Source: Tenacibaculum singaporense
GTDB lineage: Bacteria; Bacteroidota; Bacteroidia; Flavobacteriales; Flavobacteriaceae
Reading direction: 5' to 3'
Length of the DNA: 64,000 nucleotides
Assembly (NCBI RefSeq): GCF_003867015.1
Contig: NZ_CP032548.1
Span: forward strand, 124,001 to 188,000
Shown here one piece after another: positions 1-64,000 of this stretch. Position 1 is the stretch's first letter; every line of letters begins with the position of its first letter. The notes beneath the pieces are model-generated. The model did not search any database. It was not told the origin of the DNA and worked only from the letters and a program-made list of their open reading frames with translations. Made by a program: the position numbers and the translations under genes.

Positions 1-2
1 CA

Positions 3-65
3 GTTTACACTAAGAAGCAATTTGATAGTGAAATAAACCTTGACAGCTTATTTAAGAATCAATAG
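3..65 (+). CDS. C-terminal end of a gene entering from the left (partial)
   Basis: Frame 3 is open from the window edge to a TAG at 63-65 and ends in a charged tail (...DSLFKNQ). Its stop overlaps the 3' end of the convergent recX by 14 nt, as is common for convergent genes. Only 20 codons are visible, so no function can be assigned and the reading could be chance. Confidence 0.35.
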   Translation, partial: VYTKKQFDSEINLDSLFKNQ

Positions 66-522
66 TTTTTAAAGCTTCGTAAATTAAATTACTTTCAAAC
101 CCTCTGTATAAAAGATAGTCAGCAATTTTCTTTTTTCGTTTGAAATGATTGGTTTCTGAGACTGATGTGTTTTTTTTCTCTACCAATTCGTAAAGAGTTT
201 TGATATACTCTTGTTCATCAATTTCTTTCAAGGCAGATTTTATATTGTAAGCAGAAATTTCTCTGAATTTCAACTCCCTAACAATTCGGTCTTTTCCCCA
301 CTTTTTTATTCTGAACTTTCCTCTAGCAAAACTTTTGGCAAAGCGTTCTTCATTTAAAAAATTGTGTTCTAGCAAGTGTAATAAAATATGTTCTCTTGCT
401 TCTGGAATTAAACGGTATTCTTTCAGTTTTCCTTCTACCTCCTTATGACATCGATCTTGATACACACAATACTGCTCAATCTTTCTTTTTATTTCTTCAA
501 CTGTAAAAACCGGTTTGTTCAT
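52..522 (-). CDS. recX: Regulatory protein RecX
   Basis: 156 aa, the usual length for RecX, a cytoplasmic modulator that binds RecA filaments and limits recombinase activity. The family signature is visible in the middle: EERFAKSFARGKF, then W-G-K-D-R-I-V-R-EL, the recurring helical-repeat pattern ending in a basic patch and an I-x-EL motif. The C-terminal half repeats the pattern (KKKIADYLLYRGF). The ATG at 522 is the only good start. The LytTR response regulator ends 18 nt upstream on the same strand, so the two may be co-transcribed, but no functional link is evident. Confidence 0.9.
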   Translation of the reverse strand: MNKPVFTVEEIKRKIEQYCVYQDRCHKEVEGKLKEYRLIPEAREHILLHLLEHNFLNEERFAKSFARGKFRIKKWGKDRIVRELKFREISAYNIKSALKEIDEQEYIKTLYELVEKKNTSVSETNHFKRKKKIADYLLYRGFESNLIYEALKTIDS

Positions 523-540
523 AGCACGAAAATATAAATT

Positions 541-1254
541 CTATTTCCATTGATTCAAAAAAGAGATTACCTTTTCTTTGTAACTAGCTCCTATTGGAAT
601 TTCTTTTGAATTTATTTCAATATCGTTAATTGTAAAAGCTGATATTTTAGTCGTATTGATAATATAAGATCTGTGAACTCTTAAAAAATCACTGTTTAAC
701 TTTTCTTCAAAATCGCTTATCTTATACTTGGTTACAACACGTTTATCATTAACAGTATGAACTTTTACATAATCTTTTAAGCTTTCTATAAATAATATAT
801 CTCCAATAAAGACTTTGTGGTACTTACTTCCTGATTTCAATAACAAAAACTCTTCTGTATTTTCACTTTCTTGAGTTATAGGTATATCACTCTCCTTTAT
901 TGACCTCAAAAAACGATCTACTGCTTTAAAAAAACGCTCGAAAGTTATTGGTTTTAATAAATAATCTAGTACTTCCAAATCATAACTTTCAAGTGCGTAA
1001 TCTCTATAAGCCGTTGTGAAAATTGTTTTTGGAGGATTTTTAATTGTTTTTAAAAAGTCTATTCCTGTAATATTTGGCATTTTTATATCTAAAAACAATA
1101 AATCTACTTTTTGAGAGCTTATAACTTCAAATGCTTTCAATGCATTGTCACAGCTCCCTACTACTTCAAGTGCTGGTATTTTTGATATATGATTCTCTAT
1201 TAATTCTCTTGCTAAAGGTTCATCATCAACCACTAAACATTTTACTTTCATCAA
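541..1254 (-). CDS. LytTR-family response regulator
   Basis: 237 aa. Residues 4-120 form a CheY-like receiver with acidic pair D10-D11, phosphoacceptor D56 in LFLDIKMP, TT near residue 80 and K in YLLKP. Residues about 135-235 form a LytTR DNA-binding domain (FIESLKDYVKVHT, then FLRVHRSYIIN). This family acts as a transcription factor controlled by a LytS/YehU-type kinase. The kinase gene lies directly upstream with a 4-nt gap, so the two form one operon. Two adjacent Met codons make the exact start uncertain by one residue. The divergent outer-membrane receptor gene is a plausible but unproven target. Confidence 0.93.
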   Translation of the reverse strand: MMKVKCLVVDDEPLARELIENHISKIPALEVVGSCDNALKAFEVISSQKVDLLFLDIKMPNITGIDFLKTIKNPPKTIFTTAYRDYALESYDLEVLDYLLKPITFERFFKAVDRFLRSIKESDIPITQESENTEEFLLLKSGSKYHKVFIGDILFIESLKDYVKVHTVNDKRVVTKYKISDFEEKLNSDFLRVHRSYIINTTKISAFTINDIEINSKEIPIGASYKEKVISFLNQWK

Positions 1255-1258
1255 CTAC

Positions 1259-2329
1259 TTAATTTGAATAAACCTTTAAAACTACTTTAAATTTATTTTC
1301 TTCATTCTCTATTGTCAAACTATATTGGTCTTGATAGATTAAATCTAATTGCTTTCTAACGTTTGATAAGCCTATACTCTCTTTTTTTAGGACATAATCT
1401 TTGGAAACCGTATTAGATATTTTAAACTTAAAACTATTCTCTGAGCTTAAAAACTCAATCTTAATTTCTGGTGATCCGCTATCTTCTCCTGCACCATGTT
1501 TAAACGCATTTTCAACTAACGATAATAATATCAATGGTGGTATTTTGATATCTTTTTCTACCTTATTTATCAAGGAAACTTTTAAGCGTGAATCGTACCT
1601 TAGTTTTTCTAACTCTATATAATTTTCTATCAATTTAATTTCGTTAGAAAGTAACACTAACTTAGTATTACACCTATACAATACATAATCTAACATTTCT
1701 GATAGCTTACCTATTGAAGCTGGTGTTTTTGGCGAGTTACTCAAAGACAAACTATAAATGTTATTAAGGGTATTGAATAAGAAATGTGGATTTAATTGTG
1801 CTTTTAATGTTTTTAATTCTGCTTCCGTTTTTTCTTTTTCAAACACCAGTTCTTTTTCTTTAACTCTTTTATAATCTAGAAAATACTTTACAGAAAGAAA
1901 GACCAACGTTGTTAAATACATATTGGGAATATATTTAAACAACAATTTTTTCCAATCGGTTAAAATCTCTAAAATAGGTTCTTGTGTAAAAACTCCTTTT
2001 CTTATTAATGTTTCTCCTACATGTACAACCAAAACTCTATTAAACGCTGCCAATAAATATGTTCCTATTAAAAATAAAACAACTGTCATTACATATTTTT
2101 TCTTCAATAAAAATTTTGGAATAACATAATAAGCTAAGAAGTATGATATAATTATCTTAGGAATCATATGACACATAGACATTACAAAAGTTCCTAAAAA
2201 AGAAAACTCTTCTTGATATATAAGTGAATCTTTAGGAAAGTCTAAAACAAGGAACACACTCCAAAATAGTACATGTTGTAACACCCTGTTCTCTGAAAAA
2301 AACTTAATAACTGCTGCTCTTGTAATCAT
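1259..2329 (-). CDS. LytS/YehU-type sensor histidine kinase
   Basis: 356 aa. The N-terminal ~155 residues hold about four membrane helices with no recognisable extracellular sensor. A short coiled-coil linker follows (KEKELVFEKEKTEAELKTLK), then the His_kinase (PF06580) motif AQLNPHFLFNTLNN with the phosphorylated His near residue 180. The ATPase domain has PPLILLSLVENAFKHG and a glycine-containing lid (SIGLSNVRKQL). It is the cognate partner of the LytTR regulator 4 nt downstream. What it senses cannot be read from the sequence. The start at 2329 faces a 212-nt divergent intergenic region shared with the TonB-type receptor. Confidence 0.93.
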   Translation of the reverse strand: MITRAAVIKFFSENRVLQHVLFWSVFLVLDFPKDSLIYQEEFSFLGTFVMSMCHMIPKIIISYFLAYYVIPKFLLKKKYVMTVVLFLIGTYLLAAFNRVLVVHVGETLIRKGVFTQEPILEILTDWKKLLFKYIPNMYLTTLVFLSVKYFLDYKRVKEKELVFEKEKTEAELKTLKAQLNPHFLFNTLNNIYSLSLSNSPKTPASIGKLSEMLDYVLYRCNTKLVLLSNEIKLIENYIELEKLRYDSRLKVSLINKVEKDIKIPPLILLSLVENAFKHGAGEDSGSPEIKIEFLSSENSFKFKISNTVSKDYVLKKESIGLSNVRKQLDLIYQDQYSLTIENEENKFKVVLKVYSN

Positions 2330-2541
2330 AGTTTGTAAATATATAAATAGCTTGTGTACTTATAACTCCAAATCGACAAACTTAGCCTTTTACCCCCTGA
2401 ACAAAGCTTTTTTAAACCTTAAATTCTTCACCTATTGAATAGTTCTTTATACGTCGATTATTTGTAGTGTTTTATCTATTACAACAAACCCGCATGCCTT
2501 TTAAATTCATCTTTGCTGCATAATTCAAATATTAAGTAATA

Positions 2542-4869
2542 ATGAAAAAGCCTTTATTTATTCTACTACTATTTATTTCTATTCAGTTATCTGCTCAAAT
2601 AACACTTACAGGTAAAGTTGTAGAAAGAAACACCAAACAACCTTTAGAATTTGCCACTATAATTTTAACCAACCCAACAACTAATGAAGTTATTGCTGGA
2701 GAATCTACTAATAGCCAAGGAGAATTTTTAATGAATATTAAAAAAGGTCAGTATAATATTAAAGTAGAGTTTATTGGTTTTAAAAACCATTCAATGAATA
2801 ATGTTTCACTAACTAAAAACCAATCACTTCAAACTATTCTTCTTCAAGAGGACTTACAAGCCTTAGATGAAGTAGAAATTACAGCCGAGAAATCTACCAC
2901 GGAGTACAAACTAGATAAACGTGTATTCAATGTTGGTAAAGATTTAGTTTCTAAAGGTGGTTCTGTTAATGATGTTTTAAATAATGTTCCGTCAGTAAGT
3001 GTAGATATTGAAGGTGGTATAAGCTTACGAGGAAACCCAAATGTTCGTATTTTAATTAATGGAAAACCATCTGTTTTAACCGCTAATAATGGTTTAGAAT
3101 CAATTCCGTCAGAGAATATCGAGAAAGTTGAAGTAGTTACCAACCCTTCTGCTAAATATGATGCTAGTGGGACTGCCGGAATTATCAATATCATCTTAAA
3201 GAAAAATAAAAACGGTGGTTTTGGTAGCTCTTTACAGCTAACCACAGGAATTCCTGACAATCATAGCATCAACTACAATATGAACTACAAAAAAGAGAAA
3301 TTCAATTTATTTTCTAATATTGGATATCGTTATATGTCTTTCGATGGAAATGGTTACTTGAACAGAACTAATCTCGATAATGGTACAATAACCTCTTATT
3401 CTAACAGAGTAACTAATACTACTAGAAGTCGTAATACTTTTAATCTTTATTTTGGAAGCGATTATTACATTAATGATAAAAACACACTTACTCTAAGTTA
3501 CTACCATAGAAACAATACAAGTAAAAACAATGTTGATTATACCTTTAATTTTTTAGACAACACACAACAAACAGATAGCATTCTTACTACACAAGAATCA
3601 TATAGAGAGCCTCAAAAAGCAAATCAAATTGAATTAAATTACGTAAAAACATTTGCTAAAAAAGGACAAAAATTTACCGCTAATTTTCAATACGATTTTT
3701 GGAATGATGACGAAAATGAATTAGTTAAAGAGCAACAACAGTTTCCTACAACCTCAGCTATAAACATTCTACAAAGTAGAGACATTGAAAGTAGTAAAGA
3801 TTTTTTATTCCAAACTGACTTTAAACTACCTATCTCAGAAAAATCACATGTGGAAATGGGAATAAAAGGAGAAATTAGAAATATTGATAGCGACTATAAA
3901 GTTTGGGATAATGCTGTTATAATTGATAGTTTAAACAACTTATTAAAATATAATGAACGTATTTATGGAGCTTATGTTCAATATGGAAACAAAAAAAACA
4001 AACTTCAATACTTACTAGGTTTACGTGCTGAACATGCCAATACTGGAAGCACCGATAGAAATAATCAATTTAAAACTAGTAAAAAGTATACTGATTTATT
4101 CCCTACTGCCCATTTTACATACAGCTTTAATCAAGCTACTAATTTGCAATTAAGTTATAGTAGAAGAATTAGACGCCCTAGCTTTTGGCACTTAAATCCT
4201 TTTGGTGGAATTTCAGACCGTAGAAATATACGTGTAGGTAATCCTGATTTAAACCCTATGTACACGAATTCTTTCGAATTAGGCTTATTAAAAAGATGGA
4301 GTAAATTCACTTTAAACCCATCAATATATTACCAACGAACTACTAATGTGTTTGAAACTTTGGTTACAACAAACTCTTTTGGAGCTTTAATATCCAAACC
4401 TATCAACTCAGGAATAGAAAAAAGATTTGGTGCTGAATTAGCCATTCGATATTCTCCTTATAAATGGTGGAGGTTATCAAGTGAATTCAACTATTATTCT
4501 TTCGATCAAAGAGGAATATATACTGTTGATGACAACACATGGTCTACTCGTTTAAATTCTAGAATGAAATTTTCAAGATTAACCATTCAATCTAGCTTAA
4601 ATTATCTTGGAGAAAGACAGAGCGGACAAATTTTTACTGAAGCTCAGTATAGAGCTAATATAGGTGTGAGCAAAGATTTTTGGAACGACAAAGCCACACT
4701 TACTTTAAACATGAACAATATTTTTGATTCTAGAGTAAGTAAACAGTTAATTACTGGTGAAAATTACATCGCAACAAGGTATGACAAACCTGTTGGTAGA
4801 TACTCTTCTGTAACTTTTACTTATCGATTTAACAGGACAAAAAAGGACAGAGATCGACTGCCTGATTAA
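2542..4869 (+). CDS. TonB-dependent-type outer membrane beta-barrel receptor
   Basis: 775 aa. A signal peptide ends near residue 18 (ISIQLSAQ). Residues about 20-105 form a carboxypeptidase-regulatory-like beta-sandwich (TGKVVERNTKQPLEFATI). A plug-like domain follows (LDEVEITAE, then GNPNVRILINGKPS, then IEKVEVVTNPSAKYDASG). The rest is a beta-barrel with many aromatic-ended strands, matching the outer membrane beta-barrel family PF14905 rather than a SusC protein. No SusD partner is adjacent. It is transcribed away from the LytTR two-component pair, which may control it (inference). The substrate is unknown. A terminator hairpin follows directly. Confidence 0.85.
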   Translation: MKKPLFILLLFISIQLSAQITLTGKVVERNTKQPLEFATIILTNPTTNEVIAGESTNSQGEFLMNIKKGQYNIKVEFIGFKNHSMNNVSLTKNQSLQTILLQEDLQALDEVEITAEKSTTEYKLDKRVFNVGKDLVSKGGSVNDVLNNVPSVSVDIEGGISLRGNPNVRILINGKPSVLTANNGLESIPSENIEKVEVVTNPSAKYDASGTAGIINIILKKNKNGGFGSSLQLTTGIPDNHSINYNMNYKKEKFNLFSNIGYRYMSFDGNGYLNRTNLDNGTITSYSNRVTNTTRSRNTFNLYFGSDYYINDKNTLTLSYYHRNNTSKNNVDYTFNFLDNTQQTDSILTTQESYREPQKANQIELNYVKTFAKKGQKFTANFQYDFWNDDENELVKEQQQFPTTSAINILQSRDIESSKDFLFQTDFKLPISEKSHVEMGIKGEIRNIDSDYKVWDNAVIIDSLNNLLKYNERIYGAYVQYGNKKNKLQYLLGLRAEHANTGSTDRNNQFKTSKKYTDLFPTAHFTYSFNQATNLQLSYSRRIRRPSFWHLNPFGGISDRRNIRVGNPDLNPMYTNSFELGLLKRWSKFTLNPSIYYQRTTNVFETLVTTNSFGALISKPINSGIEKRFGAELAIRYSPYKWWRLSSEFNYYSFDQRGIYTVDDNTWSTRLNSRMKFSRLTIQSSLNYLGERQSGQIFTEAQYRANIGVSKDFWNDKATLTLNMNNIFDSRVSKQLITGENYIATRYDKPVGRYSSVTFTYRFNRTKKDRDRLPD

Positions 4870-4889
4870 CTTTTTGTTTTATACCATTA

Positions 4890-4925
4890 AAAAAGGGTTA
4901 AAAGTAATTTACTTTTAACCCTTTT
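4890..4925. terminator. Bidirectional intrinsic terminator
   Basis: An inverted repeat, AAAAAGGGTTAAAAGT and its complement around a short AATTT loop, has an A-tract on the left and a T-tract on the right. It can therefore end both the receptor gene (+) and the convergent RND gene (-). Confidence 0.85.
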
Positions 4926-4945
4926 TACAGTTAACAAAAAATCAA

Positions 4946-7900
4946 TTATAAAACGCTACGTAACCACATTTTAAACTTAGTGATTAAGTAGAATAATATC
5001 GGTACTACAATTAATGTTAAGAAGGTCGCTATAAATAATCCGTAAATAACAGTCCATGCTAATGGACCCCAGAAAATTACGTTATCCCCTCCTACATATA
5101 TATGCGGATTTAACTCACTAGCTAAGGTAAAGAAATTAATATTTAAACCTGTTGCTAATGGAATTAACCCTAAAATGGTTGTGATAGCCGTTAATAATAC
5201 TGGACGTAAACGTGCTTTTCCTCCTCTAATTACAGCTTCTCCCAAAGTATGCACATCTACAAATTCATCTTCAGACAATCCTTGCTCTACTTTCTTTCTA
5301 TCTATCAGTAACTGGGTATAATCAAGTAATACCACCCCATTGTTTACTACAATACCAGCCAGCGAAATAATTCCCATCATGGTCATCATAATTACAAACG
5401 GCTTAGCTGTTATAATTAACCCTCCAAATACACCTATTAAACTCAAGAAGATAGCTAGCATAATAATTGCTGGCTTAGAAACTGAGTTAAACTGGAAAAT
5501 TAAAATCAAGAAAATTAATCCTAAACCTCCAAAAAATGCTTTCATTAAGAACGCCATTTGTTTGTTTTGCTCTTCAATTTGCCCTGTGTAATCAACTTTT
5601 ACTGAATCTGGTTTTTCAGTAAACGTCTTCATTTCATTTTGAATTTTTGACACAATCGCTGCAGCATCTGTATATCCTGGGGCTAAAGCTGAATATACCG
5701 TTACCACTCTTTTTACATCTTTATGCTTAATGGCACTAAACCCTGAGGTATTTGTTTGTTTTGCTACTGCTGACACAGGTATTTCTTTAATAGTACCTGA
5801 AGACATATCTCTAAAAGTAATTTTCTGATTGAAAATTGCACTTTTATTATATCTGTTTTCTTTATTAAAGCGAACGTAGATATCGTAGTCATCTCCATCT
5901 TCTTTATAAACTCCTGCTTTCGAACCAAAAATAGCATTACGCAACTGGTTTCCTACTTGTGATGAATTCACTCCAAGTTCTCCAGCTTTTTTGCGATCAA
6001 CATTTACTAACATCGATGGTTTAGATTTATTTACATCAATCTTTAACTCATCAATACCAGCAATACTTTTTGAGTTGATGAAATCTCTCATTTTTTCAGC
6101 AGTATTAATTAATTCTGCATAATCATTTCCTTCTAACTCAATATTGATAGGATATCCTGCTGGTGGACCTACTGCTTCTTTTTCTACAGAAATTTCTAAT
6201 CCAGGGTAAATTCCTCTTAATGCTTCGGTTACTTTTCTTTGTAATTCTTTACTATCTGCTCCTCTACGAAATTTATATTCACGCATGGAAGCAGTAATTT
6301 TCCCTCTATGAGGCATTTCTGCGGTTGAACCTCCATCAGTTTGTGGATTTCCCGATCCTGCTCCTACTTGTGAAACAGCACTTTCTACTAAGAAATTATA
6401 ACCGTTGTCTACATATTCTGGTGAGTTTAATACTTTATATACACGCTCTTCCAAATCTTTCATTATCAGATTTGTCTTTTCAATGTCAGTTCCTTGAGGA
6501 TACTCGATATACACAATAATCTGGTTTGGTGTGTTATCTGGGAAAAACTCAACTTTTGTACGTTGACTTCCTATTGAGGCTCCAAAACCTCCAAAAGCAA
6601 TAAATAATAAAACAAACGTACCTAAAGAAATAACATACGGCCTCCAGCCTCTTAGAGCTGCTCTTAACATTCTTTCATAAAAACGTTCCCATCGTGGTAA
6701 TACTGTATTTTGAAAACGATTTGCCCATGGGCGTAATGCCAATCGATACACCCACAACATAATGGCTGTAAATATCATTACCGTTCCTAACGCCCTATAC
6801 GTTCCTCCTAAAAATGCTATCAACAACCCTATCACCGCCATTACTGATGACAAGATTATGATACGTCTTAATGGCATATTTTTATCTTCAACACTCATAA
6901 ATTGTGATACTAACACTGAGTTAAAAAATATTGCCACAAACAATGACGAACCTAATACTACAGATAATGTTACAGGAAAATAAATCATAAACTGCCCCAT
7001 AGTTCCTGGCCACATTCCTAATGGAACAAAGGCTGCCACTGTAGTTAAGGTTGAGATAATAATTGGAAAAGCAATTTCACCGATACCTTTCTTAGCTGCC
7101 TCAATTCTAGGCATCCCTTCATCCATTAAACGGTAAACGTTTTCAACAACAACAATTCCGTTATCTACTAACATTCCAAGTCCCATAATTAATCCAAAAA
7201 GAATCATAGTATTCATGGTATATCCTAGCCAACTCAAGATCATTAATGACATGAACATTGACATTGGTATTGCAAATCCAACAAATAGGGCATTTTTGAA
7301 CCCTAAGAAGAACATTAATACTAAAACTACTAGGATAACCCCAAAGATGATATTATTTACCAAATCATCTACCTGACCAATAGTTTTTGAAGATTGATCG
7401 TTAGCAATGGTTACTTTTAAATTACTTGGAAATATGTTAGCTTTGGTATCTTCTACAATTTTCTGAATTTTTTCAGCAGCCTCCACCATGTTTTTTCCTG
7501 AACGTTTTTTAACATCCAACATCACTACCGCTTCTCCAAACTCACGCGCGTAGGTAGTTTTATCTTTATCTTTAAAAGAAACCTTTGCTATGTTTTTAAG
7601 GTAAATTGAGTTTCCTTTTTCTGATTTTACGACAAAGTCTTGTAATTCTTGCGGATCTTCAATCTCTCCTAAAATTCTAACAGTACGTCGCTGTCCACTA
7701 GCAATTAAATTACCTGCCGACATTGTTAAGTTACCTCCATTTATCGAATTGATAACATCTTGGAAACTTACTTGTGCTGCCATCATTTTGTAAATATCAA
7801 CAGCTACCTCAACTTCTTTTTCTTCTGCACCACGGATATCTACTTTTTTAATCTCTTGTAAATCTTCAATTTCATCTTCTAAATACTCACCAAATTCTTT

Positions 7901-8413
7901 TAATTTATCTACTGGATAATCTCCCGAGATATTGATGTTTAAAATTGGCATTTCTTCAGAAATACTTAGCTCAAAAACATTTGGTTCTACTTTGGCTCCG
8001 TTAAATGTAGGCCAATCTTCTCCTGACGTTTCTTGATCTATTTCATCTTTTACCTTTTGTTTAGCTTGATCTACTGATATATTTTCGTCAAACTCAACAA
8101 TTACCATTGAGTAATCTTCCTGCGATGTAGACGTAATTTCTACTACATTACTTACCGTTTTAAGCCTATCTTCTAACGGATCAGTTATCAACTTTTCAAT
8201 GTCTTCTGCTGTATTTCCTGGATACAGAGAACTTATATAAATTTTGGTTTCTCTAATTTCTGGGAAATTTTCTCTTGGCATACTTAAAAAGGCAGAAATA
8301 CCTGTTATAAGTATCATAACCATCATTACGTAGATAGTTGTTTTATTATTTATTGCCCAAGAAGATAAACCAAACTCTTTATCTACTTGCTTTTTTTGTT
8401 TTTTATCAGTCAT
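4946..8413 (-). CDS. RND efflux transporter, inner-membrane permease
   Basis: 1155 aa, within the usual AcrB/CzcA-superfamily size range. It has the expected two-fold architecture: TM1 (TIYVMMVMILITGISAFL), a large periplasmic porter/docking loop, TM2-6 with GMLVDNGIVVVENVYRLMDEG-like TM4 residues, TM7 near residue 600, a second loop and TM8-12. At the TM4 proton-relay position where AcrB has two aspartates it shows D-N, so only one acidic residue is kept. This resembles metal/other RND subgroups, and substrate cannot be predicted. It is the last gene of the tetR-tolC-MFP-RND operon, with a 22-nt gap to the adaptor. Confidence 0.92.
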   Translation of the reverse strand: MTDKKQKKQVDKEFGLSSWAINNKTTIYVMMVMILITGISAFLSMPRENFPEIRETKIYISSLYPGNTAEDIEKLITDPLEDRLKTVSNVVEITSTSQEDYSMVIVEFDENISVDQAKQKVKDEIDQETSGEDWPTFNGAKVEPNVFELSISEEMPILNINISGDYPVDKLKEFGEYLEDEIEDLQEIKKVDIRGAEEKEVEVAVDIYKMMAAQVSFQDVINSINGGNLTMSAGNLIASGQRRTVRILGEIEDPQELQDFVVKSEKGNSIYLKNIAKVSFKDKDKTTYAREFGEAVVMLDVKKRSGKNMVEAAEKIQKIVEDTKANIFPSNLKVTIANDQSSKTIGQVDDLVNNIIFGVILVVLVLMFFLGFKNALFVGFAIPMSMFMSLMILSWLGYTMNTMILFGLIMGLGMLVDNGIVVVENVYRLMDEGMPRIEAAKKGIGEIAFPIIISTLTTVAAFVPLGMWPGTMGQFMIYFPVTLSVVLGSSLFVAIFFNSVLVSQFMSVEDKNMPLRRIIILSSVMAVIGLLIAFLGGTYRALGTVMIFTAIMLWVYRLALRPWANRFQNTVLPRWERFYERMLRAALRGWRPYVISLGTFVLLFIAFGGFGASIGSQRTKVEFFPDNTPNQIIVYIEYPQGTDIEKTNLIMKDLEERVYKVLNSPEYVDNGYNFLVESAVSQVGAGSGNPQTDGGSTAEMPHRGKITASMREYKFRRGADSKELQRKVTEALRGIYPGLEISVEKEAVGPPAGYPINIELEGNDYAELINTAEKMRDFINSKSIAGIDELKIDVNKSKPSMLVNVDRKKAGELGVNSSQVGNQLRNAIFGSKAGVYKEDGDDYDIYVRFNKENRYNKSAIFNQKITFRDMSSGTIKEIPVSAVAKQTNTSGFSAIKHKDVKRVVTVYSALAPGYTDAAAIVSKIQNEMKTFTEKPDSVKVDYTGQIEEQNKQMAFLMKAFFGGLGLIFLILIFQFNSVSKPAIIMLAIFLSLIGVFGGLIITAKPFVIMMTMMGIISLAGIVVNNGVVLLDYTQLLIDRKKVEQGLSEDEFVDVHTLGEAVIRGGKARLRPVLLTAITTILGLIPLATGLNINFFTLASELNPHIYVGGDNVIFWGPLAWTVIYGLFIATFLTLIVVPILFYLITKFKMWLRSVL

Positions 8414-8435
8414 TAGACGAATAATTTTTGGTGTC

Positions 8436-9620
8436 TTATTTTGCTTCTTCTGAAAGAGTTAATACCTTAACCTCTTGTCCGTTTTTTACACTACGAGCTC
8501 CTTCTTCAATAATTTTTGTTCCGCTTTCAATTCCGCTTAAAACTTCAATAATATCTCCTTGCGTTTTCCCTGTAGTTATAATTGTTTGCTTAGCAGTTCC
8601 GACCTCATCTTTGATATCTTCTACCACATACACATACTGTTCTCCATTAGCATTTTCTGAAATAATACTTTGAGGAATTAAAATTGCTTTCTCATTAGAG
8701 TAATCGTTGATTTTTAACTTTGCTGTTAAGTTAGGCTTAATCTTACCCTCATGGTTAGGCACACCTACTTCTACTTTAAACGTTCTATTGGCTGGATTAA
8801 TAAAATTACCTGCTTGACGAATTTTAGAAGTTAACTTTTCTCCTAAAACAGGAAACTCAACTTCTACATTTTTTCCTTTCTTAATAGAAGTAATGTAACT
8901 TTCAGGTACATCTGTTTCGATATACATGTTTTTTAGGTTTACAATTCTAAAAACTTCTGACCCCATTCCTGGAGCAACTACAGTTCCTTGCTCTTTAATT
9001 ACATCATCAATTACTCCTGAAAAAGGTGCAGTAATTACCGATTTTGCTAATTGTCTTCTTAATTGACTAACCGCATTGGTTTGTGCTTCATAATTAGTTT
9101 TTGCTTGTAAAAACTGAATTTCAGATCCTATTTTTTGGTCCCATAAACGCTTTTGACGCTTATACGTTGTTTCTGCTAATGCAGCTTGCGCTTCTATTTG
9201 AGCTAATTGATTAGCTAAACCTCCATCGTCAATTTTTGCTAAGGTTTGTCCTTTTTTAACATACTGTCCTTCTTTCACATAAATACGTACTAGAAGCCCT
9301 GGCATTTCTGGGTAAATTAATACATTTTGTTTTGTTTGTACAGCTCCTTGCAATTCTAAATAGTGATCAAAAACCTCTTCCTTTGCTGAAAGAACTGTAA
9401 TTAATGGAACTTTTTTGTTTGTATCTAATTCAGAAATTTTGTCGTTTAAAATCTTAATCTCATCAGATAGTGTTTGCATTTGTGTATCTAACGACGCTTT
9501 TTTCTCTCTAATTTTAGCTAAATCATTAGAAGCTATTACGTCTTGTACAGATTGCTCTTTTTTACCTCCACATGAGGCTAAAAGCAATGTAATTGCGAAT
9601 AGTGAATATATTTTTCTCAT
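8436..9620 (-). CDS. RND efflux periplasmic adaptor (membrane fusion protein)
   Basis: 394 aa lipoprotein. The lipobox LLASC places the lipidated Cys at residue 17. A heptad-rich helix follows (IREKKASLDTQMQTL), then a lipoyl/barrel-sandwich half (GLLVRIYVKEGQYVKKGQTLAKID), a coiled-coil hairpin (about 140-190), the second lipoyl half (VITAPFSGVIDDVIKEQGTVV), a beta-barrel and a membrane-proximal domain. It bridges the permease and the TolC-like channel encoded on either side. The gap to the upstream tolC gene is 11 nt. Confidence 0.92.
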   Translation of the reverse strand: MRKIYSLFAITLLLASCGGKKEQSVQDVIASNDLAKIREKKASLDTQMQTLSDEIKILNDKISELDTNKKVPLITVLSAKEEVFDHYLELQGAVQTKQNVLIYPEMPGLLVRIYVKEGQYVKKGQTLAKIDDGGLANQLAQIEAQAALAETTYKRQKRLWDQKIGSEIQFLQAKTNYEAQTNAVSQLRRQLAKSVITAPFSGVIDDVIKEQGTVVAPGMGSEVFRIVNLKNMYIETDVPESYITSIKKGKNVEVEFPVLGEKLTSKIRQAGNFINPANRTFKVEVGVPNHEGKIKPNLTAKLKINDYSNEKAILIPQSIISENANGEQYVYVVEDIKDEVGTAKQTIITTGKTQGDIIEVLSGIESGTKIIEEGARSVKNGQEVKVLTLSEEAK

Positions 9621-9631
9621 TATAGTTGATT

Positions 9632-11044
9632 TTATTTTAGTGGTATGTTTAATGCGTTTTCTAATTGTGCTTTCTTAGCAATTACGTTCAACATAGATTG
9701 TACATAATTGTTCTGTTGTGTGTATAACTGATTTTGTGCTTGTAGTAAATCGAAGCTTGAAGAAATTCCTTCAAAAAACTTTACTTGTTGCTTTTTTTCT
9801 ATTCGTTCAGCTAACGCTAAATTTTTCTTCGCTGTTTCGTAGTTTTCAATTCCTAATTGATACTCGCTTTTAGCTCTTTGTACTTGTAGGTTTAACTTTT
9901 GCTTTGCTTCTTCTAAGCGGATATCTGCACTTTCTAATGCTATTTTTGCTTGCGCCGTTCTTGAACTTCTTCCCAAACTACTAAAAATAGGCACATTTAA
10001 GGTTACTCCAAATAACGAATAGTCAAACCACTTTTGATTACTATCTAAGAAATTAAAATCGTCTGAATTGGCATTAGCTCCATAATTTATAAATGCTGAT
10101 AAACTTGGTAAAGCTTTACTTTGTTCTAACTTCATTAATAAACGTTTACTTTCTCTATCGTTTTGAGCTATTTTATAATCGATATGATTATCAATATTAA
10201 ATTGAGTAGCTAATAAGCTTAAATCGGTATTATCAATAACCAAATTATCTAAGGTAGAAGTTAGTGTTAATTTGGTATCAATTGAGTTACCTAGAGAAAC
10301 ATTTAACATTTGGTATGCTATTTCTTTTAATCGTTCAGCATTCCTTAGATTACTTTCAACGTTTCCTAAAGTAATTTGTAACTGCTCTACATTTTCTAAC
10401 TCTGTCAACCCATTGTCGTAGGTTTTTTGAGTTTCATTCAAGTTTTTCTCTAATATTTTCTTGTTATTCTCTAAAATCTCAATTGATTTTTCAGTAACTA
10501 ATACATTTCCATAAGCATTAATAACAGCTTCACGCGTTGCTAATTCTGTTTTCTCCTTTGCTTGTTCAGATATTTTCAAGTATGTTTTTGCCGATTGTAA
10601 CCCTACCAAATACGAACCATCAAAAATTAATTGAGATAATGTGACTGATGCATTCATTGTTTGCTTTGTTCCAAATCGCAAAGGAATAAAGCCTGTTGGT
10701 GTTGTTACTTCATTTCCATTTCTTACGACTCCATCAAAATATTCCTCTACAATATCTATGGTACTTTGTGTATTATCAAAAGCTGCAACTGGCAGTAAAG
10801 AAACTTGTTGTTTTATCCAGTTTTGATAATCAACTTTTCCATTAATTTGCGGTAAACCTATTGTAGTAGTTTCCCATTTTTTCTTTTTAGCTGCTTCTAT
10901 ATCATTTAAAGACACTTTATTCTCGTAACTGTTTTTTATAGCATAATCAATTGCCTCTTGCATTGATAAACTCATTTCTTTTTCTTGAGCAAATAGGTAC
11001 CCCGTAAAAAAGAACACAAATACACCATATATGTATTTCCTCAT
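9632..11044 (-). CDS. TolC-family outer membrane efflux protein
   Basis: 470 aa with a Sec signal peptide (MRKYIYGVFVFFFTGYLFAQ). Two OEP-type repeats of long helices are visible, each with the alternating A/N/Q/L heptads typical of TolC hairpins. Near the C-terminus is SSFDLLQAQNQLYTQQNNYV, the family's conserved second-repeat helix. It forms the outer-membrane exit duct for the adaptor/permease pair downstream. The tetR gene ends 5 nt upstream, so all four genes are probably one transcript. Confidence 0.92.
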   Translation of the reverse strand: MRKYIYGVFVFFFTGYLFAQEKEMSLSMQEAIDYAIKNSYENKVSLNDIEAAKKKKWETTTIGLPQINGKVDYQNWIKQQVSLLPVAAFDNTQSTIDIVEEYFDGVVRNGNEVTTPTGFIPLRFGTKQTMNASVTLSQLIFDGSYLVGLQSAKTYLKISEQAKEKTELATREAVINAYGNVLVTEKSIEILENNKKILEKNLNETQKTYDNGLTELENVEQLQITLGNVESNLRNAERLKEIAYQMLNVSLGNSIDTKLTLTSTLDNLVIDNTDLSLLATQFNIDNHIDYKIAQNDRESKRLLMKLEQSKALPSLSAFINYGANANSDDFNFLDSNQKWFDYSLFGVTLNVPIFSSLGRSSRTAQAKIALESADIRLEEAKQKLNLQVQRAKSEYQLGIENYETAKKNLALAERIEKKQQVKFFEGISSSFDLLQAQNQLYTQQNNYVQSMLNVIAKKAQLENALNIPLK

Positions 11045-11049
11045 TGTTT

Positions 11050-11658
11050 TTAGTTTTTGTTTATGTTTTTTAATTGTTTTTCTAATTCTTGTACTCCTTT
11101 TGGAGTAGCTATAGCCCTAATATGATACTCTAAAATTTCATATTCAATTTCCATAACCTCTTGCATATCGTTGCTGTATAGTTCGCTTTCAAATACACCA
11201 AAAACCAGTGTAAAATAAAAGTTGACTAAAAGGTCTCCTTTTATGTTTGCTCTGTATAAACCTTGTTCAATTCCTTTCTTTAAATTATCTACATTACAGT
11301 CTCTAAACATGCAAACCTCACGTTCTATTAGCTTTGTATACGTTTCTGGATAGTACTTCTTTAATTGGTACATAGGTGAAGTTTTTGCATTTTTAAACAT
11401 TTCTTTAAAAATTGCCTTCACAGCAAACTCCTCTTCTACAGCATTGTAATTTTGGCTTTTAACCATATCAATCGTTTCACTTATTGTATTATGAACCGAT
11501 TCCGTACTAGCATCTACCAAAGCTGTTTTATTTGAAAAATACTTGTATAATGTTTTTTTAGACATTCCAAGCTCTTTCGCAATATCATCCATCGTTGTGC
11601 TTTTAAACCCAAGGGTTAAAAACATTTCTCCAGCTTTATTAATTATTTTATCTCTCAT
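11050..11658 (-). CDS. TetR/AcrR-family transcriptional regulator
   Basis: 202 aa. Residues 1-50 form the TetR helix-turn-helix (INKAGEMFLTLGFKSTTMDDIAKELGMSKKTLYKYFSNK). The remainder is an all-helical ligand-binding and dimerisation domain. I chose the ATG at 11658. A longer frame starting at a TTG (11697) adds 13 residues with no family similarity and would run into the putative operator. As the first gene of the efflux operon with an inverted repeat just upstream, it probably represses the operon and itself. The inducer is unknown. Confidence 0.9.
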   Translation of the reverse strand: MRDKIINKAGEMFLTLGFKSTTMDDIAKELGMSKKTLYKYFSNKTALVDASTESVHNTISETIDMVKSQNYNAVEEEFAVKAIFKEMFKNAKTSPMYQLKKYYPETYTKLIEREVCMFRDCNVDNLKKGIEQGLYRANIKGDLLVNFYFTLVFGVFESELYSNDMQEVMEIEYEILEYHIRAIATPKGVQELEKQLKNINKN

Positions 11659-11680
11659 AATTGTTTGCAAATGTACAATA

Positions 11681-11717
11681 GGAAACTCTAGAAACAAAAA
11701 AAGTTTCCAGAGTTTTA
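11681..11717. promoter_or_regulatory. Candidate TetR operator (imperfect inverted repeat)
   Basis: The left arm at 11681-11695, read on the minus strand, is GTTTCTAGAGTTTCC. The right arm at 11703-11717 is GTTTCCAGAGTTTTA. The two agree at 12 of 15 positions around a 7-nt spacer. The element lies 23 bp upstream of the regulator's ATG, where TetR operators usually sit. The assignment is inference. Confidence 0.5.
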
Positions 11718-11784
11718 ATCTTTTTTTAACATTACGTTATAGTTAAAATTTATCTTTACCTTATTTTTACAAAAATTTTCAAAT

Positions 11785-12756
11785 TTGGACATATTATCAT
11801 ATCAATCAGACTTTATAACTTTTTTAGAATCTCAGAAATTTACAAGAGAACCTAAAAACCTTTACCAACCAATAGATTACATCTTAAGATTAGGAGGAAA
11901 AAGAATTCGTCCAATATTAACCTTAATTGCTGCTGATGTATTTTCAAACGATTATCAAAAAGCATTACCAGCTGCATTTGCTGTTGAAGTTTTTCATAAC
12001 TTTACTTTAGTGCATGATGACATAATGGATGACGCTCCTTTAAGAAGAGGAAAGGAAACTGTACATGAAAAGTGGAATATAAATACTGGGATTCTGTCAG
12101 GTGACGCTATGCTTATTCTAGCTTATCAATATTTTGAAAATTATGAACCTGAAATTTTTCAAAAGCTGGCACAATTATTTAGCAAAACTGCTTTGGAGGT
12201 TTGTGATGGACAGCAATTAGATGTTGACTTTGAAACTAGAAATGATGTAACCATTGATGAGTATATTAAAATGATTACATTAAAAACATCTGTTTTAGTT
12301 GCTGCTGCTTTAAAAATGGGCGCTATTGTTGCAAAAGCAGATGAAGAACAAGCTCAACACTTATACAACTATGGTTTAAACCTAGGTATTGCTTTTCAAT
12401 TACAAGATGATTACTTAGACACTTTCGGAGATCCTGAATCTTTTGGAAAACAAGTTGGCGGTGACATTATTGAAAACAAGAAAACCTACCTTTACTTAAA
12501 AGCTTTAGAAGTTGCAAATAGCACTGACAAAGAAAATTTACTAAATCTTTACAACGGAAAGCAAAAAAATAATACTGAAAAAGTAACCACTGTTTCGGCT
12601 ATTTTTAAAGAAAATAACATCCCAGAAGAGACACACAAACTTATTGAGTACTACACAGATAAGTCTTTCGAAAGCTTAAACCACCTTAACATTTCTAATA
12701 ACCATAAAGAAGGGTTACGCGCTTTTGGAAAAAATTTAATGAGCAGAAAAGTGTAA
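11785..12756 (+). CDS. Polyprenyl (isoprenyl) diphosphate synthase
   Basis: 323 aa, all-helical trans-isoprenyl diphosphate synthase. The first aspartate-rich motif is LVHDDIMDDAPLRRG (DDxxD) and the second is QLQDDYLDTFGD (DDxxD). The G-G-K-R-IRP entry motif binds the pyrophosphate. It condenses isopentenyl diphosphate onto an allylic diphosphate. The length fits medium/long-chain (menaquinone side-chain) enzymes, but product length cannot be fixed from motifs alone. The frame begins at a TTG codon with no ATG before the conserved region, so a TTG start is likely. It is divergent from the tetR operon. Confidence 0.9.
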   Translation: MDILSYQSDFITFLESQKFTREPKNLYQPIDYILRLGGKRIRPILTLIAADVFSNDYQKALPAAFAVEVFHNFTLVHDDIMDDAPLRRGKETVHEKWNINTGILSGDAMLILAYQYFENYEPEIFQKLAQLFSKTALEVCDGQQLDVDFETRNDVTIDEYIKMITLKTSVLVAAALKMGAIVAKADEEQAQHLYNYGLNLGIAFQLQDDYLDTFGDPESFGKQVGGDIIENKKTYLYLKALEVANSTDKENLLNLYNGKQKNNTEKVTTVSAIFKENNIPEETHKLIEYYTDKSFESLNHLNISNNHKEGLRAFGKNLMSRKV

Positions 12757-12785
12757 AAAAATAGGTTTTTATTTAAAAAAGTTTT

Positions 12786-12793
12786 TATTTTTG
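12786..12793 (+). promoter_or_regulatory. Bacteroidota -7 element (TATTTTTG) of the tRNA promoter
   Basis: TATTTTTG matches the TAnnTTTG -7 consensus of the Bacteroidota primary sigma factor. It ends 16 nt before the mature tRNA 5' end. No clear -33 TTTG is seen. Confidence 0.55.
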
Positions 12794-12809
12794 CAATCCA
12801 AATTTAACG

Positions 12810-12883
12810 GGTCCTATAGCTCAGTTGGTTAGAGCACCTGACTCATAATCAGGGGGTCCATGGTTCGAGCCCATGTGGGACCA
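12810..12883 (+). tRNA. tRNA with CAT anticodon (Met, or Ile2 if lysidine-modified)
   Basis: A full cloverleaf folds: acceptor GGTCCTA with TGGGACC, D-arm GCTC/GAGC, anticodon arm CCTGA-CTCATAA-TCAGG, T-arm CATGG-TTCGAGC-CCATG, discriminator A. It is 74 nt and CCA is not encoded. A CAT anticodon occurs in elongator Met and Ile2 tRNAs. The missing C1-A72 mismatch rules out initiator. The 3' end serves as the left attachment site of the downstream island, whose insertion keeps the tRNA intact. Confidence 0.93.
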
Positions 12884-12891
12884 CTTTTAAA
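12864..12891 (+). repeat. Left attachment repeat (attL) in the tRNA 3' end
   Basis: TTCGAG-C-CCATGTGGGACCAC-T-TTTAAA. It differs from 43745-43772 only at 12870 (C/T) and 12885 (T/C). The 14-bp identical core covers the T-arm 3' strand and acceptor stem, a classic integration target. Confidence 0.8.
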
Positions 12892-12927
12892 CCCTTGAAA
12901 ATGTTGATTTTCAAGGGTTTGTTTTTT
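12889..12927 (+). terminator. tRNA terminator supplied by the island
   Basis: A 14-bp perfect stem (AAACCCTTGAAAAT and its complement) with a GTTG loop is followed by TTTTTT. It lies inside the island end and so replaces the original tRNA terminator, now at 43769-43799. Confidence 0.85.
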
Positions 12928-12932
12928 AACAA

Positions 12933-12950
12933 GGAAAGCAGAGGGGAAAG
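12933..12950 (+). repeat. Left GGAAAG-N6-GGAAAG motif (candidate integrase arm site)
   Basis: Two GGAAAG hexamers at a 12-bp period, followed by an A-tract, about 40 bp inside attL. The same arrangement and orientation occurs at 43617-43634 inside the right end. They may be arm-type integrase binding sites or preserved ends of related elements. Confidence 0.45.
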
Positions 12951-13050
12951 AAAAAATATAAATAAACACCTTACCCTTTTTAGTTTCGCTTCTTTATTTT
13001 TTAAATTAACCACCCCTATCCATTATTCTTTTTCCAAAAAGCATCACAAA

Positions 13051-13313
13051 TTAAGGTTTTACATCTGTTATCATTCTTAGCATTCCTCTTTTATTAATTA
13101 CTCCTTCTATTTTATGGTCTAAAGGAGTAACCTCTTTAATCCCGGATGAGTTTTTTGTCTTTTTATGTTGAACAGTTATAAATTCATCATCCGTGTTAAT
13201 TTCAAGTAAGTTAAGAAAGTCAGAGACTCTTAAACCTACCCAAAAACCAATAATAACTATATCTCTACAATCTTCTAATTTTTTATCGTTATAAAATCAT
13301 GATTAAAAGTCTG
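13051..13313 (-). pseudogene. Tyrosine recombinase remnant next to the tRNA
   Basis: The minus-strand frame reads LEDCRDIVIIGFWVGLRVSDF, then about 30 residues later HKKTKNSSG and VTPLDHKI. This is the start of a phage-integrase catalytic domain with the box I arginine (GLRVSD) and the beta-hairpin lysine region. It lines up with RARDIFLIGVYSGQRFSDY of the intact integrase at 42299-43585. The box II HxxR and the catalytic tyrosine are missing: the frame ends at a TAA (13051) and begins after an in-frame TGA (13314). A further piece (SSAKKILTDF) is visible upstream in another frame. It is a decayed integrase, not identical to the intact one. Confidence 0.7.
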
Positions 13314-13690
13314 TCAATATCTTTTTCGCAGAGCTACAAACACACTTTTTTCTTTGATAACGGAAACTCTCTGGATCACAAAAGCAATTTTAATCAACTA
13401 ATTAATAGTGTTTTGTTTTTTTAAGGGTAAGTTTTGTGGTGATTTGTTGTAAGTAAGTGTTAGTTAAAAATAGATGTTTTTTAAATTGAATTATTTGCTT
13501 TTACTTCTCCTTAATTTTCTAATACTAACATTAAATTAATTATCAAACCCAAAAAACTCCTTAACTTCAATAGCAAAAGCAATTTCACCTCCAATTAAAA
13601 TAATAATTATCCCAAACTCTTTTAAAACCAGTAATCAATTCTTCATTTCTTTTTATAATCAATGATAAAATATTACTATTATTAAGTTTT
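13314..13690. other. Gene-poor decayed stretch beside the integrase remnant
   Basis: No intact gene is seen. On the minus strand around 13320-13390 a 25-residue open stretch ends SSAKKILTDF and looks like the upstream part of the integrase remnant after a frameshift. Around 13540-13615 (minus) another short hydrophobic reading ends EIAFAIEVKEFFGFDN. Both are too short to name. The base composition is very A+T-rich. Confidence 0.4.
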
Positions 13691-13696
13691 AACCAA

Positions 13697-13724
13697 GAAA
13701 AAAGCGAACGTTTTTAACGCTCGC
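13697..13724 (-). terminator. Curli operon terminator
   Basis: On the minus strand, AGCGAGCGTT-AAA-AACGTTCGCT (one mismatch) is followed by TTTTTT. It sits 26 nt past the stop of the last gene of the curli operon. Confidence 0.8.
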
Positions 13725-13749
13725 TCTCTCAGTAATTGTTAGTTCTCTT

Positions 13750-15249
13750 TTACTCCCAATCTGGCATTGTAGCATTTTCAAACAATGCTGTTCTTGTTGT
13801 AGACCCTTCACTAAAAGGTACTTTATAAATTGTTCTTGTGGAAATTCCATCATTGGATGTATTCACAAAGATAATTTCAGCCTCATTAGGTGATAAGCGT
13901 GGGTCTAAATCATTTGTTCCATCAGCTTTTCCTTCTGATAAATCAGTAACTTCTGCTGTAGCAAACTCATATAAAAAGATATGACTATTTAGTAGTCTAT
14001 AATTACTCGATTCATATTCAGAAATATCTCTAGTGTATAACAGCGAGCTTCCATCTATTGTAAAATTAATCCCTCCTGCAGCTCCTTGTACTCCTGTTAA
14101 AACATTGTCAATTATATTTCCTGTCATATCAATCGTATAGATTTGTACATTATACCCACTTGTATTATTGGTTTTCAGTGCTATTTTAGATTCATCATTA
14201 CTCCAATCGCATTCAGTAATATAATTACCATCTATTGTTTGATATATTTGCTGTAAACCGCTTCCATCTTTATTTATCAAATATAATTTATCGTAATGCG
14301 GATATATGATTCGATCTCCATTTGAAGACCAAGAGAAATCAACTTCGTTTAAATCAAACGCAACTACAGGAACATTAGAAGTAACTTTTTTAACACCTGA
14401 ACCATCTGTATTCATTGTATAAATGTGAGTTTCGTTATTGTCTGTCCGTAAGAAGGCAACCAAATTCGCTGCTGAATTTTTTCTAGGTCTCCAGGAGTTT
14501 GTGGTTGGGGAGGTTAACAAAAGTTCATTTATTGGCGCTTCATTAATATAGTCTCCTGAGTAAATAACATTATTTCCCTCTTCCTGTCTTGTATAAAAGT
14601 ATCTATTATCAGGTGTTGATGTTACTTTAAATGTACTTACAGTACTTAATACTTCTGCATTAATATTATCTGAAGCAGCTACTTGCCAAAAATATTTTAC
14701 TCCAAATTTTAAATCGGTTACCGTATACAAAGTGTCTTTTACATTTTCAAAAGATATAACATCATTATTAAAGTCGTTTTTAATCTCTATTCTGTATGTT
14801 ATTTCATCTTCATCTGGGTCGGTTGATTTAAAACTTAATTCTACCGTGTTATTTACATCTTCTATACCACTTACTGGGGATCTTAATTCTGGAGCAGTTG
14901 GAGGGTCGTTTAAAGCTGTTTCTATATCTAATTCAAAAACTACATTAATTTCTGCCTCTGCTCCTAAACCCACAGGTTCAAAACCTGTTAAAAATCCTTC
15001 TTTAGTTGCACTTACGGAATAGTCTTGTGCTGGCACATTTTCCATTAGAAAGTAACCATCTTCATCTGTAAAAGTTGTATTATTGGTTGGTGACAATGTA
15101 ATTTTAGCATTGGCTATTGGTTCAAAACTTCTCTTTTTAACTACACGCCCTTTAATAGTGCCAAATTCAACAAAATCCACAGTATCTTCACTACAGTTAA
15201 ATAAGGTTACACACATTAAAAGTATTGTTATTTTTATTATGCTTTTCAT
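13750..15249 (-). CDS. Curli-operon lipoprotein with FN3-like and TolB-type propeller domains
   Basis: 499 aa from the ATG at 15249. An upstream in-frame ATG would add 16 charged residues and overlap csgG, and only the 15249 start gives a clean lipoprotein signal (ILLMCVTLFNCSED). Residues about 25-110 form a carboxypeptidase-regulatory-like fold (GTIKGRVVKKRSFEPIANAK). Residues about 115-215 form a fibronectin-III-like domain (DEDEITYRIEI, then FWQVAASDN). Residues about 220-499 form a six-bladed TolB/PD40-like propeller (IYTMNTDGSGVKKVT, LYLINKDGSGLQQIY). It is the last gene of the curli operon, 11 nt after csgG. It is not a known Csg component; a surface or periplasmic accessory role is inference. 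Confidence 0.85.
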   Translation of the reverse strand: MKSIIKITILLMCVTLFNCSEDTVDFVEFGTIKGRVVKKRSFEPIANAKITLSPTNNTTFTDEDGYFLMENVPAQDYSVSATKEGFLTGFEPVGLGAEAEINVVFELDIETALNDPPTAPELRSPVSGIEDVNNTVELSFKSTDPDEDEITYRIEIKNDFNNDVISFENVKDTLYTVTDLKFGVKYFWQVAASDNINAEVLSTVSTFKVTSTPDNRYFYTRQEEGNNVIYSGDYINEAPINELLLTSPTTNSWRPRKNSAANLVAFLRTDNNETHIYTMNTDGSGVKKVTSNVPVVAFDLNEVDFSWSSNGDRIIYPHYDKLYLINKDGSGLQQIYQTIDGNYITECDWSNDESKIALKTNNTSGYNVQIYTIDMTGNIIDNVLTGVQGAAGGINFTIDGSSLLYTRDISEYESSNYRLLNSHIFLYEFATAEVTDLSEGKADGTNDLDPRLSPNEAEIIFVNTSNDGISTRTIYKVPFSEGSTTRTALFENATMPDWE

Positions 15250-15260
15250 TACTTTTTTTC

Positions 15261-16610
15261 TTAAAAATAAACATTTATACCTGCTCCTATTCTCCAAATA
15301 AAATCGTTTCTTTTTCCTCTAACTAACTTATCTAAATTATCTGAGCCTAAAAGATAGTTTTCTCCATAAAGAGTTAAACCTATTTTATTGGTTATTAAAT
15401 ACTCTAATCCCAGACCATACTGAAATTTAAACATAGGATTATCTAGGTTTTTTTCTAAAACCGATCCAATCCCAACATACGCATAAGGTGTTAACCTATC
15501 ATAAGGCAACATATTGTATTCTAAAAATAGACTTGATGTTAAAAATGTATTCTCAAAAGATCTTTCATTTTCTAGTGAAAACTTACCTATACTTCCTCCA
15601 AAACTAAATCTTGGATCCTTAAAAAAGTACCTATATTTTAAGTCAAACCCAAACCTTGCAACTGGATTTGAATAATCACCAGAAATTATTGAAGTTCCTC
15701 CCATAACACTCATTGAATTAATAGCCCTTCTTTTTTCTTGTTTTCTATTAAACAATAAAGTATTATCTGCTTCATTTTTTTCTTTTAAATATTCTTTTTT
15801 AAAGAGATTAACAACCGTATCACCTCCTTGAGGAGTCCATAAACCATCTACAACACCTTCTATAATTAACTGCTCTACTGCTTTATCTATAGCTTCTTTT
15901 ACAGCTAATTGCATAGGTTCGTTTTTGGTTACTCCAGTTTCTACTTCTAACAATCTTCTTAAAGAAACATATCTATATAAGTTTGCTGAAATTCCTTGCG
16001 AGAGTATTGTTTTTGAGACATAAATATTTTTTAAGATTTGTCCGTTTGATGTAGATACAGCTCTTAAATACACTGTTATTCTATCCTCTCTATATTGGTT
16101 AGATGCTCCCGCTCCAAAATATCGAACTCCTGAACCCCCTGTAATAATATTAGAATCATAAGAAACCACACCTCCTTCTAAAATAATTCCAGCAAAAAGT
16201 AATGGTGGCATTTTTGTAGAATTAACTCCTTGGTATTCTTGCCTTGTAGACCTTATTATTTGTCGTTCATTTAATAAGTTAGCAATGTTTTCTCTTTCTA
16301 TTGGAGTAAACCATTTTGATTCTTCTAATGATTTTAATAAAATTGATGTACCTCCTTGCGTTACCGCAGTACTAAATGTAGAACCGTTTTCAGTAGGCTT
16401 GTATTGTCCTGTTTGATCTCTAAATTTATAAACTCCTACGATTATTTTTTCGACAGGTTTAATGTTTTTAATTAAATCGTTTTGTAAAGAGGTGTTTTCT
16501 CCTATTCTAGCATTCGTTGTCTGAAATGGCTGATTAAGGTATGCTCCACAACTAGAAAACAAGATAAAACTTAATAAAGAGAATAATAATTTGAGTAATA
16601 GTTTTCTCAT
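15261..16610 (-). CDS. csgG: CsgG-type curli secretion channel with C-terminal barrel-like extension
   Basis: 449 aa, far longer than the ~277-aa enterobacterial CsgG. The lipobox LFSSC puts the lipidated Cys at residue 21. Residues about 40-265 are the CsgG domain (KIIVGVYKFRDQTGQYKP, WFTPIERENIANLLNERQIIR, LLFAGIILEGGVVSYDSN, VYLRAVSTSNGQIL). This nonameric outer-membrane pore exports curlin subunits. Residues about 290-449 look like a small outer-membrane beta-barrel (alternating aromatic strands, YAYVGIG, terminal Phe). It is preceded by csgF (30-nt gap), as expected in the operon. Confidence 0.92.
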   Translation of the reverse strand: MRKLLLKLLFSLLSFILFSSCGAYLNQPFQTTNARIGENTSLQNDLIKNIKPVEKIIVGVYKFRDQTGQYKPTENGSTFSTAVTQGGTSILLKSLEESKWFTPIERENIANLLNERQIIRSTRQEYQGVNSTKMPPLLFAGIILEGGVVSYDSNIITGGSGVRYFGAGASNQYREDRITVYLRAVSTSNGQILKNIYVSKTILSQGISANLYRYVSLRRLLEVETGVTKNEPMQLAVKEAIDKAVEQLIIEGVVDGLWTPQGGDTVVNLFKKEYLKEKNEADNTLLFNRKQEKRRAINSMSVMGGTSIISGDYSNPVARFGFDLKYRYFFKDPRFSFGGSIGKFSLENERSFENTFLTSSLFLEYNMLPYDRLTPYAYVGIGSVLEKNLDNPMFKFQYGLGLEYLITNKIGLTLYGENYLLGSDNLDKLVRGKRNDFIWRIGAGINVYF

Positions 16611-16640
16611 AAAATTTAAGTTATAGTTAATCGTTTTGTT

Positions 16641-17057
16641 TTAATTGTTTGGTATTATTATCTGTGTTTGTTCACCAGTTTGTGTGTTTAAAATATTCAC
16701 TGATAATCCCCCGCTTGTAGGTGTAACTTCTACTACTAAAGACCCAAATACATAAGTTCCTACAGTTAATCCTTGATCTCCAAACTGTTCTTGAAATAGG
16801 TCTTGCGACAATGAATTTAGTAATTGCCTGTTTAAGCTATTTGTAAAATTTTCTAAATCTGAAGGCTGTTGAAAAGGATCTTGTCCTTCTTCTTGAAAGT
16901 CGTTTTGTGCATTAGCTGAAGCCAAAATTTGCTGATACCCGAATGGATTGTTTCCTCCAAAAAACGGATTTACCGGTTTATAAACTAGTTCTTGTGAAAA
17001 AGCAAATGAGCTTAGTAAAAATAAAACTATTGTTATAAGTTTGGTTACTATTTTCAT
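16641..17057 (-). CDS. csgF: Curli assembly protein CsgF
   Basis: 138 aa with a cleavable signal peptide ending SFAFSQ. The mature N-terminus LVYKPVNPFFGGNNPFG followed by Q-rich ANAQNDFQ is the hallmark CsgF segment, which inserts into the CsgG pore and couples secretion to surface nucleation. The C-terminal half (GTYVFGSLVVEV, GEQTQIIIPN) is the beta-rich head. It lies between csgE and csgG with short gaps, so the order E-F-G is conserved. Confidence 0.93.
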   Translation of the reverse strand: MKIVTKLITIVLFLLSSFAFSQELVYKPVNPFFGGNNPFGYQQILASANAQNDFQEEGQDPFQQPSDLENFTNSLNRQLLNSLSQDLFQEQFGDQGLTVGTYVFGSLVVEVTPTSGGLSVNILNTQTGEQTQIIIPNN

Positions 17058-17068
17058 AATTTACTTTT

Positions 17069-17806
17069 TTAAATTTTATAACTTAATAATGTGTTTCTCT
17101 GTTTTGAATAACTACTTAATCTTACCAAAGATGCTTTAACAGCTCGTTTAAGAAAATCTTCTCCTGGCATAGTCATAAACTCAAAAATCTTTTTATCATC
17201 AGCTTCAATAATTAAAACTGTAGTTCTTCTTAATCCTGGTTTTTCTTTTATTTTTATGATAAAAGGATATTTTAAGCCTGAGAGCAGATACTCTTGATAA
17301 AAAAAGTCATAAAAGTCTTTTCCTATTTTTGTTATTGCTTCTTCAATAACCAATCCTTTTAATATAAAATTAGACTCATCTATTTTTTCTTTATTCATTA
17401 CACCTACCTTTTTAGGTATTATTACTAGAGTGTCTTTATCTATTAATTTTTTCCTGTGCCTTATAAATAAATAAGCTCTTAATTCTTCATCAGGGTTTAA
17501 ACTCAATCTTATTAATGAAAGCTCTTTTTTCTCGTTAGGTTTTAAAGAAAATTCTCCCGATTGTTTATTGTTAGAATAGTTTCCTTCTTTATTCTTTTTT
17601 AGTACTAATAAGTTATAATTAAGCTCATCTTTAAACAACACTCCTTCGTTTTCAGCTTCTGCTTTTACAGTTATAAAATTATCTTTTTTAAGAACAAGTA
17701 TTTTAGCTTTAACATTGCTTATTTCTTGAGCAAAGCTTGTAGTTATACACAGTAACAATAGAGTGACATATTTTAAAACGTTTCTAAAAAAAATAAACCT
17801 TAACAT
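17069..17806 (-). CDS. csgE: CsgE curli chaperone fused to a CsgC/CsgH-like N-terminal domain
   Basis: 245 aa, against ~130 aa for enterobacterial CsgE. After a signal peptide (LLLCITTSFAQ), residues about 27-130 form a beta-sandwich resembling the curli chaperones CsgC/CsgH (YNLLVLKKNKEGNYS, QSGEFSLKPNEKKELS, LRAYLFIRHRKKLIDKDTL). Residues about 138-245 are CsgE (LKGLVIEEAITKIGKDFYDFF, RRTTVLIIEADDKKIFEF, AVKASLVRL), the periplasmic cap that delivers curlins to CsgG. The CsgE half is confident. The CsgC/H resemblance is by eye. Confidence 0.88.
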   Translation of the reverse strand: MLRFIFFRNVLKYVTLLLLCITTSFAQEISNVKAKILVLKKDNFITVKAEAENEGVLFKDELNYNLLVLKKNKEGNYSNNKQSGEFSLKPNEKKELSLIRLSLNPDEELRAYLFIRHRKKLIDKDTLVIIPKKVGVMNKEKIDESNFILKGLVIEEAITKIGKDFYDFFYQEYLLSGLKYPFIIKIKEKPGLRRTTVLIIEADDKKIFEFMTMPGEDFLKRAVKASLVRLSSYSKQRNTLLSYKI

Positions 17807-17809
17807 TTT

Positions 17810-18265
17810 TTAATAATTCCTAACTATAATTGTTTTATAATTAGATTTTTGAATGATTTTTACATTTTCCATCAAAGAGTTTGTTCCATAAATAAGCAAT
17901 GAATTAGCATTACCTTCTTGAAGAGTATTTATTTTTGTTGGTGAGTTATTATAATAATCTATGAAATTATAATAGTTATCTCTACCTTTTTGCCCAATCA
18001 ACTGTATGTCATTTATTCCGTTTTTAACTTCTGCAACATTATTAACTCCTAACTGATTTATTGATAAATCATAATTATCAATCGATTTATCATAATCTTG
18101 TAAATTATTTAATGAGTTAATATTTTTTTCTAAAACTAGAAAAGAAGCATCACTTCCTATTTGAGGTACAGACACAAAGTAAGTAGATGTATTTTGTTGT
18201 GTCATAGCTTTTAAACTAAATATTAATAGGATTATACACAATATCATTTTTATCCTTCTCATCAT
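17810..18265 (-). CDS. Curlin-like minor subunit (CsgB-like candidate)
   Basis: 151 aa with a signal peptide (MILCIILLIFSLKAMTQ). The mature part has degenerate curlin-type repeats, Q-x-G-x2-N spaced about 20-23 residues apart: INQLGVNNVAEV, IQLIGQKGRDN, TLQEGNANSLL, IIQKSNYKTI. It sits between the major curlin and csgE, 3 nt from csgE. The divergent, less regular repeats and short length fit a nucleator or capping subunit, but this role is inferred. Two adjacent Met codons leave the start ambiguous by one residue. Confidence 0.7.
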   Translation of the reverse strand: MMRRIKMILCIILLIFSLKAMTQQNTSTYFVSVPQIGSDASFLVLEKNINSLNNLQDYDKSIDNYDLSINQLGVNNVAEVKNGINDIQLIGQKGRDNYYNFIDYYNNSPTKINTLQEGNANSLLIYGTNSLMENVKIIQKSNYKTIIVRNY

Positions 18266-18344
18266 TACTTTAGTTTCTTATTAATAAGGGAGAGGAAAAG
18301 AAAACCCTCCCATTCTCCCTTATCTTTGTTGCTTAATTAAAAAT

Positions 18345-19253
18345 TTATAATCCTGTTTGTTCAACACAAGCTTTGTTCATGTAACCTGCCTGTCCAATAA
18401 AACTAGCGTTTCCAGAACCTTGTGCATCTTGAATAACAGAAGCATGATTTTCTACACCAAATTGACTAATTAAACTTAAGTTAATCCCTGCATCTGCATT
18501 TTGATCAACGCAAGCTTTGTTACCCCAACCTGTTTGTGCAATACCAGAAATATTTAAACCTCCATTTGAAGATTGATTTGTAGAAGCTACATTTCCGTTG
18601 CCAAACTGAGCAATACCATCTATATTAAAGCTACCTCTTTGAACTTGTTTAGCTTTATTATAATTACCAATTTGTAAAATACCCGCTACACTTCCTGGCG
18701 CACCATTAGTTCCTGTGCTTTGATCTTGATGAGCAAAGTTTCTTCTACCTGATTGTGCTACAATAGCTACATTATTATCATAACGTTGTTTTTGAATAGA
18801 AGTGTTTTGACGTCCTGTTTGATAAGCATAAGCTCTGTTGTTTTCTGCCCAACCTACACCAACATCTTGTTGTGCATAGTTTTTATATCCTACTTGATTT
18901 ACAAAACCAGAGTTATAATCTCCATGTTGTTTAATGTCGGTTTCGTTCTTTCTTCCTCTTTGATATACAGTAGCTTCATTTCCCAAACCTCCTGAAAACC
19001 CTTGATTCTGACCATCTTGATCAATTTTAGACAGGTTTCCAACTCCGGTTTGAACAACACTTGCGTCATTCATATGTCCTGTTTGATCTACATAACTTGT
19101 GTTAATTACGGCTCCTCTATTTCCATAGGAAGGTCCTACTTGCGAAACTGAACATCCAAGACAATTAGCTTTAGGTGTTGGTAATGGATTAGCGAACTGT
19201 GCAAAAGCTGTTCCTGAAGCTAAAAAAATAGCTGCTAATAAAAAATTTTTCAT
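18345..19253 (-). CDS. Major curlin-type amyloid subunit
   Basis: 302 aa with signal peptide MKNFLLAAIFLASGTAFAQ. The rest is about a dozen curlin repeats of the form Q-x-G-x2-N-x-A (VVQTGVGNLSKIDQDG, VYQRGRKNETDIKQHG, FVNQVGYKNYAQQD, GIAQFGNGNVAS, GIAQTGWGNKACVDQ, SFIGQAGYMNKACVEQTG), the strand-loop-strand units that stack into amyloid fibres. It is twice the length of E. coli CsgA. Four cysteines (two after the signal peptide, two in NKAC repeats) are unusual for curlins and could form cross-links. It is the first gene of the curli operon, so its promoter lies in the 19254-19599 region. Confidence 0.88.
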   Translation of the reverse strand: MKNFLLAAIFLASGTAFAQFANPLPTPKANCLGCSVSQVGPSYGNRGAVINTSYVDQTGHMNDASVVQTGVGNLSKIDQDGQNQGFSGGLGNEATVYQRGRKNETDIKQHGDYNSGFVNQVGYKNYAQQDVGVGWAENNRAYAYQTGRQNTSIQKQRYDNNVAIVAQSGRRNFAHQDQSTGTNGAPGSVAGILQIGNYNKAKQVQRGSFNIDGIAQFGNGNVASTNQSSNGGLNISGIAQTGWGNKACVDQNADAGINLSLISQFGVENHASVIQDAQGSGNASFIGQAGYMNKACVEQTGL

Positions 19254-19599
19254 AATAGATAATTTTAAAATACGTTAGTTAATTTTTAGCATACTCTATC
19301 TACGACAAGCATACAAATAGTAATGATGCTTATTGTGGGAGAATGCTAGTAAATAAGGGTAAGATAAAATTATGGGGTAAAATGCAAAGGTTAGTTTGAT
19401 AACCGTGATTACATCCATCAGTTTAAAATAAAACTGTAAGAAACTATATATAGTTTGTCTGTTTAAACGTAGCTAATATACGATTTTTTCAGTTTCAAAA
19501 ACCAATAAAGATTTCTTTACTTTTAAAAAAAGTGAATAAGAGAAGCCAAAAACACGCTATAAACGTAGCCTTTAGCTTTACATTTCTTTATCCTTAATT
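19254..19599 (-). promoter_or_regulatory. Upstream region of the curli operon, with a 16-bp palindrome
   Basis: This stretch before the major curlin gene must hold the operon promoter, but I see no convincing TAnnTTTG on the minus strand; TAACCTTTG near 19385 is one base too long. A perfect palindrome AAACTATATATAGTTT lies at 19441-19456, about 190 bp upstream of the start codon, and could bind a dimeric regulator. No csgD-like regulator gene is nearby. Confidence 0.35.
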
Positions 19600-19629
19600 T
19601 AAAAAAAGGGGAGAATCCCCCTTTTTTTT
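19600..19629. terminator. Intrinsic terminator of the RadC-like gene
   Basis: The stem AAAAAAAGGGG / CCCCTTTTTTT with an AGAAT-containing loop has A- and T-tracts on both sides, so it can work in either direction. It lies about 170 nt past the stop of the RadC-like gene and insulates the curli promoter region. Confidence 0.8.
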
Positions 19630-19799
19630 AATGTATTTTCTTCTTTAAAATAAGTTACTTTATCTAATAAACAAAAGTTTTTTATTTCTTGTTAAGTAGT
19701 ATTTGTCTTTTTGCTTCTTTACTTTATTCGATTAGTCTGATTAGGGAAAATAAAAGTATTAACGAATTAATTTTGTTACCTTATAATTAGAAATTTGTT

Positions 19800-20423
19800 T
19801 TACGACCTTTTCACTCGTAGTTTTTTTACTTCTTCAATCGTAAGACCTGTGTTTTTAGCAATTAACTCGTTATCTAATCCGCTTCTTTTAAAAGCTTTAG
19901 CAATTTCAATGGCTTTTTTCTTTTCAGCTATTTCAGCAGCTTCTTTTTTTAGACGCTGTTCTAACACATATTTAGGTACATATTTAGTGCTTTTTTTAAG
20001 TTCGTCTAGTAATCCAGTATCTTCAAAACTTAGATAGCTTTTGTCGGATATTATAAGGTGGTCTACCACTTCGGTATCTACAATAATACCTACTTGTATT
20101 AAACGGTCAGAAATATCTTTATCAGCCTCAGAAGGTTTTAATTCCCCACTAGGATGATTATGACATAATATGATTTTAACAGCTCTTTTTTGCAGCGCAA
20201 AGCTAAATACCTCCATAGGCTCTACCAAGGTTGCATTGACAGTTCCTAAACTTATTAGCTCAATAAAAAGAATACGGTTGTTATTTGCTAAACCAATAAC
20301 CCAAAAGTGCTCACGATTTTGGTCTATTTTATTATCTCTTAATAAAATGCGTTGCATAATTCCGTAAATATCATCGGAATTTAGAATCTTTATCTTCTCT
20401 TGTTCTGTCAATTTTATGTCCAT
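19800..20423 (-). CDS. RadC-like JAB/MPN-domain protein (mobile-element type)
   Basis: 207 aa. The JAMM metalloprotease-like motif is complete: CHNHPSGELKPSEADKD (HxHx7SxxD), preceded by FWVIGLANNNRILF and followed by VVDHLIISDKSYLSFED. It lacks the N-terminal helix-hairpin-helix domain of housekeeping RadC and instead has a C-terminal charged coiled coil ending IEEVKKLRVKRS. Short RadC forms are frequent on Bacteroidota islands and plasmids. Their biochemical role is unsettled, and a DNA repair function should not be assumed. Confidence 0.85.
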   Translation of the reverse strand: MDIKLTEQEKIKILNSDDIYGIMQRILLRDNKIDQNREHFWVIGLANNNRILFIELISLGTVNATLVEPMEVFSFALQKRAVKIILCHNHPSGELKPSEADKDISDRLIQVGIIVDTEVVDHLIISDKSYLSFEDTGLLDELKKSTKYVPKYVLEQRLKKEAAEIAEKKKAIEIAKAFKRSGLDNELIAKNTGLTIEEVKKLRVKRS

Positions 20424-21195
20424 AAAAACAAATGTAAGATTTTATTGTTTACAAATCATACACTTCTAAAAACTGTCTAACCTCACTAGGGCATAGCTTT
20501 TTTATGTTTAGCAACCTCAATAGACAAATTTCGATTATTTCATTAATTGTTACTCAGACTACTCGTAAGTAATAGTATTTCTCGAAAAGCTTCTTTTTAT
20601 TGTAAATTATGTTCATTAATAATGCTTTAAATACTGTGTATAATAGTATCAGCTCTATTAGTAAATTCCTCTCTTATAAAAAACATAAAAAAATGTTAAT
20701 TTTTTTTATATATTTATACTGAATTATTAAAAATATTTTTTTAGCGATAGCTCCCTTTAAATTGTCTCATTAAATGAAATTATAGATGAAATAACAGTAT
20801 TACAAGTATAAACTAAATCCAAGTCTCCCAATTATGAAACACCTTTATTCTCTCAAATCTAACGTAAAATTCACATTAGGTTTTATCATTCTCCTATGTA
20901 AAACTCAGACCTCTACTTTTAAAAAAGAGGTAGTTACTAAGCTCTCAAAAAAATTACAAAATATATTTAATGAGTTTTTTCAATCCTTTCAAACAGTTTG
21001 TGGGATTTACTCTAAAATATATCCATACAAATTTAACGTAATTATAAACCACAACTAACTATAAAAACACTCTAATATGTTTTTATATAGTTTTTGTATT
21101 CAATTTACACATAATTTACACCATCAATATGGTTAATATATAATTACAATTCTGTATTTGTATCATACTCTGTTTTAAATAAAAATTAGCTTTAT
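20424..21195. other. A+T-rich intergenic region between RadC-like gene and adhesin
   Basis: No intact gene is supported. On the minus strand at 20449-20553 an open stretch ends in IKKLCPSEVRQFLEVYDL and a stop. It looks like the C-terminus of a lost protein but has no start codon. A 74-codon plus-strand frame at 20834-21058 has no protein-like features. The last ~130 bp must contain the adhesin promoter; no clear TAnnTTTG is seen. Confidence 0.35.
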
Positions 21196-24100
21196 ATGAA
21201 AAATAAGCTCCCTTACTATAATATATATAATAGCATACTATATATAATTTTATTAACATTTACTATAACTATTAATGGTCAAGTATCTGTAAAAGACAAA
21301 CTAAAAAAAGGCAACCTTAACAAAATTTTATCATACAAACCACTGCAAGACAATAAGCTAAATTCTTCGGGTAATCCTCTAAGCTCCATAACCAACTCTT
21401 TCTTCACAGAAAAAATAACAACAGCCAATAAAAGTAGAACAAGACAAAAATCTTCCTCTTCTTCTTTTAACATGATGATGGCTGCTCCTGCTTTAGACTT
21501 AAATAACATAACCCCTGGAAATAATTATGATTTTCAGCTACAACCAACAACTTCTAATGTGTTCCCTGTAACAGTAAACCCACAGGTCACAACAGATGCG
21601 GGGGTTTTAAGTGCAACCCTAAATTTTTCAGGTATTGTTGACTTTCCCTCTGGTGAATTGTTAGCTATTAATAATGGAGGAGGTTTTGACTTATTATGGT
21701 TACAAGTACCTGTTTCCGGTCCATTTACTTATACCATAGGGGGGGCTACAATACAAATAACCCAATTAACAAACACTTCTTTCAATATAACGGAAACCTC
21801 AGGTAATCCAATTGCGAACTCTGAATTCGAAACATTTTTATCAACTTTGTTTTATGGAGACTTACAAAGCCCTTATACAGACGGAGTACGAACAATGGAT
21901 GTTACTATTTTTGACACTAATGGAGACTTTACAACTGCACAAACTATAATAAGAGTTTATACAACACCGCCAACTGTTGTTGATGAAACCAATAGTATCT
22001 CAGCAAACTCTACAGGGACAGTCACGGGCAATGTTTTGGCAAATGATTCTGGTTCAACAGCAATATCTGTTACCGAAGTAGACGTGTACCCATCTATGGT
22101 TAATAACACATATACCACATTATATGGTACAATTACAATACAAGCAAATGGTACTTATACTTATGATGTTGATGAAACAAATGCTTCTGTTACTGGTTTA
22201 AGAAACGGAGAAAACTTAGATGATATAATTTCATACACTGTTGCCGATGCTTTAGGAATAAAAGACTACGGTATATTAACTATAACAATTAACGGTGTAG
22301 ATGAAGCTCCTGATGCTATTGACAATACCGACTCTCTAACTGCTTTTATTGATGCAAGTGCCACAGGGAATGTAATTATAGACCCAGGCACAGGAGGTTC
22401 TGATACTGTAGACAGAGGTTTATCAACATTATTTTGGGAAAGTAATTTTACAAGCGGAGAAACTGTCGATGGAAAATCTAAAACTGTCGACGGTGTAGGT
22501 CTCTCATTTACAACCTTAGACCCAGGTGGATTTGGCACATCCTTTAATCAATCGGTAGACTATACTACCAACGGAGGTCATACTGGTTATTTATTATACA
22601 ATATAGATGGTACGACTAATCCCACTGACGACACTGTTTTAGTCATAGACTTTGATCAACCAGTATTCAATTTAGGTTTTTTATTGACAGATATCGATTT
22701 TTCTCAGGGAAGTTCATGGCAAGATCAAATAAAAATTGAAGGAGCATTAGATGGAGTAAATGCCACATACAAATATGTCACAACTGGAGGAGTAGTAGAT
22801 ACAGGAGGAAATACTTTTTATGGAATAGGTAATGCTATACCTAGTGATGCTACAGGGAATATTAATGTGTTTTTTGAACAACCAATCAACCAATTGCGGT
22901 TAAGTTATAATTATGGACCTAATGTTACAGACCCTGATCCTCTTGAGCAAATTGCTGGTGTTTCAGATATTTATTGGCAAGGTTCTGGCTCTGTTACTAC
23001 CATAAGACTTGGTACTACTTTAGGTAATCTAAACGCCGCCAACCTTAACACTTCATACCCCGGAACCTACGGTACAATTGTTATGAATTCAGATGGAGAC
23101 TATGAATATATTGTTGACACTACAAACCCTGCAGTAGCAGGCTTACTTATAGGTCAAACATTAACAGACACTTTTTTTTATGAAATTTCTGACGGTGTGT
23201 CTTCTGATACAGCTAATTTAGTAATTACCATTAATGGATCAGGAACAGACCCTGATGGTGATGGAATAGCCGATAGACTAGACCTAGATGATGATAATGA
23301 TGGAATATTAGACTCAGAAGAATCATTAGCTTGTACAGGAACTCCATTAAATTTAACAGGAATTGGAAGCACCTTAACCTCTGGAAGTTATTATGATCAG
23401 GATACAGAAAAAATAATAGATGTAACAATTACTACAACAGGTACAGTAGACGAAGGTAATGCTAATGGAGATATTTTAGTTACTCAAGGAGGAACAGCAA
23501 CTTTTACTTTTTCATCCCCAGTGACAGTTTCTCTAAAGCATGAAGTTGGTATAACTGGAAATTTTGATGCAGGAGATACTTGGGAATTAACTTCAACAGG
23601 AGAATTTACAGTAGCTGACCCAAATGGTGATTTAACTATTAACTCTAACTCCGGAGGAATTTTGAACTTTGATGCGTTAGGAGCTATTGCGGCGTCTGAA
23701 GTTTGGGAAATTAAAACAACCACAACATCATTAAAACTTGATCTAAAATCTGGAAATACAAAATCTCCTATCAACTTAGCTCTAATATGTGGTGGTTTTT
23801 TAGATTCCGACAATGATGGAATTCCGAATCATTTAGATTTAGATAGTGATAATGATGGATGTTACGATGCCATAGAAGCAAGTGAAAATGTTACTTCTGG
23901 TCAATTAGACGGAAATGGAAGAATAGATATAGCATCTCAAGGAAGCATAGATAGTAATGGAGTGCCTAACCTTGTTAATGCTTCTGGAGCAGCAGATGTA
24001 GGAAGTGATCAAGGGCAAGAAACCACAGGTAATGAAATAATTGCTACTCAAATACAAATAGACACACAACCAAGTGATAGTACTATATGTTTAGGAAGCA

Positions 24101-27100
24101 ATGTTACTTTTACAGCAGCAGCAAGCTCCTTAAGTACAACTACTTATACAGGAACCGCTCCAGGAACAAATCCTGATTACAGTGGTAGTACAAGTACTAC
24201 AACAGGATTGGTATATCAATGGCTAGAGCAAGTAGCAGGTATTGGAGCTTGGAATAGTATTTCTAATGGAGGAATATATAGCAATGCAACTACCCCTTCA
24301 TTAACCTTAACCAATCCACCAATAACAGCTTCCACTAATAAATATAGATTAATAGTAATAAGTACACTTAATACCTGTCAGACTTTAGCTTCAGATGAAG
24401 TATCTCTTACAATTATACCTACTTCGGTAGGTGGAAGTATTGCGGGAAGTACCAATGTCTGTACGGGAACCAACTCAACAACACTTACCCTAAGTGGACA
24501 TACAGGAAACATCATCCGTTGGGAGAGTTCTACCGATAACTTTACCACTGATACCGATATCGCCAATACCACCACTACCTTAACAGCGACCAACCTAACG
24601 GCTACCACACAATATCGTGCGGTAGTACAAAGTGGAGCGTGTGCGGAAGTGAGCTCTGCAACTGCAACTATTACCGTGGATCCTACTTCGGTAGGTGGAA
24701 GTATTGCGGGAAGTACCAATGTCTGTACGGGAACCAACTCAACAACACTTACCCTAAGTGGACATACAGGAAACATCATCCGTTGGGAGAGTTCTACCGA
24801 TAACTTTACCACTGATACCGATATCGCCAATACCACCACTACCTTAACAGCGACCAACCTAACGGCTACCACACAATATCGTGCGGTAGTACAAAGTGGA
24901 GCGTGTGCGGAAGTGAGCTCTGCAACTGCAACTATTACCGTGGATCCTACTTCGGTAGGTGGAAGTATTGCGGGAAGTACCAATGTCTGTACGGGAACCA
25001 ACTCAACAACACTTACCCTAAGTGGACATACAGGAAACATCATCCGTTGGGAGAGTTCTACCGATAACTTTACCACTGATACCGATATCGCCAATACCAC
25101 CACTACCTTAACAGCGACCAACCTAACGGCTACCACACAATATCGTGCAGTAGTACAAAGTGGAGCGTGTGCGGAAGTAAGCTCTGCAACTGCAACTATT
25201 ACCGTGGATCCTACTTCGGTAGGTGGAAGTATTGCGGGAAGTACCAATGTCTGTACGGGAACCAACTCAACAACACTTACCCTAAGTGGACATACAGGAA
25301 ACATCATCCGTTGGGAGAGTTCTACCGATAACTTTACCACTGATACCGATATCGCCAATACCACCACTACCTTAACAGCGACCAACCTAACGGCTACCAC
25401 ACAATATCGTGCGGTAGTACAAAGTGGAGCGTGTGCGGAAGTGAGCTCTGCAACTGCAACTATTACCGTGGATCCTACTTCGGTAGGTGGAAGTATTGCG
25501 GGAAGTACCAATGTCTGTACGGGAACCAACTCAACAACACTTACCCTAAGTGGACATACAGGAAACATCATCCGTTGGGAGAGTTCTACCGATAACTTTA
25601 CCACTGATACCGATATCGCCAATACCACCACTACCTTAACAGCGACCAACCTAACGGCTACCACACAATATCGTGCAGTAGTACAAAGTGGAGCGTGTGC
25701 GGAAGTGAGATCTGCAACTGCAACTATTACCGTGGATCCTACTTCGGTAGGTGGAAGTATTGCGGGAAGTACCAATGTCTGTACGGGAACCAACTCAACA
25801 ACACTTACCCTAAGTGGACATACAGGAAACATCATCCGTTGGGAGAGTTCTACCGATAACTTTACCACTGATACCGATATCGCCAATACCACCACTACCT
25901 TAACAGCGACCAACCTAACGGCTACCACACAATATCGTGCGGTAGTACAAAGTGGAGCGTGTGCGGAAGTGAGCTCTGCAACTGCAACTATTACCGTGGA
26001 TCCTACTTCGGTAGGTGGAAGTATTGCGGGAAGTACCAATGTCTGTACGGGAACCAACTCAACAACACTTACCCTAAGTGGACATACAGGAAACATCATC
26101 CGTTGGGAGAGTTCTACCGATAACTTTACCACTGATACCGATATCGCCAATACCACCACTACCTTAACAGCGACCAACCTAACGGCTACCACACAATATC
26201 GTGCAGTAGTACAAAGTGGAGCGTGTGCGGAAGTGAGCTCTGCAACTGCAACTATTACCGTGGATCCTACTTCGGTAGGTGGAAGTATTGCGGGAAGTAC
26301 CAATGTCTGTACGGGAACCAACTCAACAACACTTACCCTAAGTGGACATACAGGAAACATCATCCGTTGGGAGAGTTCTACCGATAACTTTACCACTGAT
26401 ACCGATATCGCCAATACCACCACTACCTTAACAGCGACCAACCTAACGGCTACCACACAATATCGTGCGGTAGTACAAAGTGGAGCGTGTGCGGAAGTGA
26501 GCTCTGCAACTGCAACTATTACCGTGGATCCTACTTCGGTAGGTGGAAGTATTGCGGGAAGTACCAATGTCTGTACGGGAACCAACTCAACAACACTTAC
26601 CCTAAGTGGACATACAGGAAACATCATCCGTTGGGAGAGTTCTACCGATAACTTTACCACTGATACCGATATCGCCAATACCACCACTACCTTAACAGCG
26701 ACCAACCTAACGGCTACCACACAATATCGTGCAGTAGTACAAAGTGGAGCGTGTGCGGAAGTGAGCTCTGCAACTGCAACTATTACCGTGGATCCTACTT
26801 CGGTAGGTGGAAGTATTGCGGGAAGTACCAATGTCTGTACGGGAACCAACTCAACAACACTTACCCTAAGTGGACATACAGGAAACATCATCCGTTGGGA
26901 GAGTTCTACCGATAACTTTACCACTGATACCGATATCGCCAATACCACCACTACCTTAACAGCGACCAACCTAACGGCTACCACACAATATCGTGCGGTA
27001 GTACAAAGTGGAGCGTGTGCGGAAGTGAGCTCTGCAACTGCAACTATTACCGTGGATCCTACTTCGGTAGGTGGAAGTATTGCGGGAAGTACCAATGTCT

Positions 27101-29640
27101 GTACGGGAACCAACTCAACAACACTTACCCTAAGTGGACATACAGGAAACATCATCCGTTGGGAGAGTTCTACCGATAACTTTACCACTGATACCGATAT
27201 CGCCAATACCACCACTACCTTAACAGCGACCAACCTAACGGCTACCACACAATATCATGCAGTAGTACAAAGTGGAGCGTGTGCGGAAGTAAGCTCTGCA
27301 ACTGCAACTATTACCGTGGATCCTACTTCGGTAGGTGGAAGTATTGCGGGAAGTACCAATGTCTGTACGGGAACCAACTCAACAACACTTACCCTAAGTG
27401 GACATACAGGAAACATCATCCGTTGGGAGAGTTCTACCGATAACTTTACCACTGATACCGATATCGCCAATACCACCACTACCTTAACAGCGACCAACCT
27501 AACGGCTACCACACAATATCGTGCGGTAGTACAAAGTGGAGCGTGTGCGGAAGTGAGCTCTGCAACTGCAACTATTACCGTGGATCCTACTTCGGTAGGT
27601 GGAAGTATTGCGGGAAGTACCAATGTCTGTACGGGAACCAACTCAACAACACTTACCCTAAGTGGACATACAGGAAACATCATCCGTTGGGAGAGTTCTA
27701 CCGATAACTTTACCACTGATACCGATATCGCCAATACCACCACTACCTTAACAGCGACCAACCTAACGGCTACCACACAATATCGTGCAGTAGTACAAAG
27801 TGGAGCGTGTGCGGAAGTGAGATCTGCAACTGCAACTATTACCGTGGATCCTACTTCGGTAGGTGGAAGTATTGCGGGAAGTACCAATGTCTGTACGGGA
27901 ACCAACTCAACAACACTTACCCTAAGTGGACATACAGGAAACATCATCCGTTGGGAGAGTTCTACCGATAACTTTACCACTGATACCGATATCGCCAATA
28001 CCACCACTACCTTAACAGCGACCAACCTAACGGCTACCACACAATATCGTGCGGTAGTACAAAGTGGAGCGTGTGCGGAAGTGAGCTCTGCAACTGCAAC
28101 TATTACCGTGGATCCTACTTCGGTAGGTGGAAGTATTGCGGGAAGTACCAATGTCTGTACGGGAACCAACTCAACAACACTTACCCTAAGTGGACATACA
28201 GGAAACATCATCCGTTGGGAGAGTTCTACCGATAACTTTACCACTGATACCGATATCGCCAATACCACCACTACCTTAACAGCGACCAACCTAACGGCTA
28301 CCACACAATATCGTGCAGTAGTACAAAGTGGAGCGTGTGCGGAAGTGAGATCTGCAACTGCAACTATTACCGTGGATCCTACTTCGGTAGGTGGAAGTAT
28401 TGCGGGAAGTACCAATGTCTGTACGGGAACCAACTCAACAACACTTACCCTAAGTGGACATACAGGAAACATCATCCGTTGGGAGAGTTCTACCGATAAC
28501 TTTACCACTGATACCGATATCGCCAATACCACCACTACCTTAACAGCGACCAACCTAACGGCTACCACACAATATCGTGCGGTAGTACAAAGTGGAGCGT
28601 GTGCGGAAGTGAGCTCTGCAACTGCAACTATTACCGTGGATCCTACTTCGGTAGGTGGAAGTATTGCGGGAAGTACCAATGTCTGTACGGGAACCAACTC
28701 AACAACACTTACCCTAAGTGGACATACAGGAAACATCATCCGTTGGGAGAGTTCTACCGATAACTTTACCACTGATACCGATATCGCCAATACCACCACT
28801 ACCTTAACAGCGACCAACCTAACGGCTACCACACAATATCGTGCAGTAGTACAAAGTGGAGCGTGTGCGGAAGTGAGATCTGCAACTGCAACTATTACCG
28901 TGGATCCTACTTCGGTAGGTGGAAGTATTGCGGGAAGTACCAATGTCTGTACGGGAACCAACTCAACAACACTTACCCTAAGTGGACATACAGGAAACAT
29001 CATCCGTTGGGAGAGTTCTACCGATAACTTTACCACTGATACCGATATCGCCAATACCACCACTACCTTAACAGCGACCAACCTAACGGCTACCACACAA
29101 TATCGTGCGGTAGTACAAAGTGGAGCGTGTGCGGAAGTGAGCTCTGCAACTGCAACTATTACCGTGGATCCTACTTCGGTAGGTGGAAGTATTGCGGGAA
29201 GTACCAATGTCTGTACGGGAACCAACTCAACAACACTTACCCTAAGTGGACATACAGGAAACATCATCCGTTGGGAGAGTTCTACCGATAACTTTACCAC
29301 TGATACCGATATCGCCAATACCACCACTACCTTAACAGCGACCAACCTAACGGCTACCACACAATATCGTGCAGTAGTACAAAGTGGAGCGTGTGCGGAA
29401 GTGAGCTCTGCAACTGCAACTATTACCGTGGATCCTACTTCGGTAGGTGGAAGTATTGCGGGAAGTACCAATGTCTGTACGGGAACCAACTCAACAACAC
29501 TTACCCTAAGTGGACATACAGGAAACATCATCCGTTGGGAGAGTTCTACCGATAACTTTACCACTGATACCGATATCGCCAATACCACCACTACCTTAAC
29601 AGCGACCAACCTAACGGCTACCACACAATATCGTGCGTAG
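21196..29640 (+). CDS. Giant T9SS-secreted repeat adhesin, 5' part (frame broken in repeat 20)
   Basis: 2814 codons to a TAG created by a one-base loss near 29637. Signal peptide ends near residue 29 (TITING). Residues about 255-370 and 600-680 are VCBS/cadherin-like beta-sandwiches ([33 protein letters not shown]). Calcium-binding thrombospondin-3-type repeats lie near 685-705 ([19 protein letters not shown]) and 870-895. One divergent Ig-like domain (about 950-1075) precedes 19 full copies plus most of a 20th copy of an 88-aa Ig-like unit. With one base restored the frame continues into 29664-35858, giving a 4887-aa SprB-like surface protein. Either a real pseudogene or a sequence error. 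Confidence 0.8.
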
Positions 29641-32600
29641 TACAAAGTGGAGCGTGTGCGGAAGTGAGCTCTGCAACTGCAACTATTACCGTGGATCCTA
29701 CTTCGGTAGGTGGAAGTATTGCGGGAAGTACCAATGTCTGTACGGGAACCAACTCAACAACACTTACCCTAAGTGGACATACAGGAAACATCATCCGTTG
29801 GGAGAGTTCTACCGATAACTTTACCACTGATACCGATATCGCCAATACCACCACTACCTTAACAGCGACCAACCTAACGGCTACCACACAATATCGTGCA
29901 GTAGTACAAAGTGGAGCGTGTGCGGAAGTGAGCTCTGCAACTGCAACTATTACCGTGGATCCTACTTCGGTAGGTGGAAGTATTGCGGGAAGTACCAATG
30001 TCTGTACGGGAACCAACTCAACAACACTTACCCTAAGTGGACATACAGGAAACATCATCCGTTGGGAGAGTTCTACCGATAACTTTACCACTGATACCGA
30101 TATCGCCAATACCACCACTACCTTAACAGCGACCAACCTAACGGCTACCACACAATATCGTGCGGTAGTACAAAGTGGAGCGTGTGCGGAAGTGAGCTCT
30201 GCAACTGCAACTATTACCGTGGATCCTACTTCGGTAGGTGGAAGTATTGCGGGAAGTACCAATGTCTGTACGGGAACCAACTCAACAACACTTACCCTAA
30301 GTGGACATACAGGAAACATCATCCGTTGGGAGAGTTCTACCGATAACTTTACCACTGATACCGATATCGCCAATACCACCACTACCTTAACAGCGACCAA
30401 CCTAACGGCTACCACACAATATCATGCAGTAGTACAAAGTGGAGCGTGTGCGGAAGTAAGCTCTGCAACTGCAACTATTACCGTGGATCCTACTTCGGTA
30501 GGTGGAAGTATTGCGGGAAGTACCAATGTCTGTACGGGAACCAACTCAACAACACTTACCCTAAGTGGACATACAGGAAACATCATCCGTTGGGAGAGTT
30601 CTACCGATAACTTTACCACTGATACCGATATCGCCAATACCACCACTACCTTAACAGCGACCAACCTAACGGCTACCACACAATATCGTGCGGTAGTACA
30701 AAGTGGAGCGTGTGCGGAAGTGAGCTCTGCAACTGCAACTATTACCGTGGATCCTACTTCGGTAGGTGGAAGTATTGCGGGAAGTACCAATGTCTGTACG
30801 GGAACCAACTCAACAACACTTACCCTAAGTGGACATACAGGAAACATCATCCGTTGGGAGAGTTCTACCGATAACTTTACCACTGATACCGATATCGCCA
30901 ATACCACCACTACCTTAACAGCGACCAACCTAACGGCTACCACACAATATCGTGCAGTAGTACAAAGTGGAGCGTGTGCGGAAGTGAGATCTGCAACTGC
31001 AACTATTACCGTGGATCCTACTTCGGTAGGTGGAAGTATTGCGGGAAGTACCAATGTCTGTACGGGAACCAACTCAACAACACTTACCCTAAGTGGACAT
31101 ACAGGAAACATCATCCGTTGGGAGAGTTCTACCGATAACTTTACCACTGATACCGATATCGCCAATACCACCACTACCTTAACAGCGACCAACCTAACGG
31201 CTACCACACAATATCGTGCGGTAGTACAAAGTGGAGCGTGTGCGGAAGTGAGCTCTGCAACTGCAACTATTACCGTGGATCCTACTTCGGTAGGTGGAAG
31301 TATTGCGGGAAGTACCAATGTCTGTACGGGAACCAACTCAACAACACTTACCCTAAGTGGACATACAGGAAACATCATCCGTTGGGAGAGTTCTACCGAT
31401 AACTTTACCACTGATACCGATATCGCCAATACCACCACTACCTTAACAGCGACCAACCTAACGGCTACCACACAATATCGTGCAGTAGTACAAAGTGGAG
31501 CGTGTGCGGAAGTGAGATCTGCAACTGCAACTATTACCGTGGATCCTACTTCGGTAGGTGGAAGTATTGCGGGAAGTACCAATGTCTGTACGGGAACCAA
31601 CTCAACAACACTTACCCTAAGTGGACATACAGGAAACATCATCCGTTGGGAGAGTTCTACCGATAACTTTACCACTGATACCGATATCGCCAATACCACC
31701 ACTACCTTAACAGCGACCAACCTAACGGCTACCACACAATATCGTGCGGTAGTACAAAGTGGAGCGTGTGCGGAAGTGAGCTCTGCAACTGCAACTATTA
31801 CCGTGGATCCTACTTCGGTAGGTGGAAGTATTGCGGGAAGTACCAATGTCTGTACGGGAACCAACTCAACAACACTTACCCTAAGTGGACATACAGGAAA
31901 CATCATCCGTTGGGAGAGTTCTACCGATAACTTTACCACTGATACCGATATCGCCAATACCACCACTACCTTAACAGCGACCAACCTAACGGCTACCACA
32001 CAATATCGTGCAGTAGTACAAAGTGGAGCGTGTGCGGAAGTGAGATCTGCAACTGCAACTATTACCGTGGATCCTACTTCGGTAGGTGGAAGTATTGCGG
32101 GAAGTACCAATGTCTGTACGGGAACCAACTCAACAACACTTACCCTAAGTGGACATACAGGAAACATCATCCGTTGGGAGAGTTCTACCGATAACTTTAC
32201 CACTGATACCGATATCGCCAATACCACCACTACCTTAACAGCGACCAACCTAACGGCTACCACACAATATCGTGCGGTAGTACAAAGTGGAGCGTGTGCG
32301 GAAGTGAGCTCTGCAACTGCAACTATTACCGTGGATCCTACTTCGGTAGGTGGAAGTATTGCGGGAAGTACCAATGTCTGTACGGGAACCAACTCAACAA
32401 CACTTACCCTAAGTGGACATACAGGAAACATCATCCGTTGGGAGAGTTCTACCGATAACTTTACCACTGATACCGATATCGCCAATACCACCACTACCTT
32501 AACAGCGACCAACCTAACGGCTACCACACAATATCGTGCAGTAGTACAAAGTGGAGCGTGTGCGGAAGTGAGCTCTGCAACTGCAACTATTACCGTGGAT

Positions 32601-34187
32601 CCTACTTCGGTAGGTGGAAGTATTGCGGGAAGTACCAATGTCTGTACGGGAACCAACTCAACAACACTTACCCTAAGTGGACATACAGGAAACATCATCC
32701 GTTGGGAGAGTTCTACCGATAACTTTACCACTGATACCGATATCGCCAATACCACCACTACCTTAACAGCGACCAACCTAACGGCTACCACACAATATCG
32801 TGCAGTAGTACAAAGTGGAGCGTGTGCGGAAGTGAGATCTGCAACTGCAACTATTACCGTGGATCCTACTTCGGTAGGTGGAAGTATTGCGGGAAGTACC
32901 AATGTCTGTACGGGAACCAACTCAACAACACTTACCCTAAGTGGACATACAGGAAACATCATCCGTTGGGAGAGTTCTACCGATAACTTTACCACTGATA
33001 CCGATATCGCCAATACCACCACTACCTTAACAGCGACCAACCTAACGGCTACCACACAATATCGTGCGGTAGTACAAAGTGGAGCGTGTGCGGAAGTGAG
33101 CTCTGCAACTGCAACTATTACCGTGGATCCTACTTCGGTAGGTGGAAGTATTGCGGGAAGTACCAATGTCTGTACGGGAACCAACTCAACAACACTTACC
33201 CTAAGTGGACATACAGGAAACATCATCCGTTGGGAGAGTTCTACCGATAACTTTACCACTGATACCGATATCGCCAATACCACCACTACCTTAACAGCGA
33301 CCAACCTAACGGCTACCACACAATATCGTGCGGTAGTACAAAGTGGAGCGTGTGCGGAAGTGAGCTCTGCAACTGCAACTATTACCGTGGATCCTACTTC
33401 GGTAGGTGGAAGTATTGCGGGAAGTACCAATGTCTGTACGGGAACCAACTCAACAACACTTACCCTAAGTGGACATACAGGAAACATCATCCGTTGGGAG
33501 AGTTCTACCGATAACTTTACCACTGATACCGATATCGCCAATACCACCACTACCTTAACAGCGACCAACCTAACGGCTACCACACAATATCGTGCAGTAG
33601 TACAAAGTGGAGCGTGTGCGGAAGTGAGATCTGCAACTGCAACTATTACCGTGGATCCTACTTCGGTAGGTGGAAGTATTGCGGGAAGTACCAATGTCTG
33701 TACGGGAACCAACTCAACAACACTTACCCTAAGTGGACATACAGGAAACATCATCCGTTGGGAGAGTTCTACCGATAACTTTACCACTGATACCGATATC
33801 GCCAATACCACCACTACCTTAACAGCGACCAACCTAACGGCTACCACACAATATCGTGCGGTAGTACAAAGTGGAGCGTGTGCGGAAGTGAGCTCTGCAA
33901 CTGCAACTATTACCGTGGATCCTACTTCGGTAGGTGGAAGTATTGCGGGAAGTACCAATGTCTGTACGGGAACCAACTCAACAACACTTACCCTAAGTGG
34001 ACATACAGGAAACATCATCCGTTGGGAGAGTTCTACCGATAACTTTACCACTGATACCGATATCGCCAATACCACCACTACCTTAACAGCGACCAACCTA
34101 ACGGCTACCACACAATATCGTGCAGTAGTACAAAGTGGAGCGTGTGCGGAAGTGAGATCTGCAACTGCAACTATTACTGTAGGAGGA
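24421..34187 (+). repeat. 37 tandem copies of a 264-bp (88-aa) Ig-like adhesin repeat
   Basis: Units begin at ACTTCGGTAGGTGG and recur every 264 bp (24421, 24685, 24949 and so on). From 24421 to the degenerate end of the last copy at 34187 this gives exactly 37 units, one of which (copy 20, 29437-29699) lacks one base. Copies differ at only a few sites: GCGGTAG/GCAGTAG, GTGAGCTC/GTAAGCTC/GTGAGATC (Ser/Arg) and CGT/CAT (Arg/His). The array is visibly richer in G+C than its surroundings. The encoded unit has the pattern [19 protein letters not shown], then [11 protein letters not shown], then [14 protein letters not shown]: a two-cysteine Ig-like sandwich. Confidence 0.95.
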
Positions 34188-35858
34188 GTAGTTAACTTAG
34201 CTATAAATGATATCACCGCAGACAATATTGTCAATGCTGCAGAAGCAGGAACAACTATTCCAGTAAGCGGAACCGTAGGAGGCGACTTCAACACAGGCGA
34301 CACCGTAACATTAACAATCAACGGAAACACCTATACCAGAACGGTAGATGCCAGTGGGAACTACAGCATTGATGTCCCAGGATCAGACTTAGCAGCCGAC
34401 CCAGATATCACTGTAGAGGCTAGTTTCCTGTCATATGCAACTTGCTCCGCCAACACGAATCATGTTTATGATATAGACACGACCGCTCCAGTACCTACCA
34501 TTAGTGTAGACAACATAACGGCAGACAATATTATCAATGCAGCAGAAGCAGGAACGAACATTCCAGTAACCGGAACAGTAGGAGGTGATTTTAATACAGG
34601 AGACACCGTAACCCTAACAATTAACGGGAATACCTATACCGGTACCGTAGACGCTAGTGGAAACTATAGCATCAGTGTCCCTGGTTCAGAATTAGCAGCC
34701 GACCCAGATACCACTGTAGAGGCAAGTGTTACGACAACAGATATTGCTGGAAATACTGCTTCAGCTACAGATGCTCATCTGTACAATGTAGATACCACAG
34801 CTCCTACCCTTTCTATTGTTATTGATGACATCACTCCAGACAATATCATTGACGCAACAGAAGCAGGAATGAACATTCCAGTAACCGGAACTGTAAGTGG
34901 AGATTTTAATACAGGAGACACGGTAACTCTAACAATCAACGGAAATACCTATACTGGTACCGTAGACGCTAGTGGAAATTACAGTATTAGTGTGCCAGGT
35001 TCAGAATTAGCAGCCGATCCTGATACCACTGTAGAAGCAAGTGTTACGACAATAGATACTACTGGAAATACTGCTTCAGCTACAGATACTCATCTATACA
35101 GTTTATTAGATTCTGATAATGATGGAGTTCCAGACATCACCGATATTGATGATGATAATGATGGAATTTTGGATATTGATGAAGGGGATGGCAACACAGA
35201 TACTGATGAAGACGGGATTCCTGATAGTCTTGATAGCGATAGTGATAATGATGGAGTTCCTGATGTTATTGAAGGAAATGATAGTAATAGTGATGGAGTA
35301 CCTGACAGCCTTCCTTCTGGCAATGATTCAGATGGAGATGGTTTGGATGATACTTATGACACAGATAACGGAGGCACTCCTGTAGACATTCCTGATAATG
35401 ATGGAGATGGTATTCCAGATTTTCAAGATATTGATGATGATAACGACGGTATTAATACTTCAGATGAAAATCCCGGAGACCCTGACCCAACAACTAACGA
35501 TGCTCTTGACACCGATGATAATGGTATTCCTGACTACCTAGACCCTAATACAAAACCCTGTGGTACTCCCTATAATATCATGACTCCTGGTAGTGATGGT
35601 GATAATGATATTTTCTTTATCTCTTGTGTAGATAGACCTGAATACAGTAACAATACTGTTGAAATCTTTAATAGATGGGGAAATACTGTATACAAAGCTT
35701 CTGGCTATAATAATAGAGATATTGTTTTTAAAGGGATATCTAATGGACGAACAACAATTAATGTTGATGAAAAATTACCTTCAGGCACCTATTTTTATGT
35801 TATCGATTTAGGTGATGGATCAAAACCAAAAGTAGGCTGGTTATACATTAATAGATAA
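29664..35858 (+). CDS. Giant adhesin, 3' part with T9SS type-B sorting domain
   Basis: 2064 codons in the frame that continues the adhesin after the one-base loss. The listed start is only the first start-like codon after the break, not a real start. It holds the rest of the repeat array (to residue ~1508) and three ~100-aa bacterial Ig-like repeats ([37 protein letters not shown]). An Asp-rich thrombospondin-3-type segment follows ([19 protein letters not shown]). The final ~95 residues are a T9SS type-B sorting / gliding-motility C-terminal domain ([48 protein letters not shown]). The SprF partner starts 10 nt later. Confidence 0.85.
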
Positions 35859-35868
35859 AAAAAATAAT

Positions 35869-36789
35869 ATGAAATTAAAACACTTATGCACATTAATATT
35901 CCTAGTTCAAATATTAATAAATGCAAATGCTCAACAAGACCCTCAATACACCCAATATATGTATAACACAATGAGTGTAAACCCTGCATATGCTGGATCA
36001 AGCGGACATACTATAATAAATGCACTCGCAAGAACTCAATGGGTTGGTGTTGAAGGGGCTCCAGACACCCAAACATTAAGTTTTGACACTCCGTTAGGTT
36101 TTAGCGGAGTTGGACTAGGTATTAATCTAACTAACGATAGAATAGGGCCTGCTAATGAATTTTTTTTAGATATTAATGCTTCTTATACAGTTCGTACCAG
36201 TGATGAGGGTAATTTGGCTTTTGGATTAAAACTTGGAGGAAGGCATTTAAATGTTGACTGGAGCAAGGGGCTTGTTAAGGACAGAGATGATAAGAGCTTA
36301 ACGGGTAATATTAATAAACTTTTACCAACCATTGGAGCAGGTATTTATTATTACACTTCCAACTGGTATTTAGGAGCTGCTATCCCTAACTTTATTAGTA
36401 CTGATCATTATGATGATTCTAATAATGGAGGGGATATTGCAAAAGAACGAATACACTTATTTCTAATTGGTGGATATGTATTTAATTTAAACGAAAGTAT
36501 TAAGTTTAAACCTGCATTTTTAACGAAAATTGTAAGTGGAGCACCTCTATCATTAGATGTATCTGCTAACTTTCTTTTCAATGAAAAATTTACAGCTGGT
36601 ATCGCTTGGAGATGGGACGATTCTATTAGTGCTCTAATAGGTCTTCAAGCTTCCAGAAATTTACACATAGGATTGGCTTATGACCTCACCACCTCTAATT
36701 ACAGCAACTACAACTCTGGAACCTATGAATTAATGATAAAGTGGGAAATTTTCAAAGAACCTGCAATGAAATCTCCTAGGTTTTTTTAA
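35869..36789 (+). CDS. PorP/SprF-family T9SS membrane protein
   Basis: 306 aa with a signal peptide ending INANA. The family opening QQDPQYTQYMYNTMSVNPAYAG is present. The rest is an outer-membrane barrel typical of PorP/SprF (WVGVEGAPDTQTLSFD, GLGINLTNDRIGP, YELMIKWEIF). In Flavobacterium, SprF-like proteins are needed to deliver their own type-B-domain partner such as SprB to the cell surface. It starts 10 nt after the giant adhesin, so it is very likely its dedicated partner. The core T9SS (gldKLMN, sov) is not in this window and must be elsewhere in the genome. Confidence 0.92.
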   Translation: MKLKHLCTLIFLVQILINANAQQDPQYTQYMYNTMSVNPAYAGSSGHTIINALARTQWVGVEGAPDTQTLSFDTPLGFSGVGLGINLTNDRIGPANEFFLDINASYTVRTSDEGNLAFGLKLGGRHLNVDWSKGLVKDRDDKSLTGNINKLLPTIGAGIYYYTSNWYLGAAIPNFISTDHYDDSNNGGDIAKERIHLFLIGGYVFNLNESIKFKPAFLTKIVSGAPLSLDVSANFLFNEKFTAGIAWRWDDSISALIGLQASRNLHIGLAYDLTTSNYSNYNSGTYELMIKWEIFKEPAMKSPRFF

Positions 36790-36805
36790 ATTACATATAA
36801 ATAAG

Positions 36806-38719
36806 ATGAAAAAAGCAATATATTTTTTACTTATAATAGCATTTATACCGACCACTATTAGCGGTCAGCGAAAGTATGCTGCCAATAAGTATTTTGAAGA
36901 GTTTTCTTATAAAAAATCTGCTGAATTATATCAAACTATTTACAATAAAGGAGATAATTCTTATACTGTATTAAGTAGATTGGGAGATTCGTATTACTTT
37001 AATTTTGAGTACACTTTGGCAGAAAAAAACTATCAAGAGCTAATGAAATTATACGAAGACACTGCCAAACCCCAACATATATTTAGGTATGCTCAGGTTT
37101 TAAAAACCAATAGTAAGGTAAAAGAATCTGACAAATGGTTATTAAAGCTAAATAAAAATGATAGTCGAGTAAAAGCTCTAGAAGAAAATACTAATTATTT
37201 TGTTGAATACTCTAATCGAGACAAAACATATATAAATATTCACAACCTATCTAGCAACACTTCTTATTCAGACTTTGGAGGGTCTATTTATGGTAATTAT
37301 TTATACTTTTCTTCAACTCAACCTAAAACAGAAAAAGACAAAAAACTCTATAGATGGAATAAACAACCATATTTAAACATTTATAAAGCAAAACAAAGTA
37401 CCGACTCTATTAAAATTTTGGATGTAGAGAAACCTATCCTTCTTAAAGGGTTAAGCACTAAATATCACGAATCAAACATTGTTATTTCTAAAGATGGAAA
37501 AACAGCTTATTTTACTAGAGACAATTTTGATGGTAAGCGATTAGTTGGAGATGAAAATAATATTTCCCATCTTAAAATTTATAAGACTACTAAAAAAGGA
37601 AATATTTGGGGTGAGGTGAAAGAACTTCCTTTTAATAGTAATAATTTTTCTTGCGGACATCCCGCCCTCAGCCCTGACGAAAAAACACTTTACTTTGTTT
37701 CTGATATGCCTAACGGCTACGGAGGCACCGATATTTATAAAATAGCAATTTTGAAAAATGATGCTTTTGGAAAACCTGAAAACCTTGGTAAGACTATTAA
37801 TACAGAAAGCAAAGAAATGTTTCCTTTTATAGGAAATGATAATGTTTTGTATTTTTCTTCTGATGGACATATTGGCTTAGGAGGTTTAGATGTTTTTGAG
37901 GTAAAAATCACGAATAACTCTTATACAAAACCAGTAAATTTAGGAAGCCCTGTAAATAGTCCTTTTGATGATTTTGCTTTCATTATTAACGACAAACATA
38001 CTCAAGGTTACTTTTCTTCCAACAGAAAAGAAGGTAAGGGAGATGATGATATTTATAGTTTTAAAATATACGACTGTAAAGAGAATATTAAAGGAGTTAT
38101 ATCAGACTCAAGAACAGGTACACCTATTCCCAATGCTATCGTTCAGCTTATAAACAAACAAGGAAAGCCCATTTTGACTAAAACAACCAATAAAGATGGT
38201 AGTTATTTATTTGAAAAAGTAGATTGTGAAAAAAGTTTTGTAGTCGTTGCCTCAAAAAAAGATTACCGAAATTCTCAAAAAAACACAAAAACACTTGACA
38301 TTAACAAAAGGTTAATTACTGAGAACATCCAACTTGAATCTTTAATAATAGATGATCAAATTATTATAAATCCTATTTACTTTGATTTTGACCTGTATAA
38401 TATTCGTGAAGACGCCGAATATGAATTAGAACATATCGTTTCTGTATTAAAAGACAACCCTGATATAAGTTTAAGAATTGAGTCTCATACAGATAGTAGA
38501 GGATCGCAAACATATAATAAATTATTATCAGACAAAAGAGCCAAATCTACAAGAGACTATATATTATCAAGAGGTATTTCTTCTAAAAGAATAAAAAGTG
38601 CTATTGGTTATGGCGAAGAACAGCTGTTAAACAACTGTAATGACTTAAATCAAAATAAGTGTACCGAAAAAGAACACCAACTAAACAGAAGATCATATTT
38701 CTATATAGAAAAAAAGTAA
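36806..38719 (+). CDS. OmpA-family protein with TPR, PD40 and regulatory domains
   Basis: 637 aa with a signal peptide (IIAFIPTTISGQ). Residues about 25-130 are TPR-like helices (YSYKKSAELYQTIYNKG). Residues about 150-420 are PD40 propeller repeats (SPDEKTLYFVSDMPNGYGGTD, LYFSSDGHIGLGG). Residues about 425-500 are a carboxypeptidase-regulatory-like fold, and about 520-637 an OmpA peptidoglycan-binding domain (YFDFDLYNIREDAE, SHTDSRGSQTYNKLLSDKRA). The same architecture is common behind PorP/SprF genes. It probably anchors the export or adhesin complex to peptidoglycan. The gap to SprF is 16 nt: a three-gene adhesin-SprF-OmpA operon. Confidence 0.9.
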   Translation: MKKAIYFLLIIAFIPTTISGQRKYAANKYFEEFSYKKSAELYQTIYNKGDNSYTVLSRLGDSYYFNFEYTLAEKNYQELMKLYEDTAKPQHIFRYAQVLKTNSKVKESDKWLLKLNKNDSRVKALEENTNYFVEYSNRDKTYINIHNLSSNTSYSDFGGSIYGNYLYFSSTQPKTEKDKKLYRWNKQPYLNIYKAKQSTDSIKILDVEKPILLKGLSTKYHESNIVISKDGKTAYFTRDNFDGKRLVGDENNISHLKIYKTTKKGNIWGEVKELPFNSNNFSCGHPALSPDEKTLYFVSDMPNGYGGTDIYKIAILKNDAFGKPENLGKTINTESKEMFPFIGNDNVLYFSSDGHIGLGGLDVFEVKITNNSYTKPVNLGSPVNSPFDDFAFIINDKHTQGYFSSNRKEGKGDDDIYSFKIYDCKENIKGVISDSRTGTPIPNAIVQLINKQGKPILTKTTNKDGSYLFEKVDCEKSFVVVASKKDYRNSQKNTKTLDINKRLITENIQLESLIIDDQIIINPIYFDFDLYNIREDAEYELEHIVSVLKDNPDISLRIESHTDSRGSQTYNKLLSDKRAKSTRDYILSRGISSKRIKSAIGYGEEQLLNNCNDLNQNKCTEKEHQLNRRSYFYIEKK

Positions 38720-38861
38720 TTTGTATTAGTTAATTTATGAGTCATTCTAAAATCCATTGATAACATATTTTTAATTAGGTGTTTTAGTTTTATATAGAGT
38801 GTGTCTTAAAATAAGTTTACACATTTTTATGTTAATCTTAGTATAAGGTTACAACTTGCTT

Positions 38862-40700
38862 TTAAGTTCTGTTTTGATGTTTATGGGTTATCATAGTTGG
38901 CAATACTGACAGATAGCTATGTGGTAGGTTGGTTTGTACATAGGTATATAGCTGTTTTGCTGTATAATTGCCTTTTTCATATTTCTTGATGGCTGTTGTA
39001 ATTTTCTTTTGATAGGTCGCTTTGCGATTTCTTGCGTTTTGTTGCGTTTGTCGTTGCGCTTTTTCTATTGCCTTTTGTTCCTGATACTTTACATGGGTTT
39101 TCCAAACTTTATGCAAGCCGAAAAAGCCTATCTCATGGGTTTGGGTACGTGTTTTATCAAAGTACAATGAGGGATACAATGCGGTTACTTCTGATTTGAT
39201 AAACCATTTGCGGGCAAACTCTAGTTTCCAACGATATTCTTTGAGCTTTTGAATTAGGGTTGCTTTTTGAGTAATGTTTGTAAATAGTTCGTTGTTTAGG
39301 TAATTGATGGCTTTTTTCCATTCGCCTACATAGACATTGTGCTGTTTCCAAAGTTTTGCAGATGTTTTGATACAATCTTGTAGTAAAACTGCCTTAAACT
39401 CTTCAGTCGTTACATTTGCGTAGAGTTCTATTTTTTGCAAATAGTCATAACGCAATCCTTTGTAACTGTCATACACACCATCTGCTAATTGTTGGGCTAG
39501 TTCTCTATCGTCTTGCAATCGAGCTAAAAAATTATGCGTAAGCGGACTGTTTGTGCCTTGGTTTGGTTTTTCTTGCTTTAAAAAATCAGGCAATAGGGCT
39601 TTGACTGCTTTGAAAGTTTGGCGCGGGCGAGTGGTTGTTTTCTTACTTATCACTGTGGTGTTCTTGTAGAAGCCGTCCGCAGGACATATAAATTCTTCCT
39701 TTTGAAACTCTGTGTTATGTACACAGTCTTTTATTTCTTTTTCTTTTAATAAAAAGGTTCTAGTAGTATCATTATTATCTGGTAATTCTTTCCAGTTCTC
39801 CTGTTTAAAAGATTGGTTTTCAATTCTTTTGGGTTTTGGTGGATTTCCGTCTAAAATTGTTAGAATTTCAGGGTGGAAATTAACCGTTATCGGTTTGTAT
39901 TGGTTGATATATGCATAGTTGATTAAGATGTTGGCTTCTCTAAGGCGTTTGATGTGGTTTTGCGCTGTTTTTTTGCAAATAGCAAGTCTTGGTATCTCTG
40001 CGATGGTATGTGTCGCTAATTTGCGATGGTCTATGGTTAGCTTTGGTAAGGCTTTTTTTAATACACTGGTTGGACGATTCATTTCTAAGAGATATGAATT
40101 GCGTTGTTTTAATTGGGCGATATAAAAGCCTACCAAGACATTAAATAAAAGCTCCGTGGTGTACTTGATAGTTGGTTTGCGCTTTTTTGCGATATAGTTT
40201 GCGTTTTTTTGCGCATTGAATTTTGCTACCTCTTTGTTGTAAGTACTTGTAAATTCACTACGGTGTTTCTTTGTAAAGTCTGCAACTTGTTGGGCTAGTG
40301 TTGGAGTGTTAGGAGCTATGACCGTTTTGTTATACTCAGCTATGGCTTTGTTATATTCTACAGCTTGCTGATTATAGCTATGTACATATTGACGGTAGTT
40401 ATCCATCGTGCTTTTCATAGCGCTTCTATCTAAAAAAGGATAGTTGATATAGTTGTAGTGTTTACTTATCGCTTTTTCATGCTCTTTTCCCTTTTTTAAA
40501 AGCAAATACCCGTGTTGGGTATTAAATTCCTCTACGGCTTTGTTGTATTGCGTATTGTTTAGCTTATTGCGCTGCGCATTGTCTTTAAATAGCTTGATAG
40601 CTAGTTGGGTTATCGCATCCAACGTTGTGTTTTGTAAATACTCATGTACTTTTTGATTGTACAATCCTATCGCTGTGAGCGATGTATTATTTTTTTTCAT
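38862..40700 (-). CDS. Large winged-helix protein of the mobile-element block (unknown function)
   Basis: 612 aa, very basic and rich in Lys, Asn, Gln and Tyr. The N-terminal ~170 residues are helical with repeated YN-x2-V motifs (YNKAVEEFNTQHG, YNKEVAKFNAQ). Around residues 225-270 lies a winged helix-turn-helix (HTIAEIPRLAICKKTAQNHIKRLREANILI), resembling those in replication initiators or regulators. The C-terminal part is helical and basic (QRQTQQNARNRKATYQKKI). I do not recognise a named family. Position next to excisionase, repressor and integrase suggests replication or maintenance of the element. A hairpin-rich region lies immediately upstream. Confidence 0.7.
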   Translation of the reverse strand: MKKNNTSLTAIGLYNQKVHEYLQNTTLDAITQLAIKLFKDNAQRNKLNNTQYNKAVEEFNTQHGYLLLKKGKEHEKAISKHYNYINYPFLDRSAMKSTMDNYRQYVHSYNQQAVEYNKAIAEYNKTVIAPNTPTLAQQVADFTKKHRSEFTSTYNKEVAKFNAQKNANYIAKKRKPTIKYTTELLFNVLVGFYIAQLKQRNSYLLEMNRPTSVLKKALPKLTIDHRKLATHTIAEIPRLAICKKTAQNHIKRLREANILINYAYINQYKPITVNFHPEILTILDGNPPKPKRIENQSFKQENWKELPDNNDTTRTFLLKEKEIKDCVHNTEFQKEEFICPADGFYKNTTVISKKTTTRPRQTFKAVKALLPDFLKQEKPNQGTNSPLTHNFLARLQDDRELAQQLADGVYDSYKGLRYDYLQKIELYANVTTEEFKAVLLQDCIKTSAKLWKQHNVYVGEWKKAINYLNNELFTNITQKATLIQKLKEYRWKLEFARKWFIKSEVTALYPSLYFDKTRTQTHEIGFFGLHKVWKTHVKYQEQKAIEKAQRQTQQNARNRKATYQKKITTAIKKYEKGNYTAKQLYTYVQTNLPHSYLSVLPTMITHKHQNRT

Positions 40701-40796
40701 ATCTTCGAGGTTCTTAAAAGGTTCTGCGTCCTTGCAGAATTTTTTTCTTTTTCATAGCAATTTTTTAAACGGTTAGTGACAGCTAACCGTTTTTTG

Positions 40797-40804
40797 TACC
40801 TTTG
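40797..40804 (+). promoter_or_regulatory. -7 promoter element TACCTTTG, plus strand
   Basis: An exact TAnnTTTG match pointing into a stretch without a plus-strand gene. It lies 5 nt after the first hairpin. Transcription from here would begin near 40812 and end at the hairpin/T-tract at 40880-40920. Confidence 0.4.
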
Positions 40805-40811
40805 TTTTTCT

Positions 40812-40920
40812 AATACTTAGTAAGTGCTTTTAACATTGCACAATATTTTTATAATACTAAGTTTTATGTTGTGAATATAAGTTTGGTGGTTAGTAAAGGA
40901 GCTAATCACTAAACTTTTTA
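40812..40920 (+). ncRNA. Candidate small RNA of the island
   Basis: The interval between the TACCTTTG element and the 14-pair hairpin followed by TTTTT has no open reading frame of note. The arrangement promoter, ~110 nt, intrinsic terminator is that of a small RNA. Its stem sequence (GGTTAGT...CTAATC) resembles the first hairpin (GGTTAGT...CTAACC), so pairing between the two is possible. No known family is recognised. Confidence 0.3.
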
Positions 40921-41198
40921 GCCTATTGTTACAATATACTGTAAATCAATATTTTTTTCATAAATTGCATATGCGATAAAGATGTTTATAACACTACTTT
41001 AGTGTTATAAAAAACTAATCATTAAACTTTAATAAAAAGAGTAATTCATAATAAAATGGTTTACTCTTTTTTGCATCTTTAAAGCTTTTTTTTAAGTAAC
41101 CCACAACCTGAATGTTGTGAGTTACTTACAATAAGTGCTTACTTATCGCTGTGGTGTTTTTGCGCTTTTTGCGTTTTTTTGCGCTTTCTTTTTCATGG

Positions 41199-41426
41199 TT
41201 ATTGTTCAAAACTCTCTACTATCTTTTCTAAAAATTGAATTTTAGGGATATGGTATTTACCGTCTTGAAAGATTGCTTGAATGGTGTTTTTATGGATGCG
41301 GTTTTTAACCGTATTAGGGTGTACCTTTAAATACTTTGCGCAACCATCTACAGTAAGCATCGTATCATTGGCATTAAAAATGGTTAAGGCTTTAAGGTTT
41401 ACTTTTAATAAGTCTGCTTGGGTCAT
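41199..41426 (-). CDS. Excisionase-like helix-turn-helix protein
   Basis: 75 aa from the ATG at 41426. A TTG two codons earlier is a poorer start. The C-terminal half is a MerR/Xis-type winged helix (LTVDGCAKYLKVHPNTVKNRIHKNTIQAIFQDGKYHIPKIQF), as in the HTH_17 excisionase family that bends DNA during excision. It is divergent from the repressor gene with a 162-bp operator-like region between, the usual layout of a lysogeny-type switch. Whether it is an excisionase or only a regulator of the downstream winged-helix gene is not decided. Confidence 0.75.
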   Translation of the reverse strand: MTQADLLKVNLKALTIFNANDTMLTVDGCAKYLKVHPNTVKNRIHKNTIQAIFQDGKYHIPKIQFLEKIVESFEQ

Positions 41427-41497
41427 ATTCAATTTTTAAATTTTTGTGCTATTTTTTATTTTTTGCTCACAAATACCAATAATCTATCGTTAATTGT

Positions 41498-41565
41498 TAT
41501 ATTTGTGGATAATTATGACACAAAAATAAAATCAATTGTCAACTTTTAGAATAAATTGTGGACAA
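41498..41565 (+). promoter_or_regulatory. Repressor promoter with candidate operators
   Basis: TATATTTG at 41498-41505 fits the -7 consensus and reads toward the repressor. TTGTGGATAA (41503-41512, overlapping the -7) and TTGTGGACAA (41556-41565) are direct copies. TTGTCAAC (41536-41543) is close to their reverse complement. Three related sites between divergent regulator genes suggest operators for the CI-like repressor. Confidence 0.45.
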
Positions 41566-41588
41566 AATAATTTAAAGAAATTGATAAG

Positions 41589-42302
41589 ATGTTGAAAACC
41601 AGTTCGGAAATTTTACAGGAGTTATTAGACCATTTAGGTATCAAAGCAAACCGCTTATCAGTAGAGATTGGAGATAATAGCAATTCTCGTATCTACTATG
41701 TAAGAAATGGAAGAAGTAAAATAAGTCCAAAGCTTGCCAAAGCGATTACTAATAGATATAAAGAGATTAACTATATGTATTTGCTTACAGGAGAGGGGGA
41801 ACTTGTCAACAAGGACACTATGGTCAATGCAAATGGAAATGTTTTTGTAGAAAAACCTGATGGTAGTTTTAACGTAACTACACGATTGATTCCTTTTGAT
41901 GCCTATTCTTCTTTTTTAGAAACACTAGATGATGCAAATGTGATTTATGAATGGGAGGAAGTAACTTTTAATGTAGAGAAGTACGGTCGTGGTAATTACG
42001 AAGCGTTTAGGACTAAAAATGATAGTATGAACGGTGGCGGAATTAATGATACCCCTAATAGAGCTTTGGTGTTGGGTAGAGAACTTGGACGCCATCATTG
42101 GATGGATGGATTCAATCCTACTTTATACGGATGGATTATTCTTTCTAAGCAGAATGTTTTTCACAAGGATATTATCGGACTGGATAAAGAAAACGGGACG
42201 ATTATTTGCCATAGTAGAAATAAAAGCCCCGAGTATTCAGATTTTGAGTTAGACCTTAATGAAGTGTATCAAATTTTTAAAGTGATTAAAAGAACGTTTT
42301 AA
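41589..42302 (+). CDS. CI-like phage/element repressor (HTH plus S24-like domain)
   Basis: 237 aa. The N-terminal ~70 residues form a helix-turn-helix (EILQELLDHLGIKANRLSVEIG, RIYYVRNGRSKISPKLAKAI) with the INYMYLLTGEGE linker typical of Bacteroidota XRE repressors. The C-terminal half resembles a LexA/CI S24 domain: AFRTKNDSMNGG holds the expected Ser-Met nucleophile context, followed by a VLGRELGR segment. The catalytic lysine cannot be assigned with confidence. Its stop codon overlaps that of the convergent integrase. It probably keeps the excisionase-like gene off. Confidence 0.8.
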   Translation: MLKTSSEILQELLDHLGIKANRLSVEIGDNSNSRIYYVRNGRSKISPKLAKAITNRYKEINYMYLLTGEGELVNKDTMVNANGNVFVEKPDGSFNVTTRLIPFDAYSSFLETLDDANVIYEWEEVTFNVEKYGRGNYEAFRTKNDSMNGGGINDTPNRALVLGRELGRHHWMDGFNPTLYGWIILSKQNVFHKDIIGLDKENGTIICHSRNKSPEYSDFELDLNEVYQIFKVIKRTF

Positions 42303-43585
42303 CCCCAAGTAATATTCATATAATCAAATACAGAGTCTTGACTTGTTTTTTTATACTTGGCTAAAGTTTCTGTATTCCTTATCCCTGTAATTTTCATAAT
42401 GATGTGGTCGGGCATTCCTTTTTCCGAAGATAATGTTATGAACGTTCTTCTCGCTGTGTGGCTGACTACCATTTTCCACTTTTCCTGATACTCAACTTCT
42501 TTTTTATTCCCTCTATGCGTAGTTTTCTTTACTATATTATTAATTTTAGCCCTCATACACACTTCCTTAATGTATGGATTAAATTTTTGTGTAGACATTT
42601 GAGGTATTTTCCAATCAAACCTATCCAATAATACCCTTAATTTATTATGCAAGGGAATAAAACTTTCTTTTTCTGTTTTATCTGCCCTTTTGATTATTAT
42701 TTCTCCTTTTTTAGTTTGCACTATATCTTCTTTTTCAAAAACAGAATAATCCGAAAAGCGTTGTCCTGAATATACACCTATCAAAAAAATATCTCTAGCT
42801 CTCTGTAGAACTTCACTTCTTAAATAAACCCTTTCTATTTTCTTTATTTCTTCGTCTGTCAAATGAATATCATCGGTATCGTATTCATCAACTGGATTTG
42901 TTAATTCCTGAATTTCAATTTTATAATTTTTTCTTACCCATTTTAAAAATGTGAATAATAAATTAACATGCCTATATAATGTATTGTCTGATTGACCTAC
43001 TTTTGGAACTATAGACTTTATTTCTTTAGCTTTTTTCTTATCTACCAAGTTCGGGAAATCACGTAAAAAACCGCAATAAGCATCTAACCAATTTTCGTTT
43101 AAATCTGTAAAAACTGTTTGCCTTTTCTTATAAACATCAAATAAGGTTATCTTATTCTTTAAATTGGTATATTTCTTCTTCCAATTATCCGACACTCCAC
43201 CTCCTTTTTTCTTATTTTCAATAAATACTTCAATAGCATCTTTAACATTAAAAGGTATCTTATCATCCTTATAATTTGCATTAAATTTTTTCTCAAAAAT
43301 TAGTTTTAAATCTTCTCTTGTTAAATGTCGGTTTTGAATTTTAAAATCAGAAATCGCATCTTCTAAATGTTTCCTATAATTATCCAAAACAAGAGCTATT
43401 TGTTTATTCTTTTTTCCAGATGCTCCACGTTTTAATTTTGGGTATCGGGCAGAGAAATCCCAATCCGCAGGAATTATTTTTTGTCCTGTACTGTATTTGA
43501 AGTTTTTCTTTTCAGCTTTTAAATGATAAATTAAATCAATTACTGTAGCTTTGTCTGACTTGGGTTGTTTAAGATAAAAATACAT
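42299..43585 (-). CDS. Tyrosine site-specific integrase
   Basis: 428 aa from the ATG at 43585; a TTG start 27 nt upstream would add nine residues. It has an arm-type DNA-binding N-terminus (YFYLKQPKSDKATVIDL, STGQKIIPADWDF), a SAM-like core-binding domain (about 110-220) and a C-terminal catalytic domain. Catalytic residues: box I Arg in YSGQRFSDYS, Lys in IIKRADKTEKE, HTARR (HxxR), and Tyr in TLAKYKK. At the usual box III histidine (LGH) this protein has TGI, an uncommon substitution. The gene begins 160 bp from attR, as expected for a tRNA-targeting element. Confidence 0.93.
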   Translation of the reverse strand: MYFYLKQPKSDKATVIDLIYHLKAEKKNFKYSTGQKIIPADWDFSARYPKLKRGASGKKNKQIALVLDNYRKHLEDAISDFKIQNRHLTREDLKLIFEKKFNANYKDDKIPFNVKDAIEVFIENKKKGGGVSDNWKKKYTNLKNKITLFDVYKKRQTVFTDLNENWLDAYCGFLRDFPNLVDKKKAKEIKSIVPKVGQSDNTLYRHVNLLFTFLKWVRKNYKIEIQELTNPVDEYDTDDIHLTDEEIKKIERVYLRSEVLQRARDIFLIGVYSGQRFSDYSVFEKEDIVQTKKGEIIIKRADKTEKESFIPLHNKLRVLLDRFDWKIPQMSTQKFNPYIKEVCMRAKINNIVKKTTHRGNKKEVEYQEKWKMVVSHTARRTFITLSSEKGMPDHIIMKITGIRNTETLAKYKKTSQDSVFDYMNITWG

Positions 43586-43616
43586 AATTACAATTTTTCC
43601 CAAATATAACAAAAAG

Positions 43617-43634
43617 GGAAAGAGAACGGGAAAG
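43617..43634 (+). repeat. Right GGAAAG-N6-GGAAAG motif (candidate integrase arm site)
   Basis: Two GGAAAG hexamers with 12-bp period followed by an A-tract, just upstream of the integrase start and 111 bp inside attR. Same orientation and spacing as 12933-12950. Confidence 0.45.
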
Positions 43635-43744
43635 AAAAACTATTTTTAACTGTATTTACACAAAACAAAAACACACAACAAACCCTTGTAAAACCTATAT
43701 TTTATTGGGTTTTTGAATTTTCACACACAACAACAAACAATTAC

Positions 43745-43772
43745 TTCGAGTCCATGTGGGACCACCTTTAAA
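43745..43772 (+). repeat. Right attachment repeat (attR), displaced tRNA 3' end
   Basis: TTCGAG-T-CCATGTGGGACCAC-C-TTTAAA repeats the last 20 nt of the tRNA plus 8 flanking bases, with two mismatches to 12864-12891. There is no tRNA 5' half here. The T variant keeps the T-loop valid, so this was probably the original 3' end before integration. Confidence 0.8.
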
Positions 43773-43799
43773 GCATCAACATTTAGTTGGTGCTTTTTT
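43769..43799 (+). terminator. Original tRNA terminator, displaced by the island
   Basis: AAAGCATCAAC - ATTTA - GTTGGTGCTTT stem (one T-G pair) followed by TTTT, directly after attR. It corresponds to the position of the tRNA terminator now provided by 12889-12927. Confidence 0.75.
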
Positions 43800-44069
43800 G
43801 TTTTTAAAAAACACTCCTACTCACTAAACACCAACACATTACACATAAAACATCTTTAAAACACATTTTTTTCGTATCTTTAAGTCACTCCTCGAAAAGG
43901 TTTTTCAAAAAGAAATAAACTAATAATTTACTAGCGATTTAATTTTACAGTATAACAAACATGTTGAATTAATCAACAATAAAGAAATAAGATGAAACAA
44001 AACTAACACTACAACTCTTCATTAGTTACATCACTCTCAGTAAACCTTTATCGCACAAACTTTATAGAG

Positions 44070-44657
44070 ATGACTACTAAAGAAACCGAACTTAAAGAAA
44101 GCATAGGTTTATTTACCACAAAAAAAGAGCCTAGAAAATCTTTCGCTACTTACCAACGAAACCAAAATAAGTTCTACCTGAGTACTTTAAACTTAATTGA
44201 TAGAAAAGCAGCTATTATGCTAAAAGTGAACGCTACAATACTTTCAGCTTCTGTTATTTTCTTCAACTACATTACTGAGATTAACTTCGGTGTTAAAATT
44301 GCCATTATATTAATTATAACATCTTTTATTTCTTTAATTTTTTCCATATTAGCCTCTAAACCAAACAGCTTAGCCTTTTACAAACGGTTTAAAAGAGATG
44401 TTGTTTCTAAATACAAAAAGAGAGAGGAAAACCTTTTTATGATAGGAATGTCAAGTGGCAAAACATTAGAAGAATACGAAAAAGCTTATAACAAAGTTTT
44501 AAACAGTCAAGAATTACAAATAGGCAATCAAGTTCGAACTATGTTTTTATTAGAAAAAGAGATGAAACGTGGGTATTTTTATTTAGAACTGGCCTATAGC
44601 AGTTTTTTAATAGGACTTCTTATTTTAATTTTAGTGTTGTTTTTTGCTAATATTTAG
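44070..44657 (+). CDS. Pycsar-effector-like transmembrane protein (DUF5706-type)
   Basis: 195 aa. A soluble N-terminus leads to NLIDRKAAIMLKVNATILS, resembling the start of the DUF5706/Pycsar-TM domain, then a helix pair (about 55-95). A charged cytosolic segment follows (FYKRFKRDVVSKYKKREENLF) and a final membrane helix (FLIGLLILILVLFFANI). In Pycsar phage defence, proteins of this family are membrane effectors gated by cyclic nucleotides. No cyclase gene is adjacent, and many flavobacterial homologues are unlinked to defence, so a defence role is not claimed. It is just outside the island, 297 bp past attR, with a TATCTTTA promoter-like element near 43873. Confidence 0.65.
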   Translation: MTTKETELKESIGLFTTKKEPRKSFATYQRNQNKFYLSTLNLIDRKAAIMLKVNATILSASVIFFNYITEINFGVKIAIILIITSFISLIFSILASKPNSLAFYKRFKRDVVSKYKKREENLFMIGMSSGKTLEEYEKAYNKVLNSQELQIGNQVRTMFLLEKEMKRGYFYLELAYSSFLIGLLILILVLFFANI

Positions 44658-44709
44658 ACTTACTATCTTCCTAAGAAAAAGAAACACCTTTTTAACTCTA
44701 AAAACAGCG

Positions 44710-46155
44710 TTATTCTTTCTTTTCTTTTGAATCATTTTTTTTAAACCCAATTCTTCTTCTTGACTCTTGATCTTTTCTTTTTAATTCCGTTTCTAATTTT
44801 TTATATCTGCTTATATCTTTTATAGTTACAACCACTGCTGCAATGTGATTCCCATTATCAATTATAGGTCTTCCACTCAACAACACTCTTCTTATTTCAT
44901 TCGTTTCTTTATGCATCAATAACACATCAATATCGTTGGTTACTTTACCTTCCAAGGCTAGTTCAGCTGGTAAGTTTTGAACTGGAAAAACTTTACCATC
45001 ATATGAGTTCAACACTTTAAAATGATCTGAAAAATCAATAGATATTTTTGAATCATCTTCTATCCCAAAAAGCTCATTAGCAACCTCATTAGCCAATATA
45101 ACCTGTTTATCCGTATTTGCTACTAACACTCCATCACTAATGTTTTCTATAATCATATTCAACTTTTGTTGATTTTCATACAGCTCATTCATTCTTTTTT
45201 CATTCTCTTCTTGAAATAATAAGTCTTTGGTTATATCTCTAACCACAGCATATAATGTTCCCGTATTCGTATCTGAAGTAGCATTCCAAGACAACCATTT
45301 AATACTTTTATCCTTACAAATCCATCGGTTATTAAAACTTATTAAATTCGCACCCTCTTCTAGCTTCTTAATTGCCTCTTTTGTTTTTTCAATATCTTCA
45401 GGAAAAATGTAAGTAGCAAACGGAGTATTCAAAAGCTCTTCTTTTGTATACCCTAGAAGATCACTTAACGAAGTATTTACTTTTAAAAACCTCTCATTAG
45501 ATGCTATAACCAAACTATCTATAGACATATTAAAAAAAGTATCCGCAGCCTTTTGCGACTCCATAATTGTTTTTCTTTCTGTAATATCTGTAGATATACT
45601 TCCAATAGCATAAACTCTGTTTGAAATATCGAATAAAGGAAACTTAACAGATAAGTACGTATGTTTTCCATCAGGCTGCTCAATCTCTTCTTCTATTTGA
45701 ATTTCTTCACCTAGCTTCATAGCCTCTAAATCGGCTTCGAGATATCTATCTGCTAATTCTTTTGGTAAAATGTCATGATCCGTTTTTCCTATTAAATCTT
45801 TACCATATGCTTCAAAAATTGATTGATACTTTTTATTCACCAACATATACTCCCCATTAATTTTTTTTACAGAGATAGCATTTGTTGTATTATTAATTAT
45901 AGAGTGTAATAATTCTTGACTTTTTACAAGCTCTTCTTCCGATTTTTTTTTTGCCTTTATCTGCGCCTTTAAAACAAAGAAAACTGTTGTTAACATTCCT
46001 AAAATAACAACTATTAACCCTAATGAAACCCAATTCCACCAAGCATCACTGGTATTAAAATTTATTTGTTTTAAATAAATAATACCCAACGCTATAACCA
46101 TAATGCTATTTATGATATAACCGTACAAGTTCTTTCTTTCCATTGAGGTTTTCAT
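44710..46155 (-). CDS. Membrane PAS-domain protein without an output domain
   Basis: 481 aa. Two N-terminal membrane helices (IMVIALGIIYL, LGLIVVILGMLTTVFFVL) and a short coiled coil lead to three PAS folds. PAS1 is about 85-200 (IINNTTNAISVKKINGEYMLVN, then ISTDITERK), PAS2 about 205-320 (LKVNTSLSDLLGYTKEELLN) and PAS3 about 335-455 (NISDGVLVANTDKQVILAN, VTIKDISRYK). It ends in a short basic helix with no kinase, GGDEF or HTH domain, so it is either a signalling adaptor or a truncated kinase. No histidine kinase sequence is visible downstream. Confidence 0.8.
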   Translation of the reverse strand: MKTSMERKNLYGYIINSIMVIALGIIYLKQINFNTSDAWWNWVSLGLIVVILGMLTTVFFVLKAQIKAKKKSEEELVKSQELLHSIINNTTNAISVKKINGEYMLVNKKYQSIFEAYGKDLIGKTDHDILPKELADRYLEADLEAMKLGEEIQIEEEIEQPDGKHTYLSVKFPLFDISNRVYAIGSISTDITERKTIMESQKAADTFFNMSIDSLVIASNERFLKVNTSLSDLLGYTKEELLNTPFATYIFPEDIEKTKEAIKKLEEGANLISFNNRWICKDKSIKWLSWNATSDTNTGTLYAVVRDITKDLLFQEENEKRMNELYENQQKLNMIIENISDGVLVANTDKQVILANEVANELFGIEDDSKISIDFSDHFKVLNSYDGKVFPVQNLPAELALEGKVTNDIDVLLMHKETNEIRRVLLSGRPIIDNGNHIAAVVVTIKDISRYKKLETELKRKDQESRRRIGFKKNDSKEKKE

Positions 46156-46446
46156 TTGCGCACGATATTTATTATACTAATATATTGAATTTTAGAAACA
46201 TAAAAACAAAAACCATTACTTAAAACACTAAAGATCAATATTTTTTAAATCAATTTAACTTCTTAACCTAAACTCTCTCAAGTCTAACATATTTCATTAA
46301 TAACCCTCGCTTCATAACATACTTCTCAGTAAATAATCATTAAAAGCTTCAAAAACAGAATTGGATATGAGATACATCAACAGTCATTTTAATTCAAAAG
46401 CTCAACACTTAAAGGTTCTCTTTTTTGAAAACCTCTTTTTAATCAG

Positions 46447-46454
46447 TACCTTTG
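46447..46454 (+). promoter_or_regulatory. -7 promoter element TACCTTTG with TTG about 17 bp upstream
   Basis: Exact TAnnTTTG match with a TTTTTTG tract at 46423-46429 as possible -33. It reads toward the porin-BCCT-usp genes, giving a ~200-nt leader. Confidence 0.5.
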
Positions 46455-46461
46455 CAGCCTT

Positions 46462-46563
46462 ATGATAAAAAAACTCAAAGACAAAAAGAATAAACGAATT
46501 TTCAGTTTTAACTTTTTAGTTTTTAGAAATCAGTCAGATAAATTCATTCCTCCCTCAGAATAA
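46462..46563 (+). CDS. Possible 33-aa small protein right after a promoter
   Basis: ATG 8 nt after the -7 element; basic N-terminus (MIKKLKDKKNKRIFSF) and a TAA at 46561-46563. It could be a leaderless small ORF or chance. No family is recognised. The rest of 46156-46660 holds no other gene. Confidence 0.25.
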   Translation: MIKKLKDKKNKRIFSFNFLVFRNQSDKFIPPSE

Positions 46564-46660
46564 TCATCATTTTTTTAAGCTAGAAAGAGCTTTCTCTTAT
46601 CCTTTCACTTGAAAATGTGCTTTTACGAGTACGCTTTCTTTACATTTATTAAAATAAATA

Positions 46661-47818
46661 ATGAATTTCACAAAAAAAAGCCTAGTCTTAGTCGCTTTTT
46701 CTTTTGTTACAGTTATGTTTTCACAAGAAAAGCCTGAGGTTAAAATTGGCGGAGCACTACGATTTAACTATAACCTATCTTCTTGGAAAGATGGTCAAAA
46801 AAAACGTGGAGGCGATTTCGGTTTCGACGTCTTCAGAATTAACGCTAAAGCAAAATACAAAGGAATAAAACTTAATGCCGAGTACCGTTTTTATTCTCAA
46901 AGTTTTGGAGGCGGTATGCTCAAACAAGGTTGGATAGGGTATGATTTTAATGAAAAAGACAACATTCAATTAGGATTAACACAAGTACCTTTTGGTATTA
47001 CTCAATACAATTCTCATAGTTGGTTTTTTGGTATTAACTATTACCTTGGTTTAGAAGACGACCATGATATGGGATTAAAATTCACCCACAAAGGCGAAAA
47101 ATGGGAATATGCTTTCGCTTTTTTAAAAAATGCTGAAGAACTTAATTTTGGAAGCAACTCTGATGTTTCTGATAGTCGATACTCATACGATGTTGCCTCT
47201 ATAGACATTGATGGAGATGGTACCTTAGACTTAAGGTATAAAGAAACAAACCAATTAAATGGGAAAGTAAATTATCACTTCGGAAATAAAAACACACAAC
47301 ACAAAATAGGGTTTTCTGCACAATATGGTGGTCTCTATAATTTAGACACCGAAGACACCTCTAGTCATCATGCCTTTGCCTTACACTATCAATTAAACGT
47401 GAAAAACTTTGATGCTAAAGCACAAGTATCTAAATACAAATACAACACAAAGAATACTACTTATAAAGATCTTATAGCCTTAACTGCTTATGGAGCTCCT
47501 TACCTTACTGCAACAGAAGCAACAACATATACTTTAGGCGCTGCATATACCTTCCCTGTGAAATGGAAGCCTATTTCTAGTATACAAGTTTATAATGATT
47601 TTGGTTATATGGGTAAAACAGCTGAGAATTTTGAAGACAGTATTATGAATGTTTTTGGGTTCTTGGTAACAGCTGGCAATGTTTATACTTATATAGACTT
47701 TGCAGCAGGAAAAGATCATCCTTGGTTAGGACCTGTATGGACAAATGCTTTAGCCAACGGAACTCCTAATGCTAATTGGGATATGAGATTTAACATAAAT
47801 ATTGGATATTATTTTTAA
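46661..47818 (+). CDS. Outer-membrane porin linked to a BCCT transporter
   Basis: 385 aa with signal peptide MNFTKKSLVLVAFSFVTVMFSQ. The mature chain is an alternating aromatic/polar beta-barrel (VKIGGALRFNYNLSS, IKLNAEYRFYSQSFGG, NIQLGLTQVPFGI, MRFNINIGYYF with terminal aromatic), resembling OprO/P-type porins. It contains one Asp-rich loop (IDIDGDGTLDL). It starts the operon with BCCT (19-nt gap) and a universal stress protein. It is probably the outer-membrane entry route for the BCCT substrate (inference from linkage). Confidence 0.85.
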   Translation: MNFTKKSLVLVAFSFVTVMFSQEKPEVKIGGALRFNYNLSSWKDGQKKRGGDFGFDVFRINAKAKYKGIKLNAEYRFYSQSFGGGMLKQGWIGYDFNEKDNIQLGLTQVPFGITQYNSHSWFFGINYYLGLEDDHDMGLKFTHKGEKWEYAFAFLKNAEELNFGSNSDVSDSRYSYDVASIDIDGDGTLDLRYKETNQLNGKVNYHFGNKNTQHKIGFSAQYGGLYNLDTEDTSSHHAFALHYQLNVKNFDAKAQVSKYKYNTKNTTYKDLIALTAYGAPYLTATEATTYTLGAAYTFPVKWKPISSIQVYNDFGYMGKTAENFEDSIMNVFGFLVTAGNVYTYIDFAAGKDHPWLGPVWTNALANGTPNANWDMRFNINIGYYF

Positions 47819-47837
47819 TAGAATAAAACATTAACAC

Positions 47838-49454
47838 ATGAAGAAAGCAAAAAAAATAATTAGAAGTGACGAACGGAAATCAATTTTTGGACTCGATGTT
47901 AACGGACCTGTATTCTTCACATCTTCAATTGTAATTATACTTAGTGTAGCTTTAACTTTGCTTTTTAAAGAAAGAGCTCAATCATATTTTGATATAACAC
48001 AGAATTTTATAGCTAACAAAACTGGTTGGCTATTTATCTTGGCTGTGAATATTTTTGTAACATTTATGCTTTACTTAGCTTTTAGTAAGTACGGAAACTT
48101 ACGTATTGGTGGAGCAAAAGCTAAACCAGAATTCTCAACCACCTCTTGGTTTTCAATGCTCTTTAGTGCTGGTATGGGTATTGGACTACTCTTTTGGAGT
48201 ATTGCTGAACCTGTTTATCATTTTTCTTCTCCTCCTTTAGCTGATCCTAATACCGCTGCTGCTGCCAAAGAAGCCATGAATGTTACTTTTTTACATTGGG
48301 GATTGCATGCTTGGGGTATTTATGCCTTGGTGGGGTTATCTTTAGCTTATTTTACATATTCCAGAGGACTTCCCTTAACAATTCGCTCTGTTTTCTACCC
48401 ATTTTTAGGAGATAGAATTCATGGTAGAATTGGTGATATTATAGACATTTTTGCTGTTTTAGCTACTGTTTTTGGTTTAGCAACTTCGTTAGGACTAGGT
48501 GTTAAGCAAGTTGCTGCTGGTTTGGAACATGTTTTTGGTTTAGATTCTGGTATTTCATTACAAATATGGTTAATTGTAGGAATTACATTAATAGCTACTA
48601 TTTCTGTTATTTCAGGAGTTGATAAAGGTGTTAAATTTTTAAGTGAAATGAATATGCGTATTGCAGTACTTTTATTACTTGCTGTAGTAATTCTAGGGCC
48701 TACTATTTTCATTTTAAAGTCATTTGTCCAAAATACTGGTAGCTATGTTAACGACTTAATCAACCTTTCTACTTGGGCTGAAGCCTATACTGGAACAGAA
48801 TGGCAAAACTCATGGACTATTTTTTATTGGGGATGGTGGATTGCTTGGTCTCCTTTCGTAGGTATGTTTATTGCCCGTGTTTCTAAAGGAAGGACTATTA
48901 GAGAGTTTATTCTTGGAGTATTGATTGTTCCCACATTGATTACCTTATTTTGGATTACGGCTTTTGGAGCAACCTCGTTACATGAAATTTTAGGCGGAGA
49001 TCCTACTATTGCAGACGGTGTAAATGACAATGTTGCTACCGCTCTTTTTGTCTTCTTAGAAGATTTCCCTTTTTCAATGGCGTTAAATATTATTGCCATT
49101 ATACTTATTGCTAGTTTCTTTGTTACCTCATCAGATTCTGGTTCATTAGTAGTTGATAGCTTAACTTCAGGCGGAAAAATTGACGCTCCTGTAGGGCAAA
49201 GAATATTTTGGGCACTTGCAGAAGGCGCTGTAGCAGCTGTATTATTATTAGGAGGAGGCTTAAAAGCACTTCAAACAGCATCTATTGCAACCGGACTTCC
49301 TTTTACTTTACTTTTGTTATTAATGTGCTATTCTCTTTTTAAAGGATTAAGAGAAGATTACAAAGAACATCTTAAACGCCTAAACCAAAAAGAAAAGGAA
49401 GAATACCAAGAAACTGTGAAAAGATTAATAGATTCGAAAAAACAAAAATCTTAA
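47838..49454 (+). CDS. BCCT-family betaine/choline/carnitine transporter
   Basis: 538 aa with twelve membrane helices. Family motifs are clear: FSAGMGIGLLFWSIAEP in TM3 (glycine-rich GMGIG as in Na+-coupled BetP) and the TM8 signature FYWGWWIAWSPFVGMFIARVSKGRTIREF, whose tryptophans form the trimethylammonium box. There is no long C-terminal osmosensory tail; the C-terminus is a short charged helix (LKRLNQKEKEEYQETVKRL). It imports quaternary-ammonium osmoprotectants. The exact substrate is not determined. Confidence 0.93.
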   Translation: MKKAKKIIRSDERKSIFGLDVNGPVFFTSSIVIILSVALTLLFKERAQSYFDITQNFIANKTGWLFILAVNIFVTFMLYLAFSKYGNLRIGGAKAKPEFSTTSWFSMLFSAGMGIGLLFWSIAEPVYHFSSPPLADPNTAAAAKEAMNVTFLHWGLHAWGIYALVGLSLAYFTYSRGLPLTIRSVFYPFLGDRIHGRIGDIIDIFAVLATVFGLATSLGLGVKQVAAGLEHVFGLDSGISLQIWLIVGITLIATISVISGVDKGVKFLSEMNMRIAVLLLLAVVILGPTIFILKSFVQNTGSYVNDLINLSTWAEAYTGTEWQNSWTIFYWGWWIAWSPFVGMFIARVSKGRTIREFILGVLIVPTLITLFWITAFGATSLHEILGGDPTIADGVNDNVATALFVFLEDFPFSMALNIIAIILIASFFVTSSDSGSLVVDSLTSGGKIDAPVGQRIFWALAEGAVAAVLLLGGGLKALQTASIATGLPFTLLLLLMCYSLFKGLREDYKEHLKRLNQKEKEEYQETVKRLIDSKKQKS

Positions 49455-49457
49455 ATT

Positions 49458-50324
49458 ATGAAAATTAAAAATATACTAGTAGCCTTAGACCTTTCTGAAC
49501 TAGATGTTACACTTATTAAGTATTGTAGCATGCTTGCAAAAAACCATGAAACAGAAAATGTATATTTTATTCATAATGTAAAAAAATATGAAATAAGCAA
49601 CTTATTTTCTGAACAGTTAGAAAACATTAGTATTGAAGATATTATTGAAGAGGAGTTAGACAACAGCATTAACAAACATTTTAATGCCTATTGTAATTAT
49701 GAGTTATTAGTTTCTGACGATGCTTATACAGAAAGTTTAATTAGTTATGTTGCTAACAAATATCATGCTGATTTAATTATTCTTGGCAATAAAAACACAT
49801 ATAAAGGTTCTGGTTCGGTTTCAGGAAAGTTATTACGAATGGCAAAATGTAATATTCTTTCCATTCCTAAAGAAGCCAACCTAAATCCAGAAAACCTAAT
49901 GATTGCAACCGATTTTTCTTCGGCTTCTCTTAAAGCTTTTAATACTGCTTCTTCTATTAACAAAAAAAAAGGATCTGTCTTAAAAGTATTAAATGTTTTT
50001 AAAATTCCTCAGCTATTTTTCCCTTATATCAAAGTAGATAAAGCTCGTGAAAAAGTAGAAAAACATGTAGGATTACAGTTTGAAAAACTACTTAATAAAA
50101 TGAAAGCCTCAAACGTAGAAACTATAAAAGCTTCAGCTGGTGAAGACAGTATTCCTGAAAAAATAAGAGCTGTTGCTGAGAAGGATAAAACGGATATTTT
50201 GTTTGTTGCCGATAAAGGTCACAACAACTTCACTTCTCTTTTAGTGGGAAGTGTTACTGAAGAGTTATTCACTCATGATTTACATGTTCCTTTATGGGTA
50301 GTAAAGCGTTACATCGCTTCTTAA
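49458..50324 (+). CDS. Tandem-domain universal stress protein
   Basis: 288 aa with two UspA folds: residues 1-140 (KNILVALDLSELDVTLIKYC, ADLIILGNKNTYKGSGSVSGKLLR) and 145-285 (NLMIATDFSSASLKAFN, TDILFVADKGHNNFTSLLVGSVTEELF). The G-x9-G-S/T ATP-binding pattern is present in both, more fully in the first. It is the last gene of the porin-BCCT-usp operon, 3 nt after BCCT, suggesting regulation of transport or a shared osmotic-stress regulon. Confidence 0.9.
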   Translation: MKIKNILVALDLSELDVTLIKYCSMLAKNHETENVYFIHNVKKYEISNLFSEQLENISIEDIIEEELDNSINKHFNAYCNYELLVSDDAYTESLISYVANKYHADLIILGNKNTYKGSGSVSGKLLRMAKCNILSIPKEANLNPENLMIATDFSSASLKAFNTASSINKKKGSVLKVLNVFKIPQLFFPYIKVDKAREKVEKHVGLQFEKLLNKMKASNVETIKASAGEDSIPEKIRAVAEKDKTDILFVADKGHNNFTSLLVGSVTEELFTHDLHVPLWVVKRYIAS

Positions 50325-50330
50325 AGTTAC

Positions 50331-50365
50331 AAAAAACGGAGCTAATATTTTATGCTCCGTTTTTA
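50331..50365 (+). terminator. Terminator of the porin-BCCT-usp operon
   Basis: AAAAACGGAGC / GCTCCGTTTTT stem around an ATATTTT-containing loop, ending in a T-tract, 7 nt after the usp stop. Confidence 0.85.
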
Positions 50366-50454
50366 CTTTTCATTTCGAGCAAAAACTTTGATCCTATAAC
50401 TGTACCTGTTGCCCCTAAAAAATGAGCCTTAGTAAAATTAAGCACTATTACTTT

Positions 50455-51303
50455 TTAAGCATTACACAACTGTTGTATTTCTTCAAGAATTCTTTTCTTT
50501 CTAATATCAGAAACTCCTAAATGATCTAAGTAAAAACTATCTTTTATCAATTCTCTACACAACACTACATCTCTATTTAACAAAAACTGTTTTTCTCTTT
50601 TAGTTAATAGTGTAGAGACCGTTATAGGGTATAGTCCTAACCTATCAATTATATCTTTTAGGCTATTTTCTTTCGGGTAATCCCAACTCAGCAAATACAA
50701 ACCTGCGCAATTACCATATTGCTCAGCATCATTTGTAAATCGTGTATTTGTCACTACCCAACCTTGAGTTAAGGTCGTTTTATGCTTATTAAAAGTGTTC
50801 CAATGATTTTTCACATCCTGGTAACGAGAATGGATATACAACGGGATTTTAACATTACACACTAATCCTTGCTCACTGTGAAATTTACATTCTACAACGG
50901 TAGTTTCATTATTTTTATGTGCCAACACATCAACCTCATGCTGTATACATTCTCCTTGTAAAATCTCTCCTATTTTTACTTTATATCCAGAATATTTCAA
51001 AATTGCTGCTATAAAATGTTCAAAAGGAAAACCTGTTGGTCCTAACTCGTATATTGCTTTTTTTAATTTGTATTTTGAAGCAAATACATTCTTTTTTTTC
51101 TTTAGTAAAGCAAAAGCTCTATTGTAAATTTCTTTAGTAGTAATTCCCTCATATAGCTCATCTTGAACTATTTTTAAAATTTCAGACACTAAAGTATCAT
51201 TTGCCCCAGTTCTTTTAAGTGACTTTTTTAATTTAGTTAACGAAAAAAGCACAGCCTCTCCAGAAGCCTTTACTATTGTTATTTTATTTGGACTAGTTTT
51301 CAT
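50455..51303 (-). CDS. ATP-cone domain fused to a PD-(D/E)XK (Mrr-like) nuclease
   Basis: 282 aa. Residues about 5-90 are an ATP-cone (ITIVKASGEAVLFSLTKLKKSLKRTGA, EGITTKEIYNRAFALL), the nucleotide-sensing fold known from NrdR and ribonucleotide reductase. Residues about 95-215 are an Mrr/restriction-like core: HFIAAILKYSGYKVK, then HEVDVLAHKNNETTVVECKFH with D and E-x-K metal-binding residues, then TQGWVVTNTRFTNDA. The C-terminal helical part ends in an HhH-like segment (HLGVSDIRKKRILEE). Its start overlaps the upstream small gene by 11 nt, so they are translationally coupled. Substrate and role are unknown. Confidence 0.82.
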   Translation of the reverse strand: MKTSPNKITIVKASGEAVLFSLTKLKKSLKRTGANDTLVSEILKIVQDELYEGITTKEIYNRAFALLKKKKNVFASKYKLKKAIYELGPTGFPFEHFIAAILKYSGYKVKIGEILQGECIQHEVDVLAHKNNETTVVECKFHSEQGLVCNVKIPLYIHSRYQDVKNHWNTFNKHKTTLTQGWVVTNTRFTNDAEQYGNCAGLYLLSWDYPKENSLKDIIDRLGLYPITVSTLLTKREKQFLLNRDVVLCRELIKDSFYLDHLGVSDIRKKRILEEIQQLCNA

Positions 51304-51703
51304 TATTAAAGAAATCTCTAACCAAAGCTTTTACTTGATTATCCGTCATACTATCAACCCTTTTCACTGTTTTAACCTTTGCGTCTAGTTCTTTATGAGA
51401 GCTTTCAAGCTCTTTCTTAAATTTTTCAAAAGTTTCTGCTGGACCAAAAATAGCTAACGAATCAGCATTGTTAACTCCTTCTGCTAGTTTATCAAAATAT
51501 CTTTTTGTTTGATGCTTTTCCCTTTCTAAGTACTTACTATCCTGAACCACATCTTGCGGACCTCCTTTAAATCGAGTTCCTGAACCTCCATGAATACGAA
51601 ACGTTTCTATATTAGATTGAATCGTTTTCATATTTTCTATCCCATTTTCAATGGTTACAACAAGAGCTTTCTCTTTATCTAACCAAACCCCTACGTTTCT
51701 CAT
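51293..51703 (-). CDS. Small protein resembling bacterial eRF1-like (baeRF) domains
   Basis: 136 aa. The N-terminus GVWLDKEKALVVTI is a strand-turn-strand, followed by a low-complexity loop (HGGSGTRFKGGPQDV) and KYFD-like LEREKHQTKRYFDKLAEGVNNADSLAIFGPAETFEKFKKEL. The latter is the arrangement seen in short eRF1/host-attachment-type proteins. The assignment is by eye and uncertain. It overlaps the nuclease gene by 11 nt and lies next to a decayed universal stress gene. Confidence 0.65.
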   Translation of the reverse strand: MRNVGVWLDKEKALVVTIENGIENMKTIQSNIETFRIHGGSGTRFKGGPQDVVQDSKYLEREKHQTKRYFDKLAEGVNNADSLAIFGPAETFEKFKKELESSHKELDAKVKTVKRVDSMTDNQVKALVRDFFNNEN

Positions 51704-51714
51704 TGTTTTACTTT

Positions 51715-51923
51715 TTAGTTTCTTAAATCATGTAACACCAACACAGGTATCTTTAATCTATTCCCTACTTCTTTTACTAATGGTTTAGAGAATATAGTGT
51801 CAAAAAATACATGCTTTTTGTTTATAAAAGCCACATCTTCCTGTTCAAAAAAGTTCTAAAGCATATGCTATTGCATTATATAACCCTTCAGAAAAATCAG
51901 TTAGTAATAAAATCTTTTTTCAT
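51715..51923 (-). pseudogene. Decayed universal stress protein gene
   Basis: On the minus strand an ATG at 51923 is followed by KILLLTDFSEGLYNAIAYALELF one frame away, then, after another shift, EQEDVAFINKKHVFFDTIF and VKEVGNRLKIPVLVLHD to a TAA at 51715. These are the N-terminal strand/helix and C-terminal strand of a UspA fold. Both breaks fall in homopolymers (A6 after the ATG, T6 in CTTTTTTG). The middle of the fold is missing, so this is a true remnant and not only a sequencing slip. Confidence 0.7.
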
Positions 51924-51939
51924 TTCTGTTTAAATTCGA

Positions 51940-52326
51940 TTAAAAAGGAACAATCCCGTAAGCTTCATTCAACAAAAACAGCCCTAAAAAAAACAACATC
52001 ATATATAGAGCTTGTATAAATTTCAAATTGGTTTGTTTTAATAAGTTAATCATTTGCTTGGGAAAAGTAAATAAAACGATTCCCTTAATTAAAGCTAGCC
52101 AACCAAACAGAGTAATCAAAAGTTTAATATTTGCCTCCCATACATTATGAACTAAAACATTTAGTAAACCAATTATAATAGCAAAGAGTGAAAGAATAAT
52201 TAAAAACCTTGCATCCTGTAAATTATCTACTATTTGTTTTACTCTTTTAGGATTAAAACTTAGCACAAAAAAGAAAATAATACAGTACCATCCCCAAAAC
52301 TTTAGTAAAAAGACTGATATATCCAT
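51940..52326 (-). CDS. Small four-helix membrane protein, unknown function
   Basis: 128 aa with four hydrophobic helices (FWGWYCIIFFFVLSF, FLIILSLFAIIIGLLNVLV, LLITLFGWLALIKGIVLF, YMMLFFLGLFLL). Between helices 1 and 2 is a short basic loop, and WLALIKGIVLF is a pattern seen in uncharacterised DUF membrane proteins of Bacteroidota. No functional residue stands out. It sits upstream of the usp remnant on the same strand. Confidence 0.75.
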   Translation of the reverse strand: MDISVFLLKFWGWYCIIFFFVLSFNPKRVKQIVDNLQDARFLIILSLFAIIIGLLNVLVHNVWEANIKLLITLFGWLALIKGIVLFTFPKQMINLLKQTNLKFIQALYMMLFFLGLFLLNEAYGIVPF

Positions 52327-52519
52327 AACTTAATTAATTTACATCCTTCTCAAAGATACGAATATAACTCGTTGATTTACATGACTTTTCTCATAAAACC
52401 TAACACTCCTTTTTTTATCATTCCTGAAAAACACTTCTTTTTTCTGGGTGTTTTTTCCCTTTATTATGATTTATAAAGTGTTAAATTTACTAGCTTTAAA
52501 AATTAACCTAACTATCAAA

Positions 52520-52981
52520 ATGAAAAACAACAAGCCCTTCTTTATCTTAATGTTTATTACTGCTTTTATTTCTTCTTGCAGCATCCTTAAAACAGCTCCT
52601 TATGATCAATATTCTTTTCAAAAAACTATTGAAATAAAAATAGACGCTAATCAACTTATAGATAAAGCTGAAAACTCTTATGAAGAAAACAGTAAAGAAA
52701 TTGAAAAACTACAAAATGAAATTGCTAAAATTGTTGAATACGAAAAATACAAGCCTAACAATGAAATAACCTACAAGATGTGGTTGTTATTAGCTAACCA
52801 AGACAAAAACTTACTTGCTGGTTTTTTAAAACGATGGAAAGAAAAAGACAAGCTTTCACCTTTTTTTATCACGGAAGCTAAAAAGCAAATAACTGAGGCA
52901 TTTAATCTGTTACTTGAATACGAAAGCAAAAAAGAACCTGCTACAAAAAACAAATTATTACAACTTCTTTCAAACAATTAA
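52520..52981 (+). CDS. Putative lipoprotein, unknown function
   Basis: 153 aa from the ATG at 52520. An earlier in-frame start (52448) would add 24 residues ahead of the signal and is less likely. The lipobox FISSC puts the Cys at residue 20. The mature part is helical and charged with a coiled-coil stretch (ENSKEIEKLQNEIAKIVEYEKY). It precedes a second small gene by 6 nt, so the two form an operon. Confidence 0.75.
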   Translation: MKNNKPFFILMFITAFISSCSILKTAPYDQYSFQKTIEIKIDANQLIDKAENSYEENSKEIEKLQNEIAKIVEYEKYKPNNEITYKMWLLLANQDKNLLAGFLKRWKEKDKLSPFFITEAKKQITEAFNLLLEYESKKEPATKNKLLQLLSNN

Positions 52982-52987
52982 TACGCT

Positions 52988-53311
52988 ATGGATTTCGATA
53001 AAATATTACAAGAATTAAAAAAATCACTAGTCTCATTATTTAGTGAAAAGTTTAATGAGTTCTCAAAAGAGTCAAAAAAAGACATTGAACTGTTTTTAAA
53101 TGAATCAAAGGACAAACTAGAAAGATGGACTTCTTTATTAGCACAAGGTAAGCTTACTGTAGAAGATTTTGAATGGCTGGTAGAAAGTCAAAAAGATTTA
53201 TTCAAAATGAAAACTTTACAAGCTGCTGGTATCTCAAAAATAAGTTTAGGCCATTTTAAAAACAAAGTTGTTAAAACTATTGTTGACACTATAAAAACCT
53301 TAATTTTTTAA
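52988..53311 (+). CDS. Small helical protein, unknown function
   Basis: 107 aa, no signal or membrane segment; almost entirely amphipathic helix (FNEFSKESKKDIELFLNESKDKLERW, VEDFEWLVESQKDLFKM). It is reminiscent of apolipoprotein-like helical bundles but has no family I can name. It is co-transcribed with the lipoprotein upstream, followed by a terminator. Confidence 0.75.
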   Translation: MDFDKILQELKKSLVSLFSEKFNEFSKESKKDIELFLNESKDKLERWTSLLAQGKLTVEDFEWLVESQKDLFKMKTLQAAGISKISLGHFKNKVVKTIVDTIKTLIF

Positions 53312-53318
53312 ACATAAA

Positions 53319-53352
53319 AAAAACCATGAACACTTATTTGTTCATGGTTTTT
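53319..53352. terminator. Bidirectional terminator
   Basis: AAAAACCATGAACA / TGTTCATGGTTTTT stem, A-tract left and T-tract right. It overlaps the 3' end of the convergent patatin gene. Confidence 0.85.
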
Positions 53353-54887
53353 ATTTTTTCTTGACGCTCTTCTACTAAAAACTTGGGGTTTTCTTGAAAT
53401 TTCTTCCAAAGAGATAATAACTCTTTAAAAACTGGTAGTTCAGTAGCCTTATCTCCGTATTGAATAATCAAATAAGACAGCAAATTATAACAGGTTGTAT
53501 ACTCTCCACATGCAATAACATTGTTTAACATGTTATTTTTCTTGTCTTTTTGAGTAAACCATAAAGTAGTGCCGAACGATGTACTTTTATTTGAATTTTT
53601 AATAATTGCTTCGCTTATCTCTCCTGTATATTTCTTTATTTCCTCCCAACCTCTCTCGTTCTCTGGTCGGGTTGTTTGATTTCCTGAAGTATCTTTACAT
53701 CGTAACTCATAAACTGTAGATGTAATTATTTTATTTGGAAAAGTACTGTAAATAGCATTTGCATGTTGCCTTCTATCATTCTTAAGAAAAACTACACTTG
53801 CCATACGAACTAAAGATTTTGCCCTATTAAGTATATAAAAACCAACTCTCCTTGGCGGTAAATATAATCTTTGGTCTACACCTGTTTCATTTTGCATCAA
53901 TTTAGATAAAGAGAAAAATAAAAAGTGTATAAATACCAAAAAAGCCAATATTACAACGCTTATTGTATACCAAACCATCATTTTTTGCACTCCAAAAAAC
54001 ACTGTAATTATTAACATAAATAATAAGGTAAAAGCACTGGACACGTATGATACATATTTACTAAACCATGAATCAGAAGCAAACTTAAAGCCTTCTCCAG
54101 GATATGGTGAAGAAACATCACACAAGAAATATAAATCATGAAGTTCTGGCTTACCGTCGCATTGATTTTGTGCTTCTGACACAAAAACAGAGGCTCCTTG
54201 ATTATCAACAATGCCCCCATCCATCAATCCTATTTCTTCTAAATTATTATGATTAGGACTAAAATCATACGGAAACCCCATAGGTTCAAATCCGCCTGGA
54301 AAAGCTGTTGACGCTGCAATTACATCTCCTAACTTTATATCATCTATTACTTCTTTATACTTACTATGTGCTTTCCCATTTCCAAACCTTTTTTGGTTTC
54401 CTTTAATATTTTGAAACCTAAATTGATGTGTACTATCAAAATCCGTAGCATTAAACACCACCCTTTCTAAATGTGTTTTACCTTGGCTTATTACATCTTG
54501 AACTTGCCCTAAAGTCGCTTGATTCGTTAGCTTGTTATATTCTATAGCAAAAGCATTAATCGGATTTTTTCGCTTGTGCTTATTTTCGGGCTGGTTCCAA
54601 ATTAAAGGCCATCTCAAATGACTAAGTGCATTACTTGTTAACTCATCCTTGGCTAACCACGCATAATACTCATCAAAAAAAGTTTGAAACTCTTTTCCTT
54701 CAATTTGAGATTGTGCATACTTAACTCCAGTAATTGTTCCTCCAGAAACGGTGGAAATTGCTTTTACATTTTCTAGTAAACCTACTTTTTCTAGTAAAGA
54801 CAATGTTCCTAAAGAAAAACAAGCAGCTCTATATCCTCCTCCAGAAAAACATAAAGCAATAGACTTAAATAGTTCCATGGTTTTCAT
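53334..54887 (-). CDS. Patatin-like phospholipase with a membrane hairpin
   Basis: 517 aa. Patatin fold motifs: oxyanion loop SGGGYRAACFSLG near residue 15, nucleophile in STVSGGTITG near residue 45 (GxSGG-like, with V in place of the first G), and the catalytic DGG in GLMDGGIVDNQG near residue 222. Two hydrophobic helices around 285-330 (FTLLFMLIITVFFG, TISVVILAFLVFIHF) interrupt the catalytic part and the C-terminal region, so the enzyme is probably membrane-anchored. The substrate is presumably lipid acyl esters. It could also begin at the second ATG (54878). Confidence 0.85.
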   Translation of the reverse strand: MKTMELFKSIALCFSGGGYRAACFSLGTLSLLEKVGLLENVKAISTVSGGTITGVKYAQSQIEGKEFQTFFDEYYAWLAKDELTSNALSHLRWPLIWNQPENKHKRKNPINAFAIEYNKLTNQATLGQVQDVISQGKTHLERVVFNATDFDSTHQFRFQNIKGNQKRFGNGKAHSKYKEVIDDIKLGDVIAASTAFPGGFEPMGFPYDFSPNHNNLEEIGLMDGGIVDNQGASVFVSEAQNQCDGKPELHDLYFLCDVSSPYPGEGFKFASDSWFSKYVSYVSSAFTLLFMLIITVFFGVQKMMVWYTISVVILAFLVFIHFLFFSLSKLMQNETGVDQRLYLPPRRVGFYILNRAKSLVRMASVVFLKNDRRQHANAIYSTFPNKIITSTVYELRCKDTSGNQTTRPENERGWEEIKKYTGEISEAIIKNSNKSTSFGTTLWFTQKDKKNNMLNNVIACGEYTTCYNLLSYLIIQYGDKATELPVFKELLSLWKKFQENPKFLVEERQEKIKTMNK

Positions 54888-54907
54888 GCAATTTTTATAA
54901 TTTTATC

Positions 54908-55498
54908 TTATCCTCTTAAAGCATGTAATCTAGCCACATATTTCCCAATCACATCAAATTCTAAATTCACTTTGGTACCTATTTTAAAGTTTTTAAAGGT
55001 TGTATGCTCGTAAGTGTATGGAATAATAGCCACACTAAACTCATCCTTTTTAGAGTTTACCACCGTTAAACTTACTCCGTTTATAGTAATCGAACCTTTT
55101 TCAATCGTAACATTAGAGCCATCAAAATCATATGAAAAAGTAAAAACTGTACTACCTTCAGCATCTTCTATATTTTTACAAACCCCTGTTCCATCTACAT
55201 GTCCCTGTACTATGTGCCCATCTAATCGAGCACCTAACTTCATTGCTCTTTCAAGGTTTATCTCATCTCCTATCTGTAAATCACCTATATTCGTTTTATC
55301 TAGTGTTTCTTTTATAGCTGTAACTGTATATTCATCCTTATCAATTGCCACAACTGTTAAGCAAACACCATTGTGTGCTACGCTCTGATCTATTTTTAAT
55401 TCATTGGTTATTGTACTTCTTATTGTAAGGTGTAAATTCTCTTTTTCACGCTCAATCCCTTTTACAATTCCAAGAGTTTCTATTATTCCGGTAAACAT
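54908..55498 (-). CDS. ribE: Riboflavin synthase, alpha subunit
   Basis: 196 aa, typical for the trimeric enzyme that dismutates two 6,7-dimethyl-8-ribityllumazines into riboflavin. It starts with the diagnostic MFTGIIETLG. Two internally homologous lumazine-binding repeats follow (AHNGVCLTVVAIDKDEYTV with GHIVQGHVDGTG; INGVSLTVVNSKKDEFSV). It is divergent from pdxA across a 63-bp gap, and 20 nt from the patatin gene upstream on the map. Confidence 0.96.
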   Translation of the reverse strand: MFTGIIETLGIVKGIEREKENLHLTIRSTITNELKIDQSVAHNGVCLTVVAIDKDEYTVTAIKETLDKTNIGDLQIGDEINLERAMKLGARLDGHIVQGHVDGTGVCKNIEDAEGSTVFTFSYDFDGSNVTIEKGSITINGVSLTVVNSKKDEFSVAIIPYTYEHTTFKNFKIGTKVNLEFDVIGKYVARLHALRG

Positions 55499-55514
55499 TC
55501 TATAAAAATTTAGT

Positions 55515-55522
55515 TACTTTTG
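55515..55522 (+). promoter_or_regulatory. -7 promoter element TACTTTTG of pdxA
   Basis: TAnnTTTG match 40 bp upstream of the pdxA ATG in the divergent ribE-pdxA gap. The -33 box is not obvious. Confidence 0.45.
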
Positions 55523-55561
55523 TTAGCATCAAAAATACAACTTTACCTACGAAAGTAAACT

Positions 55562-56596
55562 ATGGATAAAGCAAACAAAATTATTGTCGGAATTTCGGTT
55601 GGGGACATCAATGGAATTGGTATCGAAATTATTTTAAAGACATTTGAAGACAAACGAATGCTTGATTTTTGTACTCCAGTTTTATTTGCTTCAAACAAAT
55701 TGATTTCATATCATAAAAAGACGTTAAGACTTAATACCAGTATTCATGGAATTACTTCTTTAGATAAACTTGTGCATGGTAAAGTTAATTTATTAAACAG
55801 TTGGAAAGAAGAGGTTAAGGTAGACTTAGGTAAAACTACTGAAGAAGGTGGTAAATTTGCCTTGAAATCATTACAAGCAGCTGTTGGGGCTTTAAAAAAG
55901 AATCAAATAGATCTTATTGTTACAGCTCCTATTAACAAAGAAAATATTCAATCTGAAGAATTTAAGTTCCCTGGGCATACAGAATACCTAGAAGAAAACT
56001 TTGATGGAAGAAGTTTAATGATTTTAATGACAAATGAATTACGTATTGGTTTAATAACTGGTCATATTCCTGTTTCAAAAGTAGCTGAAACGATTACACC
56101 AGAGCTTATAAAATCTAAAGTTGAAATCATGTACAACTCTTTAAAACAAGATTTTAACATTAGCAAACCTAAAATAGCTGTACTAGGGCTAAATCCACAT
56201 TGTGGCGACAATGGAATTATTGGTACTGAAGATGACGAAATTATTCGCCCTACTATTACTGAAATTAAAGAGACTGGTAAATTAGTTTTTGGTCCGTATG
56301 CAGCCGACGGTTTCTTTGGTTCAAAAACCTATAAACAATTTGACGGAGTTTTAGCCATGTATCACGACCAAGGTTTGGCTCCATTCAAAGCTTTATCGTT
56401 TGGAAATGGTGTAAATTTCACTGCTGGTTTGAGCAAGGTAAGAACCTCTCCAGACCATGGAACTGGATTTGATATTGCTGGTAAAAATAATGCCAATCCC
56501 ACATCTTTTAAAGAAGCCTTATTTACCTCATTACAAATATTTAAGAACCGAAAAGAGTATCAAGAACTTACAAAAAACGCATTAAAAGCAAAATAG
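55562..56596 (+). CDS. pdxA: 4-hydroxythreonine-4-phosphate dehydrogenase
   Basis: 344 aa. PdxA oxidises 4-phosphohydroxy-threonine in the DXP-dependent pyridoxal-phosphate route. Motifs: SVGDINGIGIEI at the N-terminus, metal-binding His in FPGHTEYLEE, LGLNPHCGDNG and AMYHDQGLAPFK, and SPDHGTGFDIAG near the end. The length is in family range. The next gene (DUF177) has its own -7 element, so pdxA may be monocistronic. Confidence 0.96.
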   Translation: MDKANKIIVGISVGDINGIGIEIILKTFEDKRMLDFCTPVLFASNKLISYHKKTLRLNTSIHGITSLDKLVHGKVNLLNSWKEEVKVDLGKTTEEGGKFALKSLQAAVGALKKNQIDLIVTAPINKENIQSEEFKFPGHTEYLEENFDGRSLMILMTNELRIGLITGHIPVSKVAETITPELIKSKVEIMYNSLKQDFNISKPKIAVLGLNPHCGDNGIIGTEDDEIIRPTITEIKETGKLVFGPYAADGFFGSKTYKQFDGVLAMYHDQGLAPFKALSFGNGVNFTAGLSKVRTSPDHGTGFDIAGKNNANPTSFKEALFTSLQIFKNRKEYQELTKNALKAK

Positions 56597-56639
56597 TTCA
56601 TTTTTTTTACTCAAAACATAAAAGTAAAAACATTTTTTA

Positions 56640-56647
56640 TATCTTTG
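56640..56647 (+). promoter_or_regulatory. -7 promoter element TATCTTTG of the DUF177-rpmF operon
   Basis: Exact TAnnTTTG match ending 23 bp before the DUF177 start codon, in the TTTGCA context frequent in Flavobacteriaceae. Confidence 0.6.
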
Positions 56648-56670
56648 CACGCTCAAATTGATAGTTGTAG

Positions 56671-57207
56671 ATGAAAGACTTAAAACAATTCAACATACCT
56701 TTTGTAGGTTTAAAAGAAGGAAGTCATTTGTTTGAATATCAAATTGACAAAACGTTCTTTGAAGCATTTCAGTTTGACGAGTTTAACAACGCTAACATAA
56801 AAGCTGATATTACATTTGTTAAAAAAAGCACTTTATTAGAGCTAGCTTTTAACATAAGCGGAACAGTTAATGTTCCTTGTGATATTACCAATGAGTTATT
56901 TGATTTACCAATCAATGGTAATTTAGATTTAGTTGTTAAGTTTGGACCTGAGTTTAATGATGAACACGATGAAATCTTGATACTTCCACATGAAGCCTAT
57001 CAAGTAAATGTTGCTCAATATATATATGAGTTAATTGTGTTATCAGTACCGAGCAAAAGAGTACGCCCAAATGTTATTGATGGTAGTATGCAATCGGATG
57101 CTTTAAGAAAATTAGAGGAATTAAAAATAAACGAAGAAAAAACTGTTGAAGAAACATCAACAGACCCTAGATGGGATAAATTAAAGGATTTACTAACAGA
57201 TAAATAA
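56671..57207 (+). CDS. YceD/DUF177 family protein
   Basis: 178 aa. DUF177 features: [16 protein letters not shown], with only one of the usual cysteines, DLVVKFG, and the C-terminal [13 protein letters not shown]. In bacteria this gene almost always precedes rpmF and is linked to 23S rRNA/ribosome accumulation. Here it lies 8 nt before rpmF and is probably co-transcribed. Confidence 0.92.
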
Positions 57208-57215
57208 GACATAAA

Positions 57216-57410
57216 ATGGCACATCCAAAGAGAAAAATATCTAAAACTAGAAGAGATAAAAGAAGAACTCACTATAAAGCTTCTGTACCTCAAATAGCTG
57301 TTGATCCTACAACTGGAGAAGCTCATTTATACCACAGAGCTCACTGGCATGAAGGAAAACTTTATTACAGAGGTCAAGTAGTATTAGAAAGTGCTGCTGC
57401 TGAGGCTTAA
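57216..57410 (+). CDS. rpmF: 50S ribosomal protein L32
   Basis: 64 aa: [22 protein letters not shown] is the invariant L32 start, followed by HRAHW. The zinc-binding cysteines of some L32 proteins are absent, so this is the Zn-independent (C-minus) type, usual in this phylum. It is followed by a strong terminator before fabH. Confidence 0.97.
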
Positions 57411-57428
57411 AAACTAGTTTAAAAAATT

Positions 57429-57457
57429 AAAAAACCCTCTACTTTGAGGGTTTTTTT
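57429..57457 (+). terminator. rpmF terminator
   Basis: AAAAAACCCTC / GAGGGTTTTTT stem with short loop and T7 tract, 19 nt after the rpmF stop. Confidence 0.88.
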
Positions 57458-57560
57458 ATGTTTTTACATCAAAAAATACTCTTTTTGATGTTTTTTTCCA
57501 TAAAAAAGTGAAATAATTTTCATTACTTTGAAAACTCGTTTTACTACAAAACAAACAACT

Positions 57561-58556
57561 ATGACTAAAATAACTGCAGCTATAACAGCGGTAGGAAAAT
57601 ATATTCCAGAATATGCTCTAACTAACAAGGAGCTAGAGACAATGGTAGACACCAATGATGAGTGGATTACTACGAGAACAGGAATCAAAGAAAGAAGGAT
57701 TTTAAAAGGCGAAGGTCTTGGAACTTCTTTCATGGCAATAAAAGCAGCAGAAGATTTACTTCAAAAATCAAATACAAACCCTGAAGATATCGACATGGTT
57801 ATTGTAGCAACTGCTACTCCAGATATGCCTGTAGCTTCAACAGCAGCTTATACAGCTTCTAAAATAGGAGCCGTAAATGCTTTTTCTTATGATTTACAAG
57901 CGGCTTGCTCTAGTTTTTTATACGGTATGTCAACTGCCTCTAGTTATATTGAAAGCGGGAGATATAAAAAAGTATTGTTAATTGGTGCCGATAAAATGTC
58001 ATCAATTATTGATTATAGCGATAGAGCTACTTGTATCATCTTTGGAGATGGGGCAGGTGCTGTTTTATTTGAACCTAATAACGACGGTTTAGGGTTACAA
58101 GATGAGTATTTAAGAAGCGACGGAATTGGTCGAGAATTCTTAAAAATCGATGCAGGTGGATCAATTTTACCAGCATCAGAAGACACTGTTAAAAGCAAGC
58201 AACATTTTGTTCATCAAGAAGGAAGAACTGTATTTAAGTTTGCTGTTTCTAACATGGCAGATGTTTCTGAAAAAATGTTAACCAGAAACAACTTAACAAA
58301 AGATGACATTCAGTGGTTAGTACCACACCAAGCTAATAAAAGAATCATCGAAGCTACTGCTAATAGAGTAGGCTTAGAAGATGATAAAGTAATGATGAAT
58401 ATTCATAAGTACGGAAATACTACTTCTGCTACTTTACCGTTGTTACTTGCTGACTATGAAAAAGAGTTGAAAAAAGGAGATAATTTAATTTTTGCCGCAT
58501 TTGGTGGGGGCTTCACATGGGGAGCTATCTACTTAAAATGGGCATATAACTCATAA
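57561..58556 (+). CDS. fabH: Beta-ketoacyl-ACP synthase III
   Basis: 331 aa from the ATG at 57561. An upstream TTG (57528) adds 11 residues with no FabH similarity and overlaps a promoter-like TTACTTTG. The catalytic triad is visible: Cys about 114 in LQAACSSFLYG, His in WLVPHQANKRI, Asn in HKYGNTTSAT. It condenses acetyl-CoA (or a branched acyl-CoA) with malonyl-ACP to start fatty-acid synthesis. It leads the fabH-accB-accC cluster. Confidence 0.95.
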   Translation: MTKITAAITAVGKYIPEYALTNKELETMVDTNDEWITTRTGIKERRILKGEGLGTSFMAIKAAEDLLQKSNTNPEDIDMVIVATATPDMPVASTAAYTASKIGAVNAFSYDLQAACSSFLYGMSTASSYIESGRYKKVLLIGADKMSSIIDYSDRATCIIFGDGAGAVLFEPNNDGLGLQDEYLRSDGIGREFLKIDAGGSILPASEDTVKSKQHFVHQEGRTVFKFAVSNMADVSEKMLTRNNLTKDDIQWLVPHQANKRIIEATANRVGLEDDKVMMNIHKYGNTTSATLPLLLADYEKELKKGDNLIFAAFGGGFTWGAIYLKWAYNS

Positions 58557-58579
58557 CTAAACAACTAAAATTTAGGAAA

Positions 58580-59062
58580 ATGGACATTAAAGAAATTCAA
58601 AGTCTTATAAAGTTTGTAGCTAAGTCAGGTGCAAGTGAAGTAAAGCTAGAAATGGAAGATATTAAAATCACCATTAAAACTGGAAGTGACACTCCTGAAA
58701 CTACTATTATTCAAGCTCCTGCTCCAGCAGCAGCTCCACAAATGATAACTCCTGCCCCTGTTGCACAACCGGCTACACCAGCTGCAGCCCCAGTAGCAGC
58801 TGAATCTACAGACGACTCAAAATACGTAACTATAAAATCACCTATCATAGGTACTTTCTACAGAAAACCTTCTCCAGATAAACCTAATTTTGCTGAAGTA
58901 GGAACAGAAGTAAAAGTTGGTGATACTGTTTGTATCATCGAAGCAATGAAATTATTTAACGAAATTGAATCAGAAGTATCTGGTAAAATAGTTAAAGTAT
59001 TAGTGGATGATTCTTCTCCAGTAGAATTTGATCAACCATTATTTTTAGTAGACCCATCATAA
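58580..59062 (+). CDS. accB: Acetyl-CoA carboxylase biotin carboxyl carrier protein
   Basis: 160 aa. A short N-terminal helix (IKEIQSLIKFVAKSGASEVKLE), an Ala/Pro-rich swinging linker (about 50-80), and a biotinyl domain with the EAMKLFNEI target Lys plus the IGTFYRKPSPDKPNF thumb. It carries CO2 between AccC and the AccAD transferase. 23 nt after fabH, 87 nt before accC. Confidence 0.96.
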   Translation: MDIKEIQSLIKFVAKSGASEVKLEMEDIKITIKTGSDTPETTIIQAPAPAAAPQMITPAPVAQPATPAAAPVAAESTDDSKYVTIKSPIIGTFYRKPSPDKPNFAEVGTEVKVGDTVCIIEAMKLFNEIESEVSGKIVKVLVDDSSPVEFDQPLFLVDPS

Positions 59063-59149
59063 TTTTTGGTTTAGAAGTTTTAAGTTTAGAAGTTTAGCTA
59101 TGCTAAACTCTTAAACAACTAAACCCAATAAACTCATAAACTAAAAGAC

Positions 59150-60490
59150 ATGTTTAAAAAGATATTAATTGCCAATAGAGGCGAAATCGCGCTACGTGTA
59201 ATTAGAACCTGTAAAGAGATGGGGATAAAAACAGTAGCTGTTTATTCTAAAGCAGATGCTGAAAGCTTACACGTACGATTTGCTGATGAAGCGGTGTGTA
59301 TTGGACCTGCTCCAAGTAGCGAGTCTTATTTAAAAATGGATCGCATCATAGCAGCTGCAGAGATTACAAACGCTGACGGAATTCACCCAGGATATGGTTT
59401 CTTAGCAGAAAACGCTAAATTCTCAAAACTATGTGAAGAGCACGAAATTAAGTTTATCGGAGCTTCTCCTGAGATGATTGATAAAATGGGAGACAAAGCG
59501 AACGCTAAAGCTACCATGAAAGCTGCTGGAGTACCGTGTGTACCAGGTAGTGACGGTGTAATTACCACATTTGAAGAATGTGAAAAAGTCGCTGTAGAAA
59601 CAGGATACCCTGTAATGTTAAAAGCATCTGCCGGTGGTGGTGGTAAAGGTATGCGTGCTGTTTGGAAAGCTGAAGATTTAAAAGATGCTTGGGATTCTGC
59701 TAGACAAGAATCTAAAGCTGCTTTTGGAAATGACGATATGTATATGGAGAAGTTAATTGAAGAACCTCGCCATATTGAAATCCAAGTAGTAGGTGATGCT
59801 TATGGTAAAGCTTGTCACTTATCTGAAAGAGATTGTTCAGTTCAACGTCGTCACCAAAAATTAACTGAGGAAACTCCTTCTCCATTCATGACAGAAGAAT
59901 TACGTGATGCTATGGGAGCTGCTGCTGTAAAAGCTGCTGAATATATTAAGTATGAAGGTGCTGGTACAGTTGAGTTCTTAGTAGACAAACATCGTAACTT
60001 CTACTTTATGGAGATGAATACTCGTATTCAGGTAGAGCATCCAATTACTGAAGAAGTTGTAGACTACGATTTAATTCGTGAACAAATTTTAGTTGCGGCT
60101 GGTGTGCCAATTTCTGGTAAAAACTACAAGCCACAATTACACTCAATTGAATGTAGAATTAATGCAGAAGATCCTTATAACGGATTTAGACCTGCTCCAG
60201 GAAAAATAACCTCTTATCATGCTCCAGGTGGTCATGGTGTTCGTATCGATACTCACGTATATGCAGGATATATGATTCCACCAAACTACGATTCAATGAT
60301 TTCTAAGTTAATTGTTACTGCACAAACTCGTGAAGAAGCGATTAACAAAATGAAACGTGCATTAGATGAGTATGTTATTGAAGGTGTAAAAACAACAATT
60401 CCTTTCCACAGACAATTAATGGATCATCCAGATTACGTAGCGGGTAATTATACCACTAAGTTCATGGAAGATTTTGAAATGGAATCATAA
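59150..60490 (+). CDS. accC: Acetyl-CoA carboxylase biotin carboxylase subunit
   Basis: 446 aa ATP-grasp enzyme: [24 protein letters not shown] start, [13 protein letters not shown], glycine-rich ATP loop [37 protein letters not shown] with the active-site residues, and FRPAPGKI. It carboxylates the biotin on AccB. The preceding 87-bp gap contains a small AGTTTAGC/GCTAAACT hairpin near 59088-59107 that could modulate accB-accC expression. Confidence 0.96.
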
Positions 60491-60508
60491 CATATTTCAA
60501 CATAGAAT

Positions 60509-60541
60509 AAAAAATCAGTGAGTAACTTCACTGATTTTTTT
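60509..60541 (+). terminator. accC terminator
   Basis: AAAAATCAGTGA / TCACTGATTTTT stem around GTAACT, ending in a T-tract, about 20 nt after accC. Confidence 0.88.
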
Positions 60542-60559
60542 ATTTCATAAATTCGCATA

Positions 60560-61798
60560 ATGAATTTCTTATACAATTTACTTCTTTCTATAGTATCAGT
60601 TCTACTTCCGTTTATGGCTTTATTCAACAAAAAGATAAAGTTATTTTATGAAGGAAGAAAAGAAACATTTTCAAGACTAGACAGTATTTCCAAAACTGAT
60701 AAAGTAATTTGGTTTCATGCTGCTTCTTTAGGGGAATTTGAACAAGGAAGACCTATTATTGAAGAGTTAAAGCAGCTTTATACAGGTTACAAAATAGTTG
60801 TTACTTTTTTCTCTCCTTCTGGTTATGAAATCAGAAAAAACTATCCATTAGCTGATGTTATTTGCTATTTACCATTAGACACAAAATCGAACGTTAAAAA
60901 ATTCATCAAAAAAGTACATCCAGATATGGCTATTATGATAAAGTATGAGTTTTGGCCTAATCTTCTTTCAGAATTAAAAAAACATAATGTTCCTACGATT
61001 TTAATTTCAGGAATTTTCAGAAAAAAACAATCCTTTTTTAAATGGCATGGAGGTTTTATACGTAATAAACTAATGGCTTTTAATCACTTTTTTGTACAAA
61101 ACAAAACTTCTAAAGACTTATTAAATTCTATTAATTTTAATAACGTAACCATTGCTGGTGATACGCGATTTGACCGTGTATACGATATTTTACAAAAAAA
61201 TAACTCTTTAGATTTTATTACTGAATTTAAAAATAATTATTACACTGTTGTTGCGGGAAGTACTTGGAAAGAAGACGAAGAACTTATTGTAGATTATATA
61301 AATAATCATGCTTCCAGTGATGAAAAATTTATCATTGCCCCACATAACATTCAAAGAAAGCAAATTAAAGAATTACAAGATTCTATCAACAAAAAAACTG
61401 CTCTTTACTCTGAAAAAGTAAACAAAGAGTTATCAGAATATCAAGTTTTTATCATTGACACTATTGGCTTACTTACCAAAATATATTCATACGCTGATGT
61501 TGCCTATGTAGGAGGTGGTTTAGCTACGGGTTTACACAATATTTTAGAACCTGCCACATATGGTATTCCTGTTGTTTTTGGTGGTAACAAATACAGCAAA
61601 TTCCAAGAAGCAGTTGATTTACTTAAAATTGGTGGTGCAAAAACCGTTATAAATACTAACGATTTTTCTAGTAATTTTGCTTTATTGAAATCAGGCAAAA
61701 AACTAAGACAGCAAATGGGGGAAGTTAACCACAATTACATTTTAAAAAATGTAGGGGCAACAAAAACCATTATCACTTATTTAAAAAATATATTATAA
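60560..61798 (+). CDS. waaA: 3-deoxy-D-manno-octulosonic acid (Kdo) transferase
   Basis: 412 aa. An N-terminal membrane anchor (LLLSIVSVLLPFMALF) and a GT-B glycosyltransferase with WaaA motifs: FHAASLGEFEQGRPII (catalytic Glu), MIKYEFWPNLL, NVTIAGDTRFDRVY, APHNIQRKQI, YVGGGLATGLHNILEPA. It adds Kdo to lipid A precursor at the inner leaflet. The stop overlaps the ATG of the next gene by one base (TAATG), so the sulfur-transport pair may be translationally coupled to it. Confidence 0.94.
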   Translation: MNFLYNLLLSIVSVLLPFMALFNKKIKLFYEGRKETFSRLDSISKTDKVIWFHAASLGEFEQGRPIIEELKQLYTGYKIVVTFFSPSGYEIRKNYPLADVICYLPLDTKSNVKKFIKKVHPDMAIMIKYEFWPNLLSELKKHNVPTILISGIFRKKQSFFKWHGGFIRNKLMAFNHFFVQNKTSKDLLNSINFNNVTIAGDTRFDRVYDILQKNNSLDFITEFKNNYYTVVAGSTWKEDEELIVDYINNHASSDEKFIIAPHNIQRKQIKELQDSINKKTALYSEKVNKELSEYQVFIIDTIGLLTKIYSYADVAYVGGGLATGLHNILEPATYGIPVVFGGNKYSKFQEAVDLLKIGGAKTVINTNDFSSNFALLKSGKKLRQQMGEVNHNYILKNVGATKTIITYLKNIL

Positions 61799-62358
61799 TG
61801 GATTTTATATTACAACCTTGGCCTTGGTATGTATCTGGGCCACTTATAGCTATCGTACTTTTCTTGTTTTTTTACTTCGGAAAAAACTTTGGTGTATCAA
61901 CAAACTTAGAAACTATGTGTACCATGGCTGGCGCTGGTAAAGTATCAGACTATTTTAAAAAAGATTGGAAAGAACGTGACTGGGCCATTATCTTTTTAGT
62001 TGGTTTATTAATTGGAGGATATATAGCTATTAACTATTTATCTGCAACACCTGGAATTGATTTAAACCCTACCACTGTTAACGAATTAGCAGAATTAGGT
62101 TTTGCTGAAGCAGGAAAAACCTATGTACCAAATGAAATCTTTAGTATTGATAATATGTTAACCCTAAAAGGCTTTGCTATTTTATTAATTGCAGGACTTT
62201 TAATTGGTTTTGGAACTCGTTACGCAGATGGTTGTACTTCAGGGCACGCAATTACAGGATTAAGCAGCTTTCAATTACCTTCTTTAATTGCTGTGGTTGG
62301 TTTTTTTATTGGTGGTTTAATAATGATCTGGGTACTGTTCCCTCTAATATTTGGTTAA
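61798..62358 (+). CDS. YeeE/YedE-family sulfur-compound transporter, first half
   Basis: 186 aa, about five membrane helices. Signature cysteines: NLETMCTMAGAG and the YADGCTSGHAITG motif of YeeE/YedE (thiosulfate uptake) proteins. In many Bacteroidota the ~350-aa YeeE fold is split into two adjacent genes, as here. Imports thiosulfate or a related sulfur species (by family). Confidence 0.88.
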   Translation: MDFILQPWPWYVSGPLIAIVLFLFFYFGKNFGVSTNLETMCTMAGAGKVSDYFKKDWKERDWAIIFLVGLLIGGYIAINYLSATPGIDLNPTTVNELAELGFAEAGKTYVPNEIFSIDNMLTLKGFAILLIAGLLIGFGTRYADGCTSGHAITGLSSFQLPSLIAVVGFFIGGLIMIWVLFPLIFG

Positions 62359-62359
62359 G

Positions 62360-62773
62360 ATGAAGAATTTGAAATTTTTAGTTATTGGAATAGTTTTCGG
62401 AATTATTTTATCAAAATCAGAAGCGGTTTCTTGGTATCGAATTTATGAGATGTTCAAGTTTCAATCATTTCATATGTATGGTATTATTGGTTCTGCCGTA
62501 GCCCTCTCTGCTGTATTTATGTACTTCTTTAAAACTGGGAAAGTTAAAGATTACTTAGGTAACCAAATTAATATTAAAGAAAAGAAAAAAGGTTTCATTA
62601 GAACTTTAGTTGGAGGCACTATCTTCGGTTTAGGTTGGGCACTAGCAGGCGCTTGTCCTGCCCCTATTCTTGTTTTGATTGGACAAGGAACAATCCCAAT
62701 GATTATTGTGCTCTTAGGAGCTCTTATAGGAGCTTTTATTTATGGTGTATTAAGTAAGAAATTACCTAATTAA
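62360..62773 (+). CDS. YeeE/YedE-family sulfur-compound transporter, second half (DUF6691-type)
   Basis: 137 aa from the ATG at 62360; a TTG nine bases earlier lies inside the previous gene. About four membrane helices. The motif GLGWALAGACPAPILVLIGQG carries the conserved GxCP-type cysteine that pairs with GCTSGHA of the partner. It starts one base after the stop of the first half, so the two subunits are made together and probably form one channel. Confidence 0.88.
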   Translation: MKNLKFLVIGIVFGIILSKSEAVSWYRIYEMFKFQSFHMYGIIGSAVALSAVFMYFFKTGKVKDYLGNQINIKEKKKGFIRTLVGGTIFGLGWALAGACPAPILVLIGQGTIPMIIVLLGALIGAFIYGVLSKKLPN

Positions 62774-63162
62774 ATATTTTTTCTAACTATTCTTTTCTTG
62801 TTTAATTATTTCGCTTAAATGAATAGTTATGTCTTTTTTGCTACTTCTCTCTATAATACCAATTAAATAGTATCTAAAACTCATAATTGATAGCCTAAAA
62901 GCTAAACAAGTCTCTTAACTAGGAGTAGTTTTCCTTTTAGAAATGTTAAAATTATGTTATAATTTATCACATCTAGATTTGTTTTGGCTTTATATCCTAA
63001 ATTGAAGTTTTTTGAAAAATTTGAGTTACACTATACCTCAATTTTCATCAATTACCTAAAACCTAAATTATCTAAAAAAACTAAATTCTTTCGCGAAGAA
63101 TAGACACAAACTGCAAGTGTCTTTAAATGATTGCAGCTTTACAAATACTTAATTTTTATATT
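62774..63162 (+). other. Intergenic region upstream of the cysteine-rich peptide
   Basis: 389 bp, A+T-rich, without a gene. Near 63101-63121 GACAC/GTGTC arms enclose AAACTGCAA (small hairpin). No clear TAnnTTTG promoter for the peptide gene can be picked. There is no obvious terminator behind the YeeE pair. Confidence 0.35.
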
Positions 63163-63399
63163 ATGAGAAAACAAATTGTAAATGTTGGAAAAGTTTTAAC
63201 AAAAAAGGATCAAAAACAAATTAACGGAGGGCAAGTGCCAGATTATTGTCTTAACAATACTCCTGGCTATAGAGCTGAATGTAGAGAAATTGCATTAAGT
63301 GAATTTATAGCTGGACGTTGCCCAAATTGGGATAATTGCTTTAGCTTACAGCCTACAGGTTGTATTGATATGTGCATGCAAGAACCAGGAGGACTATAA
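63163..63399 (+). CDS. Double-glycine leader peptide with six-cysteine core (bacteriocin-like)
   Basis: 78 aa from the ATG at 63163. An earlier in-frame start at 63127 adds 12 hydrophobic residues and hides the leader. Residues 1-23 form a GG leader (VGKVLTKKDQKQINGG), as in Bacteroidota peptides exported and cleaved by C39-peptidase ABC transporters. The 55-residue core has six cysteines (core positions 6, 17, 30, 36, 44, 48) and ends EPGGL, enough for three disulfides. No transporter, modification enzyme or immunity gene is visible nearby. It is an orphan precursor, possibly a bacteriocin or signal. Confidence 0.75.
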   Translation: MRKQIVNVGKVLTKKDQKQINGGQVPDYCLNNTPGYRAECREIALSEFIAGRCPNWDNCFSLQPTGCIDMCMQEPGGL

Positions 63400-63409
63400 T
63401 TATATCAAT

Positions 63410-63437
63410 AAGTGCTATTCATTTATGAATAGCACTT
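63410..63437. terminator. Terminator after the peptide gene
   Basis: AAGTGCTATTCAT / ATGAATAGCACTT near-perfect inverted repeat with minimal loop, 10 nt after the stop. The following T-tract is short, so it may act on both strands. Confidence 0.65.
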
Positions 63438-63460
63438 TAGATTAATTATGTTATTCTCAG

Positions 63461-64000
63461 TTAATCTTTTAATAGTAAAGGTTCAAACATCTCTGAGTTG
63501 GTATTATCCACCACTTTCCAATTGTAAATTTTAGAAAGTTGGTAAATCTTAGATAATTCTTCAAATAAACGTGTTTTAGCGTCTTCTTGCAGTTTAGATA
63601 CAATAATTGTCGATTTAATCTTTTCAACAGCTTTAGCGTTGAGCTTGTTTAGTTCTTGCTTAGAAAAAGTATTAAACTGACTTTGCTGCAAATCAAAATA
63701 CTTAATATGTGGAGAAATGAGAATTTCTTCTTTAGGTATTTTATTAATGATTATTTGCTTCCCAATACTGTCTATCTGAATATCTAATTTCGATAAATCA
63801 TATCCCACCTCAACTTTGGCATTCACAGAAAGCATTGCTTTTTTCTCAAATGTAAGATATCCATAAAAGTATTTCTTTGCATCTGTAAAGCTATACATTT
63901 CAGAAAAGTTCCCTTCTGAAACTACTAGCTTACTTAAGTTCTGGATTCCGTTTAAAACCACTTGAATTTCTTCTTGCTCGTACTTTTCCTCTTTCTTTCC
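63461..64000 (-). CDS. DUF4230 family protein (partial, N-terminus beyond the window)
   Basis: The frame stays open to the window edge (GKKEEKYEQEEIQVVLNGIQNL), so the start is missing. The visible ~180 residues match the DUF4230 pattern: QNLSKLVVSEGNFSEMY, AMLSVNAKVEVGYDL, IINKIPKEEIL, then a long helical C-terminus (LNKLNAKAVEKIKSTIIVSKL). Members usually have an N-terminal membrane anchor. The function of the family is unknown. Confidence 0.8.
   Translation of the reverse strand, partial: GKKEEKYEQEEIQVVLNGIQNLSKLVVSEGNFSEMYSFTDAKKYFYGYLTFEKKAMLSVNAKVEVGYDLSKLDIQIDSIGKQIIINKIPKEEILISPHIKYFDLQQSQFNTFSKQELNKLNAKAVEKIKSTIIVSKLQEDAKTRLFEELSKIYQLSKIYNWKVVDNTNSEMFEPLLLKD

What the first reader, a model, noticed from the sequence alone, without database searches (positions are those of the whole stretch)
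12864..43772. tRNA-integrated island carrying both a curli operon and a giant T9SS adhesin
A 28-bp repeat of the tRNA 3' end (26/28) bounds 30.9 kb with an integrase next to the right copy. Two unrelated surface-adhesion systems (curli amyloid and a SprB-like type-B adhesin with SprF/OmpA partners) sit inside. This would make adhesion and biofilm formation a horizontally acquired trait in this strain. tRNA islands are well known; this cargo pairing is, as far as I know, not a described unit.
Basis: partly seen in the sequence, partly recalled or inferred. Interest (0 to 1): 0.75.

Follow-up and report, generated by a model that had tools for sequence, protein, structure and literature searches.

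The report
Mobile island carrying relocated curli genes
In a marine Tenacibaculum bacterium, the only curli (amyloid fibre) operon and a giant surface adhesin lie on a 30.9-kb island in a tRNA gene; two other species carry copies of the island that are nearly letter-identical to each other while their flanking DNA differs, so it likely jumped between species recently, and small scars suggest that its curli genes were captured from their usual place on the chromosome.

Summary
A 28-bp repeat (26/28) of the tRNA-Met 3' end bounds 30.9 kb, with an intact tyrosine integrase beside the right copy. Curli and a T9SS adhesin-SprF-OmpA cassette lie inside. The host is an unnamed Tenacibaculum.

In three the tRNA end runs straight into sequence like that beyond the right repeat. 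T. discolor and T. larymnensis carry the island at the same tRNA. Their copies differ at 4 of 21,922 compared bases, while DNA outside the repeats differs by 3.6% (left) and 11.1% (right): likely recent transfer as one unit with these ends.

New: curli is not foreign to the genus. In 28 of 30 non-island CsgG loci read it sits between an AIR-synthase-like gene and glutamine synthetase. In the three island carriers that site holds an acetyltransferase gene instead. The island's curli block ends with the last five codons and stop of that glutamine synthetase and abuts a decayed AIR-synthase fragment: likely capture from a native locus.

Cassette and mobility module have relatives elsewhere, so the island is a mosaic. 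Excision, transfer route and fibres are untested. Adhesion in general is not island-dependent: the genome has ten further CHU_C matches.

The parts
12810..12884 (+). tRNA-Met(cat), integration target
   Evidence: ARAGORN
12864..12891 (+). left repeat (attL): tRNA 3' end
   Evidence: 26/28 with right copy; G022/G063 have no mismatch from beside it through 12,458 island bases
13057..13344 (-). decayed integrase remnant of the IntB (tRNA-Arg island) family, residues about 237-332
   Evidence: 64% aa, E 3e-36, to a G131 integrase; stops present
13367..13450 (+). relic resembling an IntB att site and the left arm of the tRNA-Arg island
   Evidence: score 51 to the G022 island arm, 500 mononucleotide shuffles max 28; the att core alone is borderline, 29 against max 28
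13579..13670 (-). decayed fragment of the AIR-synthase-like gene that flanks native curli
   Evidence: score 62 against 500 dinucleotide shuffles max 32
13679..19677 (-). curli block as homologous to the native locus
   Evidence: 91% over 6.0 kb to G017 native block
13750..15297 (-). CarboxypepD_reg / propeller-like protein that ends the curli operon
   Evidence: Pfam, NCBIfam; beside CsgG in all 28 native-locus loci
15261..16610 (-). CsgG
   Evidence: PF03783 220 bits
16641..17057 (-). CsgF
   Evidence: PF10614
17069..17806 (-). CsgE
   Evidence: PF10627
17810..18265 (-). second curlin-like protein
   Evidence: weak NCBIfam CsgA match 1e-4, under cut-off
18345..19253 (-). curlin-repeat subunit (CsgA/B-like)
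   Evidence: PF07012 73 bits
19659..19677 (-). scar: last five codons and stop of glutamine synthetase III (LLFIR*)
19800..20423 (-). RadC-like JAB protein
   Evidence: PF04002; relatives (79-86% aa) near the native curli locus in G000, G055, G071
20681..38721 (+). adhesin cassette (adhesin-SprF-OmpA)
   Evidence: alignment ends agree within 12 bp with copies at other places in G071 and G055
21196..29640 (+). adhesin, first ORF (ends at a frame change in the repeat array)
29664..35858 (+). adhesin, second ORF with CHU_C type IX sorting domain
   Evidence: PF13585 84.6 bits
35869..36789 (+). SprF/PorP
   Evidence: PF11751, TIGR03519
36806..38719 (+). OmpA/PD40 protein
   Evidence: PorE-like but under cut-off
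38862..40700 (-). mobility module: 612-aa protein, possibly a replication initiator
   Evidence: 97% DNA to the tRNA-Arg island of the same genome; one relative named Replication protein; weak, non-significant winged-helix hits incl. Rep
41199..41432 (-). mobility module: 77-aa HTH protein, candidate excisionase
   Evidence: HTH_17 3.8e-5, under cut-off; PHROG excisionase 0.05; 100% aa in tRNA-Arg islands of G000, G022
41589..42302 (+). mobility module: XRE-like repressor candidate
   Evidence: own HTH_3 match only E 0.072, under cut-off; many relatives carry HTH_3
42299..43612 (-). intact tyrosine integrase
   Evidence: PF00589, PF17293; among 166 genus genomes 98% copies only in G022 and G063, next best 64%
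43745..43772 (+). right repeat (attR)

Best explanation
A 30.9-kb genomic island sits in the 3' end of a tRNA-Met gene; it was likely put there by its own tyrosine integrase, has likely passed between Tenacibaculum species as one unit, and its curli operon was likely captured from the operon's usual chromosomal site between an AIR-synthase-like gene and a glutamine synthetase gene. The integrase would recombine the tRNA 3' end with the island's copy; the 77-aa HTH protein would act as excisionase and the XRE-like protein as repressor (predicted from weak domain matches only). Curli brings its own secretion channel (CsgG/E/F) with it. The adhesin brings only its SprF and OmpA partners and would need the chromosomal type IX secretion system, whose SprA is encoded elsewhere in this genome. 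The island likely grew by accretion: tRNA-Arg-island relics, curli block, RadC, adhesin cassette, and a mobility module shared with the tRNA-Arg island of the same genome but joined to a different integrase. At the native curli site the three island carriers hold an acetyltransferase gene, so each keeps one curli operon, now on the island. Shown: ends, empty and filled sites, identity step at the repeats, native locus and scars. Inferred: integrase action, excision, transfer, order of events, donor.
For: Empty sites: in G071, G017 and G049 the tRNA end runs straight into sequence like 43745-43814 (to 43828 in G049, then on to 44655). Filled: G022 (T. discolor) and G063 (T. larymnensis). G022 against G063: left flank 58 mismatches in 1598, island 0 in 12,458; right flank 326 in 2937, island 4 in 9464; published OrthoANI 94.7% (PMC10013915, passages). 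Distribution: in a 3.5-kb marker G071, which is empty, is nearest to this genome, and grouping the three carriers is rejected, p-AU 0.0004. Native locus: 28 of 30 non-island CsgG loci flanked by AIRS-like and GlnA genes; the three carriers hold a GNAT gene there. Scars: glutamine synthetase tail; AIRS fragment, score 62 against shuffle maximum 32. The six curli-block genes differ from G022 by 70 synonymous and 27 nonsynonymous codons (the short CpD-CsgG overlap is counted twice).
Against: A second marker (972 bp) does not reject the three carriers as a clade, p-AU 0.45, and there G022 (90.7%) is as near to this genome as G071 (90.5%). The curli tree puts the island copy with G017/G131 but without firm support (82/83), and placement with its host clade is not rejected, p-AU 0.176, so the donor is open. 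No relaxase, conjugation or capsid domain was recognised in the 14 of 20 island ORFs of 100 aa or more that were scanned (the other six run antisense inside the adhesin and OmpA genes), so the transfer route is unknown. Only three carriers were found, and both other carriers' contigs end inside the repeat array, so the middle is not compared. The AIRS fragment is only 92 bp. Between this genome and G022 the island is a mosaic (79-99% by part), so it was not inherited as one block over that longer time.
Confidence: 0.82

Rival explanations
1. The island is old and vertical in this clade; relatives without it lost it, and the high identity in T. discolor and T. larymnensis is conservation.
For: The three carriers all belong to one six-genome clade; the shorter marker does not reject them as a group.
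Against: 4 mismatches in 21,922 bases, synonymous and intergenic sites included, against 3.6% and 11.1% outside the repeats.
Confidence: 0.07
2. The block moved by homologous recombination in flanking DNA (allele exchange), not by its integrase.
For: The native curli locus looks exchanged that way: its AIRS gene does not follow the marker (G022-G065 93.4% against 85.4%; G017-G071 96.5% against 86.6%).
Against: The identity step lies at the repeats on both sides (within about 180 bp on the left), and the flanks on each side differ between the two species.
Confidence: 0.12
3. Curli came to the genus on the island and then settled in the AIRS-GlnA locus.
For: Patchy curli: 34 of 166 genomes have a CsgG match.
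Against: The island copy carries the tail of glutamine synthetase, a gene present at the native site also in genomes without curli there; the native placement spans loci down to 55% CsgG identity, whereas the island is in three close genomes.
Confidence: 0.04

Closest known systems
tRNA-integrated genomic islands with a tyrosine integrase (for example KpGI-5, a fimbrial island in a Met-tRNA gene of Klebsiella, PMC3419637; search listing and start of abstract only)
   Same: tRNA 3'-end repeats, integrase at one end, adhesion cargo, empty sites in relatives (general features recalled)
   Different: cargo is curli plus a T9SS adhesin cassette; the curli block bears scars of its native locus; mobility module shared with a second island that has another integrase
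Curli / type VIII secretion operons of Bacteroidetes (PMC3521004, passages)
   Same: CsgA/B, E, F, G present; no CsgC or CsgD recognised in the curli-block ORFs
   Different: that survey concluded horizontal transfer is a minor player in curli spread; here a curli operon rides a recently moved island
SprB-type T9SS type-B adhesins (name recalled)
   Same: giant repeat protein with CHU_C end followed by SprF and an OmpA protein
   Different: 37 copies of an Ig-like 88-aa unit; SprB orthology and gliding role not tested
tRNA-Arg(acg) islands of the same genome and of T. discolor
   Same: same 612-aa, HTH and XRE-like genes, 95-97% DNA in this genome; own tRNA repeat
   Different: a different integrase (31% aa) and target tRNA; no CsgG match in the stretches read

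Membership tests
tRNA-integrated genomic island | tRNA 3'-end direct repeats at both ends | tested here: met
   26/28
tRNA-integrated genomic island | site-specific integrase next to one end | tested here: met
   PF00589 with arm-binding domain
tRNA-integrated genomic island | empty site in relatives | tested here: met
   of 8 relatives read, G071, G017, G049 joined; G065, G139, G055 also lack it; G022, G063 filled
tRNA-integrated genomic island | horizontal transfer | tested here: met
   identity step at both repeats; one of two marker trees rejects vertical grouping
tRNA-integrated genomic island | excision to a circle | not testable with these tools
   needs reads or PCR
integrative conjugative or mobilisable element | relaxase, oriT or type IV secretion genes | tested here: not met
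   no such Pfam match in 14 of 20 island ORFs; oriT not searched; 612-aa protein of unknown role
prophage or satellite | capsid, packaging or phage relatives | tested here: not met
   no such Pfam domain; 612-aa protein has no match in the phage records
curli (type VIII) operon | CsgG, CsgE, CsgF and a curlin-repeat subunit together | tested here: met
curli (type VIII) operon | amyloid fibres made | not testable with these tools
   needs experiment
T9SS type-B adhesin | C-terminal CHU_C sorting domain, SprF partner, T9SS in genome | tested here: met
   PF13585, PF11751; TIGR04131 only 30.1 bits, under its cut-off of 35; SprA on chromosome
T9SS type-B adhesin | one intact reading frame | tested here: not met
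   two ORFs in this assembly; the G071 relative has a 4068-aa open frame
SprB gliding adhesin | orthology to SprB | not tested
   name only recalled

The most novel reading that the evidence does not exclude
Curli has become mobile in Tenacibaculum: islands that sit at a tRNA-Arg 6-9 kb from the native curli locus took up the operon, swapped their integrase beside a shared Rep-Xis-repressor-like module, and so re-aimed it at tRNA-Met, from where it spreads between species while the native site is overwritten with acetyltransferase alleles. Integrase swapping at a conserved mobility module would be a general way for islands to pick up core operons and change target.
Probability: 0.4. Interest if true: 0.75.

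Novelty: new variant of a known kind. Interest (0 to 1): 0.6.

Why it matters
Curli spread has been judged largely vertical (PMC3521004, passages). Here a complete curli operon, with its own export genes, rides an island whose compared parts differ at 4 of about 22,000 bases between two species of a genus that includes fish pathogens. The scars give a view of how a resident operon becomes island cargo, and the shared mobility module with two integrases suggests how islands change their tRNA target. Both ideas can be tested with more genomes and with PCR.

Tried and rejected
Simple cargo-pair reading: rejected, since curli, adhesin cassette and mobility module each have counterparts elsewhere. 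A fixed ancestral home for the adhesin: not found; of the 10.8-kb flank of the G055 copy none of 10 relatives has more than about 4 kb in one piece, and pieces lie scattered. Naming the curli donor: unresolved. Island as plasmid or phage part: no match of the 612-aa protein in either collection. Function of the 612-aa protein by fold: model mean pLDDT 80, pTM 0.39; no match at E 0.001 or better; weak hits include winged-helix Rep domains; no significant sequence match in the PDB. The tRNA-Arg attR does not match the left relics above chance (score 24, 16 of 500 shuffles as good). The att-core relic alone is borderline (29 against shuffle maximum 28). Content at the native locus does not always go with its flank: G017 and G131 both have curli there, yet their AIRS genes are 91.4% alike against 98.1% for the marker. 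Rows set aside: G162's CsgG match is partial (48 profile positions) and its locus was not fetched; only one of G173's two CsgG places was read; G131's contig ends shortly after the tRNA-Met, so its site is not counted as empty; hits inside the repeat array or under 40 bases were left out of printed alignments.
Full report
What is there. The integrase's two named matches are in Tenacibaculum discolor DSM 18842 and T. larymnensis LAR25, and the relatives used below are of the same genus. A tRNA-Met(cat) gene is at 12810-12884. Its last bases plus the next few recur at 43745-43772, 26 of 28 identical. A 21-base core finds only these two places in the window at up to three mismatches, and none in 100 shuffles. 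By eye, the right copy is followed by a hairpin-like sequence akin to the one that follows this tRNA in G049, and the left copy by a different one. So the sequence that normally follows the tRNA was displaced.

Genes. Leftwards-reading: a propeller/CarboxypepD_reg protein, CsgG, CsgF, CsgE, a second curlin-like protein, a curlin-repeat subunit, and RadC. Rightwards: the adhesin in two ORFs with Ig-like repeats and CHU_C end, SprF, OmpA. Then a 612-aa protein, a 77-aa HTH protein, an XRE-like protein and the integrase. The adhesin array has 37 copies of a 264-bp unit, of which the 30 listed are 87-100% identical to the reference copy; one is one base short, which splits the frame. G071 has a relative with a 4068-aa open frame.

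Empty and filled sites. The left flank with the tRNA was sought in 39 relatives and then in 18 chosen genomes, the right flank in 166 genus genomes. Eight relatives were read around this tRNA on loci L093-L102. Two of eight, G022 and G063, hold the island. In three (G071, G017, G049) the tRNA runs straight into sequence like that beyond the right repeat; only in G049 does the match continue through the next gene to 44655. Three more (G065, G139, G055) lack the island, with other sequence after the tRNA. A ninth, G131, shows no island end after the tRNA, but its contig stops soon after.

Recent movement. G022 and G063 were compared base by base (gap columns not counted). Left of the island: 58 mismatches in 1598 bases, the last about 180 bp before the end of the left repeat. 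Island, left part: 0 in 12,458. Island, right part: 4 in 9464. Right of the island: 326 in 2937. So the change lies at the repeats on both sides. Contigs of both genomes end inside the repeat array, so the middle is not covered. The species description gives OrthoANI 94.7% for these two (PMC10013915, passages). In a 3.5-kb marker gene this genome groups with G071 (100/100), which is empty, and a clade of the three carriers is rejected (p-AU 0.0004). A 972-bp marker does not reject it (p 0.45), and there G022 and G071 are equally near to this genome.

Curli has a shared place elsewhere. A CsgG match occurs in 34 of 166 genus genomes. Leaving out the three island carriers and G162 (partial match, not fetched), 30 loci were read. 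In 28 of 30 the operon lies between an AIR-synthase-like gene on the CsgG side and a glutamine synthetase on the subunit side (Pfam names from this genome's copies). Exceptions are G064, with neither flank gene in the 19.9 kb read, and G173, whose one read locus showed no curli gene by tblastn. In this genome, G022 and G063 the same interval holds a GNAT acetyltransferase gene in place of curli: 0.54 kb here, about 1.0 kb in the other two, where the extra half was not scanned. The curli-less G065 and G049 are alike there. No genome showed both an island and a native copy; 33 of the 34 have a single CsgG match. The AIR-synthase-like gene does not follow the marker: G022 with G065 93.4% against 85.4%, G017 with G071 96.5% against 86.6%, but G017 with G131 91.4% against 98.1%. 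So this locus has probably recombined between species (inference), and its flank does not always go with its content.

Scars of capture. The island's curli block (13679-19677) matches the native block of G017 at 91% over its whole length. On the left its end lies within seven bases of the point where curli-free native alleles part from G017. On the right it runs 18-19 bases into the native flank: the last five codons and stop of glutamine synthetase (LLFIR*), sequence also present in the curli-free native alleles. Eight bases left of the block lies a 92-bp fragment like the AIR-synthase-like gene in the native orientation; its alignment score is 62, with 500 dinucleotide shuffles reaching at most 32 and the reverse strand 22. 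Capture from a native locus is the simple reading. Whether this happened in an ancestor of this genome or in another species is open: the curli tree joins the island copy with G017/G131 at 82/83, and placement with the host clade is not rejected (p-AU 0.176).

A second island explains more. In this genome, G022 and G017 an island sits in tRNA-Arg(acg), with its own repeat of that tRNA's end. That tRNA lies about 6 kb (G017) to 9 kb (this genome, G022) from the native curli position. In this genome the island carries the 612-aa, HTH and XRE-like genes at 95-97% DNA identity to the tRNA-Met island; the match stops at the edge of the integrase gene, and the two integrases share only about 31% of residues. 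The dead integrase at the left end of the tRNA-Met island belongs to that other family, and next to it lies a stretch resembling the left arm of the tRNA-Arg island. This suggests that a tRNA-Arg-type island contributed to the present one and that integrases were swapped beside the shared module (inference).

Adhesin cassette. The cassette 20681-38721 has counterparts in G071 and G055, 85-90% identical, with ends that agree within 12 bp. No tRNA lies in the stretches that hold them; the nearest seen is a tRNA-Leu about 10 kb away in G071. The flank of the G055 copy is not conserved as a block. Between this genome and G022 the island parts differ unequally: curli 98.1%, integrase 96.6%, 612-aa gene 93.6%, RadC 92.8%, adhesin parts 88-91%, the stretch before the adhesin 79%. 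So the island is probably reshuffled between transfers.

How it would work. Predicted: the integrase joins island and tRNA end and, with the 77-aa HTH protein, excises; the XRE-like protein represses. No relaxase, conjugation or capsid domain was seen in the 14 of 20 island ORFs scanned, so a helper or another route is needed. Curli would be made with the export genes that travel with it; the six curli-block genes are open here and differ from G022 by 70 synonymous and 27 nonsynonymous codons, which fits maintained function. The adhesin would use the chromosomal T9SS (SprA found). The genome has 11 CHU_C matches, ten outside the island, so the adhesin adds to a set, whereas curli exists only here.

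Known and new. tRNA islands with adhesion cargo are known. Seven paper searches listed no description of this island or of curli on a Tenacibaculum island. I saw listings and abstract starts (20 of 48 papers) and opened passages of three papers; the library lacks most subscription papers. PMC10013915 lists curli assembly genes in LAR25 and an island prediction without linking them in the passages seen. PMC3521004 concludes that horizontal transfer is a minor player in curli spread. The relocated, scarred, recently moved curli operon is the new part.

Noticed in passing
43773-46400: The stretch right of the island (Pycsar-effector-like gene, PAS protein) is itself variable: 4.7-5.7 kb sits between the two genes in G022, G063, G065 and G049, and G017 has a partial PAS copy 15 kb before the full one.
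   Followed up: partly
24358-34700: 37 copies of a 264-bp repeat (30 listed, 87-100% identical), GC about 48% against about 30% around it; long open frames also run on the opposite strand.
   Followed up: no
L150:6544-7038: The native curli site holds a GNAT gene in this genome and relatives of it in G022, G063, G065 and G049, with about 0.5 kb more there: alternative contents of one locus.
   Followed up: partly
L189:7255-11713: The tRNA-Arg island of the same genome shares its mobility module with the tRNA-Met island but has another integrase; a RadC relative lies at L188:6973-7590.
   Followed up: partly
L195:10303-10319: In G131 an integrase of that family sits beside a different end sequence (CTCTCTGGGTCAC), close to the relic at window 13367.
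   Followed up: partly
L111:3890-7775: In G168 a 62% relative of the intact integrase sits beside another adhesin end (38%) and SprF (33%); no curli in that 15-kb stretch.
   Followed up: no
42299-43612: A 94% relative of the integrase exists in Tenacibaculum sp. 190130A14a (P0003); its locus was not read.
   Followed up: no
L132: G064 has a curli operon with no AIRS or GlnA gene in the 19.9 kb read.
   Followed up: no
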